Below, piece by piece: positions 1 through 64,000 of a stretch of DNA of 64,000 bases (position 1 is its first letter; each line of letters opens with the position of its first letter). Under the pieces are notes generated by a model, which saw only the letters and a program-made list of their open reading frames with translations, was not told the origin of the DNA and made no database searches. The position numbers were made by a program, and so were the translations under genes. The stretch comes from Ornithinimicrobium tianjinense (GTDB lineage: Bacteria; Actinomycetota; Actinomycetes; Actinomycetales; Dermatophilaceae). The DNA is taken from positions 62,001 through 126,000 of the forward strand of contig NZ_BMEM01000005.1 in assembly GCF_014636495.1 (NCBI RefSeq). Direction: 5' to 3'.

Positions 1-14
1 CGGTCCCGTCCGGC

Positions 15-48
15 CATTACATAACCTCACCTTTGAGGATGCATAATG
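15..48. promoter_or_regulatory. Imperfect inverted repeat and promoter before DUF4395 gene
   Basis: The arms CATTA...CCTCA and TGAGG...TAATG form an imperfect dyad (about 11 of 15 positions match). It overlaps a candidate promoter: TTACAT at 17-22 and CATAAT at 42-47, spacer 19 bp. The -10 ends 6 nt before the GTG at 54, so the transcript would be leaderless. A repressor bound at the dyad would cover the -10. The regulator is not in the window; it may lie to the left. Confidence 0.45.
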
Positions 49-53
49 TAGGG

Positions 54-566
54 GTGTCCTCTTCTCGATTCCCCGCCGTGGTCGACGACGTCACCGTCCG
101 GCTGATCGCCGGCGTGGTCCTGGCCGTCGTCCTCGTCACTGCCGTGACCCAGCAGTGGTGGCTGTTCGCCGTGCTCGCCCTCGACTTCGCCCTGCGCGCG
201 ACGGTGGGCCCGGCCGCCAGTCCGGTCGCCCAGCTCGTGCGGCGCGTGATCCGTCCGCGCGTCAGGGCCCTGCCGCACCCGACGCCGGGGGCGCCCAAGC
301 GGTTCGCCGCGGCGATCGGCGCCACGATGACCGGTGCGGCGACCCTGCTGTGGGTGTTCCACGCGGCGACCGGCAGCGGCGCCGCGATCGCGGCCGTCTA
401 CGTCATCGCCGGGGTGATGGTGCTCTTCCCGGCCCTCGAGTCGCTGCTCGGCCTCTGCGTCGGGTGCGTGATCTTCTCCTGGCTGATGCGCCTCGGCGTC
501 GTGCCCGAGTCCGTCTGCGTCGAGTGCGCCGACATCACCTCCCGCCTGCGCACCGCCTCCTCCTGA
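54..566 (+). CDS. DUF4395 integral membrane protein
   Basis: A 170-residue protein with hydrophobic stretches near residues 14-31, 33-50, 85-103 and 107-147, ending in two cysteine pairs, CVGC and CVEC, that resemble metal- or thiol-binding sites. This is the layout of actinobacterial DUF4395 membrane proteins, which are often found beside thioredoxin or rhodanese genes; the function is unknown. GTG 54 was chosen because it sits 6 nt after the -10-like CATAAT; an in-frame ATG at 39 and TTG at 33 would add 5-7 residues but overlap that -10. It is transcribed alone, 133 bp before the hut operon. Confidence 0.75.
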   Translation: MSSSRFPAVVDDVTVRLIAGVVLAVVLVTAVTQQWWLFAVLALDFALRATVGPAASPVAQLVRRVIRPRVRALPHPTPGAPKRFAAAIGATMTGAATLLWVFHAATGSGAAIAAVYVIAGVMVLFPALESLLGLCVGCVIFSWLMRLGVVPESVCVECADITSRLRTASS

Positions 567-699
567 CGATTGCTGCTGACGTCGCCGCGCTGAGGTGTCC
601 TGCTGAGGCCCCCTGCCGGCGCGAGATGTCTCGGATCTCGGACGCGGCGCTCGCGGCTCCCTCCCGCGGGCACCCCGTCCACGCCTAGAGTCAGGGGGC

Positions 700-1941
700 A
701 TGAGCGCCGCCTCCTTCGACAGCATGTGGGCCGACCTCGACCCGGTGGGACGGGCCGGCAGCGGGGGTTACCGACGCTTCGCGTGGACGGCCGAGGACCA
801 CACGCTGCGCGAGTGGTTCGCCGGGGAGTGCGCCCGACGCGGGCTGGACCTCACCGAGGACCGGGTCGGCAACCAGTGGGGCTGGTGGTGGGACGGCCCG
901 GGCACCGTCGACGAGGCGGTCGCCGCCGGCCGCAAGGCCGTCGTCATCGGCTCGCACCTCGACTCCGTCCCCGACGGCGGTGCCTTCGACGGCCCGCTCG
1001 GCGTGGTCAGCTCGCTCGCCGCCGTCGACCGGCTGCGCGCGGCCGGGGTGCGCCCCGCGGCGCCCGTCGCGGTCACCAACTTCGTGGACGAGGAGGGGGC
1101 CCGCTTCGGCATCGCCTGCGCCGGCTCCCGCGTCCTCACCGGCCAGCTCGACCGCGACAGGGCGCTCGGGCTCACCGACGCCGACGGTGTGAGCATGGCC
1201 GAGGCCCTGCGCGCCGCCGGCCGCGACCCCGACGCCTACGGCCCGGACGCGGAGGCCCTGGCGCGCGTCGGCTCCTTCGTCGAGCTCCACGTCGAGCAGG
1301 GCCGGGCGCTCGTCGACCTCGGCGCCCCGGTCGCCGTCGCCAGCGACATCTGGCCGCACGGGCGCTGGCGCTTCGACTTCCCGGGCGAGGCCAACCACGC
1401 CGGCACCACCCGCCTGGTCGACCGCCGCGACGCGATGCTCGGGTATGCCGATCTCGTGCTGGGGGCGCGCCACGTCGCCACCCAGCGGGGCTGCGTGGCC
1501 ACCGTCGGCAAGGTGCGCGTCACCCCCGGCGGCGTGAACGCCATACCCTCCCACGTCACCGGCTGGCTCGACGCGCGTGGTGCCGACGAGGACCAGGTGA
1601 TCGCGATGGTCGACGAGCTCACCGCGCGCGGGCAGGAGATGGGGGCGACCGTGACCCGCGAGAGCTGGACGCCGACCACCCGCTTCGACGCCGGGCTGAG
1701 CGAGCGGCTGCGGCGCGTGCTCGACAGCGCCGCGGGGGTCTCCGCGCCCGTCCTCGGCACCGGCGCCGGGCACGACGCGGGCATCCTGGCCACCGCGGGC
1801 GTCCCGAGCGCGATGCTCTTCGTGCGCAACCCCACCGGCGTGTCCCACAGCCCCGAGGAGCACGCCGAGGCCGACGACTGCCATGCGGGGGTCGAGGCGC
1901 TGGCCGCGTGCGTGCGCGACCTGACGGCGGCCCCGGCATGA
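700..1941 (+). CDS. M20 family amidohydrolase (allantoate amidohydrolase-like), hut operon
   Basis: A 413-residue M20/M28-type metallo-amidohydrolase. The dinuclear metal site is visible: GSHLDSVPDGG (His near residue 86, Asp 88), D then EEGARFG near 128-134, ELHVEQG near 195 and a C-terminal GVSHSPEE His near 384. By sequence type it would be named allantoate amidohydrolase. No other allantoin gene is present, and it is the first gene of an operon holding hutF and hutI, so I infer it deformylates N-formylglutamate (the HutG step). The ATG at 700 lies 8 nt after TAGAGT (686-691), suggesting a leaderless start. It overlaps the next gene by 4 nt. Confidence 0.85.
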   Translation: MSAASFDSMWADLDPVGRAGSGGYRRFAWTAEDHTLREWFAGECARRGLDLTEDRVGNQWGWWWDGPGTVDEAVAAGRKAVVIGSHLDSVPDGGAFDGPLGVVSSLAAVDRLRAAGVRPAAPVAVTNFVDEEGARFGIACAGSRVLTGQLDRDRALGLTDADGVSMAEALRAAGRDPDAYGPDAEALARVGSFVELHVEQGRALVDLGAPVAVASDIWPHGRWRFDFPGEANHAGTTRLVDRRDAMLGYADLVLGARHVATQRGCVATVGKVRVTPGGVNAIPSHVTGWLDARGADEDQVIAMVDELTARGQEMGATVTRESWTPTTRFDAGLSERLRRVLDSAAGVSAPVLGTGAGHDAGILATAGVPSAMLFVRNPTGVSHSPEEHAEADDCHAGVEALAACVRDLTAAPA

Positions 1942-2462
1942 GCGTCGGCGCCGCGACCAGGCCCGCGAGCAGCGGCAGCGTCACCACCACGCGCGTGCTC
2001 CTCACGGGGATGTCCGGCGTCGGCAAGTCCGCGCTACTCGCCGCCCTGCGCGAGCGCGGCTGGCGGACCGTGGACGCCGACGAGGACGGCCTGGTCACCG
2101 AGTACCCCGACCGCACCGACCTCCACCTCGCCGAGCTCGAGGCGATCCTGCGCCAGCCCCGCCACGACCGCCCCCTGATCGTCGCGGCGACCGGCGAGGG
2201 CCAGGGGCAGCTCTACCCCTTCGTCGACCACGTCGTCCTGCTCACCGCCCCCTGGCCGGTGCTCGAGGAGCGGCTGGCGACCCGCAGCGGCAACGCCTTC
2301 GGCAAGGAGCCGGGCGAGCGCGAGCGCGTCCGCGCCGACGTCGAGACCTACGAGCCCCTCCTGCGGCGGGGCGCCGACCTGGTGGTCGACACCTCGCAGG
2401 TCGCGCTCGAGGACCTCGCCGAGCAGATCGACGCGCTGGCCACCCAGGAGGACGCACGATGA
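1938..2462 (+). CDS. P-loop kinase-like NTPase in the hut operon
   Basis: A 174-residue P-loop protein with Walker A GMSGVGKS at about residues 24-31 and a compact nucleotide/shikimate-kinase-like layout; AAA-family or adenylate-kinase-like ATPase is the usual label. Its start overlaps the M20 stop (ATGA) and its stop overlaps the hutF start (ATGA), so it is translationally coupled to histidine catabolism. No known step of histidine breakdown needs a kinase, so its role is unknown. A LID-like ATRSGNAFGKEPGERERVR stretch lies near residues 113-131. The small-kinase fold is well supported; the substrate is not. Confidence 0.75.
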   Translation: MSVGAATRPASSGSVTTTRVLLTGMSGVGKSALLAALRERGWRTVDADEDGLVTEYPDRTDLHLAELEAILRQPRHDRPLIVAATGEGQGQLYPFVDHVVLLTAPWPVLEERLATRSGNAFGKEPGERERVRADVETYEPLLRRGADLVVDTSQVALEDLAEQIDALATQEDAR

Positions 2463-3805
2463 GCAGCACCACCTTCCACGCGGCATACGCCCACCTGCCC
2501 ACCGGGGTCGAGCGCGACGTCCGGCTGACCGTGGACCGCGGCCGCTTCACCGCGGTCGAGACGGGTGCCGCCGCGCAGCCGGGCGACCGCGAGCTGCCCG
2601 GCGTCGTCCTGCCCGGGCTCGCCAACGCGCACAGCCACGTCTTCCACCGGGCGCTGCGGGGACGCACCCACGTCGGCGGCGGCACCTTCTGGACGTGGCG
2701 CGAGGGCATGTATGCCGTCGCCGCTCAGCTGGATCCGACGAGCTACCTCGCGCTGGCGCGGGCGGCCTACGCCGAGATGGCCCTGGCCGCGATCACCGCG
2801 GTGGGGGAGTTCCACTACCTGCACCACGGCCCGGGGGGCGCGCGCTACCTGGACCCCAACGAGATGGGCCACGCGCTCGTCGAGGCCGCCGCGGACGCGG
2901 GGATCCGGCTGACCCTGCTGGACACCTGCTACCTCGCGGGCGGGCTCGGGCCGGACGGCCACGTGCCGCTCGAAGGGCCCCAGCTGCGCTTCGGCGACGG
3001 TGACGCCCAGACGTGGGCGCTGCGGGTCGACGACCTGCGCGACCACACCGACGGCGGCCCGGCGCACGTCCGCGTGGGCGCCGCGATCCACTCGGTGCGG
3101 GCGGTGCCGCGGGAGGCGCTGGGCGTGGTCGCGTCGTGGGCCCGGCAGGGCGGCCGACCGCTGCACATCCACCTCTCCGAGCAGCCGGCCGAGAACGAGG
3201 CCTGCCTCGCCGCCCACGGCCTGACCCCGACCGGCCTGCTCGCGGCCGAGGGCGTGCTCGGCCCGGACCTGTCGGCCGTGCACGCCACGCACCTCACCGA
3301 CGAGGACGTCGCCCTGCTCGGCCAGCACAGCTGCTGGGCGTGCTTCTGCCCGACCACCGAGCGCGACCTCGCCGACGGCATCGGCCCCGCCGTCTCCCTG
3401 CGGGACGCGGGCGCCCGCCTCTCGCTCGGGTCCGACCAGCACGCGGTCGTCGACCTGATCGAGGAGGCGCGGGCGCTGGAGATGCACGAGCGCCTCGACA
3501 CCCTGCAGCGCGGCCGGTTCGCGCCGGAGGACCTCCTGGCGGCGGCCACCGCCCACGAGAGCATCGGCTGGCCGGACGCCGGACGTCTCGAGCTCGGTGC
3601 CCGCGCCGACCTGGTCGCGGTCCGCCTGGACAGCGTCCGGACCGCCGGGTCAGACCCAGCGCAGGTCCTGCTCTCCGCCACCGCGTCCGACGTCGACACG
3701 GTCGTCGTCGACGGGGCCGTCGTCGTCGAGGGCGGTCAGCACCGCCTCGGCGACGTCGGCCGCCTCCTGCACGACGCCATCACCCCGCTCTGGAAGGACG
3801 CCTGA
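2459..3805 (+). CDS. hutF: Formimidoylglutamate deiminase
   Basis: A 448-residue amidohydrolase-superfamily enzyme. The strand-1 metal motif [13 protein letters not shown] is at about residues 55-67; [16 protein letters not shown] and LGSDQHA follow as expected for the HutF family. HutF converts N-formimino-L-glutamate and water to N-formyl-L-glutamate and ammonia, the branch that bypasses HutG-type formiminoglutamase. It sits between the coupled P-loop gene and hutI. The start overlaps the upstream stop and the length is usual for the family. Confidence 0.93.
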
Positions 3806-3810
3806 ACACC

Positions 3811-5019
3811 GTGAGCATGCTCATCACCGGGATCCACGAGCTCGTCACCTGCGACGAGACCCTCGACGGGGCCGTCGAGGAGGAGCTGCACGCCCGCCTC
3901 GGCCTCCTGCGGGACGCGGCCGTCGTCATCGCCGGCGGCGGCGAGGACAGCGCACCTGTCGTCGAGTGGGTCGGTCCCGCGTCGCAGGCGCCGGCCGCCG
4001 ACTGGGCCATCGACCTCGAGGGCCGGGCGGTGATCCCGGGCTTCGTCGACAGCCACAGCCACCTCGTCTTCGCCGGCGACCGCTCGGCGGAGTTCGCCGC
4101 CCGGATGTCGGGCACGCCCTACGACGGCGGCGGCATCGCCACGACCGTGGCCGCCACCCGCGGCGCCGACGACGCCGAACTGCGCACGTTGATCCAGCAC
4201 CGTGTCCAGGAGATGCGCGCCCAGGGCACCACGACGGTGGAGATCAAGAGCGGCTACGGGCTCTCCGTCGCCGACGAGGTCCGGGCGCTGCGGCTGGCCA
4301 GGGAGGTCACCGAGGAGACGACCTACCTCGGCGCGCACGTGGTGCCGCCGGACCACCGGGACGGCGGGGAGGCGGGGCGCGCGGCATACCTGGACCTGGT
4401 CTGCGGCGAGATGCTCGAGGCGTGCGCGCCCCACGCGCGCTGGATCGACGTCTTCTGCGAGCCGGCGAGCCCCTACGCGTTCACCGGGGAGGAGTCGCGG
4501 CGGATCCTCGAGGCGGGTCGCGCCGCGGGGCTCGAGCTGCGCGTCCACGGCAACCAGCTCAGCGAGGGCCCCGGCGTGCAGCTGGCCGTGGAGCTGGGCG
4601 CCGCGAGCGTCGACCACTGCACCTTCCTCACCGACGCCGACGTCGACGCGCTCGCCGGCAGCGACACCGTCGCGACCCTGCTCCCGGGCGTGGAGTTCTC
4701 CACCCGCCAGCCCTACCCGGACGCGCGCCGCCTCCTGGGGGCCGGCGTCGACGTGGCGATCGCGACCGACTGCAACCCGGGCACCTGCTACTCCTCCTCG
4801 ATGCCGCTCATGGTCGCGCTGGCCGTCCGCGAGATGGGTATGACGCCCGCCGAGGCCCTGCGAGGGGCGACCGTCGTCGCGGCGAAGGCGTTGCGCCGCA
4901 ACGACATCGGCACCATCGCGGTGGGTCGGCGGGCGGACCTCGCCGTGGTCGACGCGCCGAGCTGGCTGCACATCCCCTACCGCGTCGGCGTCCCGCTGGT
5001 GCGCGCCCTGGAGGTCTAG
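3811..5019 (+). CDS. hutI: Imidazolonepropionase
   Basis: A 402-residue amidohydrolase that opens 4-imidazolone-5-propanoate to N-formimino-L-glutamate, the substrate of HutF encoded just upstream. Visible motifs are [12 protein letters not shown] (metal His pair), EIKSGYGL, the [15 protein letters not shown] segment and [10 protein letters not shown] with the metal Asp. GTG 3811 is preferred because GGAAGG at 3792-3797 is 13 nt upstream; ATG 3817 is the alternative. The gene begins 5 nt after the hutF stop. hutH and hutU are not in the window. The stop codon overlaps the -10 of the next gene. Confidence 0.93.
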
Positions 5020-5028
5020 GCTTCGGGC

Positions 5029-5457
5029 GTGGACATCCCGGAGATCAACTACCTCGCCGTCGTGCTGGCCGTCGTCGCCTCGATGCTGGTCGGCTTCGTC
5101 TTCTACCACCCGAAGGTGCTCGGCACCCGGTGGATGCGGGCGATCGGCCACGACGAGCGGTCGGTCTCCGAGGGCGGCGGCAGCTGGGTCTACGGCGTCG
5201 TCCTCGTCTCCAGCTTCGTCACCGCGTGGGTGCTCGCGGGCGCGACGTGGCTCTCCCACGAGTTCTACGGCGGGTCTTTCCTGGTCAACGGCCTGGTCAC
5301 AGGGCTGATCCTCTGGGTCGGCTTCACCGCCGCGCGGGTGGTCGTGCACGACGGTTTCGACCCGCGCGGCTTCCGGGTCACGCCATACACGCTGCTCAAC
5401 GGGCTGCTCACCGTGCTGGCGATGGCGCTGGTCATCGGGCTGATGCCGCCGGGCTGA
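5029..5457 (+). CDS. DUF1761 membrane protein
   Basis: A 142-residue protein with four predicted membrane helices (about residues 8-26, 50-72, 80-100 and 120-138) and the SMLVGFVFYHPKVLG segment after helix 1 that typifies DUF1761. Function unknown. The GTG start lies 6 nt after TAGGCT (5017-5022), which itself overlaps the hutI stop, so it probably has its own leaderless transcript in addition to any read-through from hutI. A short GC hairpin, GCGCC/GGCGC, follows the stop near 5460-5473. Confidence 0.8.
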   Translation: MDIPEINYLAVVLAVVASMLVGFVFYHPKVLGTRWMRAIGHDERSVSEGGGSWVYGVVLVSSFVTAWVLAGATWLSHEFYGGSFLVNGLVTGLILWVGFTAARVVVHDGFDPRGFRVTPYTLLNGLLTVLAMALVIGLMPPG

Positions 5458-5491
5458 GGCGCCTGTCGGCGCACTCTGGCAGGGTCGAGGT

Positions 5492-6976
5492 ATGACGCAG
5501 CAGTCGAGTCCTCGCCCCGTCCGCAACCGTCCGCTCACCCTCACCTTCCTCGGTGCCTCCGGGACCGTCACCGGGTCCAAGTACCTCCTCACCGTGGGTG
5601 AGCGGCGCGTCCTCGTGGACGCCGGCGTCTTCCAGGGGGAGAAGCACTGGCGACTGAAGAACTGGGAGGAGTTCCCGGTCGACCCGGCGACGCTGAGCGA
5701 CGTCGTCCTCACCCACGCCCACACCGACCACATCGGCTACCTGCCGGCGCTCGTCGACCAGGGCTTCGCCGGGCAGGTCTGGCTGACCGAGGGCAGCGCG
5801 GTGATCGGCGAGATCGTGCTGCGCGACGCGGGCAAGCTGCAGGAGGAGGCGGCCGAGGAGGCCCGGCGGCACGGCTGGTCCAAGCACGAGGAGCCGCAGC
5901 CGCTCTTCGACCTGCAGGACGTCGAGCGGACCCTGCCGCTGTTCCGGACGGTGGCCTTCGACGAGGACGTCGACCTCGGGGACGGGCTCGTCGCGCGGTG
6001 GACGCGGGCCGGTCACATCCTCGGCTCGGCGAGCGTGCGCCTGGAGGTCGACGGCCACGACGTGCTGTTCTCCGGCGACCTCGGCCGCCACGACCACCCG
6101 CTGCTCAAGCCGCGCGGCACACCGGCGGGCGCGCGCTACGTCGTGTGCGAGTCGACCTACGGCGACCGCGAGCACCCCGAGCCGGTGGTTGAGCACCAGG
6201 CGATGGCCGACGCCGTCCGCCGCACCGTGGACCGCGGCGGCCTGGTCGTCATCCCGGCCTTCGCCGTCGACCGGACCCAGGCGGTGCTCAAGGTGCTGGT
6301 CACGCTCATGCGGGAGGGGCGCATCCCCGAGGTCGACGTCGCGGTCGACTCGCCGATGGCGCTCAAGGTGCTCGACGCCTACCGAAACAGCTCGCTCGGC
6401 GAACTGCGGGACGACGTCGACGTCGACGACTTCACCGCGCTGCCGCGGCTGATCGAGGCCGCCACCTCGCAGCAGTCCCGGGCGCTGAACCGGCGTAACG
6501 ACCCGATGATCATCGTCGCGTCCTCCGGGATGGCCGAGGGCGGGCGCGTCCTGCACCACCTCGCCCGCCTCCTCCCCGACGAGCGCAACACCGTCATCCT
6601 CACCGGCTACCAGGCCGCCGGCACCCGGGGGCGGGCGCTGGAGGAGGGGGCCGGCTCGGTCAAGATCAACGGGCACTACGTCAAGGTCCGGGCCGAGATC
6701 GTCCGCGACCACGAGTTCTCGGTGCACGGCGACGCGAGCGACCTGGTGGACTGGCTCACCGCGCTCGACCCGGTGCCCGACACGGTCTTCGTCACGCACG
6801 GCGAGCAGGACGTCGCCGAGCACTTCGCCGCACGCGTCGAGGACACGCTCGGCTGCCCCGCGGTGGTCCCGAGGTATGGCGAGGTCGTGTCCCTGGTGCC
6901 CGGTGCGCCCGACCCGGCCGACCTCGACCTCCCCGTGCCGGCGCAGCCTGGCCCGGGCGAGGAGCCGAAGGACTGA
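5492..6976 (+). CDS. MBL-fold/beta-CASP RNA-processing nuclease
   Basis: A 494-residue cytosolic metallo-beta-lactamase with beta-CASP and Zn-dependent RMMBL domains, the architecture of CPSF73/YSH1-like ribonucleases. The zinc motif HAHTDHIGYLP is near residues 75-85, SGDLGRHDHP near 195, the beta-CASP SSGMAEGGRVLHHL near 350 and the terminal His in VFVTHGEQD near 435. It probably processes or degrades RNA; it is shorter than RNase J and lacks that protein's C-terminal domain. The ATG follows GGTCGAGG. Downstream comes a 33-bp tandem repeat rather than a clear terminator. Confidence 0.85.
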   Translation: MTQQSSPRPVRNRPLTLTFLGASGTVTGSKYLLTVGERRVLVDAGVFQGEKHWRLKNWEEFPVDPATLSDVVLTHAHTDHIGYLPALVDQGFAGQVWLTEGSAVIGEIVLRDAGKLQEEAAEEARRHGWSKHEEPQPLFDLQDVERTLPLFRTVAFDEDVDLGDGLVARWTRAGHILGSASVRLEVDGHDVLFSGDLGRHDHPLLKPRGTPAGARYVVCESTYGDREHPEPVVEHQAMADAVRRTVDRGGLVVIPAFAVDRTQAVLKVLVTLMREGRIPEVDVAVDSPMALKVLDAYRNSSLGELRDDVDVDDFTALPRLIEAATSQQSRALNRRNDPMIIVASSGMAEGGRVLHHLARLLPDERNTVILTGYQAAGTRGRALEEGAGSVKINGHYVKVRAEIVRDHEFSVHGDASDLVDWLTALDPVPDTVFVTHGEQDVAEHFAARVEDTLGCPAVVPRYGEVVSLVPGAPDPADLDLPVPAQPGPGEEPKD

Positions 6977-6990
6977 GCCGACTGGCCGCT

Positions 6991-7110
6991 GGCACGAGCG
7001 CCTGTCCGGTAGGGGTGTGGGGTGGCACGAGCGCCTGTCCGGTAGGGGTGTGGGGTGGCACGAGCGCCTGTCCGGTCGGGGGTGGGGTGGCACGAGCGCC
7101 TGTCCGTTCG
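6991..7110. repeat. 33-bp tandem repeat, about 3.6 copies
   Basis: Units beginning GGCACGAGCGCCTGTCCGGT start at 6991, 7024, 7057 and 7089 (periods 33, 33, 32). The last unit is partial and leads into CGTCATACC. The array fills most of the gap between the MBL nuclease and the histidine kinase and is not coding. Other loci in the window also have a 32-33 bp period, with partly similar sequence (GCG, CGGT, GGGG blocks). Confidence 0.9.
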
Positions 7111-7201
7111 GGCACGTCATACCGCGGTCGCACTGCGATGGGGCGAGGTCGAGCCTGCGGGAGGAGGTGCGGGCTGGCCGTGGCACCTACGCTTCCTGAT
7201 C

Positions 7202-8434
7202 ATGCCCCGACCGACCGACGACGTCCCTGACCTCTGGCGCCACCCCTGGGCGCCGGACCTCGCGGTGGTCGGCGCGCTGCTCCTGTGGGCCCTGGTCAGC
7301 GGGGTGGTGGGCGGGTTCCTCAGCGTCTCCCTGGGGATGGTCATGGTCCTGCCGCTGCTGTGGCGCCGCCGGGCCCCGCTGGTCGCGGCGCTCGGCGTGG
7401 CGCTCGTCTGCCTGGTGCAGGTGGCGGTCATGGACCAGCCGCACCCGGCCGACGTGGCGGTGCCGATCGCGGTCTACAGCGCCGCCGCGTTCGGGACGCG
7501 CACCGAGTCGCGACTGGTGCTGCTCCTGGGCCTGCTCGGTGCGGGGATCGCCGCCCTGGACTGGCGCAACGTCTACGTCCACCCGCTCGATCAGCTCCCG
7601 CAGATCGCCTTCCAGGCCTTCTTCATGGCGATGTTCCTGGGGGTCGCGTGGGTGCTCGGCGACGTCGTCCGGCGCCGCAAGGCCGTCCTCGCGCGCCTCG
7701 CCGAGCAGAACGCCGCGCTCGCGCGCGACCACGCGCAGCGCACCAGGCTGGCCTCGCAGGAGGAGCGGGCCGCGATCGCCCGCGAGATGCACGACGTCGT
7801 GGCGCACAGTCTCGCGGTCGTGGTGGTCCAGGCCGACGGTGCCCTGTATGCCGCGCGCCGCGCCCTCGACGCCCCGCCCGGGATCGCGGCCGACCGGGCG
7901 GCCCTGGAGCGCGCCGCCCAGACGCTGGAGACCCTGGCCGAGACGGCCCGCAGCTCGCTGGCCGACACCCGCCGGCTGGTGGGGGTGCTGCGCGAGGAGG
8001 GCTCCGGGGCGGAGTTCTCGCCGCTGCAGGAGCTGGCCTACCTGGACGAGCTGGCTCAGGGGGTGCGCGACTCCGGCGTCGCGGTCGACGTCGTCGTCCG
8101 GGGCCAGGTCGACGACCTGCCGCGCGAGGTCGACCTGGCGGCCTACCGGGTCGTGCAGGAGTCGCTGACCAACGTGCTCAAGCACGCCGGCCCGCACGCC
8201 ACCGTCGACGTCGACGTGCTGCGGACCCCCGCCGTGCTCCTGGTCCGGGTCACCGACGACGGCGCTGGCCAGGCGAGCGACGGGGACGGCGAGGGCAACG
8301 GCATACTCGGCATGTCCGAACGGGTCGAGGTGCTCGGCGGGACCGTCCACGCCGGGCCGCGCACCCGCGGCGGCTGGGAGGTCGTCGCGAGCCTGCCGGT
8401 CGAGCCGGCCCCGAGCGCAGGAGGAGCAGCGTGA
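7202..8434 (+). CDS. Sensor histidine kinase, NarL/DesK type
   Basis: A 410-residue HisKA_3 kinase. Residues about 15-155 form four to five membrane helices with short loops and no large extracellular sensor domain. A coiled linker (about 160-185) leads to the phospho-His motif IAREMHDVVAHSLAVV near 195-210, then the HATPase domain with TNVLKHAG (N box), VTDDGAGQ and GILGMSERV. It phosphorylates the response regulator whose GTG overlaps its stop. ATG 7202 lies 8 nt after TACGCT (7188-7193). The stimulus is unknown. Confidence 0.9.
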   Translation: MPRPTDDVPDLWRHPWAPDLAVVGALLLWALVSGVVGGFLSVSLGMVMVLPLLWRRRAPLVAALGVALVCLVQVAVMDQPHPADVAVPIAVYSAAAFGTRTESRLVLLLGLLGAGIAALDWRNVYVHPLDQLPQIAFQAFFMAMFLGVAWVLGDVVRRRKAVLARLAEQNAALARDHAQRTRLASQEERAAIAREMHDVVAHSLAVVVVQADGALYAARRALDAPPGIAADRAALERAAQTLETLAETARSSLADTRRLVGVLREEGSGAEFSPLQELAYLDELAQGVRDSGVAVDVVVRGQVDDLPREVDLAAYRVVQESLTNVLKHAGPHATVDVDVLRTPAVLLVRVTDDGAGQASDGDGEGNGILGMSERVEVLGGTVHAGPRTRGGWEVVASLPVEPAPSAGGAA

Positions 8435-9141
8435 CCACCACTCCCGACGACCGCCCGGTGCGGCTGTTCCTCGTCGACGACCAGGAGCTCGTGCGCGCCG
8501 GCTTCCGGATGGTGCTCGACGCGCAGACCGACATGACGGTGGTCGGCGAGGCCGGCGACGGGCTGGCCGCGCTCGACGCGATCGAGGCGACCCGGCCGGA
8601 CGTCGTGCTCATGGACATCCGGATGCCGCGGCTCGACGGTGTCGAGACGACGCGGCGGCTGCAGGAGCGCGGCGACGCGGCGCGGGTGCTGGTGCTGACG
8701 ACCTTCGACCTGGACGAGTACGCCTTCGCCGCGCTCAAGGCCGGGGCCAGCGGCTTCCTGCTCAAGGACGCCGGGCCGGCCGAGCTGCTGGCGGCCATCC
8801 GCGCGGTCCACGCGGGCGACGCCGCGATGGCGCCCTCCACGACAAGGCGGATGCTCGAGCGTTTCGTGCCGGACCTGCCGGACGCGGCGGCCGAGACGGC
8901 CGCGGCCGCCCAGCGCCGCGCCGCACTGGCTCGCCTGGCCCCGCTGACCCAGCGCGAGCGCGAGGTCCTCGAGGCGGTCGGGCGCGGGCTGACCAACCAT
9001 GAGATCGCCGCGGAGCTCTTCCTCGCCGAGGCGACCGTGAAGACCCACATCGGCAGGGTGCTCAGCAAGCTCGGCCTGCGCGACCGGGTGCACATGGTGA
9101 TCACCGCGTACGAGACGGGGCTGGTCGGCCGGCCCGAGTGA
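8431..9141 (+). CDS. LuxR/NarL-family response regulator
   Basis: A 236-residue response regulator. The receiver domain (about residues 10-125) has the DD acidic pair in LFLVDDQEL, the phospho-acceptor Asp in VVLMDIRMPRLDG, the T in LTTFD and the K in LKDAG. The C-terminal LuxR HTH (about 170-230) has LTQREREVLEAVGRG and EATVKTHIGRVLSKLGLRDR. GTG overlaps the kinase stop (GTGA) and is preceded by GGAGGAGC. Targets may include the SMR pair downstream, but the strong hairpin between them argues for separate transcripts. Confidence 0.92.
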   Translation: MTTTPDDRPVRLFLVDDQELVRAGFRMVLDAQTDMTVVGEAGDGLAALDAIEATRPDVVLMDIRMPRLDGVETTRRLQERGDAARVLVLTTFDLDEYAFAALKAGASGFLLKDAGPAELLAAIRAVHAGDAAMAPSTTRRMLERFVPDLPDAAAETAAAAQRRAALARLAPLTQREREVLEAVGRGLTNHEIAAELFLAEATVKTHIGRVLSKLGLRDRVHMVITAYETGLVGRPE

Positions 9142-9153
9142 CGCGCCATGCTT

Positions 9154-9215
9154 GTGCACGGCTGTTGTGACGCATCGAATGCCAGGGCATTGCTTGTGTC
9201 GCAACAGCCACGCAC
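9154..9215. terminator. Long imperfect hairpin between response regulator and SMR genes
   Basis: Arms GTGCACGGCTGTTGTGAC (9154-9171) and GTCGCAACAGCCACGCAC (9198-9215) pair over 18 positions with three G-T wobble/mismatch positions; the loop holds a second hairpin, AATGCC/GGCATT. There is no T-run. It begins 12 nt after the regulator stop, so a terminator or mRNA-end hairpin is likely; an operator or attenuator for the SMR genes is the alternative. Confidence 0.5.
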
Positions 9216-9251
9216 ATCCATTCCGTCAGCCACCCCGTCGAGGAGCCCCCT

Positions 9252-9420
9252 GTGGACTGGACCATCCTCATCGCCTCCGGCGTGCTCGAGGCTCAGTGGG
9301 CGAGCGTGGACTGGACCATCCTCATCGCCTCCGGCGTGCTCGAGGCGGTGTGGGCGAGTGCGCCCGTGGACTGGACCATCCTCATCGCCTCCGGCGTGCT
9401 CGAGGCGGTGTGGGCGAGCG
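9252..9420 (+). repeat. In-frame tandem triplication of SMR helix-1 coding sequence
   Basis: Three units start at 9252, 9306 and 9366 with GTGGACTGGACCATCCTCAT. The first about 41 bp are identical in all three. Unit lengths of 54 and 60 bp are both divisible by three, so the reading frame stays open. Near identity implies a recent duplication. Confidence 0.95.
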
Positions 9421-9680
9421 CGCTCGGCGCGTCGCGCGGCCTGCGCCGCCCGCTGCCGACGCTCGTCTTCCTCGTCGCGACCGTGCTCTCCGTGTGGGGG
9501 CTCGCCGTCGCCATGCAGACCATCCCGACCGGCACCGCGTATGCCGTCTGGACCGCCACCGGAGCCTCGCTCACCGTGCTGTGGGCGATGGCGCGCGGGA
9601 CCGAGCCGACGACCCTGACCCGCGTGCTGCTGCTGCTCGGCATCGTCGCCAGCGTCGTCGGACTCAAGGTGGTGTCCTGA
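9252..9680 (+). CDS. SMR-family exporter subunit 1 (Gdx/SugE-like) with triplicated N-terminal helix
   Basis: The last 105 residues (from GTG 9366) are a complete small multidrug resistance protein: four helices, the helix-1 Glu in GVLEAVWA, and the IPTGTAYAVWT motif typical of the guanidinium-exporter (SugE/Gdx) branch. Upstream, helix 1 is repeated twice in frame (units of 54 and 60 bp), so the full 142-residue frame carries three copies of helix 1, each with its Glu. Only GTG 9252 has a Shine-Dalgarno (GAGGAGC, 9239-9245), which favours the long form; GTG 9306 and 9366 are alternative starts. It is followed one base later by its SMR partner. Confidence 0.8.
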   Translation: MDWTILIASGVLEAQWASVDWTILIASGVLEAVWASAPVDWTILIASGVLEAVWASALGASRGLRRPLPTLVFLVATVLSVWGLAVAMQTIPTGTAYAVWTATGASLTVLWAMARGTEPTTLTRVLLLLGIVASVVGLKVVS

Positions 9681-9681
9681 C

Positions 9682-10038
9682 ATGGCGTGGACGATCCTGC
9701 TGGTCAGCGCCGTTCTCGAGGCGGTGTGGGCGACGGCCCTCGGCGCCTCGGACGGGCTGAGCCGACCGGTGCCGACGGTCGTCTTCGTCGTCTTCTCGGT
9801 CCTCAGCCTGGTCGGCCTCGGCCAGGCGATGCGCACCATCCCCACCGGGACCGCGTATGCCGTGTGGACCGGTCTCGGCGCCGTCCTCACCGTGGCCTGG
9901 GCGGCCGTGACGGGCGCGGAGCCGCTCACGCCGCTCAAGGTGCTCTTCCTCGTCGGCATCGTCGGGTGCGCCGCCGGCCTGAAGCTCACCACGCCCGCGG
10001 GGGCGGAGGCGGCGGAGGCGGTGGACCCCGTCCCGTGA
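9682..10038 (+). CDS. SMR-family exporter subunit 2 (Gdx/SugE-like)
   Basis: A 118-residue four-helix SMR protein. It has the helix-1 Glu in AVLEAVWA, the family motif IPTGTAYAVWT and a short Ala/Glu-rich tail. Tandem unequal SMR genes usually form obligate heterodimeric exporters (as in EbrAB or YkkCD), so it probably pairs with the preceding product to export guanidinium-like or cationic compounds by proton antiport. The start is one base after the upstream stop, so coupling is expected. A near-perfect hairpin follows. Confidence 0.88.
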   Translation: MAWTILLVSAVLEAVWATALGASDGLSRPVPTVVFVVFSVLSLVGLGQAMRTIPTGTAYAVWTGLGAVLTVAWAAVTGAEPLTPLKVLFLVGIVGCAAGLKLTTPAGAEAAEAVDPVP

Positions 10039-10043
10039 GGATC

Positions 10044-10083
10044 GTCACGTAGGAGTCGGGTACGTCCCCGACTTTCACGTGAC
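10044..10083 (+). terminator. Strong stem-loop after the SMR pair
   Basis: GTCACGT-agg-AGTCGGG (10044-10060) pairs with CCCGACT-ttc-ACGTGAC (10067-10083); the inner agg/ttc gives two G-U pairs in RNA and the loop is 6 nt. It starts 6 nt after the stop codon. There is no U-tract, which is common in actinobacterial terminators. Confidence 0.65.
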
Positions 10084-10107
10084 GACGTCCGCGGGACGTT
10101 GGCGGCC

Positions 10108-10222
10108 GGGCGCGGCGGCCAGATGCGGCAGCCGGATGCGGCGGCCAGATGCGATGGACAGATGCGGCAGCCGGATGCGGCGGCCAGATGCGGTGGCCAG
10201 ATGCGGCGGCCAGGCGGGGCGG
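10108..10222. repeat. 13-bp minisatellite
   Basis: About 8.5 exact-period copies of GGCRGCCRGATGC; the (A/G)GATGC step recurs at 10121, 10134, 10147, 10160, 10173, 10186 and 10199. It is noncoding, in the gap between the SMR hairpin and the ABC exporter. Copy number is likely to vary between strains. Confidence 0.92.
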
Positions 10223-10315
10223 CGGGTGCGTCATACCCGGGTCTGACCCGGCACCCCTCAGCTCGGGCCCCCGGGTGGACCCGGCCCGCGGTCGGCCGCT
10301 CCTAGCGTCTGCGGC

Positions 10316-11179
10316 ATGACGACGACAGGGACGCCATCAAGCACCACCACCACACCAACCGCCACCACCCCAGCCACGACTCCAGCCACAACCACGACCC
10401 CAGCCACCAACACGACCCCAGCCCCAGCCACGACCCGCGCCCGCCGCCCGGCGGCGCTGGCGGCGAGCACCCTCGGGCTGACCAAGACCTACGGCCGCGG
10501 CGAGACCGCGGTGCGCGCGCTCGACGGGGTGTCCGTAGGGATCGAGGAGCGGCGGTTCACAGCGATCATGGGTCCCAGCGGCTCGGGCAAGTCCACCCTC
10601 ATGCACCTGCTCGCCGGCCTCGACACCCCGACGTCAGGGCGCGTGTTCCTCGGCGACACCGAGCTGACCTCGCTGTCCGACCGGCAGCTGACGACGCTGC
10701 GCCGACAGCAGGTGGGCTTCGTCTTCCAGGCTTTCAACCTGCTCCCCACGCTGACCGCGCGACAGAACGTCCGCCTCCCCCTCGACCTCGCGGGCAGCCG
10801 CGTCGACGAGGCGTGGGAGCGCACGGTCGTCGAGGGGCTCGGGCTCGCCGACCGCCTCGGCCACCGGCCCGGTGAGCTCTCCGGCGGCCAGCAGCAGCGG
10901 GTCGCCCTCGCGCGGGCGCTGGTGACGCGGCCGGCCGTGATCTTCGCCGACGAGCCCACCGGTGCGCTCGACTCGGTGACCGGCGCCGAGGTGCTCGCCC
11001 TGCTGCGCCGCTCCGTCGACGAGTGGGGGCAGACGGTCGTGATGGTGACCCACGACGCGGGCGCGGCCGCGGTGGCCGACCGGGTCCTGCTGCTGGCGGA
11101 CGGTCAGGTCGCCGGCGACCTCGTCGACCCCGACCTCGACCGCGTCGTCGGCGCCGTGCGCGGGCTGGGGCGCGCCTGA
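10316..11179 (+). CDS. ABC exporter ATP-binding protein, MacB/LolD type, with Thr/Pro-rich N-terminus
   Basis: A 287-residue ATPase. Residues about 2-40 are an unusual low-complexity Thr/Pro/Ala tract; the ATPase domain starts near residue 52. Walker A is GPSGSGKST (about 84-92), the Q loop is in VGFVFQAFNLLPTL, the signature is LSGGQQQRVALARAL, Walker B is VIFADEPTGALD and the H loop is VTHD. This subfamily powers FtsX-type permeases in lipoprotein, peptide or macrolide export, and the permease overlaps its stop. ATG 10316 lies 7 nt after TAGCGT (10303-10308). An internal start beyond the tract is possible but has no clear Shine-Dalgarno. Confidence 0.9.
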   Translation: MTTTGTPSSTTTTPTATTPATTPATTTTPATNTTPAPATTRARRPAALAASTLGLTKTYGRGETAVRALDGVSVGIEERRFTAIMGPSGSGKSTLMHLLAGLDTPTSGRVFLGDTELTSLSDRQLTTLRRQQVGFVFQAFNLLPTLTARQNVRLPLDLAGSRVDEAWERTVVEGLGLADRLGHRPGELSGGQQQRVALARALVTRPAVIFADEPTGALDSVTGAEVLALLRRSVDEWGQTVVMVTHDAGAAAVADRVLLLADGQVAGDLVDPDLDRVVGAVRGLGRA

Positions 11180-13755
11180 TGGCCGGGCGCAGCAGGACCG
11201 GCTGGATGACGACGGGCCTGGCCTCGCGGGGCCGCCGTCTGCTGTCCGCAGCGGTGGCGATCGTCATCGGCACCGCCTTCCTCACCGCGAGCCTGGTGGT
11301 CCTGGGGACCGCCAAGGCGGGTACCGAGGAGGCTGTGGCAGCAGGTTTCCGGGACGCCGACCTCGTCGTCTCGCGCACCGAGGCCGCCACGCTCGACGCG
11401 GCCGGCTACGACAAGGTCGCGGCCCTCGACGGCGTCGGCCGGGTGCGGGGCGAGACGACGGTCGGCGTGCACCGCGGTCAGCAGGACTTCCTGCCCGCCG
11501 CACCGGTGCCCGTGGCCGGCGTCAGCCTCCTGGCCGGGGACCTGCCGGCCGCCACGGGCGAGGTACTCATCAACCAGCAGCTCGCCGACGACGGCTTCGG
11601 CCCGGGTGACGCCCTGGAGGTCACGCCCTTCCCCGGACCGGAGGGCGAACGCCCGCCCGTGACGCTCACGGTCAGCGGCGTCGCCGACCTGGGCCCGACC
11701 AACCCGGTGCTCGACTTCGGCCCCGGCCTCGCCACCACGGACGCCACGCTCCGCTCCCTCGACCCGATGCTGACCTACGACGCCGTCGTCCTCCATCTCC
11801 AGCCAGGCGCCACGGAGGCGCAGGTGCGCGCGGCCCTGGCCGACGCCATACCCGGGGCCGAGGTGCAGACCGGCCCGGAGGCCGCCGAGGCGCGCGTCGC
11901 GACGATGACCGGCGAGACCGAGGTCTTCGCCGCGGTGCTGCTCGGCTTCGGCGCGGTCGCGCTGCTCACCGCGGCCATCGTCATCGCCAACACCTTCACG
12001 ATCACGCTGGCGCAGCGCACCGGTGAGCTGGCGCTGCTGCGCTGCATCGGTGCGACCCGCGCCCAGGTGCGGCGGTGGGTCGTGCTGGAGGCCGTGGTGC
12101 TCGGGGCCGTCGCCTCGGCGGCCGGCGTGGGCCTCGGGGTCGCGGCGGGGGCCGGGCTGGTGGCGCTCGGGCGACGCCTGGACCTCGGCGTCCCGCTCGA
12201 CCTAGGGCTGCAGCTCGACCCCGTCAGCCTGCTGCTGCCGGTCCTCGTGGGCACCGTCGTCACGGTGCTGGCCAGCCTGTGGCCGGCGGTCCGCGCCACC
12301 CGCGTCTCGCCCCTCGCCGCGCTCCGTCCCGTCGGCCCGGCCGCCGACCGGTTCCGGATGGGCTGGGTGCGCCTCGCCCTCTCGCTCGCGCTCGTCGGCA
12401 GCGGCGTCGCCGCGATGCTGTATGCCGCGTCCGCCCGGGACGTGCTCGCCGGCGTGGCCGGGGGTGTGGTCTCGTTCGTGGGGGTGCTGGTCGGCGGCAC
12501 CCTGCTGGTGCCCGCCGCGGTGCGGGCGCTCGGCGTCGGGGCCCGCGCGGCCGGTGTGCCGGGCCGGCTCGCGGTCGACAACGCGGTGCGCCACCCGGGC
12601 CGGGCCGCCGCGACGAGCGCCGCGCTCCTCGTCGGCGTGACCCTGATCACGATGACCTCGGTCGGCGCCGCCACGGGCGAGCGGACGGCGCTGGGCGAGA
12701 TCGACAAGGAGTATGCCGTCGACCTCCTCCTCACCTCCGGCAGCGTGGTCCCCGACGAGACCGGTCGGGCCGGGTCGGGCGAGAGCGAGGGCGAGGGCGA
12801 CGGGGTGCCTGTGGGCGGGCCGGCGTCGCCGGACAGCATGGTGCCGGTGCCCCTGAGCCCGCTCGTGGCGGATCAGCTCGCGGATGTCCGTGGGGTCGCG
12901 GAGGTGGTCACCGGTGAGGTGGCTCCCGTCGTGCTGGGCGAGTCGTGGGCCGTCACGACCGCGCTGGCCGTCGACCCGCAGGACCTGTCGGCCGTGGTGC
13001 GCAGCGCAGAGCTGGTGGCCTCGCTCGAGCCGGGGACGGTCGGGCTGTCCGACCTGGACCTGGCCGTCAACGGTCTGGAGCCGGGCGACACCCTGACCGT
13101 CCACGGCACCCGGGCCGACCTCGACCTCACGGTCGTGGAGCTCGGCCTCGGTCAGGCGGTGGCGCTGCACCCGGACACCCTCAACGAGCTGGCGGGCGAC
13201 GACGTAAGCCCCGGCGGCGTGCTGGCGCGGCTGGCGGCCGACGCGGACCTGGCGCACGTGATGGGCGAGGTGGACCGGATCGCGGCGGCGGACGCGCTGC
13301 TCGTCGAGGGCGGCGCGATCTCCCGGGCCACCGTGGTCAGGGTGCTCGACGTGCTGGTCATCGTGGCCACGGCGCTGCTCGGTGTGGCGGTCCTCATCGC
13401 GGTCGTCGGCATCGCCAACACCCTGTCGTTGTCGGTGGTCGAGCGGCACCGCGAGCACGCGCTCCTCCGCGGGCTGGGCCTCACGAGGGGACAGATGCGG
13501 GGGATGCTCCTCACCGAGGGTGTGCTCCTGGCCGTGGTCAGCGCGGGGCTCGGGCTGACGCTCGGGATGGGCTACGCCTTCCTCGGCATCCAGACCCTCC
13601 TGCCGGTGGACACCGAGGCCCGGCTCGCCGTGCCCTGGGCCCGCGTCGGGGTGATCGTCGGGGTCGCGCTGCTCGCCGGCGTCCTGGCCAGCGTGCTGCC
13701 CGCCCGCCGCGCCACCCGCGTCAGCCCTGCGGAGGGTCTCGCAGCAGGGCGGTGA
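11179..13755 (+). CDS. FtsX-like ABC permease
   Basis: An 858-residue permease with a first helix near residues 20-40, a large extracytoplasmic domain, three helices around 260-370 (first FtsX domain), two more near 400-445, a second extracytoplasmic domain and a C-terminal FtsX domain with three helices (about 720-850). The sequences LLRCIGATRAQVRRWV and LLRGLGLTRGQMRGML are the two coupling segments. It works with the upstream ATPase; the start overlaps that stop (TGATG). The 3' end runs 35 bp into the convergent anti-sigma gene. The exported substrate is unknown. Confidence 0.9.
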   Translation: MAGRSRTGWMTTGLASRGRRLLSAAVAIVIGTAFLTASLVVLGTAKAGTEEAVAAGFRDADLVVSRTEAATLDAAGYDKVAALDGVGRVRGETTVGVHRGQQDFLPAAPVPVAGVSLLAGDLPAATGEVLINQQLADDGFGPGDALEVTPFPGPEGERPPVTLTVSGVADLGPTNPVLDFGPGLATTDATLRSLDPMLTYDAVVLHLQPGATEAQVRAALADAIPGAEVQTGPEAAEARVATMTGETEVFAAVLLGFGAVALLTAAIVIANTFTITLAQRTGELALLRCIGATRAQVRRWVVLEAVVLGAVASAAGVGLGVAAGAGLVALGRRLDLGVPLDLGLQLDPVSLLLPVLVGTVVTVLASLWPAVRATRVSPLAALRPVGPAADRFRMGWVRLALSLALVGSGVAAMLYAASARDVLAGVAGGVVSFVGVLVGGTLLVPAAVRALGVGARAAGVPGRLAVDNAVRHPGRAAATSAALLVGVTLITMTSVGAATGERTALGEIDKEYAVDLLLTSGSVVPDETGRAGSGESEGEGDGVPVGGPASPDSMVPVPLSPLVADQLADVRGVAEVVTGEVAPVVLGESWAVTTALAVDPQDLSAVVRSAELVASLEPGTVGLSDLDLAVNGLEPGDTLTVHGTRADLDLTVVELGLGQAVALHPDTLNELAGDDVSPGGVLARLAADADLAHVMGEVDRIAAADALLVEGGAISRATVVRVLDVLVIVATALLGVAVLIAVVGIANTLSLSVVERHREHALLRGLGLTRGQMRGMLLTEGVLLAVVSAGLGLTLGMGYAFLGIQTLLPVDTEARLAVPWARVGVIVGVALLAGVLASVLPARRATRVSPAEGLAAGR

Positions 13756-13945
13756 GCGAGGCGACGTCCTCGGCGCACGCCGGGCAGGCTCGGAGGTGGG
13801 CCTCGAGGTCCGGCTGCGCCGGGCCGCCGGCCAGCCGGCTCTCCACGTAGACATCGAGCCGCTCGAAGCACTCCTCGCAGGAGAGGTAGGGGCCGTCCTC
13901 GAGCAGCAGACGCTCCAGGGCGGTCGAGAACTCTGGCGTGGTCAT
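13721..13945 (-). CDS. ZAS-type zinc-finger anti-sigma factor
   Basis: A 74-residue soluble protein with SCEECFERLDVYVE near the N-terminus and HLRACPAC, the HxxxCxxC zinc-binding anti-sigma (ZAS) motif, near residues 51-58. There is no membrane helix, so it resembles RsrA-like soluble anti-sigmas rather than membrane ones; zinc- or thiol-dependent release is plausible. The start overlaps the sigma-factor stop by 4 nt, as usual for sigma/anti-sigma pairs. Confidence 0.82.
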   Translation of the reverse strand: MTTPEFSTALERLLLEDGPYLSCEECFERLDVYVESRLAGGPAQPDLEAHLRACPACAEDVASLTALLRDPPQG

Positions 13946-14649
13946 GGCTGCTCCGGTGCGGGGTCGGTGGTGTGCTGTCCGGCGGCGGCGCCGGTCGCCC
14001 TCGGCTCGTCGAGGTAGCCCATGGCGGTCAGCTCGGCGCGCAGCCGGGTCCGGGCGACGTGGACGGTCTTGTACAGCGCGCCGCGCGTGGTGCCCAGGCG
14101 GGCGGCGAGGACGTCGATGGGCACCTCGTCGACGAGGAGCGCCACCGCGATCTGCCGTTGGTATGCCGTGAGGCACTCGTGCATCGCCCGCGCCATGGCG
14201 GACGCCAGGTCGAGCGCCTCGGCCTCCTGCTCGGGCCCGCCGGGGCGGCGGTCCGGCAGCTGCAGGTCGCTGGGGTCGAGGTCCCTCAGGCGCACCTCCT
14301 GCCGTCTCCAGGCCTGCTGCCGCACGTCCGACGCCGCTTGGAGGAGCGCGAACTTGTAGGCCCACGTGGTGAACCGGCTGTGCCCCTCGAAGGTGTGCAG
14401 CTTGCCCAGCAGCGTGGTCATCGCGACGTCCGCCGCGCCGTTGGCGATCTCGTCGACCCGCTCGGGGGAGCAGCCGTCGACGAGCGAGCGCATCCGCCAC
14501 ACCTGGTGGGCCGCCGCGCGGACGAGCAGCCCGTGGAGCTGCCGCATCGCCACGGTCTGCTCGTGGCCGGGGGTGCCGAGCGCGAGGACCCAGTCGGTGG
14601 GCTCGGCCCCGCGGTCGGTGGCCGGCGCGTGCGCGGAGGGGTGGGTCAC
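13942..14649 (-). CDS. ECF-type sigma-70 family sigma factor
   Basis: A 235-residue group 4 sigma factor. Region 2 is near residues 70-125 (FEGHSRFTTWAYKFALLQAA holds the -10-recognition helix) and region 4 near 155-210 (LTAYQRQIAVALLVDEVPI, then the HTH LAARLGTTRGALYKTVHVA). About 45 residues precede region 2. It is flanked by overlapping genes on both sides: an 85-residue protein upstream and the ZAS anti-sigma downstream. Its targets probably include its own operon; the adjacent ABC exporter is a candidate by proximity only. Confidence 0.88.
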   Translation of the reverse strand: MTHPSAHAPATDRGAEPTDWVLALGTPGHEQTVAMRQLHGLLVRAAAHQVWRMRSLVDGCSPERVDEIANGAADVAMTTLLGKLHTFEGHSRFTTWAYKFALLQAASDVRQQAWRRQEVRLRDLDPSDLQLPDRRPGGPEQEAEALDLASAMARAMHECLTAYQRQIAVALLVDEVPIDVLAARLGTTRGALYKTVHVARTRLRAELTAMGYLDEPRATGAAAGQHTTDPAPEQP

Positions 14650-14903
14650 GGCATACCCCCGGACGTCCCTGTCCCGGGGAGGTCGACGGGCGTGAGGATC
14701 TGGGCGGCCAGCTCGGGCGGGCAGCCGGCGTCGACGAGGGCGAGGAGGCGGTGCAGGTCGGTGCGGTCGTGGGCGAGGGTGTCCGCGAGGGCCGGGCCGA
14801 AACTGTGCTCCAGCAGCCGGCAGCGACGCCAGGCGACCACGTCGACCGGGGGCCCGGGCGCCTGGCAGGGAGGCCCGAGGCGGGAGTGCTGGGTCGTCGT
14901 CAT
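14646..14903 (-). CDS. Small conserved actinobacterial protein before sigma factor
   Basis: An 85-residue soluble protein, not in a family I can name. Residues 25-75 are helical, with WRRCRLLEHSFGPALADTL and then LVDAGCPPELAAQILTPVD, a Cys-Pro-Pro phrase I associate with short hypothetical actinobacterial proteins. Its stop overlaps the sigma start by 4 nt, making it the first gene of a three-gene overlapping unit. It could be a second partner or co-regulator of the sigma factor. Confidence 0.6.
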   Translation of the reverse strand: MTTTQHSRLGPPCQAPGPPVDVVAWRRCRLLEHSFGPALADTLAHDRTDLHRLLALVDAGCPPELAAQILTPVDLPGTGTSGGMP

Positions 14904-15014
14904 GCCCTCTTGGTGCGCGTGCGAGGCCGCCGCCTTACCGCGGGTCAGATCCGGGGCCGTCGGGACCACCAACACGGTGTCAGTGTCCACCCACCTCCCC
15001 ACCCAGGAGAAGCC

Positions 15015-15479
15015 ATGAGTCACACGACCACCCACCCCCGCGTCCACGCCTCCCTCAGCGACGCCGCCGGCTCGTCGCACGCGGCTCACCAGGCGTTCCT
15101 GGTGCTCCGCACCGCGTTCACCGTGGCGCCGATCGTCTTCGGCCTGGACAAGTTCACCAACCTCCTCGTCGACTGGACCACCTACCTGGCCCCGCCGATC
15201 GCGGGGCTCAGCCCGTTCTCGCCACAGGGCACGATGTATGTCGTCGGCGTGATCGAGATCGTCGCCGGCGTGCTCGTGGCCCTGCACCCGCGCCTCGGCG
15301 GCGCCGTCGTCGCCCTGTGGCTGGCGGGCATCATCCTCAACCTGCTGCTGATCCCGGGCTTCTACGACGTGGCGCTGCGCGACGTCGGCCTGCTGCTCGC
15401 GGCCGTCGCGCTGCAGCGGCTCAGCACGGCCTACGACCGACGGCCGCTGTCCTGGCCGGTGCGGCACGCGGGAGCCTGA
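15015..15479 (+). CDS. DoxX-like membrane protein
   Basis: A 154-residue protein with four predicted helices (about residues 30-48, 75-95, 98-118 and 120-138) and the FGLDKFTNLLVDW loop after helix 1 seen in DoxX/DUF417-like small membrane proteins. Such proteins are linked to membrane redox or thiol stress in other actinobacteria. CAGGAGAAG (15004-15012) is a good Shine-Dalgarno for ATG 15015. It is divergent from the sigma unit; the shared 111-bp gap holds ACACGGTGT, a short dyad. Confidence 0.75.
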   Translation: MSHTTTHPRVHASLSDAAGSSHAAHQAFLVLRTAFTVAPIVFGLDKFTNLLVDWTTYLAPPIAGLSPFSPQGTMYVVGVIEIVAGVLVALHPRLGGAVVALWLAGIILNLLLIPGFYDVALRDVGLLLAAVALQRLSTAYDRRPLSWPVRHAGA

Positions 15480-15514
15480 CACCTGCGGCCCTCGCCGCTC
15501 AGACGGTCCACCGG

Positions 15515-17341
15515 TCAGGTGGTCGCAGCCAGCCGCTGCCGCAGCCCGCTCGCACGCACCACGCGGCGGGCCACGGCGGCGCGGACGACCTCCTCCGGCC
15601 CCACGACCCGGACCCGCTCCTGGGCCCGGGTCACCGCGGTGTAGAACAGCTCCCGCGTGAGCAGCGGGCTGTCCGCCGGGGGCAGGAGCACCGTCACCTC
15701 CTCGGCCTGGCTGCCCTGCGCCTTGTGGATCGTCATCGCGTGCATCGTCTCCACGTCGCCGAGCCGGCTCGGCGCGAACCGCTGCACTCCGGAGGGGCCC
15801 TCGACGACGGCCATGCGCACCGGGGTGCCCTCGGGCGTCCTGCTGGCGACGACCACGCCGGTGTCGCCGTTGAGCACGCCGTTGGCGTAGTCGTTGGCCG
15901 TGACGAGCAGCGGTCGGCCGACGTACATCGGGTCGTAGAAGGTCAGCCCGGTCTCCTCGCCCAGCCACGTCTCGGTGAGGTGGTTCCAGGTGCGCACGCC
16001 GAACGGTCCCTCACGGTGGGCGCAGAGCAGCCGGTGCCGGCCGAGGGCGGCCATCGCTGCCTCGGCATCGCGGTCGCGCGCCGCCCTGAGCACGGCCTGG
16101 GCGTGCCGGGTCACGAGCGGCCGCAGCGTGGCCGTCGGGTCCGGCTCGGTGACCCACTCCACCTCGCGGCTGCCGGCGGAGAGCGCGGCGACGACCGCGT
16201 CGGCGTCGCCGTCGCGCAGCGCCTCGGCCAGCGCGCCGATGGTCTCGCCGTAGCGGTGCACGGTGCGCAGCCGGGCCAGGGTCACCAGCCCCGTGGCGCT
16301 GCCGTCGTCGCCTCCCGCTCCGGCCACCAGGTCGGCGAGCACGGCGCCCGCGTCGACCGAGACGAGCTGGTCGGCGTCCCCGACGAGGATGAGCCGGGCC
16401 GACGGACGCAGCGCCTCGAGCAGCCGCGCCATGTGGGTGAGGGAGACCATCGAGGCCTCGTCGACGAGCACGACGTCGTGGGACAGCCGGTTGGTCCGGT
16501 GGTGCCGGAAGCGACTGCGGCTGTCCGGCCGCCAGCCCAGCAGCCGGTGCAGCGTCATCGCCTCGACCGCGCCCAGCGGCTCGAGCACGGCCCGGGTGGC
16601 CGGGTCCGGCGTGCGCTCCAGGATGCCGGTGAGGGCTGCGGCGACGGCCGCCTTGACCCGCGCCGCAGCCTTGCCCGTCGGGGCCGCGAGGCCGACCCGC
16701 AGCGGCCGCTCGCCCGCGGCGGCCGCCTGCTCGGCGAGCAGGGCCAGCACCCCCGCGACCGTGGTCGTCTTGCCGGTGCCCGGGCCACCGGTGAGCACGC
16801 CGGTCCTGGCGAGGGCGAGGGAGCGCGCGGCGGCGCGCTGCTCGGCATACCCCTCCCCGGGGAAGATCCGCCCGAGCCCGCCGTCGAGCACCGCCTCGTC
16901 CACCTCGGGCGCGCCGAGCTCGGCCCGGGCCCGCAGGTCGTCCACCACCTGGACCTCCTGGTGGTGGTAGCGCTGGAGGTAGACGAGACCGTGCTCGACC
17001 ACCAGCGCACCCTGGCTCACGAGGGCGCTCGCCGCGACCCGCTCGGTCCAGCCCTCGCGCTCGGGCCACGGGAGCGACGCCGGTGCGCTGCCCTCGTCCG
17101 GCAGCAGGGCGGCGAGGTCGACGGCGACCGAGCCGGACCGCACCGCACGTGCGGCCAGCGCCGCGGCGAGCACGGCGTCCTCGTCCTTCTCGCGGGTGAC
17201 CCGCTGCAGGGTGCGGGCGATGTGCGCGTCGGCCGCGGTGAGCACGCCGGCACGGTTGAAGGCGCCGAGCATCCCCTCGGCGCCGAGCGCGAGCCGACGG
17301 TCGTGCTGGCCGACAGGCTCGAAGGTCTCGATGAGCGTCAT
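15515..17341 (-). CDS. recD: Exodeoxyribonuclease V subunit alpha
   Basis: A 608-residue superfamily 1B helicase, the fast 5'-3' motor of RecBCD. Walker A is GGPGTGKTTTVAG (about residues 188-200), motif II is VVLVDEASMVSL, and LILVGDADQLVSV and the C-terminal TIHKAQGSQ and YTAVTRAQERV segments complete the helicase core. Length matches E. coli RecD. Its start overlaps the recB stop (ATGA). It is the last gene of recC-recB-recD. Confidence 0.95.
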   Translation of the reverse strand: MTLIETFEPVGQHDRRLALGAEGMLGAFNRAGVLTAADAHIARTLQRVTREKDEDAVLAAALAARAVRSGSVAVDLAALLPDEGSAPASLPWPEREGWTERVAASALVSQGALVVEHGLVYLQRYHHQEVQVVDDLRARAELGAPEVDEAVLDGGLGRIFPGEGYAEQRAAARSLALARTGVLTGGPGTGKTTTVAGVLALLAEQAAAAGERPLRVGLAAPTGKAAARVKAAVAAALTGILERTPDPATRAVLEPLGAVEAMTLHRLLGWRPDSRSRFRHHRTNRLSHDVVLVDEASMVSLTHMARLLEALRPSARLILVGDADQLVSVDAGAVLADLVAGAGGDDGSATGLVTLARLRTVHRYGETIGALAEALRDGDADAVVAALSAGSREVEWVTEPDPTATLRPLVTRHAQAVLRAARDRDAEAAMAALGRHRLLCAHREGPFGVRTWNHLTETWLGEETGLTFYDPMYVGRPLLVTANDYANGVLNGDTGVVVASRTPEGTPVRMAVVEGPSGVQRFAPSRLGDVETMHAMTIHKAQGSQAEEVTVLLPPADSPLLTRELFYTAVTRAQERVRVVGPEEVVRAAVARRVVRASGLRQRLAATT

Positions 17342-20300
17342 GCCTCCTCCTGGCCCTGGTCGAGGAGGTCGGACACGGCGACCACCAGCGCGACGGGGGG
17401 CCGCCACGAGAACACCCCGCACGGGTGCCCGTCGACGACCGGCGTGTCCGGCCCGCACATGCCGCGCACGTAGAGGTAGAGCACCCCGCCGAGGTGCGCC
17501 TCCGGGTCGTAGCCGGGCAGCCGCCAGCGCAGGAAGCGGTGCGCGACCACGGCATACAGCAGCGCCTGGAGGGGGTATGAGGAGTGGCCCATCGCCTCGT
17601 CGAGCATCTCCGGCCGGTAGTCGGCGGCGGTGAGCGGCTCCTCGGCGCGGCCCAGCCAGTTGGTCTTGTAGTCCACGACGAGGTAGCGGCCGCCGGTGCG
17701 GAGCACGACGTCGACCGACCCGGTGAGGTAGCCGCGCAGCTGCTGCCCGGCCAGCTCGGGGCTGTGCTCGAGCACCTCCGCCCAGCCGCGCACGGGGTCG
17801 CCCGGACGCAGGTGCGCACGCAGGAGCGGGACGAGGTCGCCGAGCCGTGCGGCGGCCTCCGGGGCGGTGCGGCGCAGGTCGCCGCCGCCCAGCGGCAGCT
17901 CGAAGTCGAGCTCGCACAGCCGGTCGGCCCGACCGATCTGGCGCAGTGTCACGCCGCCGGCCAGGGGCCCGAGCGGCGTGTCGTTGACCGCCACGAGAGC
18001 GTCGGCCAGCACGTCGGGGTCGACGTCGACGACCCACTGCTGCCGGGCGTCCGCGATCCGCTCGAGCAGCTCGGCGCGCAGGTCGGGCGCCTGCGGGTCG
18101 GCGTGCTCCAGCACCTCGTGCACGAGCGAGCCGAAGGTCGCCCCGACCGGCAGGTCGGCCATCGGCGAGGGCACGTCCGCGCCGGGCAGGGGCGCCTCGA
18201 GACCGGGCAGGGCGGGGGTGGGATCGACCACCGGGTCGGGGCGGTCGGGCTCGTCCTCGCGGGTCGTCACCTCCGGCTCGCTCCCGACGGCGCCGACGAG
18301 CTCGTGACCCTGGGCGTCGCGGGGCGTCGACAGGCTGGTGTATGACGTGCGCCGCCACTCGTGGTCGACGCGCCTCGTCCACGGGGCCAGCCGCAGCACC
18401 GGCCGCTCGGCCACCGGCACGGGCGGCACCTCGGCGGCGTGGTGCGCCGGCTCGAGGGTGAACGCGCCCGCGTCGGCCCAGCGCTGCAGCACCTCCGTGG
18501 CCTGGTCGTCGCGGGTCGGGACCTTGACGCTGTCCGGCACGGGGCCCTGGCCGGGGGCGCGGCCGAAGAGGACACGGTGCAGCGCCGAGCTGGTGGCGTT
18601 GTTGACCGGGGCCCACCAGGTCACGACCTGCGACTGGGCACGGGTCAGCGCGACGTAGAGCAGCCGCAGCGACTCCCCGGCGTCCTCGTCCTTGTGCGCG
18701 CGCACCGAGTCGTCCCAGCCCGGGTTGCCGCGCTGGCCGCCGACGTCCAGGCAGCGGGTGCGCTCGGGCGCCGGCTCGTGGAAGAGCGGGATCTCCGGGC
18801 TGTCGCTGATCCAGCGGTCGGCGAGCGTGGGCAGGTAGACGACGGGGAACTGCAGCCCCTTGCTGGCGTGGACGGTCAGCAGCTGGACGGCGGCGGCGTC
18901 GCTGTCCAGCCGCCTCGTGCGGGCGCCGGCGGACTGGGGTGCGTCCTCGGCCATCGCCGCCCGCAGCCACTCCAGCAGCGCGACCAGCCCGAGCTGCTCG
19001 CGGCGCGACACGTCGTGCAGCAGCTGCGCGACGTGCCGCAGGTCGGTCAGCACCCGCTCGCCGCTGACCCGACCCAGCACGCGGGCGGGCAGGCCGGCGA
19101 CGGAGAGCACCTCGAGCACGGCGGCGACACCCTGGCGCCCGTAGACCGCAGCCAGGTCGCGGCAGCGCCCGGCGAGCTCGTCGTCCAGCTCGGCACCGCC
19201 GGCGTCGAGGGCGCGCACGTCATACCCGAGCAGGTCGGTGAGCGCCGCGGCGCGGGTGAGCAGGGAGCGGTGCGGGGCCACCATCGCCTCCAGCAGGGCC
19301 AGCCAGTCCTGCGCGGCGGCGCTCTGCAGGACCGAGGCGCCGCCGGTGCTCACCGCGGGGATCCCGAGCTCGTGGAGCGCGCGCTGGGCCTCGGCGAGGT
19401 CCTTGCCCTTGTGCGCCACGACGGCGACGTCGCGCGCCTGCACCGGCCGCCCGTCGAACGTGGCCCCCGAGGTCAGCAGCCCCGCCACGTCCAGGGCGAG
19501 GTCGCGGGCGATGAACGGGCGCACCACGGGCATCCGCCGGTCGTTGCCGAGGTGCTCCTTGAGCAGCACCTGCCGCAGCCGCACCGGGATGGGCCTGCGC
19601 CCGTCGGGGCGGGGGGTATGCCGTGGGTCCTGCAGGCGGGCGCCCTCCCGGTGCGCGCGGACCCGGTGGACCGAGATCTGCTCGTCGCCGAGCTGGGCAC
19701 CGCCGAGCATGACGCCGAGCGCGTCGACGACGCCCTCGTCGGAGCGGAAGTTGCGGGGCAGGGTGCAGGTGGTGGCCGCGGTGCGGGCGGCGGTGAGGTA
19801 GGTGACGACGTCGCCGCCGCGGAAGGCGTAGATGGCCTGCTTGGGGTCGCCGATGAGGACCATCGCCAGCGCATGGCCGGTGAAGGCGCGGTCGAGCACC
19901 TTCCACTGGACGGGGTCGGTGTCCTGGAACTCGTCGACGAGGACGACCTTCCACCGCTGCCGCATCCGCTGGCGGGCGGGGGAGTCCTCGGGCTCCAGCG
20001 CGTCGGCGAGCTGGGTGAGCAGGTCGTTGTAGTGCATGACCTGCAGCCGGCGCTTGCGCACCCCGAGCTCGTGGCGGACCGCGCGCGCGAAGCGCACCCG
20101 GCGGTCGGCAGGGCTCCCGCGCTCCGCGGAGGTCGGGCGCAGCTCGGCGTGGACGTCGTCGACGGCGGTGCGCGCGATGCGCAGCGCCTCCGACCGCGTG
20201 AAGACGGGGACCTGCTCGTCGGTGAGGAACCCGCGCAGGTAGATGTCGTCGACGACCTCCACCAGCAGGTCGTCCAGGTCCTCCACCAGCTGGGCGCCGG

Positions 20301-20769
20301 GGTCGGCGGTGCCGGCCACCCCCAGGCTGCGCAGCACCTGCTGGCAGAACTGGTGGGTCGTCGCGATCGTGGCGGCGTCGAAGGAGGTGAGCGCGGCACG
20401 GATGCGGGCGCGGCGACGGTCGAGCTCCTCGTCGTCGGCGTCCAGCAGCAGCGCCAGGAGCTCGTCGCGATCCTCGGAGGGCGGAGGCGAGACGAGCGCG
20501 TGCTCGGCCAGGACGAGCTGCTCGCGCACCCTGGCGCGCAGCTCCTGGCTGGCGGCGCGGCCGAACGTCACGACGAGCATCTCCGGCAGGGTGACCACGC
20601 CCTCGGCGACGTAGCGGGTCACGAGCGCGGCGATCGTCCAGGTCTTGCCGGTGCCGGCGCTGGCCTCCAGCAGCACGGTGCCGCGCGGCAGCGGGTCGGC
20701 GATCGAGAAGTGCGTGGCCGAGGTGGCGCCGGCCCCGGTGCGGTCGAGGGGGAACTCGATGATCGTCAT
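17338..20769 (-). CDS. recB: Exodeoxyribonuclease V subunit beta
   Basis: A 1143-residue UvrD-like helicase fused to a nuclease. Walker A LEASAGTGKTWTIAALV is near residues 34-50, motif II VDEFQDTDPVQW near 280, motif III VLIGDPKQAIYAFRGGDV near 310, and LLTVHASKGLQFPVVYLP and LYVALTRAQSQV near 640-715. The nuclease active site is at GSVDVVLR then LVVDYKTNWLG near 1010-1030 (Asp...Asp-Tyr-Lys). With RecC and RecD it resects double-strand breaks and loads RecA. Start ATG overlaps the recC stop by 4 nt. Confidence 0.95.
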   Translation of the reverse strand: MTIIEFPLDRTGAGATSATHFSIADPLPRGTVLLEASAGTGKTWTIAALVTRYVAEGVVTLPEMLVVTFGRAASQELRARVREQLVLAEHALVSPPPSEDRDELLALLLDADDEELDRRRARIRAALTSFDAATIATTHQFCQQVLRSLGVAGTADPGAQLVEDLDDLLVEVVDDIYLRGFLTDEQVPVFTRSEALRIARTAVDDVHAELRPTSAERGSPADRRVRFARAVRHELGVRKRRLQVMHYNDLLTQLADALEPEDSPARQRMRQRWKVVLVDEFQDTDPVQWKVLDRAFTGHALAMVLIGDPKQAIYAFRGGDVVTYLTAARTAATTCTLPRNFRSDEGVVDALGVMLGGAQLGDEQISVHRVRAHREGARLQDPRHTPRPDGRRPIPVRLRQVLLKEHLGNDRRMPVVRPFIARDLALDVAGLLTSGATFDGRPVQARDVAVVAHKGKDLAEAQRALHELGIPAVSTGGASVLQSAAAQDWLALLEAMVAPHRSLLTRAAALTDLLGYDVRALDAGGAELDDELAGRCRDLAAVYGRQGVAAVLEVLSVAGLPARVLGRVSGERVLTDLRHVAQLLHDVSRREQLGLVALLEWLRAAMAEDAPQSAGARTRRLDSDAAAVQLLTVHASKGLQFPVVYLPTLADRWISDSPEIPLFHEPAPERTRCLDVGGQRGNPGWDDSVRAHKDEDAGESLRLLYVALTRAQSQVVTWWAPVNNATSSALHRVLFGRAPGQGPVPDSVKVPTRDDQATEVLQRWADAGAFTLEPAHHAAEVPPVPVAERPVLRLAPWTRRVDHEWRRTSYTSLSTPRDAQGHELVGAVGSEPEVTTREDEPDRPDPVVDPTPALPGLEAPLPGADVPSPMADLPVGATFGSLVHEVLEHADPQAPDLRAELLERIADARQQWVVDVDPDVLADALVAVNDTPLGPLAGGVTLRQIGRADRLCELDFELPLGGGDLRRTAPEAAARLGDLVPLLRAHLRPGDPVRGWAEVLEHSPELAGQQLRGYLTGSVDVVLRTGGRYLVVDYKTNWLGRAEEPLTAADYRPEMLDEAMGHSSYPLQALLYAVVAHRFLRWRLPGYDPEAHLGGVLYLYVRGMCGPDTPVVDGHPCGVFSWRPPVALVVAVSDLLDQGQEEA

Positions 20770-23700
20770 ACCCGGGTCATCCTCTCCGCACCGGACCGCA
20801 GCACCGGCTCCCAGACCCGCAGGGCGAGCTGGCCGAGCCGGCTCTCGACGCCCGCCTTCCACCGCTCGTCGTCGCGGGGCGCGCCCACGACCTCGGCCAG
20901 CGGCGCGGACCGACCGTGGACGTAGCGAGTGCTGGGGTCGTCCTGCTCCTTGGGGAAGGCGTTCTCGAAGGTGTCGCTGGTCTGCCACTCGCGGTTGGCG
21001 TCCATCGTGGCCGCCGAGACGTCGCCCGGGCCGCCGAGGTAGCTCTGCGCCCACCGCAGCGAGGTCTGCAGCGGCAGGGGCAGCGGCTCGCAGAGGCCCC
21101 GGTCGCGCAGGTCGACGAGCTGGTCCAGCAGCTCCAGCGCACGCTGGGGGTCGTGCGGCCCGTGGCTGAGGTGGACGTAGCCCTTGCTGCGGCCCCAGCG
21201 GTAGCGCCCCACGACGTGGGAGGTCGCCTCGGGGCCGAGGGTCGCGGCCAGGGCCAGCGAGGTGATCCACGACCGCAGCCGGGGCTTGGCCTTGACGGTG
21301 GAGTAGGTGACGGTGAGCGCCCGGTCGCCGACCACGCCCGCGACGGTGCCGGTCAGCCGCCGGCCGGAGGGCAGCGCCACGTCGACGTCGACCACGTCGG
21401 TGCGCAGGGCGGTGCCCAGGCCGCCGTGGCCGGCCACCTCCCAGGCGGCCCGGCACAGGGCCTGGCAGTCACGCGCCACCTGGTCGAGGGTGCGTCGGCC
21501 CAGCTCGCCGGGGGGCAGCTCGCCCCGCCAGCGCTCGGCGTCGAAGGTGGCCACCGGGTCGCGGCCCGCCAGCACCGCGGTGAGCACGCGGTCGCCGACC
21601 CCCCACGACTGCAGCCCGTCCAGCTCGATGGGGATGCCCTCGCCCCGCACCTCGGGCACGGTGGGCAGCAGCAGACCGAGCCGGGTGCGCAGGAAGGCCC
21701 GCGCGGGGTTGTCGAAGAAGTGCAGCAGGTCGGCCAGGTCGACGTCCCCCGGTGTGAGCGGGGGGAGCAGCTGGCCGGCCACGACCGGGACGTCCTCGCG
21801 CTCGTCGAGGGCCTCGAGACCGCCGGCCAGCGCGGTCGGGTCGTGGCTGAAGGGCTCGTCGCCGGGCAGCAGCGGGAGGGCTCCCTCCGGCGCGGCGCCG
21901 AGATTGCGGGCGTCGAAGGCCTGCAGCGGGTGGTGGGTGAGCAGCCGGTCGACGCCGTCGCCGCTCGCGGTGGCCCGCAGGGCGTCGACGAGCTCCCCGA
22001 GCGGGACGGCCGGCGGCCGCTCCTGACCTGAGTGCTCGTCGAAGCCGGTGTAGGTCACGACCAGCGTCTCGCCGGCCGACATCAGCGCGTCGAGCAGCAG
22101 CTGACGGTCCTCGCTGCGCAGGTCGCGCTCCCCGGTGACCGGGCGGCGGGCGAGGACGTCGTCGCCGTCGGGCGACGTGGAGCGCGGGAAGACGCCGTCG
22201 TCGAGACCGACGAGGCAGACGACGCGGTGCGGCACGGACCGCATCGGGACCATCGTGCAGACGGTGAGGGTGCCGGTGCGGAAGTTGGACCGTGTCGCGC
22301 GCCCCGCCTCGTGCTCGGCGAGCAGCGCCCGGACGTCCGACAGCGTCAGCGCGGTGCCGTCACCGCCCCGGCGCCGGGCCGCGAGGCGGACGCGCTCGAG
22401 CTCGGACTCGAGCTGGGTGACCTGCCAGGCGTCGCGGTAGGGCACGTCCGCCAGCCCGCCGATCCCCTCGCCCAGCGCCTCGACCCACTCGTCCACCTCG
22501 GTGGCCGAGCGCAGCCGGCGCAGCGTCGCGCCCAGCCGGTCGACGAGCTCGGCGGCCCGCCCGGCCAGGTCGAGGTCGCCGCTGTCCAGGTCGTCCAGAG
22601 CGAGGGTGGTGCCGAGGTGGTCGGTGTCCTGGCCGTCGACGGCCGCCCCGACGAGGATGCGGTCGAGCCCGGCGCGCCAGGTGTTCTGCGTGAGGTGGGG
22701 CAGCTGGTAGCCGGCGCGGTGCTCCTCGTCGAGCCCCCAGCGCACCGCCACCGCGCGGACCCAGTCGCCGAGGCGCTCCAGCGCGTCGTCGTCGAGCCCG
22801 AAGCGCTGCCGCACGGGAGCCCGCCGCGCGAGGTCGAGCACCTCGCTCGCGGTGAGCCGGCCGCCGGCGAGCTCGACCAGGCGGGCGGCGAGGCCGAGGA
22901 GCGGGTTGGTGTGCAGCGGGGCCCGGTCCGCGAGCCGGACCCGCAGGCCGTGCGCGGGGTGGCCAGCGGCGCCGTCGTGCTGCCGCAGCACCTCACCGAG
23001 CCCGAAGCCGGCGTGCACCAGCGGGGAGTAGGCGTCGATGTCGGGGCACATCACGAGGATGTCGCGCGGCTCGAGCGTCGGATCGTGCTCGAGCAGCTGT
23101 GCGACGACGTCGCGCAGGACCTCGATCTGGCGGGCCTGGCCGTGGCAGGCGTGCACCTGGACGCTGCGGTCGTCCGCGCCGACCAGGCGGTTTGCCCGCT
23201 CGTCGGACGAGGGGACGTGGTCGTTCACCAGGTCGGACTGGAGGAGGCCGAGGAGGGTGGGCGTCGTCGCCGCAGCGGGCCTGCCCCCGGGCACCAGGTC
23301 GTCCTCGGCGTGGGCCAGCGCGAGCGTGCGCTGCAGCTCGCGGGCGTCGCGGCCGAGGCTGGCCAGGAGCGGGTGGTGGACCAGCGCTGCCGAGCTGTCC
23401 TCCGAGCGCGGCACGGGCCCGACGGCGGCGGCGCCGGCGAGCGCCTCCCACGCACCCGGCGACGCCTGCGGCAGCCACAGGTGCACCTCGAGGTGCTCGC
23501 CGAGGGCGTCGATGACCTCCACCTCGCTGCGGGCGATGCGGGTGTGGCCGAAGAGGGAGAGCCGGCCCGGCAGCACCAGGTCCTCGCCGACGAGCCTGCC
23601 GGCGGCCGACCGCTCCCGCAGCGCCGCCACGACCCGCGCGTGCCGGACGTCCGGGGGCTCCGCCCCGTCGAGCTCGGCGAGCACGCGCCGCCAGAGCTCG

Positions 23701-24236
23701 GGCTGCCAGGCGAGGTCAGGGTCGACCGCCCCGCCCAGCCCGTCGCCCGACCCGCCGGCGCGCCAGTCCGCCAGCATCGCCGGACGCTGGGCGGCATACT
23801 CCGCGAACAACCTGGCCAGGCGAGCGGCCACGGCATACCTGCGACCGCGGCGCAGCTCGCCCTCGGTGCCCGGCGCCCCGTGCCCGAGGTGGGTGGCGAG
23901 CGTGGCCGCCCAGGGCTCACCGAGGCTGGCGTCGACGGCGCGCAGCACCGGCCAGGTGAGCTGGTCTGGGTGCCAGGGGTCGTCGCGGTCGACGCCGAGC
24001 AGCAGGGCGACGAGCGAGTGGGGGTTGAGGAACCTGACGCCCGCGCAGACGCCGTCGTGACCCGCGCCTGCGCCCAGCCGGTGCGAGAGCCGCTGCGCGA
24101 GCCAGCGCTCCACCCCCTTGGCGGGCACCGCGACGACCTCCTCGGCGAAGGGGTCCTCCAGCGGCGTCGCGAGGAGCTCGGCCAGCCCGCGGGCCAGCAC
24201 GTCGGTGCTCTGCGCGCGGTGCACGATCACGGTCAC
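20766..24236 (-). CDS. recC: Exodeoxyribonuclease V subunit gamma
   Basis: A 1156-residue RecC, the inactive helicase/nuclease homolog that splits strands and reads Chi in E. coli. The N-terminal VIVHRAQSTDVLARGLAELL and VPAKGVERWLAQRLS, the GVRFLNPHSLV segment and FHACHGQ-like VQVHACHGQARQIEVLRD near residue 355 are family landmarks; VCLVGLDDGVFPRS lies near 670. GTG start at 24236; it heads the operon and is divergent from the M6 protease gene. Confidence 0.94.
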   Translation of the reverse strand: MTVIVHRAQSTDVLARGLAELLATPLEDPFAEEVVAVPAKGVERWLAQRLSHRLGAGAGHDGVCAGVRFLNPHSLVALLLGVDRDDPWHPDQLTWPVLRAVDASLGEPWAATLATHLGHGAPGTEGELRRGRRYAVAARLARLFAEYAAQRPAMLADWRAGGSGDGLGGAVDPDLAWQPELWRRVLAELDGAEPPDVRHARVVAALRERSAAGRLVGEDLVLPGRLSLFGHTRIARSEVEVIDALGEHLEVHLWLPQASPGAWEALAGAAAVGPVPRSEDSSAALVHHPLLASLGRDARELQRTLALAHAEDDLVPGGRPAAATTPTLLGLLQSDLVNDHVPSSDERANRLVGADDRSVQVHACHGQARQIEVLRDVVAQLLEHDPTLEPRDILVMCPDIDAYSPLVHAGFGLGEVLRQHDGAAGHPAHGLRVRLADRAPLHTNPLLGLAARLVELAGGRLTASEVLDLARRAPVRQRFGLDDDALERLGDWVRAVAVRWGLDEEHRAGYQLPHLTQNTWRAGLDRILVGAAVDGQDTDHLGTTLALDDLDSGDLDLAGRAAELVDRLGATLRRLRSATEVDEWVEALGEGIGGLADVPYRDAWQVTQLESELERVRLAARRRGGDGTALTLSDVRALLAEHEAGRATRSNFRTGTLTVCTMVPMRSVPHRVVCLVGLDDGVFPRSTSPDGDDVLARRPVTGERDLRSEDRQLLLDALMSAGETLVVTYTGFDEHSGQERPPAVPLGELVDALRATASGDGVDRLLTHHPLQAFDARNLGAAPEGALPLLPGDEPFSHDPTALAGGLEALDEREDVPVVAGQLLPPLTPGDVDLADLLHFFDNPARAFLRTRLGLLLPTVPEVRGEGIPIELDGLQSWGVGDRVLTAVLAGRDPVATFDAERWRGELPPGELGRRTLDQVARDCQALCRAAWEVAGHGGLGTALRTDVVDVDVALPSGRRLTGTVAGVVGDRALTVTYSTVKAKPRLRSWITSLALAATLGPEATSHVVGRYRWGRSKGYVHLSHGPHDPQRALELLDQLVDLRDRGLCEPLPLPLQTSLRWAQSYLGGPGDVSAATMDANREWQTSDTFENAFPKEQDDPSTRYVHGRSAPLAEVVGAPRDDERWKAGVESRLGQLALRVWEPVLRSGAERMTRV

Positions 24237-24361
24237 GCTGCGACCCTATCCGCGCGCTCCGACAGACCTCCGTGAACGGCCGCCCTCCGGTATCTCCGAG
24301 CCCCGTGCCCGCCTCTATCACCCATCGGCCCCGGCCGGGGGCCGCCCACTCGGAGGACACC

Positions 24362-26233
24362 ATGAGCAAGCACACGAGCACCCCCACCCCTGGCTGGACC
24401 GCCGACCAGGTGAGCGGCACCTGCGCGATCGCCCCCAGCCCGGAGCTGCGCGAGCGCTGGGCCAAGGCGGTCGCCAGCTCCACCAGGCGTCGGGGCGCTG
24501 ATGCCCCGCCGCTGCAGCTCGAGGGCGAGCCCAACCGGCTCGGCTTCAACGACGGCGTGATCATCCCCCCGGAGCAGTTCCCGGCGGGCACACCGGAGAC
24601 CACCATCCGCTCCGCCGCCGCCGACCGTGCCCCGCTGCGCGGCACCGTCCGCGTGGCCGTGGTCCTCGTCGACTTCAGCGACCGGCCGATGAGCGCCGAC
24701 GTCGCGCACTTCGAGGAGCTCTTCTTCTCCACGGGCACGATGCCGCACGGCAGCGTGCGGGAGTACTTCACCGAGGTCACCAACGGCCTCATCGAGCTCG
24801 ACGGGGAGGTCGTCGGCCCCTACCGTCTGCCCGAGACCCTGGCCTGGTACGCCAACAACGGCGCGGGCGTGGGCCGCAACGGCACGGAGTTCCGCTCCCC
24901 GCAGATGGCGCTGGACGCGGCCGAGGCCGCGACCGCCGACGTCAACTTCGCCCCCTACGACAACGACGGCAACGGCTTCGTCGACGCCTTCATCGTCGTC
25001 CATGCCGGCTCCGGCGCGGAGGTCACCGGCAGCATGGGCGACATCTGGTCGCACAAGTCGGTGCTGGCCAGCGCCTACGCCACCGACGGCACCCAGATCT
25101 ACGGCTACCTGACCATCCCCGAGGACGCCCGCATCGGGGTCTCGGCGCACGAGCTCGGCCACCTGCTCTTCGGCTTCCCGGACCTCTACGACACCGACGG
25201 CAGCTCCGAGGGCGTGGGCAACTGGTGCCTGATGGGCGGGGGCAGCTGGAACGGCGGCGGCGACATCCCCGCCCACCCGAGCGCCTGGTGCAAGGCCAAC
25301 CAGGGCTGGGCCACCGTCACGAACGTCACGACGAACGGGCCGGTCACCGTCAACGCCGTCGGCACCAGCCACCAGGTCTTCCGGCTGTGGAAGGACGGCG
25401 CGGCCGGCCAGGAGTACTTCCTGCTCGAGAACCGCCAGCTCGCCGGCTACGACCAGCAGCTCCCGGGCGCGGGCCTCCTGCTCTGGCACGTCGACGAGGC
25501 GAAGTCCACCAACCGCGACGAGAACCACTACAAGGTCGGGCTCCTCCAGGCCGACGGCGCGCGCCACCTGGAGACGGCCGTCAACCGTGGGGACGCGGGC
25601 GACCCCTTCCCGGGCAGCGCGGGCAAGACCTCGGTCACCAAGGAAACCTCGCCCGGCACCCGGTCCTACGCCGGCGCCGACACGCTGGTCTCGGTCAAGT
25701 CGATCCCGGCGTCCTCGGGCTCGATGACCGTCGACGTCACCGTGACCTCCAAGGGTCTGCTCAAGGAGCTGCCCAAGGAGATCAAGGAGGTGAAGGAGGG
25801 GCGCAAGGAGATCAAGGACGTCAAGGACTCCCGCAAGGAGCTCAAGGAGATCCGCAAGGAGCTGGTCAAGGAGCTGCGCAAGGAGACCCTGAAGGAGGGC
25901 CGCAAGGACATCAAGGAGTTCAAGGAGATCCGCGAGGACTGGCCGCGCTGGCCCAAGCGCCCCGGCGAGCTGGCCCAGGCCGAGGGCCTCGACCCGCTCG
26001 AGGCCCGCGTGGCCGTCCTCGAGGAGGTCGTCGCTGCCCTCGCCGGGATGATCGACGGCCAGGGGTATGCCGACCCCGGCACCGAGGCGCCGTTCGAGCC
26101 CTACATCGACCAGTCGTTGCGCCCCGACCTCATCGGCTCCGGCTGGCCCTCGGCCGCCGACCCGAGCCTGGAGCAGCGGATGTCGGCCGGTGACGCGCAG
26201 GCCAAGCGCGACTACGACGGTCCGCAGGCCTGA
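24362..26233 (+). CDS. M6-family metallopeptidase-domain protein with Lys/Glu-rich helical tail
   Basis: A 623-residue protein. Residues about 90-400 form an M6 (immune inhibitor A-like) peptidase domain with the zinc motif SAHELGHLLFGFPDLYD near 260-276, the downstream NWCLMGGGSWNGGG and the LLLWHVDEAK segment. Residues 468-526 are a repetitive Lys/Glu helix, followed by a short Leu-heptad stretch (about 545-560) and an acidic tail. There is no signal peptide or membrane anchor, which is odd for M6 enzymes, normally secreted. ATG 24362 follows GGAGGACACC; ATG 24272 is in frame but lacks a Shine-Dalgarno. It is the first gene of a four-gene unit with two ATP-grasp-related genes. Confidence 0.8.
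   Translation: MSKHTSTPTPGWTADQVSGTCAIAPSPELRERWAKAVASSTRRRGADAPPLQLEGEPNRLGFNDGVIIPPEQFPAGTPETTIRSAAADRAPLRGTVRVAVVLVDFSDRPMSADVAHFEELFFSTGTMPHGSVREYFTEVTNGLIELDGEVVGPYRLPETLAWYANNGAGVGRNGTEFRSPQMALDAAEAATADVNFAPYDNDGNGFVDAFIVVHAGSGAEVTGSMGDIWSHKSVLASAYATDGTQIYGYLTIPEDARIGVSAHELGHLLFGFPDLYDTDGSSEGVGNWCLMGGGSWNGGGDIPAHPSAWCKANQGWATVTNVTTNGPVTVNAVGTSHQVFRLWKDGAAGQEYFLLENRQLAGYDQQLPGAGLLLWHVDEAKSTNRDENHYKVGLLQADGARHLETAVNRGDAGDPFPGSAGKTSVTKETSPGTRSYAGADTLVSVKSIPASSGSMTVDVTVTSKGLLKELPKEIKEVKEGRKEIKDVKDSRKELKEIRKELVKELRKETLKEGRKDIKEFKEIREDWPRWPKRPGELAQAEGLDPLEARVAVLEEVVAALAGMIDGQGYADPGTEAPFEPYIDQSLRPDLIGSGWPSAADPSLEQRMSAGDAQAKRDYDGPQA
25763..25939 (+). repeat. Coding Lys-Glu repeat in the M6 protein
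   Basis: A run of AAGGAG-type codon pairs spaced about 4-7 residues apart gives KE/KD pairs such as KEIKEVKEGRKEIKDVK across residues 468-526. It should fold as a charged single alpha-helix (ER/K type) or coiled coil. GAG, AAG and AAGGAG words recur every 9-21 bp. Confidence 0.85.
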
Positions 26234-26234
26234 G

Positions 26235-26918
26235 ATGACCGGCCCGCTCGTGCTGGTCGTCGCCGACCGCACGGACCTCGGTGGCCGGGCCGTCGCCCTC
26301 GACGGCCCGGCCGCCCGGCTGGCCGGCGCGCGCCCGCTCGTCGTGACGCCGCTCGACCTGGCCCGGGCCCGCTGGGTGCACCGGGTGGATGCGCGAGGGC
26401 GGGCGACCACCTGCCTCGGTCTGGACGGGCGGGAGCCGTTGCGGGACGGGGACCTCGCCGCGGTCTGGTGGCGCGCTCTGACCCCGCTCGAGCCGGCCGG
26501 CTCGGCCGCCGCCGACCCCCGCGACCACCTGTATGCCGTGAGCGAGCTCACCGCGCTCGTCACGAGCTGGCTGCTCTCGTTGGGCCCCAGGGTGGTGAAC
26601 CGGCCCTCCGGCGCGGACCCGTCGGGGCCCGCCTGGCCGCTCCACCAGTGGGCCGCGGTGGCGCGTCGGCACGGGGTGGGGCGGACGCTGCCGGGGGAGC
26701 GGCGGCGGCTCGTCGTGCTCGGCGAGAGCGTGATCGGGGCGGTCGACGGCGAGGAGCGCGAGGCGGCGCTCGGGGTCGCGGCCGAGGCTGGCTGCCGTTC
26801 ACTCGGGCTGACGCTCGACGGGCGCGGACGGGTCGTGGGCAGCTCGACGGCCCCGCGTCTCGCAGGGCGCGAGGAGCTGCGGGCAGCGGCCCGCCTTCTC
26901 GCGGAGGTGGCGGCGTGA
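26235..26918 (+). CDS. ATP-grasp-like partner with pre-ATP-grasp domain
   Basis: A 227-residue protein. The N-terminal half looks like the pre-ATP-grasp domain of RimK-type ligases: DLAAVWWRALTPLEP near residues 74-88, an acidic YAVSELTALV helix and RVVNRPSGADPSG near 118-130, the points where RimK-like proteins have xVWxR and VNxP. The second half is too short for a full ATP-grasp fold and lacks the phosphate-loop and metal Glu/Asn motifs, so it is probably a degenerate or non-catalytic partner. It begins one base after the M6 stop and its stop overlaps the next GTG. Confidence 0.6.
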   Translation: MTGPLVLVVADRTDLGGRAVALDGPAARLAGARPLVVTPLDLARARWVHRVDARGRATTCLGLDGREPLRDGDLAAVWWRALTPLEPAGSAAADPRDHLYAVSELTALVTSWLLSLGPRVVNRPSGADPSGPAWPLHQWAAVARRHGVGRTLPGERRRLVVLGESVIGAVDGEEREAALGVAAEAGCRSLGLTLDGRGRVVGSSTAPRLAGREELRAAARLLAEVAA

Positions 26919-27823
26919 TCCTCTTCTACGGCTACGGCGACGACAGCGCCCTCACCCTGGCGGTGGGTGCCGCGCAGAGGCGAGGGGCGGCATACCTGCT
27001 CCTGGACCAGAAGGACCTGCGCGGGTGGTCGGTCGAGGTCGGCGGTGACGGGCGGCTGGGGCAGGTGCGCACGCCCTGGGCACGGGTCGCCGCGAGCGAC
27101 CTGCGGGCCTGCTACGCGCGGCCGCTGGCGCCGGTGGCCGTCGACGACCCCGACCTCGCGCGGCGGGGCCAGGAGGTGTCCGAGCACGTCACCGCGTGGC
27201 TCGACGCCACCGACGCCGTCGTCGTCAACCGGCCGCGCGACATGCACTCCAACTCCAGCAAGCCCTACCAGGCGCAGCTCATCGGCGAGGCGGGGCTGGC
27301 CGTGCCGACGTCGCTGGTGACCAACGACCCGCAGGAGGTCCGGGACTTCGTGGCCGAGGTGGGCGAGGCGGTCTTCAAGTCCACGAGCGGGGTGCGCTCG
27401 ATCGTGCGCCGGGTGGATGAGGCGCGGCTGGCCGCGCTGGAGCGGGTGCGGGCGCTGCCCACGCAGTTCCAGGCGCTCGTGCCCGGCACGGACGTGCGTG
27501 TGCACGTGGTCGGCCAGGCGGTGCTGGCCACCGAGATCAGGTCCGAGGCGACCGACTACCGCTATGCCGGCCGCGACGGCCTCGACGCCGAGCTGACCGC
27601 GTGCTCGCTGCCGGACGAGGTCGCCGAGCGCTGCGTGCGGCTGGCCGCCCGGCTGGGGCTGGCGTTCGTCGGGATCGACCTGCGGCGCACCCCGGAGGGG
27701 GAGTTCGTGTGCTTCGAGGCCAACCCCATGCCTGGCTACAGTTACTACGAGGCCAACACCGGGCAGCCGATCAGCGAGGCGCTGGTCGACCACCTCGTCC
27801 GGTCGACGGGAGGAGTGAGCTGA
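26915..27823 (+). CDS. RimK-like ATP-grasp carboxylate-amine ligase
   Basis: A 302-residue complete ATP-grasp enzyme. It shows VVVNRPRDMHSNSSKPYQA (about residues 108-126), the ATP-binding Lys in AVFKSTSGVRSIV, the hinge QALVPGTDVRVHVVG, and the metal-binding Asp/Glu/Asn in GIDLRR...FVCFEANPMPG. These enzymes join a carboxylate to an amine through an acyl phosphate and include peptide-tailoring (graspetide) and RimK-type glutamate ligases. The operon position suggests the M6 protein, or something it processes, as substrate; that is inference. GTGA overlap with the upstream gene, TGATG with the downstream one. Confidence 0.85.
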   Translation: MILFYGYGDDSALTLAVGAAQRRGAAYLLLDQKDLRGWSVEVGGDGRLGQVRTPWARVAASDLRACYARPLAPVAVDDPDLARRGQEVSEHVTAWLDATDAVVVNRPRDMHSNSSKPYQAQLIGEAGLAVPTSLVTNDPQEVRDFVAEVGEAVFKSTSGVRSIVRRVDEARLAALERVRALPTQFQALVPGTDVRVHVVGQAVLATEIRSEATDYRYAGRDGLDAELTACSLPDEVAERCVRLAARLGLAFVGIDLRRTPEGEFVCFEANPMPGYSYYEANTGQPISEALVDHLVRSTGGVS

Positions 27824-28173
27824 TGGTCGCGCCGATCGAGAACCGCAGTGTGCTCAGCGGGGTGGTGCGGGCCCGGCGCCCCTCGACCGAGGTCGAGCGC
27901 TGGGAGCTCCTGGAGGTCGAGGTCGAGGGCGCCGAGGGTATGCCGCCCGCCGACCGGGAGGAGGGGCTGCCGAACCTCCTCTCCGACACCGTGGGCCAGC
28001 GGCTCGAGGTGGCCGTCGACCGCGACCTCCTTCCCGAGGGTGATCTCACCGGCTGGGTGTTCACCGGGCCGGTCCGGGTCGTCGGTCCCGGACGCGTCGC
28101 CGCGCTCCCAGCCGCCGCAGGGCACGGCGGCCCCGACCTGACCCCGCCGGTGGAGCTCGGCGGTCCGCACTGA
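27823..28173 (+). CDS. Small beta-rich protein of the ATP-grasp operon, unknown function
   Basis: A 116-residue soluble protein I do not recognise. It alternates short strands (SVLSGVVRARRP, WELLEVEVEGAEG, LTGWVFTGPVRVVG) with no cysteines, no signal peptide and no membrane segment. Coupled to the ATP-grasp gene by a TGATG overlap and preceded by GGGAGGAG, so it is well translated. The text NLLSDTVGQRLEVAVDRDLLP reads like a small barrel-type domain. Its strict coupling makes it a plausible component or substrate-binding subunit of this system. Confidence 0.7.
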   Translation: MVAPIENRSVLSGVVRARRPSTEVERWELLEVEVEGAEGMPPADREEGLPNLLSDTVGQRLEVAVDRDLLPEGDLTGWVFTGPVRVVGPGRVAALPAAAGHGGPDLTPPVELGGPH

Positions 28174-28194
28174 GCGCAGGTCTCCGCGGCCCGG

Positions 28195-28659
28195 TCAGCG
28201 CACGGCGGTCGGTGTCCCGCCCGTCAGCCGGACCAGCTCCTCGAAGGTCAGCGCCATCACGGTGTCGGGCGTGCCGCCGGCGGCCCACACCTCCTCGAAG
28301 GCCGCGAGGTCGGTGTCGACGAGAGCGCGCAGCCGGCTCGGGTGACCGGCGGGGGCGACCCCGCCGATCGCCATACCCGTCGCGGACCGGACGAAGTCGG
28401 GCCCGGCCCGCTCCACCCTCGTGGCGCCCAGCGTGCGCGCGAGAAGGTCGGTGTCGACCCGGGCCGCGCCGCTGGCCATGACGAGGAGCGGCTCGCCGTC
28501 GCAGTCGAAGACGAGGCTGTTGGCGATCGCCGCGACCTCGCAGCCGATCTGCTCCGCCGCGAGGGCGGCCGTGCGGGCGTGCTCGTCGAGCCAGACCATG
28601 CGCGGCGTAATCCCCGCCGCCTCGACGGCGTCCTGGACGCGCCGGTTGGTGGGATGCAT
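28195..28659 (-). CDS. YbaK/EbsC-family aminoacyl-tRNA deacylase-like protein
   Basis: A 154-residue YbaK-fold protein. Family signatures are TAALAAEQIGCEVAAIANSLVF near residues 30-50, PLLVMASGAARVD near 57-69 and the glycine loop GMAIGGVAPAGH near 95-106. Members hydrolyse mischarged tRNAs such as Ala- or Cys-tRNA(Pro). It converges on the ATP-grasp operon and is divergent from cueP, sharing a 117-bp gap. Confidence 0.9.
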   Translation of the reverse strand: MHPTNRRVQDAVEAAGITPRMVWLDEHARTAALAAEQIGCEVAAIANSLVFDCDGEPLLVMASGAARVDTDLLARTLGATRVERAGPDFVRSATGMAIGGVAPAGHPSRLRALVDTDLAAFEEVWAAGGTPDTVMALTFEELVRLTGGTPTAVR

Positions 28660-28712
28660 GCGAGCAGTCTGCCGCACCCCGAGGACGCTCTCGGCAAAAT
28701 CCCAGGAATGGT

Positions 28713-28729
28713 CACTACGTTGCGTAGTG
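28713..28729. promoter_or_regulatory. Perfect 7-bp dyad, BlaI/CopY-like operator
   Basis: CACTACG-ttg-CGTAGTG. The ACTACG/CGTAGT arms resemble operators of BlaI/CopY-type repressors in actinobacteria. It lies 48 bp before the cueP start, which fits copper-responsive control; no such repressor gene is in the window. Confidence 0.55.
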
Positions 28730-28776
28730 CTCGCGCGGGCACGGTGCCCGCGCCCGTGCCGTCCGAGGAGACCGCC

Positions 28777-29406
28777 ATGCGCAACCGCCCGACCCTCCTG
28801 CTCGTGACCGCAGCCCTCGCGGCCGGGCTGACCGCCTGCTCGACCGAGGCCCCGGCCGACCAGCCGTCCCCCTCGACGTCCGCGCCGGCATCGGCGGGGT
28901 CGGCGCAGGCGTCCGGCGAGCTGCCGGGGACGGTCACCGCCGCCCTGTCCGCCCAGGGCGTCACGGCCACGGACGTGCGCACCGCGATCACCGAGCTCGA
29001 CCGCCTCGACCAGGCCCGGCCGCTCGACGTGCAGGCCTCCGTCCGTCCCGACCAGGTGATCTTCACCGCCGACGGCCAGGAGGTCGCGGTGCCGGTGCCC
29101 GGCGACGAGGTGTACGTGTCGATCGCGCCCTACGTCGAGAAGACCCACGAGTGCTTCTACCACGCGCTGGGCGGCTGCCAGGGTGAGATGACCGGTGAGG
29201 ACGTGCACGTCACGATCACCGCCGAGGACGGCACGGTGCTCGTCGACGAGGACGCCACGACCTACGCCAACGGGTTCGTGGGCTACTGGCTGCCCAAGGA
29301 CACCACCGGCACGATCGCGATCACCAAGGACGGGATGACCGGAGAGGTCCCCCTGGACACCGGAGCCGAAGGCCCTACCTGCGTGGCCACCCTGCAGCTA
29401 ACCTGA
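28777..29406 (+). CDS. cueP: CueP-like copper-binding lipoprotein
   Basis: A 209-residue lipoprotein: a positive N-terminus, hydrophobic core and lipobox LTAC with Cys near residue 21, then a Ser/Pro/Ala linker to about 50. The mature domain has the CueP signatures KTHECFYHALGGCQGE (two Cys and a His), GFVGYWLPKDTTG and a C-terminal EGPTCVATLQLT Cys. CueP binds periplasmic copper and supplies or protects extracytoplasmic copper enzymes in enteric bacteria; here it would be surface-anchored. GAGGAGACC precedes the ATG. Confidence 0.88.
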   Translation: MRNRPTLLLVTAALAAGLTACSTEAPADQPSPSTSAPASAGSAQASGELPGTVTAALSAQGVTATDVRTAITELDRLDQARPLDVQASVRPDQVIFTADGQEVAVPVPGDEVYVSIAPYVEKTHECFYHALGGCQGEMTGEDVHVTITAEDGTVLVDEDATTYANGFVGYWLPKDTTGTIAITKDGMTGEVPLDTGAEGPTCVATLQLT

Positions 29407-29498
29407 CAGAGGGCGCAACGTCAGGCTGTCTCTGTCGCGTCCTGCAGGGGAGTGGTCGCCACGTGGCGGCCGCCGAGGGTGCGACGAGGGAGCCGGGG

Positions 29499-31892
29499 AT
29501 GGGTTCACGAGCGGGTATGCCGCGTGTCAGGGTGGTCGGGATGCTCGCCGCCGCGCTGCTGGCGGTGGGTCCGGTGCCCGCCCTCGGGCAGCCGGTGCAG
29601 GGTGAGGATGCGCCGCCCGCCCGCACGGTGGAGGAAGCCGTTGCCGAGGACCTCGGCCTGACGATGGACGAGTTCGTCAGGGCCGGCGCGACCGCGGAGC
29701 AGGCCGCCGGCCGCCTCGGGCTGGAGTCTGGGCGCGGCGGCGACCTGGATGGTGCGCCGGGGGTCGGCCGCCTCACCCGGCAGGGCGTGGTGGCCCTGGA
29801 GACCGGGGAGGCGGGCACGCCATACTCCGCGTTCGAGGACCTGGACGAGCTGCGCGAGCGCTACCTCGCCGAGATGGGCCCGGACGGGCTGACCGGGCTG
29901 GCCTACACTCTGGAGGGCTACGAGGTCCTCGTGGACGACCCCGACGCGGTGCGCGAGCGCGGGCGCGCGTCCACCACGGGAGAGGTGGTGTCGCCGAGCG
30001 CCTGGGCGACGGCATACCCGGGCGTCTCGGTGGTCGGGACGACCGAGCCGGCCGCGGCCGGGACGGTGCGGGGTGGCGCGTCGATCTCCTTCGGCGGGGC
30101 GAGCTGCACGCACGGCTTCAACGGCTGGTACAAGGGCGACCAGGTCGGGCTCGCCGCGGGCCACTGCCCCTACGCGGGCGGCACCGCCGTCTCCTACGGC
30201 GGCTACCGGCTGGGCACGGTCACCTGGTGGCAGTTCGGTGCGCCGGGCAGTGCGTGGGAGTCCTACGGGACGGACCTGACGACCTACAGCCTGACGGCGG
30301 GCCACAGCCATCCGGCCTCCGTGACCACCGGCTCGAGCACGGTCACGATCACCGGTCGCACCCCGGCCGTGCTCGGCCTGCCCGTGTGCAAGATGGGGCG
30401 CCGGACGGGTTGGACGTGCTCGGTCGTCAACAAGGTCGGCTGGCAGTGGATCGGCGACGGCTCGGGCGACATCACCAGGCCCAAGCGCTGGGTGTGGTCG
30501 CTCTTCGCAGACCTCCAGGTGATCCCCGGGGACTCGGGTGGGCCGTGGATCGCCGGTCACAAGGCCGTGGGCGTGACCTCCTCCTACGACTGGTACGACG
30601 ACGGCCGCCCCTACTCCACGGCGGCGCTGCTCACCTCCCTGGACGACTACCGACCGGGCGCACAGGTGAAGGTGTGGCTCGGGCGGCCGCGGATCTCCTC
30701 CGTGGAGATGACCGGTGACACCAGCGGTCGCGCCCGGTGGGCGGACGACGAGACCGTCTCCGGCAGGCTCAGCCAGCCCTCGGGCGACAGCATCTCGCCG
30801 GGGACCGTGGTCGACGTCTGGGTCGACGGCACTCGTGTCGCGTCGCCGGGCGTGTCCGGGGACGGGTCGTTCAGCTTCGTGTATCCCGGCTCGGACAGCA
30901 GGTCGCACACGGTGAAGCTGCGGGCGCGCCAGGGCGACTCGCGTGGCACGACCCTCACCGTCGCCGACGAGCCGGCGGGGGAGGTCCCCTCCGTGGTGCG
31001 GCACGCGGGAGAGAACCGCTACGGCACTGCGGCGGCGATCGCGCTGGCCCGCTTTCCCGCCGGGGTCGACACCGTCTACCTCGCCTCCGGCCGCGGCTTC
31101 GCCGACGCGCTGTCCGGCGGCGGTCGGGCAGGGACCGACGGGTCACCGATCCTGCTGACCGACCCGGTCACGCTGCCGGCCGCGACCCGCGACGCGCTGA
31201 CGCGGCTTGCCCCCCGCCGGGTGGTCGTCCTGGGCGGCACGCTGGCCGTCTCGGAGTCGGTCGCCGGCGAGCTGCGCGGGATCGCGCCCACCGTGGAGCG
31301 GGTCGGGGGCGCGAACCGGTATGCCGTCTCCGCCGCCATCGCCTCGACCTACCCCGCGGGTCAGTCGAAGGTCTTCGTCGTGAGCGGCGAGGCCTTCCCC
31401 GACGCGCTGGGCGCCGCCGCGGTGGCGGGGCGCCGTGGGGTGCCGCTCCTCATCACCAAGACGGCTCGGCTGTCGGACGTCGTCGCGGCCGAGATCGACC
31501 GGCTCGACCCGGCCGAGATCGTCATCGTGGGCGGTCCGGCGGCGGTCAGCACGGCGGTGGAGTCCTCCCTCGCGGCCTACGCGCCGCAGGTCACCCGGGT
31601 CGGGGGCGCGGACCGGTATGCCGTCTCGGCGGCCCTCGCGGACCGGTTCACCTCACCAGCACCGGAGGCCTGGGTGGCGCGGGGGACCGACTACCCCGAC
31701 GCCCTCTCCGCGGCGCCCGCGGCGGCCCTGCACGGCGGTCCCGTCCTCCTCACCAAGTCCAGCACGCTGCCGTCGGCGACCGTCACGGCGCTCGAGCGGG
31801 ACGTCCGGGCGCCCGTGATCCGGATCGCGGGCGGGACCGCCTCGGTCAGCTCCGCGGTGCGCTCCGAGCTGCGGTGGCTGACGTACCAGTGA
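29499..31892 (+). CDS. Secreted S1 (alpha-lytic-type) protease with three CWB2 repeats
   Basis: A 797-residue secreted protein. Residues 1-30 are a Sec signal peptide. A propeptide-like region runs to about 185, then a chymotrypsin-fold protease with the catalytic His in LAAGHC, Asp in YGTDLTTY and Ser in IPGDSGGPW (near residue 345). A beta-sandwich linker (about 395-490) precedes three CWB2 cell-wall-binding repeats (about 505-797), each with an AxNRYxTA/VSAA start and a FPDAL/YPDAL motif. ATG 29499 follows GAGGGAGCCGG; ATG 29517 is in frame. It probably stays bound to the cell surface. A second CWB2 gene follows. Confidence 0.9.
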   Translation: MGSRAGMPRVRVVGMLAAALLAVGPVPALGQPVQGEDAPPARTVEEAVAEDLGLTMDEFVRAGATAEQAAGRLGLESGRGGDLDGAPGVGRLTRQGVVALETGEAGTPYSAFEDLDELRERYLAEMGPDGLTGLAYTLEGYEVLVDDPDAVRERGRASTTGEVVSPSAWATAYPGVSVVGTTEPAAAGTVRGGASISFGGASCTHGFNGWYKGDQVGLAAGHCPYAGGTAVSYGGYRLGTVTWWQFGAPGSAWESYGTDLTTYSLTAGHSHPASVTTGSSTVTITGRTPAVLGLPVCKMGRRTGWTCSVVNKVGWQWIGDGSGDITRPKRWVWSLFADLQVIPGDSGGPWIAGHKAVGVTSSYDWYDDGRPYSTAALLTSLDDYRPGAQVKVWLGRPRISSVEMTGDTSGRARWADDETVSGRLSQPSGDSISPGTVVDVWVDGTRVASPGVSGDGSFSFVYPGSDSRSHTVKLRARQGDSRGTTLTVADEPAGEVPSVVRHAGENRYGTAAAIALARFPAGVDTVYLASGRGFADALSGGGRAGTDGSPILLTDPVTLPAATRDALTRLAPRRVVVLGGTLAVSESVAGELRGIAPTVERVGGANRYAVSAAIASTYPAGQSKVFVVSGEAFPDALGAAAVAGRRGVPLLITKTARLSDVVAAEIDRLDPAEIVIVGGPAAVSTAVESSLAAYAPQVTRVGGADRYAVSAALADRFTSPAPEAWVARGTDYPDALSAAPAAALHGGPVLLTKSSTLPSATVTALERDVRAPVIRIAGGTASVSSAVRSELRWLTYQ

Positions 31893-31918
31893 CAGAGGTC
31901 GTGTCTATGCTCCAGGCC

Positions 31919-33784
31919 ATGAGGGGATCAGACAGGACCTGGTGGCGTCGCCCGCAGCGTGAGGGACACCGGGCGGCCCGGGCTGCGGTGGTGGCTATGG
32001 CCGTCCTGCTCGGCATGCTCAGCAGCGGGCCCGCTGCCGTGGCGAGCATCGGGACGGAGGGTGACGCCGGGGCGCGGTCGCTCTACGAGGGCAGCTGGAG
32101 CACCCCCGTGCTCGGCCCCGACGACCAGACGCGCTTCGGGCCGCTGGTTCCCGCCGACCAGACCCTCGTCTACTACGCCGACGGGTGCCACACCGGGCGG
32201 CAGGGGACGACGGTACCCCCGGGCTGCGTCTACGGGGATCCCGACAGCCCCCGACGCGTGGTCATGGTGGGGGACTCGAAGGTGGGTCGTTACTTCCCGG
32301 CACTCGAGGAGATCGCGCGACGTGAGGGATGGGCTCTTCGTACGATGACCAAGAGCGCCTGCGCCTTCGTCGACGAGCCGGACCCCACGTACCCAGCCTG
32401 CGACACCTTCAACGAGGCCGTGCGCAGCGAGCTTGCCGCGAGCCCGCCGGACGTCGTGCTCACCAGCGGCATGCGTGAGTCCGTGGCCGACGGATACGTC
32501 CGCACCTGGGAGTGGCTCGGTGCTGTCGGGGTCGACCACGTGGTCGCTCTCTGGGACTCGCCGTTGCCGCAGGCGGAGGTTGCGCCGGAGCCCTGCATCG
32601 ACGATGCGCTCGCCAGCGGCCTGGACCTCACCACCTGCGCGGCTGAGCTGCCCGAGACATCGGGTGGCAACCCCTCGTTGCGCGCGGCTGCTGAACAGGT
32701 GTCCGTCGCCGACTACGTCAGCCTGCGTGACTGGATCTGCCCCGACTCGATGCTCAGCCCCCGCTGCGCGACGGTGCTGGGGGGTGTGGAGCTCTACGGT
32801 CTGGGCTCCCATCTGCAGCCGGCCTTCACCTCCACCCTGACCGACCCGATCCACCAGCGCCTGCACGAGCGGGGCGTGGCGGCATACCGGCCCTCGGTCG
32901 ACCGGATCGGCGGGGCCAACCGCTACGAGACCGCGGCGCTGATCACCCGCGACGTGCCCGCGGGGGGACGGGTGTTCGTCGCCAGCGGGCAGAACTTCCC
33001 GGACGCGCTGGCCGCTGCGGCGCTGGCGGGTGACGGCGGGGCCGTGCTGCTCACCACCGCGGCCACCCTGCCTTCGGCGACCCGCTCGGCCCTGCAGCGG
33101 ATGGCACCGGCGGAGATCGTGGTCGCCGGCGGGGACCTGGCGGTCTCCGACCACGTCGTGGAGGATCTGCGGAGCTACGCTCCGAGCGTGCGGCGGGTCG
33201 CAGGGCCGAACCGCTACGCGACCGCGGCGCTGCTGTCAGAGCTGCCGCCGGTGCGGCCGGGCGGGACGGTCTACGTCACGACGGGCACGGCGTTTCCCGA
33301 CGCGCTGGCTGCGGCAGCTCAGGCGGGGGCCAGCTCGAGCCCGATCCTGCTGGTGCAGCCCGACGGCATCCCGTCCGACACGGCGTCCGCGCTGCGCGAG
33401 CTCGCGCCGCAGCGGATCATCGCCGTCGGCGGCAGCACCGCGATCTCGGAGAAGGTGCTCAGGGCGCTGCAGCCCTACGCGACCAAGGGGGCCGACCGCG
33501 TCGGCGGCACCAACCGCTACGAGACGGCCGCCCTCCTCGCGCGCGGCACCGCGCCGGGCTCGACGCTGCACGTGACCTCCGGGGTGGAGTTCGCCGACGC
33601 GCTCGCGGCCGCTCCGGTCGCCGCGGCCCGTGGCGGTGCGGTGCTGCTGGTCCCGCCGGACCGCGTGCCCTCGGCCACCGCCGACGCGGTCCTCGACCTG
33701 TCTCCGCAGCAGCTGGTGCTCGCCGGTGGTGCCGTCGCGGTCGCCGAGGACGTCAAGCGAGCCCTCATCCGCCTCGTCCCCTGA
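31919..33784 (+). CDS. Secreted SGNH-hydrolase-like protein with three CWB2 repeats
   Basis: A 621-residue secreted protein with an Arg-rich signal peptide (hydrophobic core about residues 22-41). Residues about 50-320 are SGNH-like: VVMVGDSKVGRYFPAL holds the nucleophile Ser, and TDPIHQRL provides the Asp-x-x-His. It resembles the extracytoplasmic SGNH domain of acyltransferase-3 proteins but lacks the membrane part. Three CWB2 repeats (about 325-621) follow, with IGGANRYETAAL, GPNRYATAAL and VGGTNRYETAAL. The start ATG lies 7 nt after TATGCT; an in-frame ATG at 31907 overlaps that box. Substrate unknown, possibly O-acetylated or esterified wall polymer. Confidence 0.82.
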   Translation: MRGSDRTWWRRPQREGHRAARAAVVAMAVLLGMLSSGPAAVASIGTEGDAGARSLYEGSWSTPVLGPDDQTRFGPLVPADQTLVYYADGCHTGRQGTTVPPGCVYGDPDSPRRVVMVGDSKVGRYFPALEEIARREGWALRTMTKSACAFVDEPDPTYPACDTFNEAVRSELAASPPDVVLTSGMRESVADGYVRTWEWLGAVGVDHVVALWDSPLPQAEVAPEPCIDDALASGLDLTTCAAELPETSGGNPSLRAAAEQVSVADYVSLRDWICPDSMLSPRCATVLGGVELYGLGSHLQPAFTSTLTDPIHQRLHERGVAAYRPSVDRIGGANRYETAALITRDVPAGGRVFVASGQNFPDALAAAALAGDGGAVLLTTAATLPSATRSALQRMAPAEIVVAGGDLAVSDHVVEDLRSYAPSVRRVAGPNRYATAALLSELPPVRPGGTVYVTTGTAFPDALAAAAQAGASSSPILLVQPDGIPSDTASALRELAPQRIIAVGGSTAISEKVLRALQPYATKGADRVGGTNRYETAALLARGTAPGSTLHVTSGVEFADALAAAPVAAARGGAVLLVPPDRVPSATADAVLDLSPQQLVLAGGAVAVAEDVKRALIRLVP

Positions 33785-33795
33785 GCGCACCCACA

Positions 33796-33851
33796 ACCGA
33801 CCGAGCGCGTGAAGTGGTTGGCCCTGACCCGACCGAGCGCGTGAAGTGGTT
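33796..33851. repeat. 32-bp tandem repeat, two copies, of the GAACGCGT family
   Basis: Two copies of GACCGAGCGCGTGAAGTGG at 33799 and 33831. They match, in the same orientation, the repeat units within the E2 gene and at 43.5-43.8 kb. The array lies at the convergent ends of the SGNH gene and the E2 gene, reaching 3 bp before the E2 stop. Confidence 0.88.
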
Positions 33852-33853
33852 AC

Positions 33854-35239
33854 TCAGAGCTCGGCCAGGAGCACCGAGGGCTGCTCGACGCAGTCGGCCA
33901 CGAACCGAAGGAACCCGCCCGCCGTGCCGCCGTCGCACACACGGTGGTCGAAGGTGAACCCGAGCTGAGTCACCTTCCGCACCGCGAGCTGCCCCTCGTG
34001 CACCCACGGCTTGTCGACGATGCGCCCCACCCCGAGCATCCCGGCCTCCGGGTGGTTGATGATCGGGGTCGAGCCGTCCACGCCATAAACGCCGTAGTTG
34101 TTCAGCGTGAACGTCCCGCCCGTCAGCTGCGCCGGGGTCAACGAGCCCTCGCGCGCCTTCCCGGTGAGCTCACGCAGCGCGGCGGCCAGCTCGGCCGTAG
34201 TCATCTCCGAAGCCTCGTGCACGACCGGCACCACAAGACCGCGCGGGCTCTGCGCAGCGAAACCCAGGTGCACGGCGCCGTGGCGCACGATCTCGCCCGC
34301 GGCGAGGTCGACCGACGCGTTCAGCGCGGGGTACGCATGCAGGCCCGCCACCACGATCCGCGCCATGAGCGGCAGCACACCGATCCCGAGCTCGGGCCGC
34401 GCGGCCCTCAGCGCCTCCTTGACCTCCATCAGCCCCGTGGCGTCGACGTCGACCCAGGTCGTCGCGTCCGGGATCTCGCGCCGGGAGGTGGTCAGCCGGT
34501 CGACCATGATCCGCGTGACGCCCTGGATCGGCACCCGCGTCTCCGTCACCTCACCGGACGCGCCGAGTGTTTGCGTCTGGTCACCACCGGACGCGCCGAG
34601 TGGTTGCGTGGCCCTTGCCGCGACGAGGTCCGCCTTGCGGATCACGCCCGTGGGTCCGGGGGAGACAGACTCCAGGTCGATGTCCCACTCACGCGCGAGC
34701 GCGCGCACGAGCGGCGAGATGACGCGGATGGCCCGTCCGGAGGAACCACTTGACGCGTTCGGTGGGGTCTGGGAGGAACCACTTGACGCGTTCGGTGGGG
34801 TCTGGGAGGAACCACTCGGCGCGTCCGGTGGGGAGGGTGGTGGGGTGGGGGAGGCGCGCCGGCGGCCGGCGCGGCGCCGCGCGGGGGCCTCGCCCGCGCC
34901 ATACCCGATCAGGGGGCGCTCGGCGGAGCCGGCGCGCTCCTCGGTGCGGTACTGCTCGCCGGCGGCGTCGCGCCCGGGCTCGCCGGCACCGTCGCCCGCC
35001 GAGATCGTGATGAGCGGGGAGCCGACCGTCAGCACGGTGCCAGGCTGGGCGTGGAGCTCGGCGACCGCACCGGCGAAGGGGCACGGGACGTCGACCGCGG
35101 CCTTGGCGGTCTCGACCGTCACCACCTCCTGGTCGACACCGACCTCGTCACCCACGGCGACGTGCCACGCGACGATCTCGGCCTCGGTCAGCCCCTCGCC
35201 GAGATCGGGCAGGCGGAAGACGTGCGCGGTCGCGCTCAC
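33854..35239 (-). CDS. bkdC: Branched-chain 2-oxoacid dehydrogenase E2 (lipoyl acyltransferase)
   Basis: A 461-residue E2. The lipoyl domain (about residues 5-80) has the lipoylated Lys in VETAKAAVDV; the peripheral-subunit binding domain (about 168-205) reads ISPLVRALAREWDIDL; the catalytic domain (about 230-461) ends with LGFTFDHRVCDGG, with the catalytic His and Asp. It transfers the acyl group from E1 to CoA. The linkers before and after the binding domain are built from 33-bp repeats (PPNASSGSSQT type), making them longer and more Ser/Gly/Pro-rich than usual. GTG start overlaps the E1-beta stop. Confidence 0.92.
   Translation of the reverse strand: MSATAHVFRLPDLGEGLTEAEIVAWHVAVGDEVGVDQEVVTVETAKAAVDVPCPFAGAVAELHAQPGTVLTVGSPLITISAGDGAGEPGRDAAGEQYRTEERAGSAERPLIGYGAGEAPARRRAGRRRASPTPPPSPPDAPSGSSQTPPNASSGSSQTPPNASSGSSGRAIRVISPLVRALAREWDIDLESVSPGPTGVIRKADLVAARATQPLGASGGDQTQTLGASGEVTETRVPIQGVTRIMVDRLTTSRREIPDATTWVDVDATGLMEVKEALRAARPELGIGVLPLMARIVVAGLHAYPALNASVDLAAGEIVRHGAVHLGFAAQSPRGLVVPVVHEASEMTTAELAAALRELTGKAREGSLTPAQLTGGTFTLNNYGVYGVDGSTPIINHPEAGMLGVGRIVDKPWVHEGQLAVRKVTQLGFTFDHRVCDGGTAGGFLRFVADCVEQPSVLLAEL
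34551..34609 (-). repeat. 33-bp repeat pair inside the E2 gene, linker 2
   Basis: Two copies of CACCGGACGCGCCGAGTG(G/T)TTGCGT at 34551 and 34584. In the E2 frame they encode two similar QPLGASGGDQT-like stretches between the binding and catalytic domains. They match the GAACGCGT family found between genes elsewhere. Confidence 0.85.
34744..34832 (-). repeat. 33-bp repeat array inside the E2 gene, linker 1
   Basis: Three copies starting at 34744, 34777 and 34810 with AACCACTTGACGCGTTCGGT (the last diverged to AACCACTCGGCGCGTCCGGT). Each adds 11 residues of PPNASSGSSQT type to the linker before the subunit-binding domain. The same unit occurs in noncoding DNA at 33.8 and 43.7 kb. Confidence 0.93.
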
Positions 35240-36291
35240 CGGTGCGCCTCCTGGCCGAGCGGCCCGTCGAGGAAGGTGAGGTCCGGCTCGTCGTCCCACT
35301 GCAGCCTGGCGATGGTGTCCAGGATCCGGTCGACACCCGGGAGATAGGAGTGCTCGAGGATCGGCGGGGGATAGGGGATGTCCAGCCCGCTGACCCGCAG
35401 CACCGGGGCCGCGAGCGAGTGGAAGCACCGCTCCGACACGCGCGCGGCGATCTCGGCGCCCATCCCGGCGAAGCCCTGCGCCTCGGCGAGCACCACCGCC
35501 CGCCCGGTCTTGTGCACCGACGCCGCGACCGTCTCGTCGTCGAAGGGCACCAGCGAGCGCAGGTCGACGACCTCGACGCGCCAGTCCTCCTCGGCGGCAG
35601 CGACCTCCGCGGCCTTCAGCGCGTTGGGCACCTGGGGCCCGTACGTGATGAGCGTGACGTCGCTGCCCTCGCGTCGCACCGCGGCCCGACCGATCGGCTC
35701 CGTGCGCACCGGCAGCTCCAGCTCCGCCTTGGACCAGTAGAGCGACTTGGGCTCCATGAAGATCACCGGGTCGTCGGAGGCGATGGCCTCGCGCAGCAGG
35801 CTGTAGGCGTCGGCCGGCGTCGAGGGCGTCACCACGTGCAGCCCGGGCGTGTGGACGTAGTAGCCCTCCGAGCTGTCGCAGTGGTGCTCGACCCCGCCGA
35901 TACCGCCCGCGTAGGGATAGCGGATGACCATCGGCATCGTGACCGCGCCGCGGGTGCGGTTGCGCATCTTCGCGACGTGGCTGACGACCTGCTCGAACGC
36001 CGGGTACCCGAAGGCGTCGAACTGCATCTCGATCACCGGGCGGAAGCCCTGCGTGCACAGCCCGACCGCGAAGCCGGCGATCCCCGCCTCGGCCAGCGGC
36101 GTGTCGAAGCAGCGCTGCTCGCCGAACTCCCTGGTCAGTCCGTCGGTGATCCGGAAGACGCCACCGAGCTGGCCGACGTCCTCCCCGAACACGAGGACGT
36201 TCTCGTCCTCGCGCAACGCGTCGCGGAGTGCCGCGTTGAGGGCCTGCGCGTATGTCGTGGGCGTGGCCCTGTCCTGGGTCTGGGTGGTCAT
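35236..36291 (-). CDS. bkdB: Branched-chain 2-oxoacid dehydrogenase E1 beta
   Basis: A 351-residue thiamin-diphosphate E1 beta subunit. The N-terminal VLVFGEDVGQLGGVFRITDGL, RCFDTPLAEAGIAGFAVG, the PYAGGIGGVEHHCDSSEGYYVHTPG loop (split across residues 125-150) and the C-terminal VVDLRSLVPFD are typical. With E1 alpha it decarboxylates valine-, leucine- and isoleucine-derived 2-oxoacids to feed branched fatty-acid synthesis. The start overlaps the E1-alpha stop by 4 nt. Confidence 0.94.
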   Translation of the reverse strand: MTTQTQDRATPTTYAQALNAALRDALREDENVLVFGEDVGQLGGVFRITDGLTREFGEQRCFDTPLAEAGIAGFAVGLCTQGFRPVIEMQFDAFGYPAFEQVVSHVAKMRNRTRGAVTMPMVIRYPYAGGIGGVEHHCDSSEGYYVHTPGLHVVTPSTPADAYSLLREAIASDDPVIFMEPKSLYWSKAELELPVRTEPIGRAAVRREGSDVTLITYGPQVPNALKAAEVAAAEEDWRVEVVDLRSLVPFDDETVAASVHKTGRAVVLAEAQGFAGMGAEIAARVSERCFHSLAAPVLRVSGLDIPYPPPILEHSYLPGVDRILDTIARLQWDDEPDLTFLDGPLGQEAHR

Positions 36292-37397
36292 CGCAGGGCC
36301 TCCTCGGCACGCACCATCGCGGCCTGCTCCAGCAGCTGGGGGGTGGGTTCGGCATACACGTGCTCGAAGAGGGACAGGGGGTCGACGACGGGTTCGGCGT
36401 TCATCCGGGTGCGCAGGTCCGCGGCCAGGGCCTCGGCCTCGGCCTTGACCTCCTCGATGCGGGCCTCGTCGAGGGCCCCGCGGCCGACGAGGTAGGCCTG
36501 CAGGCGCACGATCGGGTCCTGGCCCGCCCACTCCTCGACCTCGTCCGGGGTGCGGTAGCGGGTGGCGTCGTCGGCGTTGGTGTGCGCCTCCATGCGGTAG
36601 GTGTGGGCCTCGACGAGCATCGGACCCCTGCCCTCCCGCGCGTGGCGGTATGCCGCGCGCAGCACCGCGAGCACCGCAGCGGGGTCGTTGCCGTCGACCT
36701 GCTCGCTGGGCACGCCGTACCCGATGCCCTTGTAGGCCAGGCTCGGGGCGTGCGTCTGCTTCGCGAGGGGGACAGAGATCGCGTACTTGTTGTTCTGCAC
36801 GAGGTAGACGACCGGCGCGCCGAAGACCGCGGCGAAGTTGAGGCCCTCGTGGAAGTCGCCCTCCGATGTCGCACCGTCGCCGACGAGGCAGAGCGCGATG
36901 CCGCCCCTGCCCCGGCGCCGCAGCCCGTCGGCGGCTCCCGCCGCGTGGACGGCCTGGGTGGCGAGCGGGGTGCACTGTGCGGCCGTGAGCGTCACCGAGG
37001 GGTCGTAGCCGCAGTGCCAGTCGCCGCGCAGCAGCGTCAGCACCTCGACGGGGTCGATGCCGCGCGTGACGAGCGCCATCGAGTCGCGGTAGGTCGGGAA
37101 CACCCAGTCGCCCTCCTCCAGCGCGAGCATGGACGCGACCTGGCAGGCGTCCTGCCCACGGCTGCTGGGGTAGACGGCCAGCCGTCCCTGCTTGGTCAGC
37201 GCGGTCGCCTGCGCGTCGAAGCGCCGCCCGATCACCATGCCGCGCCAGACCGCGAGCAGGTCGTCGTCAGACGGTATGGCGTAGCCGCGCGCCTCGAGCT
37301 GCGCCCCGGTCTGCGGGTCGTGCGGCGTCGCGGTGCCGTCGGGGTCCAGGAACCGGACCGGCTGCTCGCAGGGGAGCAGCGTGCTGGTGTCGCTCAT
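36288..37397 (-). CDS. bkdA: Branched-chain 2-oxoacid dehydrogenase E1 alpha
   Basis: A 369-residue E1 alpha with the ThDP motif CLVGDGATSEGDFHEGLN ending in VVYLVQNNKYAIS near residues 175-205, and the phosphorylation-loop-like YRMEAHTNADDATRYR near 265. It is the first gene of the E1 alpha-E1 beta-E2 operon; no E3 gene follows. ATG 37397 is 7 nt from GAAGGA; the adjacent ATG 37400 is possible. Divergent from the Lrp regulator, which probably controls it. Confidence 0.94.
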   Translation of the reverse strand: MSDTSTLLPCEQPVRFLDPDGTATPHDPQTGAQLEARGYAIPSDDDLLAVWRGMVIGRRFDAQATALTKQGRLAVYPSSRGQDACQVASMLALEEGDWVFPTYRDSMALVTRGIDPVEVLTLLRGDWHCGYDPSVTLTAAQCTPLATQAVHAAGAADGLRRRGRGGIALCLVGDGATSEGDFHEGLNFAAVFGAPVVYLVQNNKYAISVPLAKQTHAPSLAYKGIGYGVPSEQVDGNDPAAVLAVLRAAYRHAREGRGPMLVEAHTYRMEAHTNADDATRYRTPDEVEEWAGQDPIVRLQAYLVGRGALDEARIEEVKAEAEALAADLRTRMNAEPVVDPLSLFEHVYAEPTPQLLEQAAMVRAEEALR

Positions 37398-37508
37398 CAT
37401 CGAGTCCTTCACGGGCGTGCACAGACGTTCGTTCCGCCTATCGTCGCGCAGGCTGGACGTCAGAGCGCTGTGCCCGCGCAAGGTCAAGACATCTGGCACG
37501 ATGAGGGC
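37398..37508. promoter_or_regulatory. Divergent promoter region, BCDH operon and Lrp regulator
   Basis: The 111-bp gap between divergent starts must hold both promoters. CACGAT at 37497-37502 lies 6 nt before the regulator ATG, a leaderless-type -10. AACGTCTG/AGACGTTCGTT near 37422-37435 is a weak dyad. I see no strong Lrp box by eye. Confidence 0.4.
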
Positions 37509-38012
37509 ATGTCAGAGCCCAGTTCGTCCAGTGTGACCCGTCGCACACCGGCGGTGCCGAGACAGGTGGCTCAGCTCGACGACACCGACCGGGCCGTGAT
37601 CGACGCGCTGCGGGCGGACGGCCGCCTCTCGGTGCGGGCGCTCGCCGACCAGGTCCACATCTCCCGTGCCAACGCCTACGCACGGCTCGAGCGGCTGCAG
37701 AAGGACGGCGTGATCACCGGTTTCACCGTCACCGTGGACCCGGACCGGATGGGTCTGGGGACGGCGGCGTTCGTCTCGGTCAGCATCGAGCAGGACTCCT
37801 GGAGGAGGGTGACGCGTGCGCTCTCGGAGCTGCCCGGCGTCGAGCGGATCGCGCTGGTCGGGGCGGAGTTCGACATCCTCGTGCAGGTCCGCGCCCACGA
37901 CAACCACGAGCTGCGCGACGTGGTGCTCGGTCAGATCCAGTCCGTCCCCGGCGTCCGCGGCACCCGGACGTGGCTCATCTTCGACGAGGTGGCGGTGGGG
38001 CGGGGGGCCTGA
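37509..38012 (+). CDS. Lrp/AsnC-family regulator, BkdR-like
   Basis: A 167-residue feast/famine regulator. The HTH (about residues 22-70) reads LDDTDRAVIDALRADGRLSVRALADQ in two parts, then VHISRANAYARLERLQKDG; the RAM ligand-binding domain (about 85-155) has VSIEQDSWRRVT and GEFDILV-like GAEFDILVQV. Divergent placement from the branched-chain dehydrogenase genes is the classic bkdR arrangement, so it probably senses branched-chain amino acids and controls that operon. Confidence 0.9.
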   Translation: MSEPSSSSVTRRTPAVPRQVAQLDDTDRAVIDALRADGRLSVRALADQVHISRANAYARLERLQKDGVITGFTVTVDPDRMGLGTAAFVSVSIEQDSWRRVTRALSELPGVERIALVGAEFDILVQVRAHDNHELRDVVLGQIQSVPGVRGTRTWLIFDEVAVGRGA

Positions 38013-38043
38013 CGCAGCACCCGACCCGATGAGCGGTGCGGGC

Positions 38044-38059
38044 CCACCGGTTCCGGTGG
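38044..38059 (+). terminator. Perfect 7-bp GC hairpin after the Lrp gene
   Basis: CCACCGG-tt-CCGGTGG begins 32 nt after the regulator stop. Loop of 2 nt as drawn; no U-tract. Confidence 0.4.
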
Positions 38060-38130
38060 CAGGCACGCCCTGCCGCCCCTACGGTCGAGGGATCGGGCCG
38101 GCGCCCGGCCGGCCGGGAGAGGACTGGGCC

Positions 38131-38373
38131 ATGGCGGTCTGCGAGGTCTGCGGGAACGACTACGACAAGAGCTTCGAGGTGATCGCCGCCGGCGAGACCC
38201 ACACCTTCGACAGCTTCGAGTGCGCCGTCCACCGGATGGCGCCGATCTGCGAGCACTGCGGGTGCAAGGTCATCGGCCACGGCGTCGAGGTCGACGGCCG
38301 GTTCTACTGCTGCGCCCACTGCGCGAAGCACGCCGAGGGCGGCGACGTGCCGGTGGACGACCGCGTCGGCTGA
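38131..38373 (+). CDS. Small Cys-rich metallothionein-like protein
   Basis: An 80-residue soluble protein with nine Cys and several His: CEVC near residue 4, FECAVH near 36, CEHCGCKVIGHG near 46-57 and YCCAHCAKH near 66-74. The spacing resembles prokaryotic metallothionein-like zinc proteins, with a GVEVDGRFYCC strand between clusters. It probably binds zinc. The ATG follows GGGAGAGGACTGGGCC. It converges on the LigD gene with a 3-bp gap. Confidence 0.75.
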   Translation: MAVCEVCGNDYDKSFEVIAAGETHTFDSFECAVHRMAPICEHCGCKVIGHGVEVDGRFYCCAHCAKHAEGGDVPVDDRVG

Positions 38374-38376
38374 CCC

Positions 38377-40008
38377 TCACCGCACCCGGGGCAGCACCTG
38401 GTCCTGGCGCAGCGCGCCCCGGAAGAGATCGCCCCGGTCCTGGAGCCTGTCCAGCGCCGTCCGGATCGTCCAGCGGTCCGGCCGCAGCTCCGGGTCGTCG
38501 AGCTCGTCCCAGGTGATCGGCACCGACACCGGCGCCCCGGCGGACGGCCGCGTCGACCAGGGCGCCACGAGCGTCTTGTTCACCGCGTTCTGCGTGTAGT
38601 CGAGACGGGCCCTGCCGCCGCGCGCCTTCACCTCCCACTTCCAGCTGACGAGGTCGGGCGCGACCGCGCCGATGGACCTGGACACCTTCTCGGCCCAGGC
38701 CCTGGTGTCGTCGAAGGTCGGGCCGCGGCGGATCGGCACCCACACCTGGATCCCGCGCCGGCCGGTCACCTTCGGGTAGGACCGCAGCTCCAACGCCTCG
38801 AAGGCGGTCCGGTGCAGCCGGGCGAGCTCGAGCGTCTGCTCCCAGGTGGTGGCCTCGCCAGGGTCGATGTCGAACATGACGTAGGTCGGGCGGTCCGGAG
38901 CATCCGTCCGCGACGTCCACGGGTGCCACTCCAGCGCGCCGAAGTTGGCTGCCCAGACCAGCGCGGCCGGCTCGTCGACCACGAGGTAGGTCTGCGTCTC
39001 GCCCGGGTCCGCCTCCGGGTTGTCCCACCGCGGCACCCACTCCGGCGCGTGGTCGGGCAGCTCCTTGTGCCAGAAGCCCTTGCTGTCCGCGCCGTTGGGA
39101 TAACGGTGCAGGTTGAGCGCCCGTCCCGCGAGGTACGGGAGCGAGACCGGAGCGACCTGCGCGACATACCTCAGCAGGTCGCGCTTGGTGACGACGTCCT
39201 CGCCCTCGCGCGCCGGGAAGAGCACCTTGTCGAGGTTGGTGAGCTTGACCTTCCGTCCGAACACCTCCCAGGTGCCCTCCTCGCCCAGGGCGTCCAGCGC
39301 CGCGAGCTCCTCCTCGGCGAGCGGCTCCGGCACCGCCACCCGCAGCAGCTCGGCCGCCTGGGCCGCCGGGCGGTCCGAGTGCCACAGCAGGTCCGGGTCG
39401 GCCTTGACCTCCTCGTTGGTGCGTCCGCTGAGCACCGAGCGCGGGTAGTCCTCGGCGTCCCAGCCCGGCACCACGTGCTCGTCGTGCTTGTGGAAGAGCA
39501 GCCACTGCTCCTTCTCGCCCTGCTGGCGGGCGGTGCGCACCAGCATGAACTCGCCCCGCACCTTCTCCCCGTGCAGGCGGAGGTGCACCGTCCCCGCCCT
39601 GATCGCCGCCGCGACGTCCTCGTCGTGCGAGTCCCACGTGCCGGTGTCCCAGACGATGACGTCGCCGCCGCCGTACTCGCCGGAGGGGATCACGCCCTCG
39701 AAGTGGAGGTACTCCATCGGGTGGTCCTCGACATGGATCGCGAGCCGCTTGATGTCGGGGTCGAGCGTCGGTCCCTTGGGCACCGCCCAGCTGGCGAGCA
39801 CGCCGTCGACCTCGAGCCGGAAGTCGTAGTGCCGCGCGGTCGCCCGGTGGCGCTGCACGACGAAGACGCGCTCGCCGTCCTGGCGCGCCGCCTCGAGCAG
39901 CTCGCTGCCGCTCGGCTCCGGGGTGCGCGAGAAGTCGCGCATCCGCCGGTAGCGCTCCAGCGGAGCCTCGCGCTCGCTCTTCTCGGAGGTATGCCGCCCG
40001 CGCGCCAT
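38377..40008 (-). CDS. LigD-like PE-POL protein without ligase domain
   Basis: A 543-residue protein. Residues about 45-200 are the LigD 3'-phosphoesterase domain (HRATARHYDFRLEV, VPKGPTLDP, EGVIPSGEYGGGDVIVWDTG). Residues about 250-530 are the AEP primase-polymerase domain (VKLTNLDKVLFP, RYPNGADSKGFWHK, the metal Asp pair in VMFDIDPGEAT, and VTGRRGIQVWVPI). The ATP-dependent ligase domain of full LigD is absent, and no ku or ligase gene is near. It probably acts in end-joining or gap repair with partners elsewhere. Confidence 0.9.
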   Translation of the reverse strand: MARGRHTSEKSEREAPLERYRRMRDFSRTPEPSGSELLEAARQDGERVFVVQRHRATARHYDFRLEVDGVLASWAVPKGPTLDPDIKRLAIHVEDHPMEYLHFEGVIPSGEYGGGDVIVWDTGTWDSHDEDVAAAIRAGTVHLRLHGEKVRGEFMLVRTARQQGEKEQWLLFHKHDEHVVPGWDAEDYPRSVLSGRTNEEVKADPDLLWHSDRPAAQAAELLRVAVPEPLAEEELAALDALGEEGTWEVFGRKVKLTNLDKVLFPAREGEDVVTKRDLLRYVAQVAPVSLPYLAGRALNLHRYPNGADSKGFWHKELPDHAPEWVPRWDNPEADPGETQTYLVVDEPAALVWAANFGALEWHPWTSRTDAPDRPTYVMFDIDPGEATTWEQTLELARLHRTAFEALELRSYPKVTGRRGIQVWVPIRRGPTFDDTRAWAEKVSRSIGAVAPDLVSWKWEVKARGGRARLDYTQNAVNKTLVAPWSTRPSAGAPVSVPITWDELDDPELRPDRWTIRTALDRLQDRGDLFRGALRQDQVLPRVR

Positions 40009-40060
40009 CCCCTCACCGTGCCACGTGGTGGGGCTGGACGCTCGTCGGTCGGGCCCGCCG

Positions 40061-40804
40061 TCACAGCAGGGTCCTGACCACCTCGTCCATGCCGATCATG
40101 ATGGCCGCCAGCACCGGGAAGGTCAGGGCGGTCAGCCAGGCCGCGGCGTCCGGCCTGCCGGCGCCGTGGCGGCGCGGGTCGCGCACGGGGTCGGCGACGG
40201 CGAGGTCGCGCCAGGGGAGAGCGACGGAGAGGGCCAGCAGGACCAGCCCGACCACCAGAGGCATGGCCCACCCGGGGTCGGCGACCGGGTGGCGCAGGAG
40301 CGCCTGAGGCACGACCAGGGCGATGAGGACGCCGAAGACCGCGAGGAACGAGCGCGCGGGCTGCGCCACCAGCCAGCGCAGCACCGGCGTGGGCCGGGCC
40401 AGGATCAGGACGGCGAGAGCGGCGACGACCAGGCCCGCGACGATGTCGCCGGTCGTGACGAGGAAGCCCTCTCCCTGCCTCCACCCGGCCACAGCGCGTG
40501 GCAGCGTCATGAGGGCGAGCACACCAGAGGCGATGCCGACGGCCGTGCGGGCGGAGAGGCGTGAGTCGATGGGCCGGCCGATCAGCGCGCGGGAGTAGTC
40601 CGCCGGGTCTCCGAAGGCCTCCTCGGCGCTCTCACCGGACTCGGCGCAGTGGGCGTCGACGACCGCCAGAGCGTCCCCGATCTGCTCTCCGGTCCGGTCG
40701 GCGAGCCGCTGCTCGACGACGAAGGTGTCGGCCCACGCGCGGTCGACGTGCGGCGCGAGGTGGGACGGGTTGGACGGGTGCTGCGGGTGCTGCCTGGTGC
40801 TCAT
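40061..40804 (-). CDS. Membrane protein partner of PadR regulator
   Basis: A 247-residue protein. The first 75 residues are soluble and contain WADTFVVEQRLADRTGEQIGDAL, resembling the DUF1700-like N-terminal region common in membrane proteins paired with PadR regulators. Five hydrophobic helices follow (about 88-105, 118-140, 150-170, 180-198 and 225-243). The start overlaps the PadR stop by 4 nt. Function unknown; possibly a membrane-stress or envelope factor controlled by the regulator. Confidence 0.75.
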   Translation of the reverse strand: MSTRQHPQHPSNPSHLAPHVDRAWADTFVVEQRLADRTGEQIGDALAVVDAHCAESGESAEEAFGDPADYSRALIGRPIDSRLSARTAVGIASGVLALMTLPRAVAGWRQGEGFLVTTGDIVAGLVVAALAVLILARPTPVLRWLVAQPARSFLAVFGVLIALVVPQALLRHPVADPGWAMPLVVGLVLLALSVALPWRDLAVADPVRDPRRHGAGRPDAAAWLTALTFPVLAAIMIGMDEVVRTLL

Positions 40805-41154
40805 GGGGTCCCCTCGGGTGTGAGTGCGCCGTCGGTCAGGGCGCGGGTGATGGTGGTGAAGGCAGCCCAGCTGGCCGCCTGACGCTGCGACTCGGCCAGT
40901 CCGGCCTCCGTCAGCCGGTAGAACTTGCGGCCCGGCCCGCCCTCGCCGGGTCGCCACTCGACCTCGACCTGCCCGGCCTCCTCGAGCCGCCCGAGCAGCG
41001 GGTAGAGCGTGCTGCCCTTGATCGGCCCGAGTCCCGCCTCGGCGAGCCGGCCGGCCAGCGCGTAGCCGTAGGTCGGCCCGTCGAGGAGCACGCGCAGCAC
41101 GCAGACGCCGAGCACGCCGCGCAGCCACTCGCTGGGCCATCCGGTCGTGGTCAT
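40801..41154 (-). CDS. PadR-family transcriptional regulator
   Basis: A 117-residue winged-helix repressor with VLRVLLDGPTYGYALAGRL near residues 18-36, GSTLYPLLGRLEEAG (recognition helix) near 47-61 and the wing GPGRKFYRLTEAG near 73-85, then a short C-terminal dimer helix. It is co-transcribed with the membrane protein and faces the subtilisin gene. Three exactly 17-bp-spaced ACTAG boxes just upstream are probably its own operator. Confidence 0.9.
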   Translation of the reverse strand: MTTTGWPSEWLRGVLGVCVLRVLLDGPTYGYALAGRLAEAGLGPIKGSTLYPLLGRLEEAGQVEVEWRPGEGGPGRKFYRLTEAGLAESQRQAASWAAFTTITRALTDGALTPEGTP

Positions 41155-41155
41155 G

Positions 41156-41195
41156 ACTAGATCGTTTCACAGACTAGTAAAAGTCGGCAACTAGT
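41156..41195. promoter_or_regulatory. Three ACTAG(T/A) boxes with 17-bp period, putative PadR operator
   Basis: ACTAGA at 41156, ACTAGT at 41173 and ACTAGT at 41190 (within the palindrome AACTAGTT, 41189-41196). The first touches the PadR start region; the last overlaps TTGACG (41195-41200), a -35-like element for the plus-strand subtilisin gene with only a weak -10 (GGATAG or TAGCGT) after it. One array could therefore control both directions. Confidence 0.6.
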
Positions 41196-41319
41196 TGACG
41201 ACGCCTCACCCTAAAGGGGGATAGCGTGAGACGCCGGTCACACGTAAGGTCGGTGTCGGCGCGCCCATCAGCGACAGCTGTCCCCATCCGGTGCGCGCAC
41301 CAACGGGAGGGATACACCG

Positions 41320-43413
41320 ATGTATCGACGGATACTGGCGGGCGCCTCGTTGCTCGCCCTGGTCGCGGCCCCGATGGTCGCGACAGCTGCCCCCGCCCCG
41401 ACCGGGTCGACGGCTGACTACGCGATCGTCACGTTCAAGGACGCGCCGCTGGCGACCTACCAGGGCGGCACGAACGGCATACCGGCGACCAAGCCCCAGA
41501 ACGGCCGCCTCGACGCCAGCAGCCCGGCGTACCGGGCCTACGAGCGGTTCCTGGCCAACGAGCACGCGAGCTACAAGAGCCACCTTGCGCAGAAGTTCCC
41601 CGCAGTAGAGGTGCTCGACGACTACGACACCGTGCTCAACGGCGTCGCGGTTAAGCTCAACGGGGCCAGTCTCACGGCGCTCGCCAAGCACCCGAAGGTG
41701 GCCTCCGCCGAGGCGAGCTGGACGTACCAGCCCACGATGAACGCGAGCAACGAGATCATCGGGTCGCCCGCGCTGTGGCAGCAGCTGGGTGGGCAGGAGG
41801 GTGCCGGTGCCGGCATCGACGTCGGGATCATCGACTCGGGCATCCAGGACGAGCACCCCTTCTTCGACTGCAAGGGCGACATCCAGCACAAGACCTACGC
41901 CTCGGGCGTCGCCGGCTCTGGTGAGGACATCGTCAACAGCCATGGCACCCACGTCGCCGGCACCGTCGCCGGCTGCGTCACCGAGCTGCCAGGTGAGGGT
42001 ATGGAGAGCCCGATCGAGGGCACCATCAGCGGCGTCGCTCCGGGCGCGGCGCTGTACGACTACAACGTCTTCCCCGGCTACGGCGGCGGGTATGTCGCGT
42101 TCGGCGGCAGCGCCTTCAGCCACGACATCGCGGCGGCGGTCGAGGACGCGGTGGACGACGGCATGGACGTCATCAACCTCAGCCTCGGCGGCTCCGTCCA
42201 GGGCCAGCACGACTACCTCGCGGAGGCCATCAACGGCGCCGTCGCGGCAGGCGTGGTCGCGGCCGTGTCGGCGGGCAACGAGGGACCGGGCGCGTACACG
42301 ATCGGCTCTCCCGGCAACGCCGTCGGCGCGCTGACGGTCGGTGCGACGACGAACTCGCACAAGATCGTGACGCTGGTGCAGACCCCGTTCGGCGACTTCG
42401 AGGCCGCCGTCGGCGAGTTCGACCCGTTCGCGGAGCACCCGGTGACCGACGCGCCGTTCGTGCAGTGGAACGCCGCGGACCCCACCGCCTGCACCGGCAG
42501 CGCGCCGGCCGCAAGCGTGGACGACTCCGTCGTGCTCATCAAGCGTGGTGGCTGCACCTTCGCCGAGAAGGTGGCCACCGCCGCTGCGGCGGGCGCGGAG
42601 GGCGTCGTCGTCTACAACAACGCCGACGGTGACCCGATCTCGATGGGTGGCACGGGCAACATCCCTGCCGTCATGGTGAGCAAGGCTGACGGCGAGACGA
42701 TCGCCGCCAACCTTCCCAGCACCGTGACGATCAACGGCAACGCTCCCGTCGAGCTGTTCACCGAGCCGGACATCCTGGCCGACTTCAGCAGCCGCGGGCC
42801 CGGTCCGTTCCTGACCAACATCAAGCCCGACGTGGTCGCTCCCGGCGTGAACATCTACTCTTCCGTCTTCGACGAGACGACGGGTGACCTCGGCTGGGCG
42901 ATGTTCCAGGGCACCTCGATGGCCGCGCCGCACGTGGCGGGCTCCGCCGCGCTGCTGCTGGCCCTCGACCCGACCCTGTCGCCCGCCGACGTCAAGTCCA
43001 AGCTCGGCAACAACGCCGAGCGCACCGTGTGGGCGGACGCCAGGATGAGCAAGCCGGCTGGCGTGCTGGAGCGCGGAGGCGGTCGCATCGACCTCGAGCG
43101 TGCGGCTGCGGCCACCACGACGTTCGACCCGATGTCGCTGAGCTTCGGCGTCCACAAGGGCAACAAGCCGGTGAGCCGCACCATCACGGTCACCGTGACC
43201 AACCACGCGGACGCACACAAGATGCTCACCCTCTCCGAGGGTGACCCGGCGCTGACCCTGTCGACGGACGAGCTCCACCTCCCACCGGGCGAGAGCGGCA
43301 CCTTCTCGGTGACCCTCAATGCCCGGGGTGTCGCGAGCGGCGGAGGCGACATCACGGTCACCGACGGCACCACCACGCAGCTGCTGCCGTTCTACTACTC
43401 GACGGGCAACTGA
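41320..43413 (+). CDS. Secreted subtilisin-family (S8) serine protease
   Basis: A 697-residue exported protease. A signal peptide (residues 1-25), an I9 inhibitor propeptide (about 33-140), then the S8 domain: Asp in GIIDSGIQDEHP, His in NSHGTHVAGTVAG and Ser in FQGTSMAAPHVAG. A PA domain (about 360-475, with CTFAEKVATAAAAGAEGVVV) is inserted before the catalytic Ser. A C-terminal beta-sandwich (about 595-697) ends the protein. No anchor is visible, so it is probably released. GGGAGG at 41305-41310 is a good Shine-Dalgarno. Confidence 0.93.
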   Translation: MYRRILAGASLLALVAAPMVATAAPAPTGSTADYAIVTFKDAPLATYQGGTNGIPATKPQNGRLDASSPAYRAYERFLANEHASYKSHLAQKFPAVEVLDDYDTVLNGVAVKLNGASLTALAKHPKVASAEASWTYQPTMNASNEIIGSPALWQQLGGQEGAGAGIDVGIIDSGIQDEHPFFDCKGDIQHKTYASGVAGSGEDIVNSHGTHVAGTVAGCVTELPGEGMESPIEGTISGVAPGAALYDYNVFPGYGGGYVAFGGSAFSHDIAAAVEDAVDDGMDVINLSLGGSVQGQHDYLAEAINGAVAAGVVAAVSAGNEGPGAYTIGSPGNAVGALTVGATTNSHKIVTLVQTPFGDFEAAVGEFDPFAEHPVTDAPFVQWNAADPTACTGSAPAASVDDSVVLIKRGGCTFAEKVATAAAAGAEGVVVYNNADGDPISMGGTGNIPAVMVSKADGETIAANLPSTVTINGNAPVELFTEPDILADFSSRGPGPFLTNIKPDVVAPGVNIYSSVFDETTGDLGWAMFQGTSMAAPHVAGSAALLLALDPTLSPADVKSKLGNNAERTVWADARMSKPAGVLERGGGRIDLERAAAATTTFDPMSLSFGVHKGNKPVSRTITVTVTNHADAHKMLTLSEGDPALTLSTDELHLPPGESGTFSVTLNARGVASGGGDITVTDGTTTQLLPFYYSTGN

Positions 43414-43431
43414 CGACGAGCGCACCACGCC

Positions 43432-43465
43432 GAGGGGCGGCCCCGCACCAGCGGGGTCGCCCCTC
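43432..43465 (+). terminator. Strong GC terminator hairpin after subtilisin gene
   Basis: GAGGGGCGGCCCCGC (43432-43446) pairs with GCGGGGTCGCCCCTC (43451-43465) around the loop ACCA; 15 pairs with one G-U. It starts 18 nt after the stop codon. Confidence 0.85.
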
Positions 43466-43546
43466 CGTCGTGTCCCGTGGATGCCAGGGACCGAGGGCTG
43501 GTGCCCGGCGTCCGCGGCCCGCCTCCGCGGCCTGCCAACTCCCTCC

Positions 43547-43846
43547 GACCGAACGCGCCGTCTGGTTGCTGTGGACACCAGCGGGCGCGCGGAGTGGTTG
43601 CCAGCGGCTGCACCACGTCAACGTCTGAGGGGACCTGTGGTCGCTATAGCGGCACGGGGTCACCGCGGATGTGCGTTCCGGCAAACGGACGCAACCACTC
43701 CCGCGTTCGGTGCGGTCCGGACGCAACCACTGCGCGCGTTCGGTGGTGTCCAGACGCAACCACTCCACGCGTTCGGTGGGGTGCGGACGCAACCACTCCA
43801 CGCGTTCGGTGGTGTCCAGGCGCCACCACTCCACGCGTTCGGTGGG
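43547..43846. repeat. GAACGCGT-family repeats in a 453-bp gap, opposed orientation
   Basis: The gap 43414-43866 has no gene. After the terminator come two diverged plus-orientation units (43547 and about 43575), a spacer of about 85 bp, then five minus-orientation units starting at 43689, 43721, 43754, 43787 and 43820 (periods 32-33). The consensus, read on the minus strand, is CACCGAACGCGTGGAGTGG followed by TTGCGT. There are no unique spacers of CRISPR type. Confidence 0.9.
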
Positions 43847-43866
43847 GCAGCGTCACGGCGCCGGGG

Positions 43867-45132
43867 TCAGTCCACCCAGACCTGGTCGGGGGCGGGGTGG
43901 GACAGGAAGTGGGTCATCGCCTGGGTGTAGGCGTAGGCACCGGCCTGGCCGAAGACCACGACGTCGCCGGGCCGCAGGTCGGTCGGCAGGTCGCTGGTGC
44001 CGACGCGGTCGAGCGAGGTGCAGAGCGGTCCGGCCAGCGTGGTCGGCACGAGCTCGCCGCCCTCGGCGCGCGGCACGTCGTCGCCACCTTCGAGGGGCGG
44101 CCGGCCACCGGCACTCACGCCGGAGCCGCCGAGCACGCCGACCCCGGGCCGCAGCGCCAGCGTCGGGAAGGACTGACCCGTCATCAGCGGCCGGAGCAGG
44201 TGGTTGATGCCGCCCTCGAGCATGACGAACCGCTCCCCGCGCGAGACCTTGGTGCGCACCACCCGCGCGCAGTAGACCCCGGTCGGCGCCGACAGCCACC
44301 GTCCCGGCTCGAGCAGCAGCTCGCCGGCGAACCACGGGTTCTCGTCCAGCACCCGGCCCAGCCCGGCGCCGAGGGACCGGACGTCGAGGGAGGGCTGGGA
44401 CATCGCATACCGGACCCCGAGCCCACCGCCGAGGTCGACGAGGTCGAGGTCGCGGCCGAGGAGCTCCTGGACCTTCCGGGCGATGGCCATCGAGGTGCGG
44501 TGGTTGGCCAGCAGGCGGCCCGCGTCGAGCTCGTTGCTCGCGGCGAAGACCTGGACGCCGCTGATCCGCACCCGCTCGTAGGCCGCCGCCTGGGCCAGGA
44601 AGTCCTCCAGCTCCTCCTCGTCCACGCCGAAGGCGCTCGGCCCGCCGCCACCGATGATGGACGCGGCCTCCGACACCCCCGAGGCCGGGTTGACGCGGAC
44701 GCTCACCCGCAGCGGCTCGGTGCCGGTGTGCAGCACGTGCAGGCGCGCAACGTCCTCGATGCCGTCCACCTGCACGCGGGCGCCGGCGAACAGCGCGGCC
44801 TGCAGGTCGCGCTCGGACTTCGCGGGGCCGGCGAAGACCATCCCGGAGCCGGTGCCGCCAGCCGCGAGCACGGCCGACACCTCACCGGCGCTGGCGCAGT
44901 CGAACCAGGCCCCCTCCGCCGCGAAGGTCTCCAGCAGCGGCAGCCCAGGGTTGGACTTCACCGCGTAGGCGAGACGGACGCGCCCCGGCAGCGCGGCGCG
45001 CAGCCGGCGGTAGCGCTCGCGCGCGGTCGACAGGTCGTAGGCGAAGAAGGGCGAGCGCCGCGCGCTCGTCAGCTCCTCCAGCCGCTCCTCGCCGAAGGCG
45101 AAGAGATCGGTCGTGGCAGCGGTCAAGATCAT
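43867..45132 (-). CDS. Fold-type III PLP decarboxylase, LysA-like
   Basis: A 421-residue alanine-racemase-fold decarboxylase. The PLP Lys lies in LAYAVKSNPGLPLLETF (about residue 59); DLGGGLGVRY and LLEPGRWLSAPTGVY bind phosphate and substrate; GPLCTSLDRVG supplies the second-subunit Cys. True diaminopimelate decarboxylases read CESGD at this last site; here CTSLD is closer to the GPTCDGLD form of ornithine-type enzymes, so the substrate may not be meso-DAP. It ends the dap operon and overlaps dapC by 4 nt, which still makes DAP or a related diacid likely. Confidence 0.8.
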   Translation of the reverse strand: MILTAATTDLFAFGEERLEELTSARRSPFFAYDLSTARERYRRLRAALPGRVRLAYAVKSNPGLPLLETFAAEGAWFDCASAGEVSAVLAAGGTGSGMVFAGPAKSERDLQAALFAGARVQVDGIEDVARLHVLHTGTEPLRVSVRVNPASGVSEAASIIGGGGPSAFGVDEEELEDFLAQAAAYERVRISGVQVFAASNELDAGRLLANHRTSMAIARKVQELLGRDLDLVDLGGGLGVRYAMSQPSLDVRSLGAGLGRVLDENPWFAGELLLEPGRWLSAPTGVYCARVVRTKVSRGERFVMLEGGINHLLRPLMTGQSFPTLALRPGVGVLGGSGVSAGGRPPLEGGDDVPRAEGGELVPTTLAGPLCTSLDRVGTSDLPTDLRPGDVVVFGQAGAYAYTQAMTHFLSHPAPDQVWVD

Positions 45133-46280
45133 GCCTTCCACCAGGGCGCCAGGCGCCGCAGTCCTTCCTCGAGCTCGTCGAGCGGCCCTCCCAGGCTCAC
45201 CCGCAGGTATCCGGCGCCGCGCGTCCCGAACGCGGTCCCCGGCACCGTCGTGACGAGGCTCTCGTCGCGCACGCGCAGCGCGAAGGCCTCGGTGTCCTCG
45301 GGTGCGACGTCCCCCGGCAGCGGCTGCCACAGGTAGAAGCCGGCCCGGTCCTTCGCGACGCCGGCCCCCACGAGCGACGGGGCCACGCGCTCCAGCGACT
45401 CCCAGCGGCGCCGCACGTGCCCGCGCGCCTGCGCCAGCACCTTCTCGCCGGCTGCCAGCAGGGCGACGGCTGCCGCCTGCGACGGCTGGGCCGGCGCGGT
45501 CGTCATGGCGTTGTGCACGATCCGCGCGCGGAGCAGCACGTCGGGCTGACCGACGGCCCACCCCACGCGGAGCCCGGGCGCGCCGAACGCCTTGCTCATC
45601 GAGCCGAGCACCACGCCCGCGGCGAGGCCGGCGGCCTGGTGCAGCCCGGCCGGTCGCTCGTCCAGCCACAGCTCGCGGTAGACCTCGTCGCTCACCAGCA
45701 GCGCGCCCGCCCGGGCGCAGGCCTCGGCGACCTGGGCGAGGGCGGCGGCGCTCGCTATCCCTCCGGTCGGGTTCGCGGGGTGGTTGACCACCACGACGGA
45801 GGTATGCCGTGCCCGCGCGAGCGCGTGCACGAGGGCGTCCGGGTCGAGGTCGCCGCCCGGCCCGAGCGGGTAGGGCACCGGCTCGGCGGCGCGCTGGTGG
45901 GCCAGGGCGGCGTAGGAGACGAAGCCGGGGTCAGGTACGAGGACCGAGGTGCCGGGCGCGGCATACACCTGGAAGAGCGCGAAGAGCGCCGCCTGGCTCC
46001 CCGAGGTGAGCATCACCTGGGGGGCAGCCGTCTCGACCCCGCTGGTGGCGGAGTGGAACGCGGCGACCGCGTCGACCAGCTCGGGGCGGCCGGCGTTGGG
46101 GCCGTAGGGCAGGCGCGCGTCGACCTCGCCGAGCGCGACGAGCGCGTCGCGGGCCGCCGCCGGCAGCGGCCAGCCGGGCTCGCCCAGCCCCAGGCTGATC
46201 GTGCCGGGCGGGGCGCCGAGGGCCATCCGGCGGATGGGGGACACCGGCAGGTCGGTGTCCCGGGGGTCTACCGGGCTCAC
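45129..46280 (-). CDS. dapC: Class I/II aminotransferase, succinyl-DAP aminotransferase-like
   Basis: A 383-residue fold-type I aminotransferase. Cofactor-site motifs are SGSQAALFALFQ, VVNHPANPTGG, VSDEVYREL and the Schiff-base Lys in GSMSKAFGAPGLRVGW (about residue 226); the Arg in GYLRVSL binds the substrate carboxylate. Placement between dapD and the decarboxylase gene supports N-succinyl-2-amino-6-oxopimelate transamination. GTG overlaps the dapD stop (GTGA). Confidence 0.82.
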   Translation of the reverse strand: MSPVDPRDTDLPVSPIRRMALGAPPGTISLGLGEPGWPLPAAARDALVALGEVDARLPYGPNAGRPELVDAVAAFHSATSGVETAAPQVMLTSGSQAALFALFQVYAAPGTSVLVPDPGFVSYAALAHQRAAEPVPYPLGPGGDLDPDALVHALARARHTSVVVVNHPANPTGGIASAAALAQVAEACARAGALLVSDEVYRELWLDERPAGLHQAAGLAAGVVLGSMSKAFGAPGLRVGWAVGQPDVLLRARIVHNAMTTAPAQPSQAAAVALLAAGEKVLAQARGHVRRRWESLERVAPSLVGAGVAKDRAGFYLWQPLPGDVAPEDTEAFALRVRDESLVTTVPGTAFGTRGAGYLRVSLGGPLDELEEGLRRLAPWWKA

Positions 46281-47107
46281 CGCAGGGCGCCCTCGAGCAC
46301 GGTCGCGGCGTCGGTGGAGGAGTCGCGGTACTTGACGATGACGGGGGCGTAGAGGCTGAGGCCGAGGACGTCGGCGTAGTCACCGCGCGCGGGCCGCGAG
46401 CCGGGAACGACGACCGCGCCCCCAGGGATCTCGCCGCGCCACTCGGTCTGGCGGACCAGGTCGTAGACCGTCGTGCCCGCCGTGAGGATGACACCCGGCG
46501 CGAGCACGGCGCGCTCGCGGACGACGACGCCCTCGTAGAGCCCGCACTGCGCGCCGATGAAGGCGCCGTCCTCGACGACGACCGGTCGGGCGCCGACGGG
46601 CTCCAGCACGCCGCCGAGCTGGACGGCGGTGGACAGGTGGACGTCGTTGCCGACCTGCGCGCAGGAGCCGACGAGCACGTGGCTGTCGACCATCGTGCCG
46701 GCGCCCACGTGGGCGCCGATGTTGACGTAGCTCGGCGGCATGACGACGACGCCCTGCGCGAGGTGCGCGCCGCGCCGGACGGACGACCCGCCCGGCACCA
46801 TGCGCACACCGTCGCCCAGCCCGAGCCGGCGAGCGGGCACGAGCGACTTGTCGACCGCGCCGCCGGGCCAGTCCATCTCGACGGTCTCGCTGTGCCGGAA
46901 GGCCGCGAGGATGCCCCGCTTGACCCAGGCGTGCGAGCGCCACTCGCCCTCGCCCGTCCGCGACGCGGCGCGCACGGTCCCCCGCTCCAGGGCGTCGAGC
47001 AGCGCCGCGACGCGCTCGAGCGTCTCGGCGGCGTCGGCCCCGTCGAGGTCGTGGGTGAAGAACTCCTCGAGCGTGCGGCGAGCGCCGGTGGTAGCCATGA
47101 CGCTCAC
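46277..47107 (-). CDS. dapD: Tetrahydrodipicolinate N-succinyltransferase, E. coli-type
   Basis: A 276-residue left-handed beta-helix acyltransferase. The N-terminal helical domain is followed by hexapeptide repeats (about residues 105-215) and the VVVMPPSYVNIGAHVGAGTM and CGLYEGVVVRERAVLAPGV segments of the proteobacterial-type DapD. The usual actinobacterial DapD (Rv1201c type) is longer and different, so this copy is unusual for the group. GTG 47107 overlaps the dapA stop (GTGA) like its neighbours; ATG 47098 is the alternative start. Confidence 0.85.
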   Translation of the reverse strand: MSVMATTGARRTLEEFFTHDLDGADAAETLERVAALLDALERGTVRAASRTGEGEWRSHAWVKRGILAAFRHSETVEMDWPGGAVDKSLVPARRLGLGDGVRMVPGGSSVRRGAHLAQGVVVMPPSYVNIGAHVGAGTMVDSHVLVGSCAQVGNDVHLSTAVQLGGVLEPVGARPVVVEDGAFIGAQCGLYEGVVVRERAVLAPGVILTAGTTVYDLVRQTEWRGEIPGGAVVVPGSRPARGDYADVLGLSLYAPVIVKYRDSSTDAATVLEGALR

Positions 47108-48105
47108 GATGCCACCCCGACGAGGCGCTCGGTGAGGCGAACGGTGCGACGGTGCGCCTGCAGCCCGGCGAGGGCGCGCTGGACGGCGGTCCAGGTGCCC
47201 GGCTCGGCGGGGGAGAGGGGCAGGCGGACAATGCCGGTGGACAGCCCGAGGCAGGCCATGGCGGCCTTGACCGGCACCGGGTTGGTCTCGACGAACATCG
47301 CCTCCACGAGCGGCGCGAGCAGCGCGGCCGTGGTGCGGGCGGTGCCTAGGTCGCCGTCCATCGCGCTGTGCACGAGCTCAGCGGTCTCGACCGGCGCGAC
47401 GTTGGCGACGACCGAGACGAGGCCGCGGCAGCCGACCGCGACGGCGGGGACGAGGATGTCGTCGTCGCCGGCGAGGACCACGCGACCCTCCGGCGCCTCC
47501 TGGCACAGACGGGTGATCTGGCGGATGTCGCCCGAGCTCTCCTTGAGGGCGACGACCTGCTCGACGCCCCAGATCGCCCGCATCGCCTCGGGGGTGAGGT
47601 TGAGGCCGGTGCGGCCGGGCACGTTGTAGGCGATGATCGGCATCCCGGGGGCGGCCTCCGCGACCGCTCGGTAGTGCGCGACCAGCCCGCTGACCTGCGG
47701 CTTGTTGTAGAACGGGGTCACGACGAGCAGCCCGTCCGCGCCCGTCGCGGCGGCCTGGGAGGCCAGCTCGCAGGTGCGCTCGGTGTCGTTGTGCCCCACG
47801 CCGACGACGACCGGGACGTCGCGCCCGAGCCGCTCGCCGGCCTCGCGGGCCAGCTCGACGGCCTGCCGCACGAGGGCGAGGCGCTCCACGTCGGAGACCG
47901 TGGCGGCCTCGCCGGTCGACCCGAGGACGACCAGCCAGTCGACGCCCCGACCGTCGGCGAGGACGTGCTCGACGAGCCGGCCGAAGGCGGCGTGGTCGAC
48001 CAGCGGCTTTCGCCCGCCACCCACGGCGTCGGTGCCGGAGGTGAACGGCGTCGCGAGGGCGACGCCGAGCCCGGTGAACGGGGTGGCGGTGAGGCTGCTG
48101 GTCAT
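47104..48105 (-). CDS. dapA: 4-hydroxy-tetrahydrodipicolinate synthase
   Basis: A 333-residue TIM-barrel aldolase. The Schiff-base Lys is in VVALKESSGD (about residue 182), the catalytic Tyr in IIAYNVPGRTGLNL (about 153), and LVVLGSTGEAATVS binds the substrate pyruvate carboxylate. It condenses pyruvate with aspartate semialdehyde. AGGAC precedes the ATG; the gap to dapB is 41 bp and contains a GTATGCCG word. Confidence 0.93.
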   Translation of the reverse strand: MTSSLTATPFTGLGVALATPFTSGTDAVGGGRKPLVDHAAFGRLVEHVLADGRGVDWLVVLGSTGEAATVSDVERLALVRQAVELAREAGERLGRDVPVVVGVGHNDTERTCELASQAAATGADGLLVVTPFYNKPQVSGLVAHYRAVAEAAPGMPIIAYNVPGRTGLNLTPEAMRAIWGVEQVVALKESSGDIRQITRLCQEAPEGRVVLAGDDDILVPAVAVGCRGLVSVVANVAPVETAELVHSAMDGDLGTARTTAALLAPLVEAMFVETNPVPVKAAMACLGLSTGIVRLPLSPAEPGTWTAVQRALAGLQAHRRTVRLTERLVGVAS

Positions 48106-48146
48106 GGTGGCCAGTCCTTTCTCGGATGGGTATGCCGCGTCGCGGG

Positions 48147-48896
48147 TCAGGCGGCGCTCCCCGCCGCGGGCGCGGCGGGGGTGGTCTGAGGGGTGGTGGG
48201 GCCGAGCAGCGAGCGCAGCTGCTCCTCGGCCAGGTCGTCGAGGGTGTGGACGCCGGCCGGGCGGCCGACCAGCCACTGGGCCGCGGCCAGGGCCCCGGTC
48301 GCGAAGAGCGAGCGGTCGTGCGCCGCGTGCCGCAGCGTGATCGTCTCCAGCGGCGAGGCCACGACGACCTCGTGCTCGCCGACCACGCCGCCCACCCGCA
48401 GGCTGGTGGTCTGGACGGCGTCCGTGCCCACGCCGGCGCCCTCTGCCAGCGCCTCGCGCAGCGTGATCGCGGTGCCGCTCGGGGCGTCCACCTTGTGGCG
48501 GTGGTGGGTGTCGGTGACGGCGAGGTCGACGTCGAGGGGAGCGGACGCGGCATACCCTCCGAGGACGCGGGCCAGCCGGCGGACCAGGGCGACGCCGAGG
48601 GAGAAGTTGGGGGCCACCAGCACCGGCACGGACACGTCGCCGCGCAGGAGGTCGGCGTCCCAGCCGGTCGTGCCGATGACGAGCGGGGTGCGGGTGCGCT
48701 CGGCCCAGCCGAGGTGGTCGGTCACGGCCGCCGCGGTGCTCACGTCGATCGCGACGTCGACGGCGGCCTCGGCGGACTCCGGCACGGCGCCGCGGCCGAC
48801 CGCCCAGGCGACGCTGACGGCGTCCTGGGAGGCGGCGGCGTCCCGGATCGCCGAGCCGAGGCGTCCGGTGCCGAGGAGTCCGATGGTGGTGGGCAC
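48147..48896 (-). CDS. dapB: 4-hydroxy-tetrahydrodipicolinate reductase
   Basis: A 249-residue DapB. The nucleotide-binding start is IGLLGTGRLGSAI; VIGTTGWD, VAPNFSLGVAL, the catalytic-loop DTHHRHKVDAPSGTAI (His-His and Lys) and VASPLETITLRHAAHDRS are all present. It reduces the DapA product. It is the first gene of the five-gene minus-strand operon. The GTG at 48896 lies 6 nt after a -10-like CATACT, so the message is probably leaderless. Confidence 0.92.
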   Translation of the reverse strand: MPTTIGLLGTGRLGSAIRDAAASQDAVSVAWAVGRGAVPESAEAAVDVAIDVSTAAAVTDHLGWAERTRTPLVIGTTGWDADLLRGDVSVPVLVAPNFSLGVALVRRLARVLGGYAASAPLDVDLAVTDTHHRHKVDAPSGTAITLREALAEGAGVGTDAVQTTSLRVGGVVGEHEVVVASPLETITLRHAAHDRSLFATGALAAAQWLVGRPAGVHTLDDLAEEQLRSLLGPTTPQTTPAAPAAGSAA

Positions 48897-48902
48897 CTGA
48901 CG

Positions 48903-48908
48903 AGTATG
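48903..48908 (-). promoter_or_regulatory. -10-like box of the dap operon
   Basis: CATACT on the minus strand, 6 nt before the dapB GTG; TTTTTG 17 bp further upstream is a weak -35. The box overlaps a GTATGACG copy of the window-wide motif. The 226-bp gap 48897-49122 shows nothing else recognisable. Confidence 0.4.
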
Positions 48909-49122
48909 ACGCCTCTCGAGCCCGGCAAAAAGTCGCGTTTGCGCAGGTCAGAGCACATTTTCGGTGGGTTCGGGGGCCCTGCGGAGATCGTCCGGCGGGT
49001 GGCCGCCGGCGCGGGACGATCGCGGTGTGGCGGCCGGAAAGTCGGAACGGGCAGGTGGGCGAGCGCGGGCCACCGAGCAAGCAGGCCGGGGGCAGGGCGG
49101 AGGCGCTCAGGAGCGCGACCGC

Positions 49123-49788
49123 TCAGGGGCGCACGAGCCCCGACCGGTAGGCCAGCGCGACGAGCTGGGCGCGCTCGCGGGACCCGGTCTTCATGAGCAT
49201 CCGGGAGATGTGGGTCTTGACGGTCGACTCGGAGACGAAGAGCCGGGCGGCGAGCTCGGCGTTGGACGGGGCGTCGGCGAGCAGGCGCAGCACCTCGATC
49301 TCGCGGCGCGAGAGCATCTCGAGGCTGGGTCGGCCGGTGGGGTCGAGGGGAGCGGTCTCGCGCAGGGTGGTGATGACCTTGCCCGCGACGCTCGGGTCGA
49401 TCCAGGAGCCGCCGCCGGCCACCAGCCGGACGACCTCTGCGAGGTGGGCGGGGGCCGACTGCTTGAGCATGAACCCGGAGGCTCCCGCCCGCAACGCGCC
49501 GTAGAGCGCCGCGTCGTGGTCGAACGTCGTCAGCACCAGCACGGCGGTCATCGCGTCGGCGTCGTCGCGGTCGGCCGTGATCCGGCGGGTCGCCTCGGCG
49601 CCGTCGGCCCCGGGCATCCGGTAGTCCATGACGACCACGTCGGGCTGTTCCCGGGCCGTCATCGCGATGGCCTGCACGCCGTCCTCCGCCAGGCCCACGA
49701 TCTCGAGGTCCGGCTCCGCGCTCAGCAGCATGGCGAGCCCCTCGCGGATCTCCTTCTGGTCGTCGGCGATGACGACGCGGATGGTCAC
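49123..49788 (-). CDS. LuxR/NarL-family response regulator
   Basis: A 221-residue regulator. Receiver domain with DD in VVIADDQKE, phospho-Asp in VVVMDYRMPGADG, T in LTTFD and K in LKQSAPA. The HTH reads EMLSRREIEVLRLLADA and ESTVKTHISRMLMKTGSRER. It receives phosphate from the kinase whose stop overlaps its GTG. Regulated genes are unknown; the inverted repeat in front of the kinase is a candidate autoregulatory site. Confidence 0.92.
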   Translation of the reverse strand: MTIRVVIADDQKEIREGLAMLLSAEPDLEIVGLAEDGVQAIAMTAREQPDVVVMDYRMPGADGAEATRRITADRDDADAMTAVLVLTTFDHDAALYGALRAGASGFMLKQSAPAHLAEVVRLVAGGGSWIDPSVAGKVITTLRETAPLDPTGRPSLEMLSRREIEVLRLLADAPSNAELAARLFVSESTVKTHISRMLMKTGSRERAQLVALAYRSGLVRP

Positions 49789-51161
49789 GCCACGCCGTCC
49801 TGCGGGGAGTCGACGGCGTGCAGGTGGGCGGGTCTCGCGGCGGAGCCCTCACCCGTGGTCGTGCTCTCGCCCGGGGCCTCCTCGGCCGGGCTCTCGTCGA
49901 CGGCCGGGCCCGCGTCCGGATCGCCCGTCAGCGGCAGCACCGCCGTGGTGACGAACTCCTCGCCCACCCATCCCGACCGGAAGACCCCGCCGACCAGCTC
50001 CACGCGCTCGTGCAGACCGACCAGCCCGGCCCCGCCACCGGCAGCGCCGGGGCGCAGGCCGTCGTGGCCGGCGCGGCTGCGGACGTTCAGCTGCAGCGCC
50101 GCCGGGGTCCAGCCGATGTAGACGTCGACGACCGCACCGCGACCCGCGTGCTTCATCGCGTTGGCCAGCGACTCCTGCACGACGCGGTAGCCGGCCAGGC
50201 GCACCGAGGGGTCGAGCTCGACGGGCTCCCCGGAGGTGTGCACCTGCACGATGAGGCCGCTCTGCCGGGTCACCTCGGCCAGCTCCTCGACGTCGCCGAG
50301 TCCCGGCAGAGGATCGGTGGCACCCGCCATGGCCGCGAGCGGGGAGTCGTCCTCGCGCAGGGCACCGAGGAGCCGCTGCAGCTCGCGCATGGACTGGGCA
50401 CCGACGTCCTCGATACGGCCCAGCGCGCCCTCGACCGTGCCGAGGCGCGGCTCGTCGGGCTGGCCCTGGGCGATGACGCGCGTGACGGCCCGGGCTCCCG
50501 CGGCCTGCATCATCATCGCACTCACCGAGTGGGCGAGGATGTCGTGCAGCTCGCGGGCGATGCGCTGGCGCTCCATGGTCGCGGCCTGCTCGCCGAGGGC
50601 GGCCAGCTCGTCACGCAGCTGCGCCTCGCGGTCGACCGCGCGGTGCTCGCGTCGTCCGAAGAGCCAGGTCGCCACGCAGGTCGCCCACATCGAGGCCTCG
50701 ACGACGACGAGGGCCAGCGTGGTCGGCAGGTCGTACCAGAACGGCCCCATCGACAGCACGCCGATGCCCAGGGCCAGCGCGACCAGCGACGAGCGCAGCC
50801 GGGCCACGCGCGCGACGGCAAACAGGGTCAGGAGGGTGCCCGCGATGGGCTGGGCCGACGGGCTGGAGAACGTCATCACCACTGAGGCGGTCACCATCGC
50901 CACGTGACTCGCGAGCGGCCAGCGGCGGCGCTGGAGGAGGATGAGCAGCCACGCGACGCCCATGACGAGGACGACCGTGCTCGTCGTGGTGTCCAGCCAG
51001 CCCCAGAGGGTGAAGTGATGGCCGTCGTGGCGGTCCTCCAGCGAGGGGATGGCCCACCACAGGTCAAGGACGGTCGCCACCACCGCAGGCGCCACGAAGA
51101 GCACGTCCGCCGCACGTGGGCGGCGCAGGTGCGTCCTGGACGGTCGGTCCTGCCCGGGCAT
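49785..51161 (-). CDS. Sensor histidine kinase, NarL/DesK type
   Basis: A 458-residue HisKA_3 kinase. Five to six membrane helices cover residues about 20-185; the phospho-His motif IARELHDILAHSVSAMMMQ is near 205-223. HATPase motifs: LANAMKHAG (N box), RSRAGHDGLRPGAAGGG (degenerate G1) and GLVGLHERVELVGG. The C-terminal 50 residues are a disordered acidic tail. ATG 51161 has a strong Shine-Dalgarno, GGAGAGGAGAG; an in-frame upstream start at 51200 would cover it. Confidence 0.9.
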   Translation of the reverse strand: MPGQDRPSRTHLRRPRAADVLFVAPAVVATVLDLWWAIPSLEDRHDGHHFTLWGWLDTTTSTVVLVMGVAWLLILLQRRRWPLASHVAMVTASVVMTFSSPSAQPIAGTLLTLFAVARVARLRSSLVALALGIGVLSMGPFWYDLPTTLALVVVEASMWATCVATWLFGRREHRAVDREAQLRDELAALGEQAATMERQRIARELHDILAHSVSAMMMQAAGARAVTRVIAQGQPDEPRLGTVEGALGRIEDVGAQSMRELQRLLGALREDDSPLAAMAGATDPLPGLGDVEELAEVTRQSGLIVQVHTSGEPVELDPSVRLAGYRVVQESLANAMKHAGRGAVVDVYIGWTPAALQLNVRSRAGHDGLRPGAAGGGAGLVGLHERVELVGGVFRSGWVGEEFVTTAVLPLTGDPDAGPAVDESPAEEAPGESTTTGEGSAARPAHLHAVDSPQDGVA

Positions 51162-51475
51162 CCGGCTCTCCTCTCCTGCACGTCGAGCACCATGCTGCAC
51201 CAGGCAGCCAGGGAGTGTTGCGCTCGTCCCTGCCGCCCCCTGCCGCGACAGGGACGAGCGCGAGCAGCACGAGACGTGGACGGACTCCCTGTTGACCGCG
51301 CGCCTCGGCGCCCACCGGAGCGCCTGCTGCCCTCACATTCTTCCGTGGGCATGGTGGCGAGCCGTCATCCTGCGGAGTGATTTTCCGGGGGTATGCCGTC
51401 GCTCGCGCCGGTGTGGGACGCTGGGCGGACCCTCGGTCCGGTCGGTCGGGGGAGCGCCGCGAGGAGAGGACCGAC
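51162..51475. other. 314-bp divergent intergenic region
   Basis: No gene seen. It holds a perfect inverted repeat (listed separately), a GTATGCCG word at 51391-51398 and, at its right end, GAGGAGAGGA, the Shine-Dalgarno of the esterase gene. No clear promoter hexamers for either direction. Confidence 0.6.
51220..51261. promoter_or_regulatory. Perfect 13-bp inverted repeat upstream of kinase
   Basis: GCGCTCGTCCCTG and CAGGGACGAGCGC separated by 16 bp, 59 bp before the kinase start. Either an operator (for example for the paired LuxR-type regulator) or an mRNA-leader hairpin. Confidence 0.55.
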
Positions 51476-52219
51476 ATGGAGCGGGTGCAGGTCGAGCTGG
51501 ACACCTACGGGGTGGGACGCGGGACCGTGATCCGCTACGGGCACTGGGGACGGCCGGTGCTGGTGTTCCCCTCCGAGGCCGGCCGGGCCTGGGACTACGA
51601 GAACAACGGGATGGTCGACGCGCTCGCCCACCTCATCGAGGGTGGCCGGGCCAAGCTCTACTGCGTCGACTCCTTCGACCACCTGACCTGGTCCGACAAC
51701 ACGCTGCCCACCGAGGACCGCGCCCGCCGCCACGGCTCCTACGAGTCGTGGATCCTCGAGCAGGTGGTGGGGCTCATCGACGGCGACTCGCCGGGGCACC
51801 GAGGCATCGTGGCGACCGGCTGCTCGATGGGCGCCTACCACGCCGTCCACCTGGGCCTGAAGCGTCCGGACGTGGTCCGGGTCGCCATCGGCCTCTCCGG
51901 CAACTACGACCCCTCGTCCTGGCACGGCTGGGGGGAGCTGGGCGAGGCCACCTACTTCGCCAACCCCACGGCATACCTGCCCAACATGGAGGGTGAGCAC
52001 CTCCAGTGGGTGCGCGACAGCGCGAACATCGTGCTGGTCGCCGGCCAGGGCCCGTTCGAGGAGCACCCGACCCGGTCGCTCTCCGGGGCCTACCAGCTCG
52101 CGGGCCTGCTCGCGGACAAGCAGATCCCGCACGAGCTCGACGTGTGGGGGCACGACAGCGCCCACGACTGGCCGTGGTGGCGCAAGCAGATCGCCTACCA
52201 CCTGCCGCGCTTCTGCTGA
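51476..52219 (+). CDS. Alpha/beta-hydrolase-fold putative esterase
   Basis: A 247-residue esterase (esterase D/enterochelin-esterase-like). The nucleophile elbow is TGCSMGAYHAV near residue 117; an Asp and His in the final WGHDSAHDWPWW complete the expected triad region. There is no signal peptide, so it is cytosolic. Strong Shine-Dalgarno GAGGAGAGGA. A stand-alone ATP-grasp gene lies 1.3 kb downstream on the same strand; I recall similar esterase/ATP-grasp neighbours in other actinobacteria, but here an ArsR unit separates them. Confidence 0.82.
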   Translation: MERVQVELDTYGVGRGTVIRYGHWGRPVLVFPSEAGRAWDYENNGMVDALAHLIEGGRAKLYCVDSFDHLTWSDNTLPTEDRARRHGSYESWILEQVVGLIDGDSPGHRGIVATGCSMGAYHAVHLGLKRPDVVRVAIGLSGNYDPSSWHGWGELGEATYFANPTAYLPNMEGEHLQWVRDSANIVLVAGQGPFEEHPTRSLSGAYQLAGLLADKQIPHELDVWGHDSAHDWPWWRKQIAYHLPRFC

Positions 52220-52229
52220 GGTCGCGCCC

Positions 52230-52871
52230 TCAGCTCTCGAGCGGCGGCACGTAGAACCCGGTCGTCGCCGCGACCATCGCCGCGACGGCCTCCGTGTCGC
52301 CGCCGGCCGCCCGGTGCGCGCGACCCCAGGCCTGCGCCGACTCGGTGTTGAACGCCCGGATCGCCGGGTCGGTCCCCAGCTGCTCGGGCGTCAGTCCCAG
52401 GTCGTGCCCCGCGAGGTGGAGGCCGAGACCGAGCAGCGCGCCGTCCCAGCCGACGCCGACGGCACCCGGGCCGAACTGGTCCCACATCTCCGGCGGCACC
52501 TGCGCCCGGTGCTCGAGCTCCAGCCGGGTCCCGCCGTCGGCCTCGGCAAGCCGGACCTCGACCAGCGAGGCGTCCTGCTCGCTCGGCGGGCCCATCTCCC
52601 AGGTGACCAGGAGGCGACGCGGGGGCTCGCACGCCCGCACGACCCCGCCCGCGTTGCCCTCGACCTGGAACCGCCCGCCCGGCCGCAGCTCGCCGCTCAC
52701 CGGCAGGAACCACCGCGGCAGCCGCTCGGGATCGGTGAGCGCGTCCCACACGTCCTCCACGTCGGCGTCGTAGGTCCGCGCCAGCACGACCACCTTCGCC
52801 GGCCCGGCCGCCACCTCGCCGTCCGCCACGGTCCGGTCCGTGCGCCGCAGCTCCTCGAGCAGGTCCTTCAT
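52230..52871 (-). CDS. SRPBCC (AHSA1-like) domain protein
   Basis: A 213-residue START/AHSA1-type domain: ARTYDADVEDVWDALTDPERLPRWF (split at residues 31-55), GGRFQVEGNAGG, RLLVTWEMG and the C-terminal FGPGAVGVGWDGALLGLG helix. These hydrophobic-cavity proteins are routinely co-transcribed with an ArsR repressor, as here (4-nt overlap). The ligand or function is not known. Confidence 0.88.
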   Translation of the reverse strand: MKDLLEELRRTDRTVADGEVAAGPAKVVVLARTYDADVEDVWDALTDPERLPRWFLPVSGELRPGGRFQVEGNAGGVVRACEPPRRLLVTWEMGPPSEQDASLVEVRLAEADGGTRLELEHRAQVPPEMWDQFGPGAVGVGWDGALLGLGLHLAGHDLGLTPEQLGTDPAIRAFNTESAQAWGRAHRAAGGDTEAVAAMVAATTGFYVPPLES

Positions 52872-53257
52872 GCCATCCTCCTGGGTTCTTCGTGGGTATG
52901 CCGTGCGCGCTCCCCGCGCGCGGTCGCCCGCCTCCGGTCGCGGCGGCCGCGGGCCAGCTCGGTGCCCAGCGCGTCGAGGCGCTGGGACCAGATGTCGCGG
53001 AGGCTCGCGAGCCACTGCTCGGCATCCGTGAGCGGAGCGGTGCGGAGGGTGTAGACCCGGCGGGCCCCCTCCGGACGGACGTCGACCAGCCCGGCCTCGC
53101 GGAGCACCCGCAGGTGCTGGGAGACGGCCGGCTGGCTGATCGCGAACTCCTCGCGGGCCAGCGACACGAGCGTGCCCGCCGTCAGGTCGCCGGAGGCCGC
53201 CAGGTGCTCGAGGAGCCGCCGGCGCACCGGCTCGGCCACGCACTCGAACACGTCCAT
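52868..53257 (-). CDS. ArsR-family winged-helix repressor
   Basis: A 129-residue regulator. The HTH reads LAREEFAISQPAVSQHLRVL near residues 32-51 and the wing VRPEGARRVYTLR near 60-72. There are no metal-binding Cys in helix 3, so it is of the non-metal, SRPBCC-linked class. Leaderless start 6 nt after the -10. Its probable operator covers its own -35. Confidence 0.9.
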   Translation of the reverse strand: MDVFECVAEPVRRRLLEHLAASGDLTAGTLVSLAREEFAISQPAVSQHLRVLREAGLVDVRPEGARRVYTLRTAPLTDAEQWLASLRDIWSQRLDALGTELARGRRDRRRATARGERARHTHEEPRRMA

Positions 53258-53263
53258 GCGCCC

Positions 53264-53299
53264 AGTGTGGCCAGGCGGATCGCATAAGTCAAGACTTAT
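53264..53299 (-). promoter_or_regulatory. ArsR promoter with overlapping dyad operator
   Basis: On the minus strand: -35 TTGACT (53287-53292), exactly 17-bp spacer, -10 CACACT (53264-53269), then 6 nt to the ATG. The perfect dyad ATAAGTC-aa-GACTTAT (53284-53299) covers the -35, the expected design for ArsR autorepression. Confidence 0.8.
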
Positions 53300-53375
53300 A
53301 AAGCCGCACCTGTGCGAGCAAGCGCTTACGGCGGGGCACGCGCACGGCATACCCGGAACGACTCGGTCCCCCCCG

Positions 53376-53458
53376 CCGGTCCGGGTGGGCCCCTGCACGC
53401 ACCCGGACCGGCGTGTCCCCCTCCGGTCCGGATGAGCCCCTGCACCCACCCGGACCGG
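53376..53458. repeat. Two tandem hairpin repeats, 47-bp period
   Basis: Each unit is CCGGTCCGGGTG, a 12-nt loop and CACCCGGACCGG; the first (53376-53411) is a perfect 12-bp inverted repeat, the second (53423-53458) has one mismatch. Loops are near-identical (CCCCTGCAC core). They lie between ArsR and the ATP-grasp gene, which are divergent, so a terminator role is unlikely; REP-like or regulatory. Confidence 0.85.
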
Positions 53459-53571
53459 TCCTGCGTCCCGATGATCCAGAGACGCGGGGGCGCCGCCAGA
53501 TACGTCCGGTCGAGAATTCTTTTTCGGGCTCGCCCTGCCGCGCGGGGGCGGACCCGCTAACGTTCGGGAGC

Positions 53572-54828
53572 ATGAGCGGCGACGTGCGCAACCACCTCAT
53601 CGGACTGCTTCTGGGCGCCGAGGAGGACTGGCCCCGGGCCTTCGAGGCGATCCTCAAGCAGGTGGGGCCGCTGAAGGTGGGCGGCACCACGCACACCCTG
53701 GAGAGCGAGCGCGTCCGCATCCATCCGTTCGACCTCACCGACGACGTGCGGCACGGCCTCGTCATCGACCGGCTCGCGTACTGGTACTACCACCCGCGCG
53801 AGTGGCTGAAGAAGGCCGCGCTGATGAACGACACCTACCTGCTCAACAGCCCGTTCACCTTCCAGGCGATGGAGAAGCACAGCGCCTACTGCGCGATGCT
53901 GCGCCTGGGCATGAAGATCCCCAAGACCGTCCTGGTGCCCTACAAGAACCCGGTCGACAACGTCCGGTGGGCCTACACCTCGGCGAAGTACAACGACCCC
54001 TTCGACCTGGAGGCGCTGGCCGAGGAGGTCGGCTACCCGCTCTACATGAAGCCGTTCGACGGCGGTGGCTGGCGCGGGGTGTCGCGGGTCGACGACGTCG
54101 AGGGACTGCACCGGTCCTACGACGACTCCGGCAACATGCTCATGCACCTGCAGGCGACGGTCGACTACGACCACTTCGCGCGGGCGCTGTCGATCGGGCC
54201 CGAGACGATGGTCATGGACTTCCGCCCCGAGGAGCCGATGCACTCCCGGTATGCCGTGACGCACCACTTCCTGTCCTCGCAGGCCGGGTGGGAGGCCGAG
54301 ACGGTCAGCAAGGTGGTCAACGCCTTCTTCGGCTGGGAGTTCAACAGCTGCGAGATGCTGGTCAAGGGTGACGACGTGCACCCGATCGACTACGCCAACG
54401 CCTGCCCGGACGTGGCCGTGACCTCGCTGCACTACTACTTCCCGTGGGCGATGACGGCGCTCGTCCGCTGGTCGGCGTACTGCCTGGCGACCGGGCGGCA
54501 GAGCTTCATCGGCGTCCGCTCGCCGCGTGCCTACTTCGACATCGCCGACGACGAGGCGCTCGACTACGGCGAGAAGATGAAGGCCTACCGTGCCCTGGCC
54601 GACGCGGAGTTCGACAGCGACAACTACTGGCAGTGGTGCTCCGAGCACCTGTCGCACCTGCCCGAGCGCGTGCTCGAGTGGGTCGACTCCAAGGCGTTCG
54701 ACCAGCTGCTGGTCGACACCGTGCGCTCCACCTACCCCGAGCACGAGCACGAGCGCTTCCTCGCCCACTTCCGTGGGCTGACGGGGCTGTGGGTCAAGGA
54801 CCAGAAGAACCTCGCCGGCAACGGGTGA
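53572..54828 (+). CDS. Stand-alone ATP-grasp-domain protein
   Basis: A 418-residue soluble protein. An ATP-grasp core is visible around residues 100-300: SAYCAMLRLGMKIPKTVLVP, YPLYMKPFDGGGWRGVSRV (ATP-binding Lys and glycine loop) and the metal-ligand region FNSCEMLVKGDDVHPIDYANACPDV. Two helical regions flank it. It is an unassigned family of predicted carboxylate-amine ligases; the substrate is unknown. ATG lies 8 nt after TAACGT (53558-53563) and also just after CGGGAG. The esterase upstream on the same strand could be functionally linked. Confidence 0.78.
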   Translation: MSGDVRNHLIGLLLGAEEDWPRAFEAILKQVGPLKVGGTTHTLESERVRIHPFDLTDDVRHGLVIDRLAYWYYHPREWLKKAALMNDTYLLNSPFTFQAMEKHSAYCAMLRLGMKIPKTVLVPYKNPVDNVRWAYTSAKYNDPFDLEALAEEVGYPLYMKPFDGGGWRGVSRVDDVEGLHRSYDDSGNMLMHLQATVDYDHFARALSIGPETMVMDFRPEEPMHSRYAVTHHFLSSQAGWEAETVSKVVNAFFGWEFNSCEMLVKGDDVHPIDYANACPDVAVTSLHYYFPWAMTALVRWSAYCLATGRQSFIGVRSPRAYFDIADDEALDYGEKMKAYRALADAEFDSDNYWQWCSEHLSHLPERVLEWVDSKAFDQLLVDTVRSTYPEHEHERFLAHFRGLTGLWVKDQKNLAGNG

Positions 54829-54875
54829 GGGGCCCAGGGCTTCTCGGGCCGCGGCCCGCGGTGGCCTCTGCGCGG

Positions 54876-55006
54876 TTGACGTCCACGTCAGTGGTGGCTG
54901 ACTGCTGCTATGGCGACACCTGCCCACCACGGCGCCGCCGGGCGCTGGCTTGACGTCCGCGTCAGTGGTGGCTGACTGCTGCTCTGGCGACACCTGCCCA
55001 CCACGG
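54876..55006 (+). repeat. Two direct copies of a 57-bp repeat, 74-bp period
   Basis: Copies at 54876-54932 and 54950-55006 differ at two positions. Each starts TTGACGTCC(A/G)CGTCAG, contains GGCGACACCTG and ends CCACCACGG; TGACG/CGTCA and TGGTGG/CCACCA make internal hairpins. A third copy is inverted on the other side of the next gene (56075-56131). Confidence 0.92.
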
Positions 55007-55022
55007 TGTCACCCACCCGCAC

Positions 55023-55970
55023 TCAGGCGCTGAGCTGACGCAGCCGCGTATCCCGACCTACAGCGCAGTCGGGGCCGCACGCCGACGGCCGGCCGGTCCA
55101 CCCCCTGGCGATCTGCACGAGGGCCACGTCGACGGCCAGCTCGCACGGCCGCTCGACGACCTCGATCCACCCGGCGCGCAGGCTCACCTCCCCACGGCCA
55201 GCAAACTCCCGGTCCCGGCCGCGGTCGCGCACCTGACGCTCGCGGTGCCACAGGTCACCGTCGATCTCCAGGCCGATCCCCCGCTCGCGATCCCGGAAGT
55301 CCAGCGTCCGCGACCGCCCGTCGGCCTGCGCCTGGAGCCCGTCCATGGGGGCCTGCCGTTCCATCGTCGGCAAGCCGTGGGGACGCTCGACGCGCTCGAC
55401 ATACCGGACCTCGGCCACGCTGCCCAGGCCCTCGGCAGCTGCGATCAAGATCTCGCTGAGCGCCCCGGCGCGAGGATGCCGGGGGTGGTGGGCGAGCTCG
55501 GCACGGAGCTCGGCGACCGTGACCTTCCTGCGGCTCACTGCCCTGGTGATCAGAGCGACATCGTCGTCGGGAGTCCTCCCGGGCATGGCCAGCACATCGA
55601 GCACCGTCTGCGCCGCCGACGTCACCGGTATGCCGTAACGCCGGACCCGTGTCAGTCGTCGGCGACGACGCACACGGACTCCGGGCAGGGTGGTGCGCCG
55701 GTGAGTGTTCGCCGGCTCGGCCAGGGTGAGGATCTGTGGTTCACGGTCGGCCAGGTTCCAGAGGCTGAGGGCACACTCCAGGCTGGCGACAGCCCCGTCA
55801 CCGCGGGCGAGCGTGGCGGCCATCAGCCGTTGGCGCCACGTCGGCGTGCTGGTGTGAGTCAGGTAGACACCTGGGTGCAACCGTTGCCACCGCCCGGTCC
55901 GCAGGAGGTGTCGCACGGCGGCTGGGGAGTGGTCGGCGAGTGCGTGCTGCCTGGTGATGACGTCCCTCAC
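55023..55970 (-). CDS. AbiEi-type HTH plus DUF559-like endonuclease-fold protein
   Basis: A 315-residue protein. The N-terminal 50 residues match the AbiEi_4-type wHTH (ITRQHALADHSPAAVRHLL, then GRWQRLHPGVYLTH); the middle is the helical AbiEi-like region; the C-terminus (about 220-300) has TLDFRDRERGIGLEIDGDLW then RDRGRDREF, the pattern of the DUF559/Vsr-like nuclease fold with its acidic residues. Such proteins are frequent in actinobacteria and are labelled type IV antitoxin-like; function is unproven and no toxin gene is adjacent. It is bracketed by inverted 57-bp repeats. Confidence 0.82.
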   Translation of the reverse strand: MRDVITRQHALADHSPAAVRHLLRTGRWQRLHPGVYLTHTSTPTWRQRLMAATLARGDGAVASLECALSLWNLADREPQILTLAEPANTHRRTTLPGVRVRRRRRLTRVRRYGIPVTSAAQTVLDVLAMPGRTPDDDVALITRAVSRRKVTVAELRAELAHHPRHPRAGALSEILIAAAEGLGSVAEVRYVERVERPHGLPTMERQAPMDGLQAQADGRSRTLDFRDRERGIGLEIDGDLWHRERQVRDRGRDREFAGRGEVSLRAGWIEVVERPCELAVDVALVQIARGWTGRPSACGPDCAVGRDTRLRQLSA

Positions 55971-56074
55971 GGAGATACCGTGACCCAGGCCGGTGGAGCT
56001 GAGCAGAACTTATCCACAGCCCAGCGGGACCCGTGCCGTCGCGGCCCGGTCAGCAGCGCGCTGCCCGAGTGGCA

Positions 56075-56131
56075 CCGTGGTAGCCAGGTGTCGCCATAGC
56101 CACACTCACGCACCACTGACGTGCGCGTCAA
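56075..56131 (-). repeat. Inverted third copy of the 57-bp repeat
   Basis: Read on the minus strand: TTGACGCGCACGTCAGTGG, a diverged middle, GGCTATGGCGACACCTGG and TACCACGG. It matches the two copies at 54.9 kb except in a central block of about 10 bp. It lies in the 260-bp gap between the AbiEi/DUF559 start and the stop of the synthetase-like gene; the rest of that gap shows nothing else. Confidence 0.88.
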
Positions 56132-56230
56132 GCGGGCCGGACTTGGGCACCGGGAACGAGGATGGCGTCGTGCGCGGTGCCTACGAGCCGCGTCACGCCT
56201 CGCCGGCTGACGCGACGAGCTGCTCCGACG

Positions 56231-58093
56231 TCACGCCTCGCCCGCCGCGGCGACCAGCTGCTCCCACGTCACGCTGCGGGGGGTGCCGGCGCGGTCGGGC
56301 GTGGCTAATGCAGCGATGGCGCGGCTGAGGGCCTCGCGGCCGAGCTCCTCGCCGAACCGGTCCACCACCAGCACCGCCCGCGGCCGCGCGAGCCCGCCCA
56401 GGTCCTCGCGGACCGCGGCCATCAGCTCCACCGCGACGGCGTCGAGGTCGGGGTCGCTGCCTGCGCCGTCGGAGAGCACCACGGCCGCCACGATCGCCCG
56501 GCCCAGCGCCACGTCCTTGCGCACGGTCACCCGCGCGGCGGCCACGAACGGGTGGTCGGTCAGCACCTCGCGCACCTCGCCCAGCGACACCAGCTGCCCC
56601 GACACCGACACGACGTCGTCGGCCCGGCCGAGGAAGCTGATCGACCCGTCCGCATCGCGCACCGCCAGGTCGCCCGTGCTGTAGACGCCCGGGTGCCGCT
56701 CCCAGTGGCCCCAGTGGTCACGGTCCGTGGAGCCCTCCACGCCCACGAGCACCCCGGCCCAGGGCCTGCGCAGCACCACCTCGCCGGGTTCGCCATCGGG
56801 CACGAGGCGCCCGGCGGGGTCGACCAGGTCGATCCCGCAGCCCGGCATCGGCGGCCGCTCGCCCGGGCCGGTGACGCGCACGATGCCGCCCAGCTCCAGC
56901 TGGCCCCACGCGTCGAGCACCTCCAGGTCGCCCCCGCCGAACGCCTCGACCAGCCACGTCGCCAGCTCGGCCTCGACCGGCTCGCCCGCCGTGGCGATCC
57001 GCCGCAGCGTCGGCGCCGACCCCAGCGCGCGCATGTCCCGCGCCCACCCACGGATGGTCCGCATGACGGACGGGCTCGTGACGAGCGTCTCCACGCCATA
57101 CCGGCGGACGATCTCCCACGCGCGCCCGTGGTGGGGCACGTCGAGGGTCCCCTCGTACATCACCGACGCGTCGCCCCAGGCCAGCGGCCCGTAGACCCCG
57201 TGGAACTGCGTCACCGCCCACGCGATGTCGCCGGCGCACCAGAACGGCCCGCCCGTGCGCAGGTGCCCGTGCACCGCGATCGCGCTGGCCAGCACCGCCG
57301 CCGTCCCGTGGACGACCGAGACCTGCTGCCCGGCGCGCGCCGCGATCGGCACCGACGCGACCGGGTGCTCGGCGTCCAGGGCGACCGGCTCGTCCTCGGA
57401 GGTATGCCGTGCCCGTCCGCTCTCCCCGCGGCGGGGGCGCGGCACCGTCGCGACGACGTCGTGGTACCAGCGGTCGCCCTCGTACCAGGCGACGTCCATC
57501 CCGGTCCGGCGCACGACGATGGTGTGCTGGACGCTGCCGACAGCCGCCAGGGCGTCGTCGACGCGCGCCTTGAGCGGCAGCACGGTCCCGTGGCGCCATG
57601 CGCCGTCCTGGGTGAAGAGGACCTTGAGGTCGAGCAGGGCGAGCCGGTCGGCGAGCGGGCCGGCCGGCAGCGACGACGGGAGCACGCTGTGGACCGCGCC
57701 GATCCGGGCGCAGGCGAGCATCGCGACGACGGTCTCCGGCAGCCAGCCGAGGTGCAGCCCGACACGGTCGCCCGGACCCACGCCCATCCCGCGCAGCGCC
57801 CGCGCGAGACCGACGACCTGCTCGTGCAGCTCGCGGTAGGTCAGGTCGCGCCGGTCGCCCGGCTCGCCCTCCCAGTGCACGGCCACCGCGTCGCCGCGCT
57901 CCTCGAGGTGCCGGTCCAGGCAGGTGACGGACAGGTTGAGCCGTGCGCCGGTCAGCCACCGTCCGTCGTCGCCCCACAGCGCGGTCGGCGGCTCGAGCAG
58001 GTGCATCCGCGCGGCGACGTCCGCCCACGCCTCGCTCGGCGGCAGCGGCGTGACCGGCTCGCCGACGATCCGCGGGGGACGTGCGTCAGCCAT
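56231..58093 (-). CDS. Acetyl-CoA-synthetase-like protein lacking catalytic motifs
   Basis: A 620-residue ANL-superfamily protein aligned along its length with acetyl/propionyl-CoA synthetases: LNLSVTCLDRHLEERGDAVA, LTYRELHEQV, GVGPGDRVGLHLGWLPE, GDIAWAVTQFHGVYGPL, ATAGEPVEAE and YSTGDLAVRDADGSISFLGRADDVVSVSG (in parts). The ATP phosphate loop (normally TSGSTGxPKG) is replaced by VVHGTAAVLASAI, and the C-terminal catalytic Lys motif (PKTRSGK) by FGEELGREALSRA. It is probably unable to adenylate. It overlaps the IclR gene by 8 nt and may bind acyl-CoA or acyl ligands as a regulator or partner. Confidence 0.85.
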   Translation of the reverse strand: MADARPPRIVGEPVTPLPPSEAWADVAARMHLLEPPTALWGDDGRWLTGARLNLSVTCLDRHLEERGDAVAVHWEGEPGDRRDLTYRELHEQVVGLARALRGMGVGPGDRVGLHLGWLPETVVAMLACARIGAVHSVLPSSLPAGPLADRLALLDLKVLFTQDGAWRHGTVLPLKARVDDALAAVGSVQHTIVVRRTGMDVAWYEGDRWYHDVVATVPRPRRGESGRARHTSEDEPVALDAEHPVASVPIAARAGQQVSVVHGTAAVLASAIAVHGHLRTGGPFWCAGDIAWAVTQFHGVYGPLAWGDASVMYEGTLDVPHHGRAWEIVRRYGVETLVTSPSVMRTIRGWARDMRALGSAPTLRRIATAGEPVEAELATWLVEAFGGGDLEVLDAWGQLELGGIVRVTGPGERPPMPGCGIDLVDPAGRLVPDGEPGEVVLRRPWAGVLVGVEGSTDRDHWGHWERHPGVYSTGDLAVRDADGSISFLGRADDVVSVSGQLVSLGEVREVLTDHPFVAAARVTVRKDVALGRAIVAAVVLSDGAGSDPDLDAVAVELMAAVREDLGGLARPRAVLVVDRFGEELGREALSRAIAALATPDRAGTPRSVTWEQLVAAAGEA

Positions 58094-58835
58094 GGCCGAG
58101 AGTCCTTCCGGCGGCTCGCGCCGCCCGTTCGAGGTATGCCGCGACCTCCGCCGCGCGCGCCTCGCCCTCGGGGGTGGCCGGGTCGGTGCCGGGCAGCTCG
58201 GCCGCCAGCGCACCGACGGCAGCCCCGGCCGCGTCGAGGACGGGGACGGCGACCTCGGCCGGAAGGGTGAGGTCGGCGGGCCGGTGGGCGAGCCAGTCGG
58301 CGGTGGCCCAGGCGCGGCGTGAGGCGTCGTCGGCGTCACCGCCACGTGCGCACGCCAGGCCCCAGGCCTCCTCGTCGCCGCGGGCGGCCAGGAGCCGGCC
58401 GCCGGCGGTCGTCAGGGCCGGCAGGACCCGGTGGCTCTCGCGGAAGGGGCTGGAGGCGACCGAGTCCACGCGATCGACATACACGACCTCGCCGCGGACG
58501 AGGACCTCGACGTGCACGGTCGCGCCGACCTGGTCGCGCACCTGGGAGAGGTAGGGGGAGAGGGCGCCGAGGAGGGGCAGCCGCGCGAGGTAGTGGTGCG
58601 ACAGGCGGCTCAGCTCGGGGCCGAGGCCGTAGCGCGAGGTGGCCGGGTCCTGGACCGCGAGGTCGGCCAGCACGAGGGAGCGCAGCAGGCGGTGGACGGT
58701 GGGGATCGACATCGAGGAACGCTCGGCGAGGTCGGTCAGCTGGTGGTAGGCCGGGCCCTCCGCGAGCAGCTCGAGAAGCTGCACCGCGTTGCGGACGGTC
58801 CCCAGGCCACCACGGCCGGGGTCGTTGGTCGCCAC
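58086..58835 (-). CDS. IclR-family transcriptional regulator
   Basis: A 249-residue IclR protein. HTH: AVQLLELLAEGPAYHQLTDL and SSMSIPTVHRLLRSLVLADL; effector domain from about residue 75 with VHVEVLVRGEVVYVDRVDS and LPALTTAGGRLLAA. It is divergent from the Liv transporter operon and coupled to the synthetase-like gene, so it probably controls both in response to the imported or activated acid. GTG 58835 follows GAGAGAGG; GTG 58841 is possible. Confidence 0.9.
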   Translation of the reverse strand: MATNDPGRGGLGTVRNAVQLLELLAEGPAYHQLTDLAERSSMSIPTVHRLLRSLVLADLAVQDPATSRYGLGPELSRLSHHYLARLPLLGALSPYLSQVRDQVGATVHVEVLVRGEVVYVDRVDSVASSPFRESHRVLPALTTAGGRLLAARGDEEAWGLACARGGDADDASRRAWATADWLAHRPADLTLPAEVAVPVLDAAGAAVGALAAELPGTDPATPEGEARAAEVAAYLERAARAAGRTLGHG

Positions 58836-58906
58836 GACCACCTCTCTCTCGCTGTCCAGCGTTCTTCCCGCGTGGACCCAGTGTGCACCATTCGCGAAAA
58901 GTTCTC

Positions 58907-58956
58907 TGTCAGAGGTCTTGTCTTTCAGATAGTGAAACCCTAGTGTCAACCTGACA
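58907..58956 (+). promoter_or_regulatory. Liv operon promoter with IclR-type dyads
   Basis: -35 TTGTCT (58918-58923), 17-bp spacer, -10 TAGTGT (58941-58946). TTTCA-gatag-TGAAA (58923-58937) sits in the spacer and TGTCAG...CTGACA (58907-58912, 58951-58956) brackets the promoter. Both are suitable IclR operators. GGAAGGA follows before the GTG at 58989. Confidence 0.7.
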
Positions 58957-58988
58957 GCCCGGATCACCGCAGACCCGGAAGGACCCTT

Positions 58989-59882
58989 GTGCTCACCCGC
59001 GCCTACCAGCACTCCCTCAACGGCAGCCACCTGCCCGACGGCGAGCCCCTGCTCGAGGTCGACCACGTCTCGCTGCGCTTCGGCGGCGTCAAGGCGCTGA
59101 CCGACATCAGCTTCACGGTCACCCAGGGGCACGTGCACGCGATCATCGGCCCCAACGGCGCCGGCAAGTCCTCGATGCTCAACTGCATCAGCGGGATCTA
59201 CCACCCGCAGGAGGGCTCGATCCGCCTGCAGACCGCGGCCGCCGACGGCACCCGCACGGTCTCCACCCTCACCAAGCTGCCGCCCCACCGCATCGCCCGC
59301 CTCCGGGTGGCGCGCAGCTTCCAGAACATCGAGCTCTTCTCCCACCTCACCGTGCTGGAGAACCTCATGCTCGGCCGCCACATCCACATGAAGCACAACG
59401 TCGCGGCCTCGATGCTGTGGTTCGGCCCGGCGCGCCGCCAGGAGATCGCCCACCGTCACCTCGTGGAGGAGGTCATCGACCTGCTCCAGCTGCAGGCCTT
59501 CCGCAACAAGCCGGTCGGCTCCCTCGCCTACGGCATCCAGAAGCGCGTCGAGCTCGGGCGCGCGCTGTGCATCCAGCCCGCCCTCCTCCTGCTCGACGAG
59601 CCGATGGCCGGCATGAACGCCGAGGAGAAGGAGGACATGGCCCGCTACATCCTCGACGTCCACGAGCTCGCCGGCGTCACCGTGGTCCTCATCGAGCACG
59701 ACATGAACGTCGTCATGGACATCTCCGACCGCGTCAGCGTGCTCGACTTCGGCCGCCTCATCGCGGACGGCACCCCCGACGAGGTCAAGGCCGACCCGGC
59801 CGTCGTCGAGGCCTACCTGGGCAGCGACACCGAGGATGCTGCCGTCAAGGAGGCCCTCGCCACCCTCCAGGAGGACGCATGA
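58989..59882 (+). CDS. Branched-chain amino acid-type ABC transporter ATPase, LivG-like
   Basis: A 297-residue ATPase. Walker A IIGPNGAGKSSMLNCISG near residues 50-67, Q-loop region RVARSFQNIELFSHLTVLENL, the LivG-type degenerate signature LAYGIQKRVELGRAL, Walker B LLLLDEPMAGMNAEEK and IEHDMNVVM. The order here is livG, acyl-CoA ligase, livH, livM, binding protein; livF is not yet reached. The ligase neighbour suggests import of a carboxylic acid rather than of leucine. Confidence 0.9.
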   Translation: MLTRAYQHSLNGSHLPDGEPLLEVDHVSLRFGGVKALTDISFTVTQGHVHAIIGPNGAGKSSMLNCISGIYHPQEGSIRLQTAAADGTRTVSTLTKLPPHRIARLRVARSFQNIELFSHLTVLENLMLGRHIHMKHNVAASMLWFGPARRQEIAHRHLVEEVIDLLQLQAFRNKPVGSLAYGIQKRVELGRALCIQPALLLLDEPMAGMNAEEKEDMARYILDVHELAGVTVVLIEHDMNVVMDISDRVSVLDFGRLIADGTPDEVKADPAVVEAYLGSDTEDAAVKEALATLQEDA

Positions 59883-61885
59883 GCAACCGGACCTCTGCCG
59901 CGATCGGGGGGGACACGGGGGGCGGAGCCCCCCGTGCGACCACCTTCCCGCGCCTCCTCGACACTCTCGCCGCCGAGCGCCCCGACGGGGTCGCGATGCA
60001 GGAGAAGCTCTACGGCATCTGGCAGCCCCTCACCTTCTCCGACTACCGCCGCCGCGTCGAGGACTTCGCCCACGGCCTGGCCGGTTATGGCGTGCAGCGC
60101 GGCGAGATCGTCGCCGTCCTCGGCGACAACCGCCCCGAGTGGCTCATCGCCGAGCTGGCCGCGCAGGCCATCGGCGCCGCCGTCGTCGGCATCTACCCGA
60201 CCTCGATCGGCGAGGAGCTGGAGCACATCCTGCGGATGTCGGCCGCGCGCGTCGTCGTCGCCGAGGACCAGGAGCAGGTCGACAAGCTGCTGCGCCTGCG
60301 CGACACCACGCCCGACCTGCCCGTCGAGCGCGTCGTCTTCTACGACCCGCACGGCCTGGAGTCCTACGACGACCCGTGGCTGGTCGACTTCACCGAGGTC
60401 GAGCGCGCCGGGCGGCAGCGGGCCGACGCCGACCCCGGTTGGTATGCCGCGCAGGTCGCCCTGGGTGCGCCCGACGACGTCGCCGTCATCTGCACGACGT
60501 CCGGCACCACCTCCCGGCCCAAGCTGGGCGAGCTGTCGCACGCCAACCTGCTCGCGATGGCCGACCACCTCACCGAGTTCGACCCGGCCGACCACACCTA
60601 CCGCTACGTCTCCTTCCTGCCCTTCGCGTGGATCGGCGAGCAGATGCTGGCGGTGGCGATCGGCCTGTCCCGCGGCCTGACGCTGTCCTTCCCCGAGGAC
60701 GCCTCGACCCAGCGCTCGGACCTGCGCGAGATCGGTCCGGACGTGATGTTCTCCCCGCCCCGGATCTGGGAGTCGATGCTCTCGGAGGTCCAGGTCCGCA
60801 TCGACGAGGCCGGCTGGCTCAAGCGCACGGTCTTCGGCTGGGGCTACGACATCGGTGACCGTGCCGCGCAGGCCCGCACCCAGGGCCGCAAGGGCGGCAA
60901 CGCCGTGCTCACGTGGCTCGCCGACCAGGTGAGCACCCGCCCGGTCCGCGACCAGCTCGGCCTGGCCCGAATCCGCCGGGCCTACACCGGCGGCGCCCCG
61001 CTCGGCCCGGACGTCTTCCGCTTCTTCCACGCCATCGGCGTCAACCTCAAGCAGCTCTACGGGCAGACCGAGATCTGCGGCATCGCCGTGGTCCACCGCG
61101 ACGACGCGATCTCCTTCAACACCGTCGGCACCCCGATCCCGGGCACCGACCTGAGGATCAGCGACGACGGCGAGATCCTGCTGCGCTCGGCCTCGGTCTT
61201 CCGCGGCTACCACAAGCAGCCGGAGGAGACGGCCAAGGTCGTCGACGCCGAGGGCTGGCTGCACACCGGCGACGCCGGCTACCTCGACGAGCGCGGCCAG
61301 CTCGTGGTCATCGACCGCCAGAAGGACGTGCTCACCGCCCCCGACGGCAGCCGCTACTCCAGCCAGTTCATCGAGAACAAGCTCAAGTTCAGCCCCTACG
61401 TCGAGGAGGCCGTCGTCTTCGGCCCGCAGCAGGCCGGCGAGCCGATGACCGCGATGATCACCATCGACCCCGGCACGGTCGGGTCGTGGGCCGAGCACGA
61501 GCGGCTCAGCTACACGACATACACCGACCTCGCCGCGAAGGAGGAGGTCTACGACCTCCTGGCCGAGGAGGTCACCCGGGCCAACGAGGACCTCCCGGAG
61601 TCGATCCGGGTCGGGCGCTTCCTGCTGCTCCACAAGCAGCTCGACCCCGACGACGACGAGATCACCCGCACCCGCAAGGTGCGCCGCAACGTCATCGACG
61701 AGCGGTATGCCGACCTCATCGCCGCCCTCCGCCGGGGTGACGACCAGGTCGGGATCACCAGCCGGATCACCTACCAGGACGGCACGTCGGTCGTCCGCGA
61801 GCTGGCGCTGCGCATCTTCGACCTGTCGACCTACACGATCCCCCCCGGCCGCGGCCGCCGTCCCGTCTGGAGCGGCCGGCGCTGA
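59879..61885 (+). CDS. AMP-dependent long-chain-type acyl-CoA ligase in Liv operon
   Basis: A 668-residue ANL enzyme with an intact ATP loop, ICTTSGTTSRPKLGELSH (about residues 203-220), ANL motifs YGQTEICGIAVVH and WLHTGDAGYLDERGQLVVIDRQKD, and EITRTRKVRRNVIDERYA at the C-terminus where the catalytic Lys is expected. The first loop Pro-Lys-Gly is PKLG. It should activate the acid delivered by the transporter to its CoA thioester. ATG overlaps the livG stop by 4 nt. It contrasts with the inactive-looking relative at 56-58 kb. Confidence 0.88.
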   Translation: MSNRTSAAIGGDTGGGAPRATTFPRLLDTLAAERPDGVAMQEKLYGIWQPLTFSDYRRRVEDFAHGLAGYGVQRGEIVAVLGDNRPEWLIAELAAQAIGAAVVGIYPTSIGEELEHILRMSAARVVVAEDQEQVDKLLRLRDTTPDLPVERVVFYDPHGLESYDDPWLVDFTEVERAGRQRADADPGWYAAQVALGAPDDVAVICTTSGTTSRPKLGELSHANLLAMADHLTEFDPADHTYRYVSFLPFAWIGEQMLAVAIGLSRGLTLSFPEDASTQRSDLREIGPDVMFSPPRIWESMLSEVQVRIDEAGWLKRTVFGWGYDIGDRAAQARTQGRKGGNAVLTWLADQVSTRPVRDQLGLARIRRAYTGGAPLGPDVFRFFHAIGVNLKQLYGQTEICGIAVVHRDDAISFNTVGTPIPGTDLRISDDGEILLRSASVFRGYHKQPEETAKVVDAEGWLHTGDAGYLDERGQLVVIDRQKDVLTAPDGSRYSSQFIENKLKFSPYVEEAVVFGPQQAGEPMTAMITIDPGTVGSWAEHERLSYTTYTDLAAKEEVYDLLAEEVTRANEDLPESIRVGRFLLLHKQLDPDDDEITRTRKVRRNVIDERYADLIAALRRGDDQVGITSRITYQDGTSVVRELALRIFDLSTYTIPPGRGRRPVWSGRR

Positions 61886-61906
61886 CGCGCCGGCAAGGAG
61901 CCCACG

Positions 61907-62779
61907 ATGTCAACCTTCCTCAACCTGCTGGTCTACGGCCTGGCCGACGGCGCCATCCTCGCGCTCGCCGCCCTCGGCTTCGTCCTCATCTACAAGGCGA
62001 CCTCGGTCATCAACTTCGCCCAGGGCGAGTTCCTGCTCGTCGGCGCCTACATGTTCTACACGGCGTTCGTCGTGCTCGGCCTGCCGCTCGTCGCGGCGGT
62101 GCTCGTCGGCGTCGTCGTCGCCACGCTCATCGGTGTGCTCGTCGAGCGTTTCATCCTGCGGCCGATGATCGGCGAGGACCCGATCAGCATCATCATGGTG
62201 ACGATCGGCCTGTCGATGCTGCTCAAGGCCCTGGTGCAGATGTTCTACGGCACCAGCCCCAAGAGCCAGCCGGCCATCCTGCCGCGCAGCTCGGTGGAGT
62301 TCCTCGGCGCGACCGTGCCGCTCAACCGGCTGCTCGTCATCCTCATCGCCGCGGTGGTGCTGACCGCCTTCACGATCTTCTTCCGCCGCTCCCGGCACGG
62401 CATCGCGATGCGCGCCGTCGCCGACGACCAGCAGGCGGCGATGACGATGGGCATCTCGGTGCGCCGCATCTTTGCCCTGGCGTGGGTGCTGGCCGCGGTG
62501 AGCGCGCTGATCGCCGGCGTGCTCCTCGCCGACATCAGCGCGGTCGACCAGAACCTCGCCGGCTTCGGCCTCATGGTCTTCCCGGTCGTCATCCTCGGCG
62601 GCCTCGACTCGGTCCCCGGCACGATCGTCGGCGGCCTGATCATCGGCCTGCTCACCCAGTTCGTCTCCGGCTACCAGGACCCGGGGCTGGCCACCGTGGT
62701 CCCGTACGTCGTGCTGGTGCTCATCCTCCTGGTGCGCCCCTACGGGCTCTTCGGCGAGACGCGGATCGAGAGGGTCTGA
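61907..62779 (+). CDS. Liv-type ABC permease, LivH-like
   Basis: A 290-residue permease with about eight helices. The N-terminal LADGAILALAALGFVLIYKATSVINFAQGEF (in parts) is the LivH signature, GIAMRAVADDQQAAMTMGI is the coupling loop and VVILGGLDSVPGTIVGGLIIG ends the core. AAGGAG precedes the ATG. Works with LivM and the ATPases. Confidence 0.93.
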   Translation: MSTFLNLLVYGLADGAILALAALGFVLIYKATSVINFAQGEFLLVGAYMFYTAFVVLGLPLVAAVLVGVVVATLIGVLVERFILRPMIGEDPISIIMVTIGLSMLLKALVQMFYGTSPKSQPAILPRSSVEFLGATVPLNRLLVILIAAVVLTAFTIFFRRSRHGIAMRAVADDQQAAMTMGISVRRIFALAWVLAAVSALIAGVLLADISAVDQNLAGFGLMVFPVVILGGLDSVPGTIVGGLIIGLLTQFVSGYQDPGLATVVPYVVLVLILLVRPYGLFGETRIERV

Positions 62780-62782
62780 CCG

Positions 62783-63847
62783 ATGTCCAACGTGACCGCC
62801 ACCGGCATCTACCACCGGACCTACGCCTCCGAGCTGCGCCTGCGCAGCACCCGCGCGGAGTACGTCCGCCTCGGCCTGATGGTCGTGCTGCTGCTCGTCC
62901 TGCCGTTCGTGCTCGACAACTACTGGCTCTCGATCGTCAACACGATCCTCATCGCGGTGATCGGCGCCGTCGGCCTGAACATCCTCGTGGGCTACACCGG
63001 CCAGATCTCCCTGGGCCAGGGCGGCTTCATGGCCGTCGGTGCCTACAGCTCGGCGATCCTCGCCGAACGGATGGGCATGCCCGTTCCGGTCGCCATCGTC
63101 CTCGCCGTGCTCCTCACCGCCGCGATCGGCACCTTCTTCGGGCTGCCGGGCCTGCGGCTCAAGGGCCTCTACCTGGCGATCGCGACGCTGGCCTCCCAGC
63201 AGATCATCGAGTTCGTCATCCGCCGCTGGGGCTGGCTCACCGAGGACCGGGGCTACATCACCCTGGACCGGCTCTCGATCTTCGGCTGGACGCTGCCGCG
63301 CGAGTCCTTTGAGCAGAGCTGGTACTGGATCCTCATGCTCCTCGCGCTGCTCGCCGTGCTGGCCGCCCGCAACCTCTTCCGCACCGGACTGGGGCGCAGC
63401 TTCATGGCCGTGCGCGACCAGGACATCGCGGCCGAGGCGATCGGCGTCAACCTCACCACCGCCAAGCTCACCGCCTTCGCCGTCTCCAGCGGCTTCGTCG
63501 GCCTCGCCGGGGCGCTCACCGCGCACTACACCGAGACGGTCACCTGGGAGGCGTTCACGCTCAACGTCTCGATCACCTACCTGGCGATGATCATCGTCGG
63601 CGGCCTCGGCAGCATCGCCGGGGCGGTCTACGGGGCGATCTTCATGTCGCTGCTGCCGGTGCTCATCCGCACCGTCGCCGACGTCGTCGGCCCGGCCGCG
63701 CCGTGGCTGTCCAACCAGCTGCCGGCGATCCAGAACGCCGTCTTCGGCCTGGTGATCATCCTCTTCCTCATCATCGAGCCCCGCGGCCTCAACAGGCTGT
63801 GGGAGCGGATGAAGGAGTACGTCCGCTACTGGCCGTTCCGCTACTGA
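62783..63847 (+). CDS. Liv-type ABC permease, LivM-like
   Basis: A 354-residue permease. About 38 cytosolic residues precede eight to nine helices. Family motifs: NILVGYTGQISLGQGGFMAVG, FGLPGLRLKGLYLAIATLA, SFMAVRDQDIAAEAIGVNL (coupling loop) and MIIVGGLGSIAGAVYGA. It begins 3 nt after the livH stop. Confidence 0.93.
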   Translation: MSNVTATGIYHRTYASELRLRSTRAEYVRLGLMVVLLLVLPFVLDNYWLSIVNTILIAVIGAVGLNILVGYTGQISLGQGGFMAVGAYSSAILAERMGMPVPVAIVLAVLLTAAIGTFFGLPGLRLKGLYLAIATLASQQIIEFVIRRWGWLTEDRGYITLDRLSIFGWTLPRESFEQSWYWILMLLALLAVLAARNLFRTGLGRSFMAVRDQDIAAEAIGVNLTTAKLTAFAVSSGFVGLAGALTAHYTETVTWEAFTLNVSITYLAMIIVGGLGSIAGAVYGAIFMSLLPVLIRTVADVVGPAAPWLSNQLPAIQNAVFGLVIILFLIIEPRGLNRLWERMKEYVRYWPFRY

Positions 63848-63919
63848 CCCGGCGCACCCCGACCCGACCCTGACAGACCACTCACGCACACGCCATACCC
63901 ACCCTCTGAAGGAGAAATC

Positions 63920-64000
63920 ATGAACGCACGACGCGGTGCACTCATCGCCTCTCTCGCCGCGCTGGCGCTCGGCCTGTCCGCCTGCGGCGGCGGCGACGGT
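63920..64000 (+). CDS. Substrate-binding lipoprotein of the Liv-type transporter, 5' end only
   Basis: The first 27 codons are present; the window ends inside the gene. MNARRGALIASLAALALGLS is a lipoprotein signal with lipobox LSAC followed by a Gly-rich linker. GGAGAAATC is the Shine-Dalgarno. Position after livH-livM makes a periplasmic-type binding protein the expected product. Confidence 0.75.
   Translation, partial: MNARRGALIASLAALALGLSACGGGDG

Follow-up and report, generated by a model that had tools for sequence, protein, structure and literature searches.

In the accessible parts of the literature (PMC3630211, PMC1939737), genome-wide uptake sequences are described for the Neisseriaceae and the Pasteurellaceae only. 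According to the available sections of one of these accounts (PMC3630211), the Neisseriaceae DUS, whose receptor is ComP, is a short non-palindromic word that occurs in thousands of copies within and between genes, and its dialects follow the family tree, some members being without an obvious one. Likewise, the available sections on the Pasteurellaceae USS report genome-wide behaviour with no orientation bias, two related words (dialects) in one family and a predicted receptor, ComN/PpdA (PMC3630211, PMC12616744, PMC1939737). Words one mismatch away from the USS are in excess, and such a graded excess of near-match words is given there as a feature of known uptake sequences (PMC1939737, in part). 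In the actinobacterium Micrococcus luteus, which has comEA and comEC, transformation requires two tad loci, and the portion of that report available to us makes no mention of an uptake sequence (PMC4322843). Here we describe a word of Ornithinimicrobium tianjinense, GTATGNCG, which, as judged from genome sequences, probably represents a DNA-uptake-type self-recognition sequence with dialects. No prior report of such an uptake-like word in actinobacteria was found among the top-listed matches in open-licence papers, to which the search was confined.

For the window, the whole stretch of 64,000 nucleotides that was analysed, the first-pass annotation had given 69 sites in four forms (44, 10, 8 and 7), with the main form split 27 and 17 between the strands, and an exact recount returned the same numbers. 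The 69 GTATGNCG sites (36 on the plus and 33 on the minus strand) comprise GTATGCCG (27+17), GTATGGCG (2+8), GTATGACG (4+4) and GTATGTCG (3+4). GTATG occurs 72 times, 69 times within GTATGNCG and three times elsewhere, each of these three within a few bases of the place reported for it (17576, 42000 and 44404), and the fuller consensus around GTATGNCG reads gGTATGCCGtg. Since the GC content of the window is 73.6% (72% in the annotation), the composition-based expectation of about 2 copies of GTATGCCG is fair. The over-representation of GTATGNCG is real. The sites in the window are as follows:

1443..1450, +, GTATGCCG
1539..1546, -, GTATGGCG
2481..2488, -, GTATGCCG
2710..2717, +, GTATGCCG
4382..4389, -, GTATGCCG
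4838..4845, +, GTATGACG
5381..5388, -, GTATGGCG
5490..5497, +, GTATGACG
6874..6881, +, GTATGGCG
7115..7122, -, GTATGACG
7846..7853, +, GTATGCCG
8299..8306, -, GTATGCCG
9539..9546, +, GTATGCCG
9855..9862, +, GTATGCCG
10229..10236, -, GTATGACG
11844..11851, -, GTATGGCG
12420..12427, +, GTATGCCG
12711..12718, +, GTATGCCG
14161..14168, +, GTATGCCG
14649..14656, -, GTATGCCG
15236..15243, +, GTATGTCG
16843..16850, -, GTATGCCG
17550..17557, -, GTATGCCG
18340..18347, +, GTATGACG
19218..19225, -, GTATGACG
19616..19623, +, GTATGCCG
20764..20771, -, GTATGACG
23792..23799, -, GTATGCCG
23831..23838, -, GTATGCCG
26065..26072, +, GTATGCCG
26531..26538, +, GTATGCCG
26988..26995, -, GTATGCCG
27938..27945, +, GTATGCCG
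28369..28376, -, GTATGGCG
29515..29522, +, GTATGCCG
29818..29825, -, GTATGGCG
30010..30017, -, GTATGCCG
31319..31326, +, GTATGCCG
31616..31623, +, GTATGCCG
32880..32887, -, GTATGCCG
34897..34904, -, GTATGGCG
36250..36257, +, GTATGTCG
36350..36357, -, GTATGCCG
36648..36655, +, GTATGCCG
37274..37281, +, GTATGGCG
39162..39169, -, GTATGTCG
39989..39996, +, GTATGCCG
41475..41482, -, GTATGCCG
42090..42097, +, GTATGTCG
45802..45809, +, GTATGCCG
45959..45966, -, GTATGCCG
48130..48137, +, GTATGCCG
48548..48555, -, GTATGCCG
48904..48911, +, GTATGACG
51391..51398, +, GTATGCCG
51969..51976, -, GTATGCCG
52896..52903, +, GTATGCCG
53345..53352, -, GTATGCCG
54249..54256, +, GTATGCCG
55397..55404, -, GTATGTCG
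55628..55635, +, GTATGCCG
57094..57101, -, GTATGGCG
57402..57409, +, GTATGCCG
58134..58141, +, GTATGCCG
58475..58482, -, GTATGTCG
60442..60449, +, GTATGCCG
61515..61522, -, GTATGTCG
61705..61712, +, GTATGCCG
63891..63898, -, GTATGGCG

The excess is not restricted to the window, as the whole genome (3.31 Mb) contains 2,772 copies of GTATGNCG compared to 251 of the reversed control word. At 8 bases each these copies make up 0.67% of the genome, similar to uptake sequences, which occur in thousands of copies and occupy up to about 1%. In a sample of 464 kb (the window and 20 stretches of 20 kb) GTATGCCG was observed 265 times, while Markov models of order 1, 2 and 3 predicted 6.3, 7.8 and 16.7 copies, and a fourth-order model, which already holds most of the motif, predicted 72.6; the count thus matches neither the third- nor the fourth-order expectation, the comparison proposed in the first-pass annotation. 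A codon-usage or mutational artefact might be suspected from the commonest reading frame of the word, TAT GCC, which accounts for 137 of the 312 sites in coding sequences (CDS). However, a synonymous-codon shuffle within predicted genes (383 kb) yielded 11.0 copies of GTATGCCG compared to 209 observed, the CDS sites use all six frames (19, 34 and 137 in sense, 28, 55 and 39 in antisense orientation), the word is found in non-CDS DNA alike, and GTACGCCG, which is almost the same word, falls below expectation (9 vs. 55.6). The shuffle and the frame counts refute such an artefact, which we regard as virtually untenable, and together with the Markov comparison they support the earlier view of a DNA-level structure as opposed to codon preference. 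Among rare codons, 137 of 201 TAT and 39 of 69 ATA codons lie within the word. Based on crude gene calls, its density in the 464 kb was 1.05 per kb in non-CDS DNA (81 sites) compared to 0.80 per kb in CDS (about 311 sites), 14 of the 406 sites being at CDS edges and outside both classes; as is typical of uptake sequences, the word is tolerated in coding DNA and denser in non-coding DNA. The claim that it occurs in all frames and between genes holds for the six frames and for the non-CDS density, but the same crude gene calls place the sites cited as intergenic (48129, 51391 and 53346) at or within the start of an ORF.

Words one mismatch off GTATGNCG were not enriched in the O. tianjinense genome (total ratio 1.05, and below 1 outside the N position), indicating an all-or-none specificity over 7 bases with a free N. 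This specificity distinguishes GTATGNCG from the DUS, and the behaviour of its single-mismatch words differs from that of the USS; the missing near-match excess speaks against an uptake function, as does the lack of a link between an intact ComEC and the motif (see below). Being all-or-none with a free N, the specificity resembles that of an enzyme and would suit a methylation-linked word comparable to cyanobacterial HIP1, for which a methyltransferase would recognise GTATGNCG, a repair bias would make and keep the sites and dialects would follow enzyme changes. HIP1 and the alternate HIPs are likewise highly repeated octamers, and the parts of the source available describe lineages in which HIP1 is replaced by alternative words with a cognate methyltransferase (PMC4390886). 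However, HIP1 is palindromic and paired with methyltransferases, whereas GTATGNCG is asymmetric and two methyltransferase families do not track it: the C5-type family PF00145 is sporadic (25 of 58 genomes), as is PF01555 (20 of 58), and 13 motif-rich genomes lack both of these families, the two that were searched. To our knowledge, MutS and MutL, on which a HIP-type model leans, are mostly missing from actinobacteria, and we consider a methylation-linked origin unlikely.

The reported occurrence in both orientations was borne out by 17 of 17 long stretches from 11 genomes, none of which departed from 50:50 (two-sided P 0.18 to 1) when strands were compared within the stretch and not by mapped replichore. 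For 14 of these stretches a 75:25 bias could be rejected (P < 0.05), the three remaining samples being small, and in O. tianjinense itself (contig C1, 1-200 kb) the strands carried 85 and 89 sites (P = 1e-11 under a 75:25 bias). Since the strands are balanced, a Chi-like, KOPS-like or otherwise replication-oriented role is unlikely. The Chi site of RecBCD is likewise an over-represented octamer, Chi words vary from genus to genus, and O. tianjinense has RecBCD, encoded on the minus strand of the window:

15515-17338, minus strand, RecD
17338-20769, minus strand, RecB-like protein
20766-24236, minus strand, RecC

However, the excess of known Chi words is far below the 20-fold over codon shuffle found here, and a recombination site for RecBCD appears improbable to us. 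About equally improbable is a chromosome-organising site for a nucleoid or segregation protein. The genome-wide occurrence of GTATGNCG and its fairly even spacing (CV between 0.73 and 1.01 in the five contig stretches, below 1 in four) would accord with such a site, but no orientation was found, known segregation sites are far sparser than the approximately 0.8 per kb seen here, and the positions turn over between species, the copy being found at its place in no more than 8 of 35 and 4 of 44 comparisons while the density is maintained. Moreover, low densities in mobile DNA and constrained genes are a better fit to drive than to chromosome organisation. Two prophages (sampled ends) contained 3 sites in 46.2 kb compared to 17 sites in 30.5 kb of host flanks, and site density was low in an integrase/Type ISP island (locus L013) and in the ribosomal-protein/rpoBC region; poverty in mobile elements, as in these prophages and the island, is also characteristic of uptake sequences.

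A comparison of relatives, as proposed in the annotation, revealed related words in other genera. Of the 150 genomes from the GTDB family, 86 are motif-rich with respect to GTATGNCG and 64 are motif-poor. Genera represented by several genomes number 26, and 24 of them are uniform in this respect (grouped by genus), a pattern that may be similar to that of the DUS dialects. In whole-genome counts, G050 carries the dialect GTATGCGG (1,204 copies compared to 107 for the control), and for GGATGCCG G046 has 763 and G056 has 987 copies per Mb, where 36 of 40 genomes have between 93 and 224. Samples from some motif-poor genera yielded GTACGCCG and CGTACGTC as weaker dialect words, and in G022, the only motif-poor genome of the genus of O. 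tianjinense, GTAGCGGC (33 vs. 5.6) may be the genome's own word. No clear word emerged from the 40-97 kb examined of each of G032, G036, G038, G039, G040, G049 and G058, G031 showed a weak GGATGCCG, and G044 was left out of the survey, as gene calls covered 7 of its 40 kb. G053 and G054 have GTACG-type words, but these make weak dialect candidates, as loci from Nocardioides, Kribbella and Streptosporangiales show a 3-5 fold rise in similar GTAC words. A poly-A word in the Nocardioides set was false, masked bases having been read as A, and the G056 sample contains a repeat that tops its word list.

The search for competence genes proposed in the annotation showed that O. tianjinense has ComEA and ComEC together with at least three tad loci, a set similar to that of M. 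luteus, where multiple tad loci accompany comEA and comEC (PMC4322843, in part). Family models caught this ComEA, while a regular-expression search caught ComEA in 2 of 19 loci. No PilM (PilM_2) match was found in the O. tianjinense genome, and type IVa pili, the carriers of the known receptors, seem to be absent, so a type IVa pilus was rejected as the uptake machine. The C3 tad cluster was rejected as well, its close CpaF ortholog being limited to 12 of the 31 members of the genus. Tad and ComEC genes also occur in most motif-poor genomes. ComEC is incomplete in 3 of the 64 motif-poor genomes (G022, G138 and G139), and it is incomplete (G002, G015, G017 and G169) or not found (G184) in 5 of the 86 motif-rich genomes; the state of ComEC thus does not predict the presence of the motif, and ComEC loss as the cause of motif loss fails over the 150 genomes. 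Such a loss had first been suggested by G022, whose comEC alignment ends near a contig end. In genus g7 both genomes are motif-poor, and no TadE was found in G036, the g7 genome searched.

Among the candidates raised in the first-pass annotation, a DNA-uptake-type sequence fits best, given the density, the lack of orientation, the related words, the depletion from mobile DNA and the presence of ComEA, ComEC and Tad. We infer DNA uptake as the driving process, as well as the pilus used and the identity of the receptor. Double-stranded DNA bearing the word would be preferred by a surface receptor, for which a TadE-type minor pilin from a Tad/Flp pilus or ComEA is the likeliest candidate; ComEC would import one strand, and homologous recombination would then fix the DNA. 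Word-bearing fragments would enter more often, and the word would therefore accumulate by molecular drive on either strand wherever the protein sequence allows, but would stay scarce in foreign DNA and in genes under the strongest constraint. If the preference of the receptor drifted, the genome-wide word would follow, giving rise to dialects between genera. Like the DUS, GTATGNCG is short, non-palindromic and present in thousands of copies within and between genes, and it shares genome-wide behaviour without orientation bias with the USS, but unlike both it resides in a Gram-positive host of another phylum with no PilM match in its own genome; unlike M. luteus as far as described (PMC4322843, in part), an uptake word is proposed here. 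On balance, and with somewhat more reserve, we favour the view that Gram-positive Actinomycetota acquired the DNA-uptake-sequence strategy independently, via Tad/Flp pilins instead of type IVa pili. The clear dialects within one family would number at least three (GTATGNCG and its variants, GTATGCGS, and GGATGCCG), probably with others besides (GTACGCCG, CGTACGTC and GTAGCGGC), and GGATGCCT would be a further dialect from a different family of the same order. If true, this third case, in a Gram-positive host, would show that uptake sequences evolved anew around another kind of pilus; independent origins could then be compared, and whether uptake words are a selected barrier or a by-product of a biased receptor would become testable. 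In practice, one added octamer may decide DNA uptake by these actinobacteria. Among the 406 sites in the 464 kb, close neighbours (<60 bp), counted irrespective of terminator position, were inverted in 10 cases and direct in 3.

In the genome of Ornithinimicrobium tianjinense, counted whole (3,309,481 bases in 12 contigs), GTATGNCG occurs in 1,349 forward and 1,423 reverse copies, compared with 115 forward and 136 reverse copies of the reversed-pattern control. The excess claimed by the first-pass annotation thus extends beyond the window, for which its by-eye count of 69 copies was exact and its three GTATG words outside GTATGNCG were recovered. In a 464-kb sample of this genome (the window together with 20 segments of 20 kb each), the spelling GTATGCCG was observed 265 times, while Markov models of order 1 to 3 predicted 6.3, 7.8 and 16.7 copies; the order-4 expectation of 72.6 is high because that order already contains most of the word. 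Likewise, a shuffle of synonymous codons among the predicted genes, which preserves every protein and overall codon use, gave 11.0 expected copies of GTATGCCG against 209 observed. Sites were present in all six frames, as had been proposed (sense 19, 34 and 137; antisense 28, 55 and 39), with a density of 1.05 per kb outside and 0.80 per kb inside coding sequences, whose borders are approximate owing to gene calling by a simple custom rule. Although just 0.7% of the sequence lies within copies, these contain 137 of 201 TAT codons and 39 of 69 ATA codons, both of which are otherwise avoided by the genome. The extended consensus reads G (72%), GTATG, C (65%) and CG, followed by T (49%, with G at just 4%) and G (60%).

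If the word acted as a Chi site, it would mark recombination by RecBCD, and this enzyme is encoded within the window:

15515-24236, minus strand: three consecutive genes, for RecD, a RecB-like protein and RecC, so that this actinobacterium encodes a RecBCD enzyme

However, the word lacks orientation, which speaks against such a role. Eleven genomes, each scored by its own word, supplied 17 stretches; none differed from a 50:50 strand distribution, and for 14 a 75:25 bias could be rejected at P < 0.05. Along 200 kb of contig C1 of O. tianjinense the strands carried 85 and 89 copies (P = 1e-11 under a 75:25 bias). In five contig stretches the inter-site gaps had coefficients of variation of 0.74, 0.96, 0.73, 1.01 and 0.82, a spacing that is random or slightly more even, and neighbors less than 60 bp apart were inverted in ten cases and direct in three. 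In a 40-kb region whose ribosomal-protein, tuf and rpoBC genes were identified by eye, there were 18 sites. Between species, copies kept their place in 8 of 35 comparisons at 77.5% identity and in 4 of 44 at 81.8%. The control words did no worse in these two sets, with 4 of 23 and 14 of 50 for GCATGNCG and 2 of 6 and 6 of 14 for GTAGGNCG. Comparisons within a set are not independent, since pairs were counted both ways and the second set places one locus against 11 others. Density is kept while positions change, as a genome-wide drive predicts and fixed functional sites do not.

Among relatives, we analyzed 150 genomes at least 95% complete from a family that, as used here, covers NCBI's Ornithinimicrobiaceae, Intrasporangiaceae and perhaps others, and that GTDB names Dermatophilaceae. 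With a threshold of 800 copies, which we chose ourselves and below which nine genomes fall between 340 and 800, 86 genomes were motif-rich and 64 motif-poor. Twenty-three of the 48 genera were entirely rich, 23 entirely poor and two mixed (among the 26 genera represented by several genomes, 24 were uniform), and none of 38 genomes from other families of the order reached the 800-copy level. The strongest rival explanation is a methylation-linked role like that of the cyanobacterial HIP octamer, yet the two methyltransferase families searched, PF00145 (C5) and PF01555, were sporadic, and both were absent from 13 motif-rich genomes.

A search for competence genes, which the first-pass annotation had advised, recovered ComEC (826 aa) and a ComEA with SLBB and helix-hairpin-helix domains in O. 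tianjinense; PilM of type IVa pili was not found there. The genome holds at least three tad loci:

Contig C1: tad locus adjoining a gene resembling ftsZ
Contig C2: tad locus encoding CpaF, TadC and a pair of TadE-like proteins, of which one scored under the Pfam cut-off
Contig C3: tad locus whose CpaF has a close ortholog in only 12 of 31 genus members

This set is comparable to that of Micrococcus luteus, which is reported to have comEA, comEC and two tad loci, both required for transformation (PMC4322843). Of 97 relatives, 96 have TadE, and the one without it, G036, is motif-poor. ComEC was incomplete in 3 of 64 motif-poor genomes, while 5 of 86 motif-rich ones had an incomplete ComEC or no match, and its integrity was therefore rejected as the divider between them; presence of the machine is at best a necessary condition. 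The ComEC of O. tianjinense shares 70% best-segment identity with that of Ornithinimicrobium sp. CNJ-824 and 53% with that of O. cavernae, which puts the genome close to Ornithinimicrobium. Among the 25 of 80 named comEC loci in which GTATGNCG was counted, about 22 kb around the gene held 21 copies in O. cavernae, 24 in Phycicoccus elongatus, 17 in Arsenicicoccus bolidensis and 30 in Flexivirga endophytica; Ornithinimicrobium sp. CNJ-824 had 5 in 13.5 kb, two Janibacter 0 or 1, and Intrasporangium flavum and Phycicoccus jejuensis 0.

Apart from the N position, single-mismatch words were not in excess, all 24 variants summing to 306 against 291 expected, so that recognition looks all-or-none across seven bases. 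GTACGCCG was even strongly depleted in O. tianjinense (9 against 55.6 expected), in part because GTAC is generally lacking; GTAC itself occurred 368 times against 943 by synonymous shuffle in 383 kb of coding sequence, possibly through restriction avoidance. In contrast, known uptake sequences are described as showing a graded excess of mismatched words (PMC1939737). The missing gradient may reflect a sharper receptor, since near-misses mutating into the word would be captured. Of the candidates originally listed, a DNA-uptake-type sequence fits best: in genomic behavior the word works like a DNA uptake sequence, apart from the absent mismatch gradient. We do not assign it to the DUS/USS class of Neisseriaceae and Pasteurellaceae, because the pilus type differs and the evidence is genomic. 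No earlier report of the word was found in searches of the open-licence literature.

Two prophages lying in comEC of sister species carried 3 sites in 46.2 kb sampled, compared with 17 in 30.5 kb of the host sequence beside them. Three sites also lay in about 11 kb of a genomic island:

Locus L013, 9195-20000: low-GC (59-66%) island encoding a phage integrase together with a Type ISP enzyme that fuses restriction and modification

These sister species are G002 and G017 (L065-L068), where comEC is interrupted by a prophage roughly 40 kb long whose integrase belongs to PHROG 95; besides integrase, the two prophages encode tape-measure, endolysin and further phage families. PF03772 matches in genomes G138 and G139 begin near the same point, and together these cases suggest that comEC may commonly serve phages as an attachment site in the family. 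In G022, the alignment of comEC (L064:7177-8504) to other comEC genes ends just before the contig end, either a break or an assembly join.

In some motif-poor genera a related word, or dialect, replaces GTATGNCG. GTATGCGG occurred 1,204 times in the whole genome of G050 against 107 for its control word; across the 39 remaining genomes searched, the control ratio was at most about 3, the top value resting on 42 copies in G022. GGATGCCG reached whole-genome densities of 763 per Mb in G046 and 987 in G056, with lower values for G031 (382) and for G078 (407), which belongs to another family, over a baseline of 93 to 224 per Mb in the other 36 genomes; reversed-control ratios are less useful for this word, rising to 5.1 and 6.6 in G033 and G041, whose densities are ordinary. 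For weaker, probable dialects, codon shuffles on samples of 60 to 160 kb gave 85 against 20.5 expected for GTACGCCG in G053, 60 against 9.7 for CGTACGTC in G054, 24 against 2.0 for GGATGCCT in G078 and 33 against 5.6 for GTAGCGGC in G022. The GTACG words of G053 and G054 are the weakest, since similar GTAC words are raised 3-5 fold in Nocardioides, Kribbella and Streptosporangiales loci. In the Kribbella loci L128 and L134, CG-flanked GTAC words were raised (e.g. GTACGACG, 25 against 5.0), and L128 held 35 GTACGNCG within 22 kb. Genomes of the GTATGNCG group also differ in their free base, A being preferred in G057 and nearly equal to C in G033, and C being nearly strict in G037. No clear word emerged from the sampled sequence of seven family genomes (G032, G036, G038, G039, G040, G049 and G058). 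Words with a TGCGCA palindrome were about 3-4 fold over the codon shuffle in G039, G054, G056 and in Phycicoccus and Janibacter loci.
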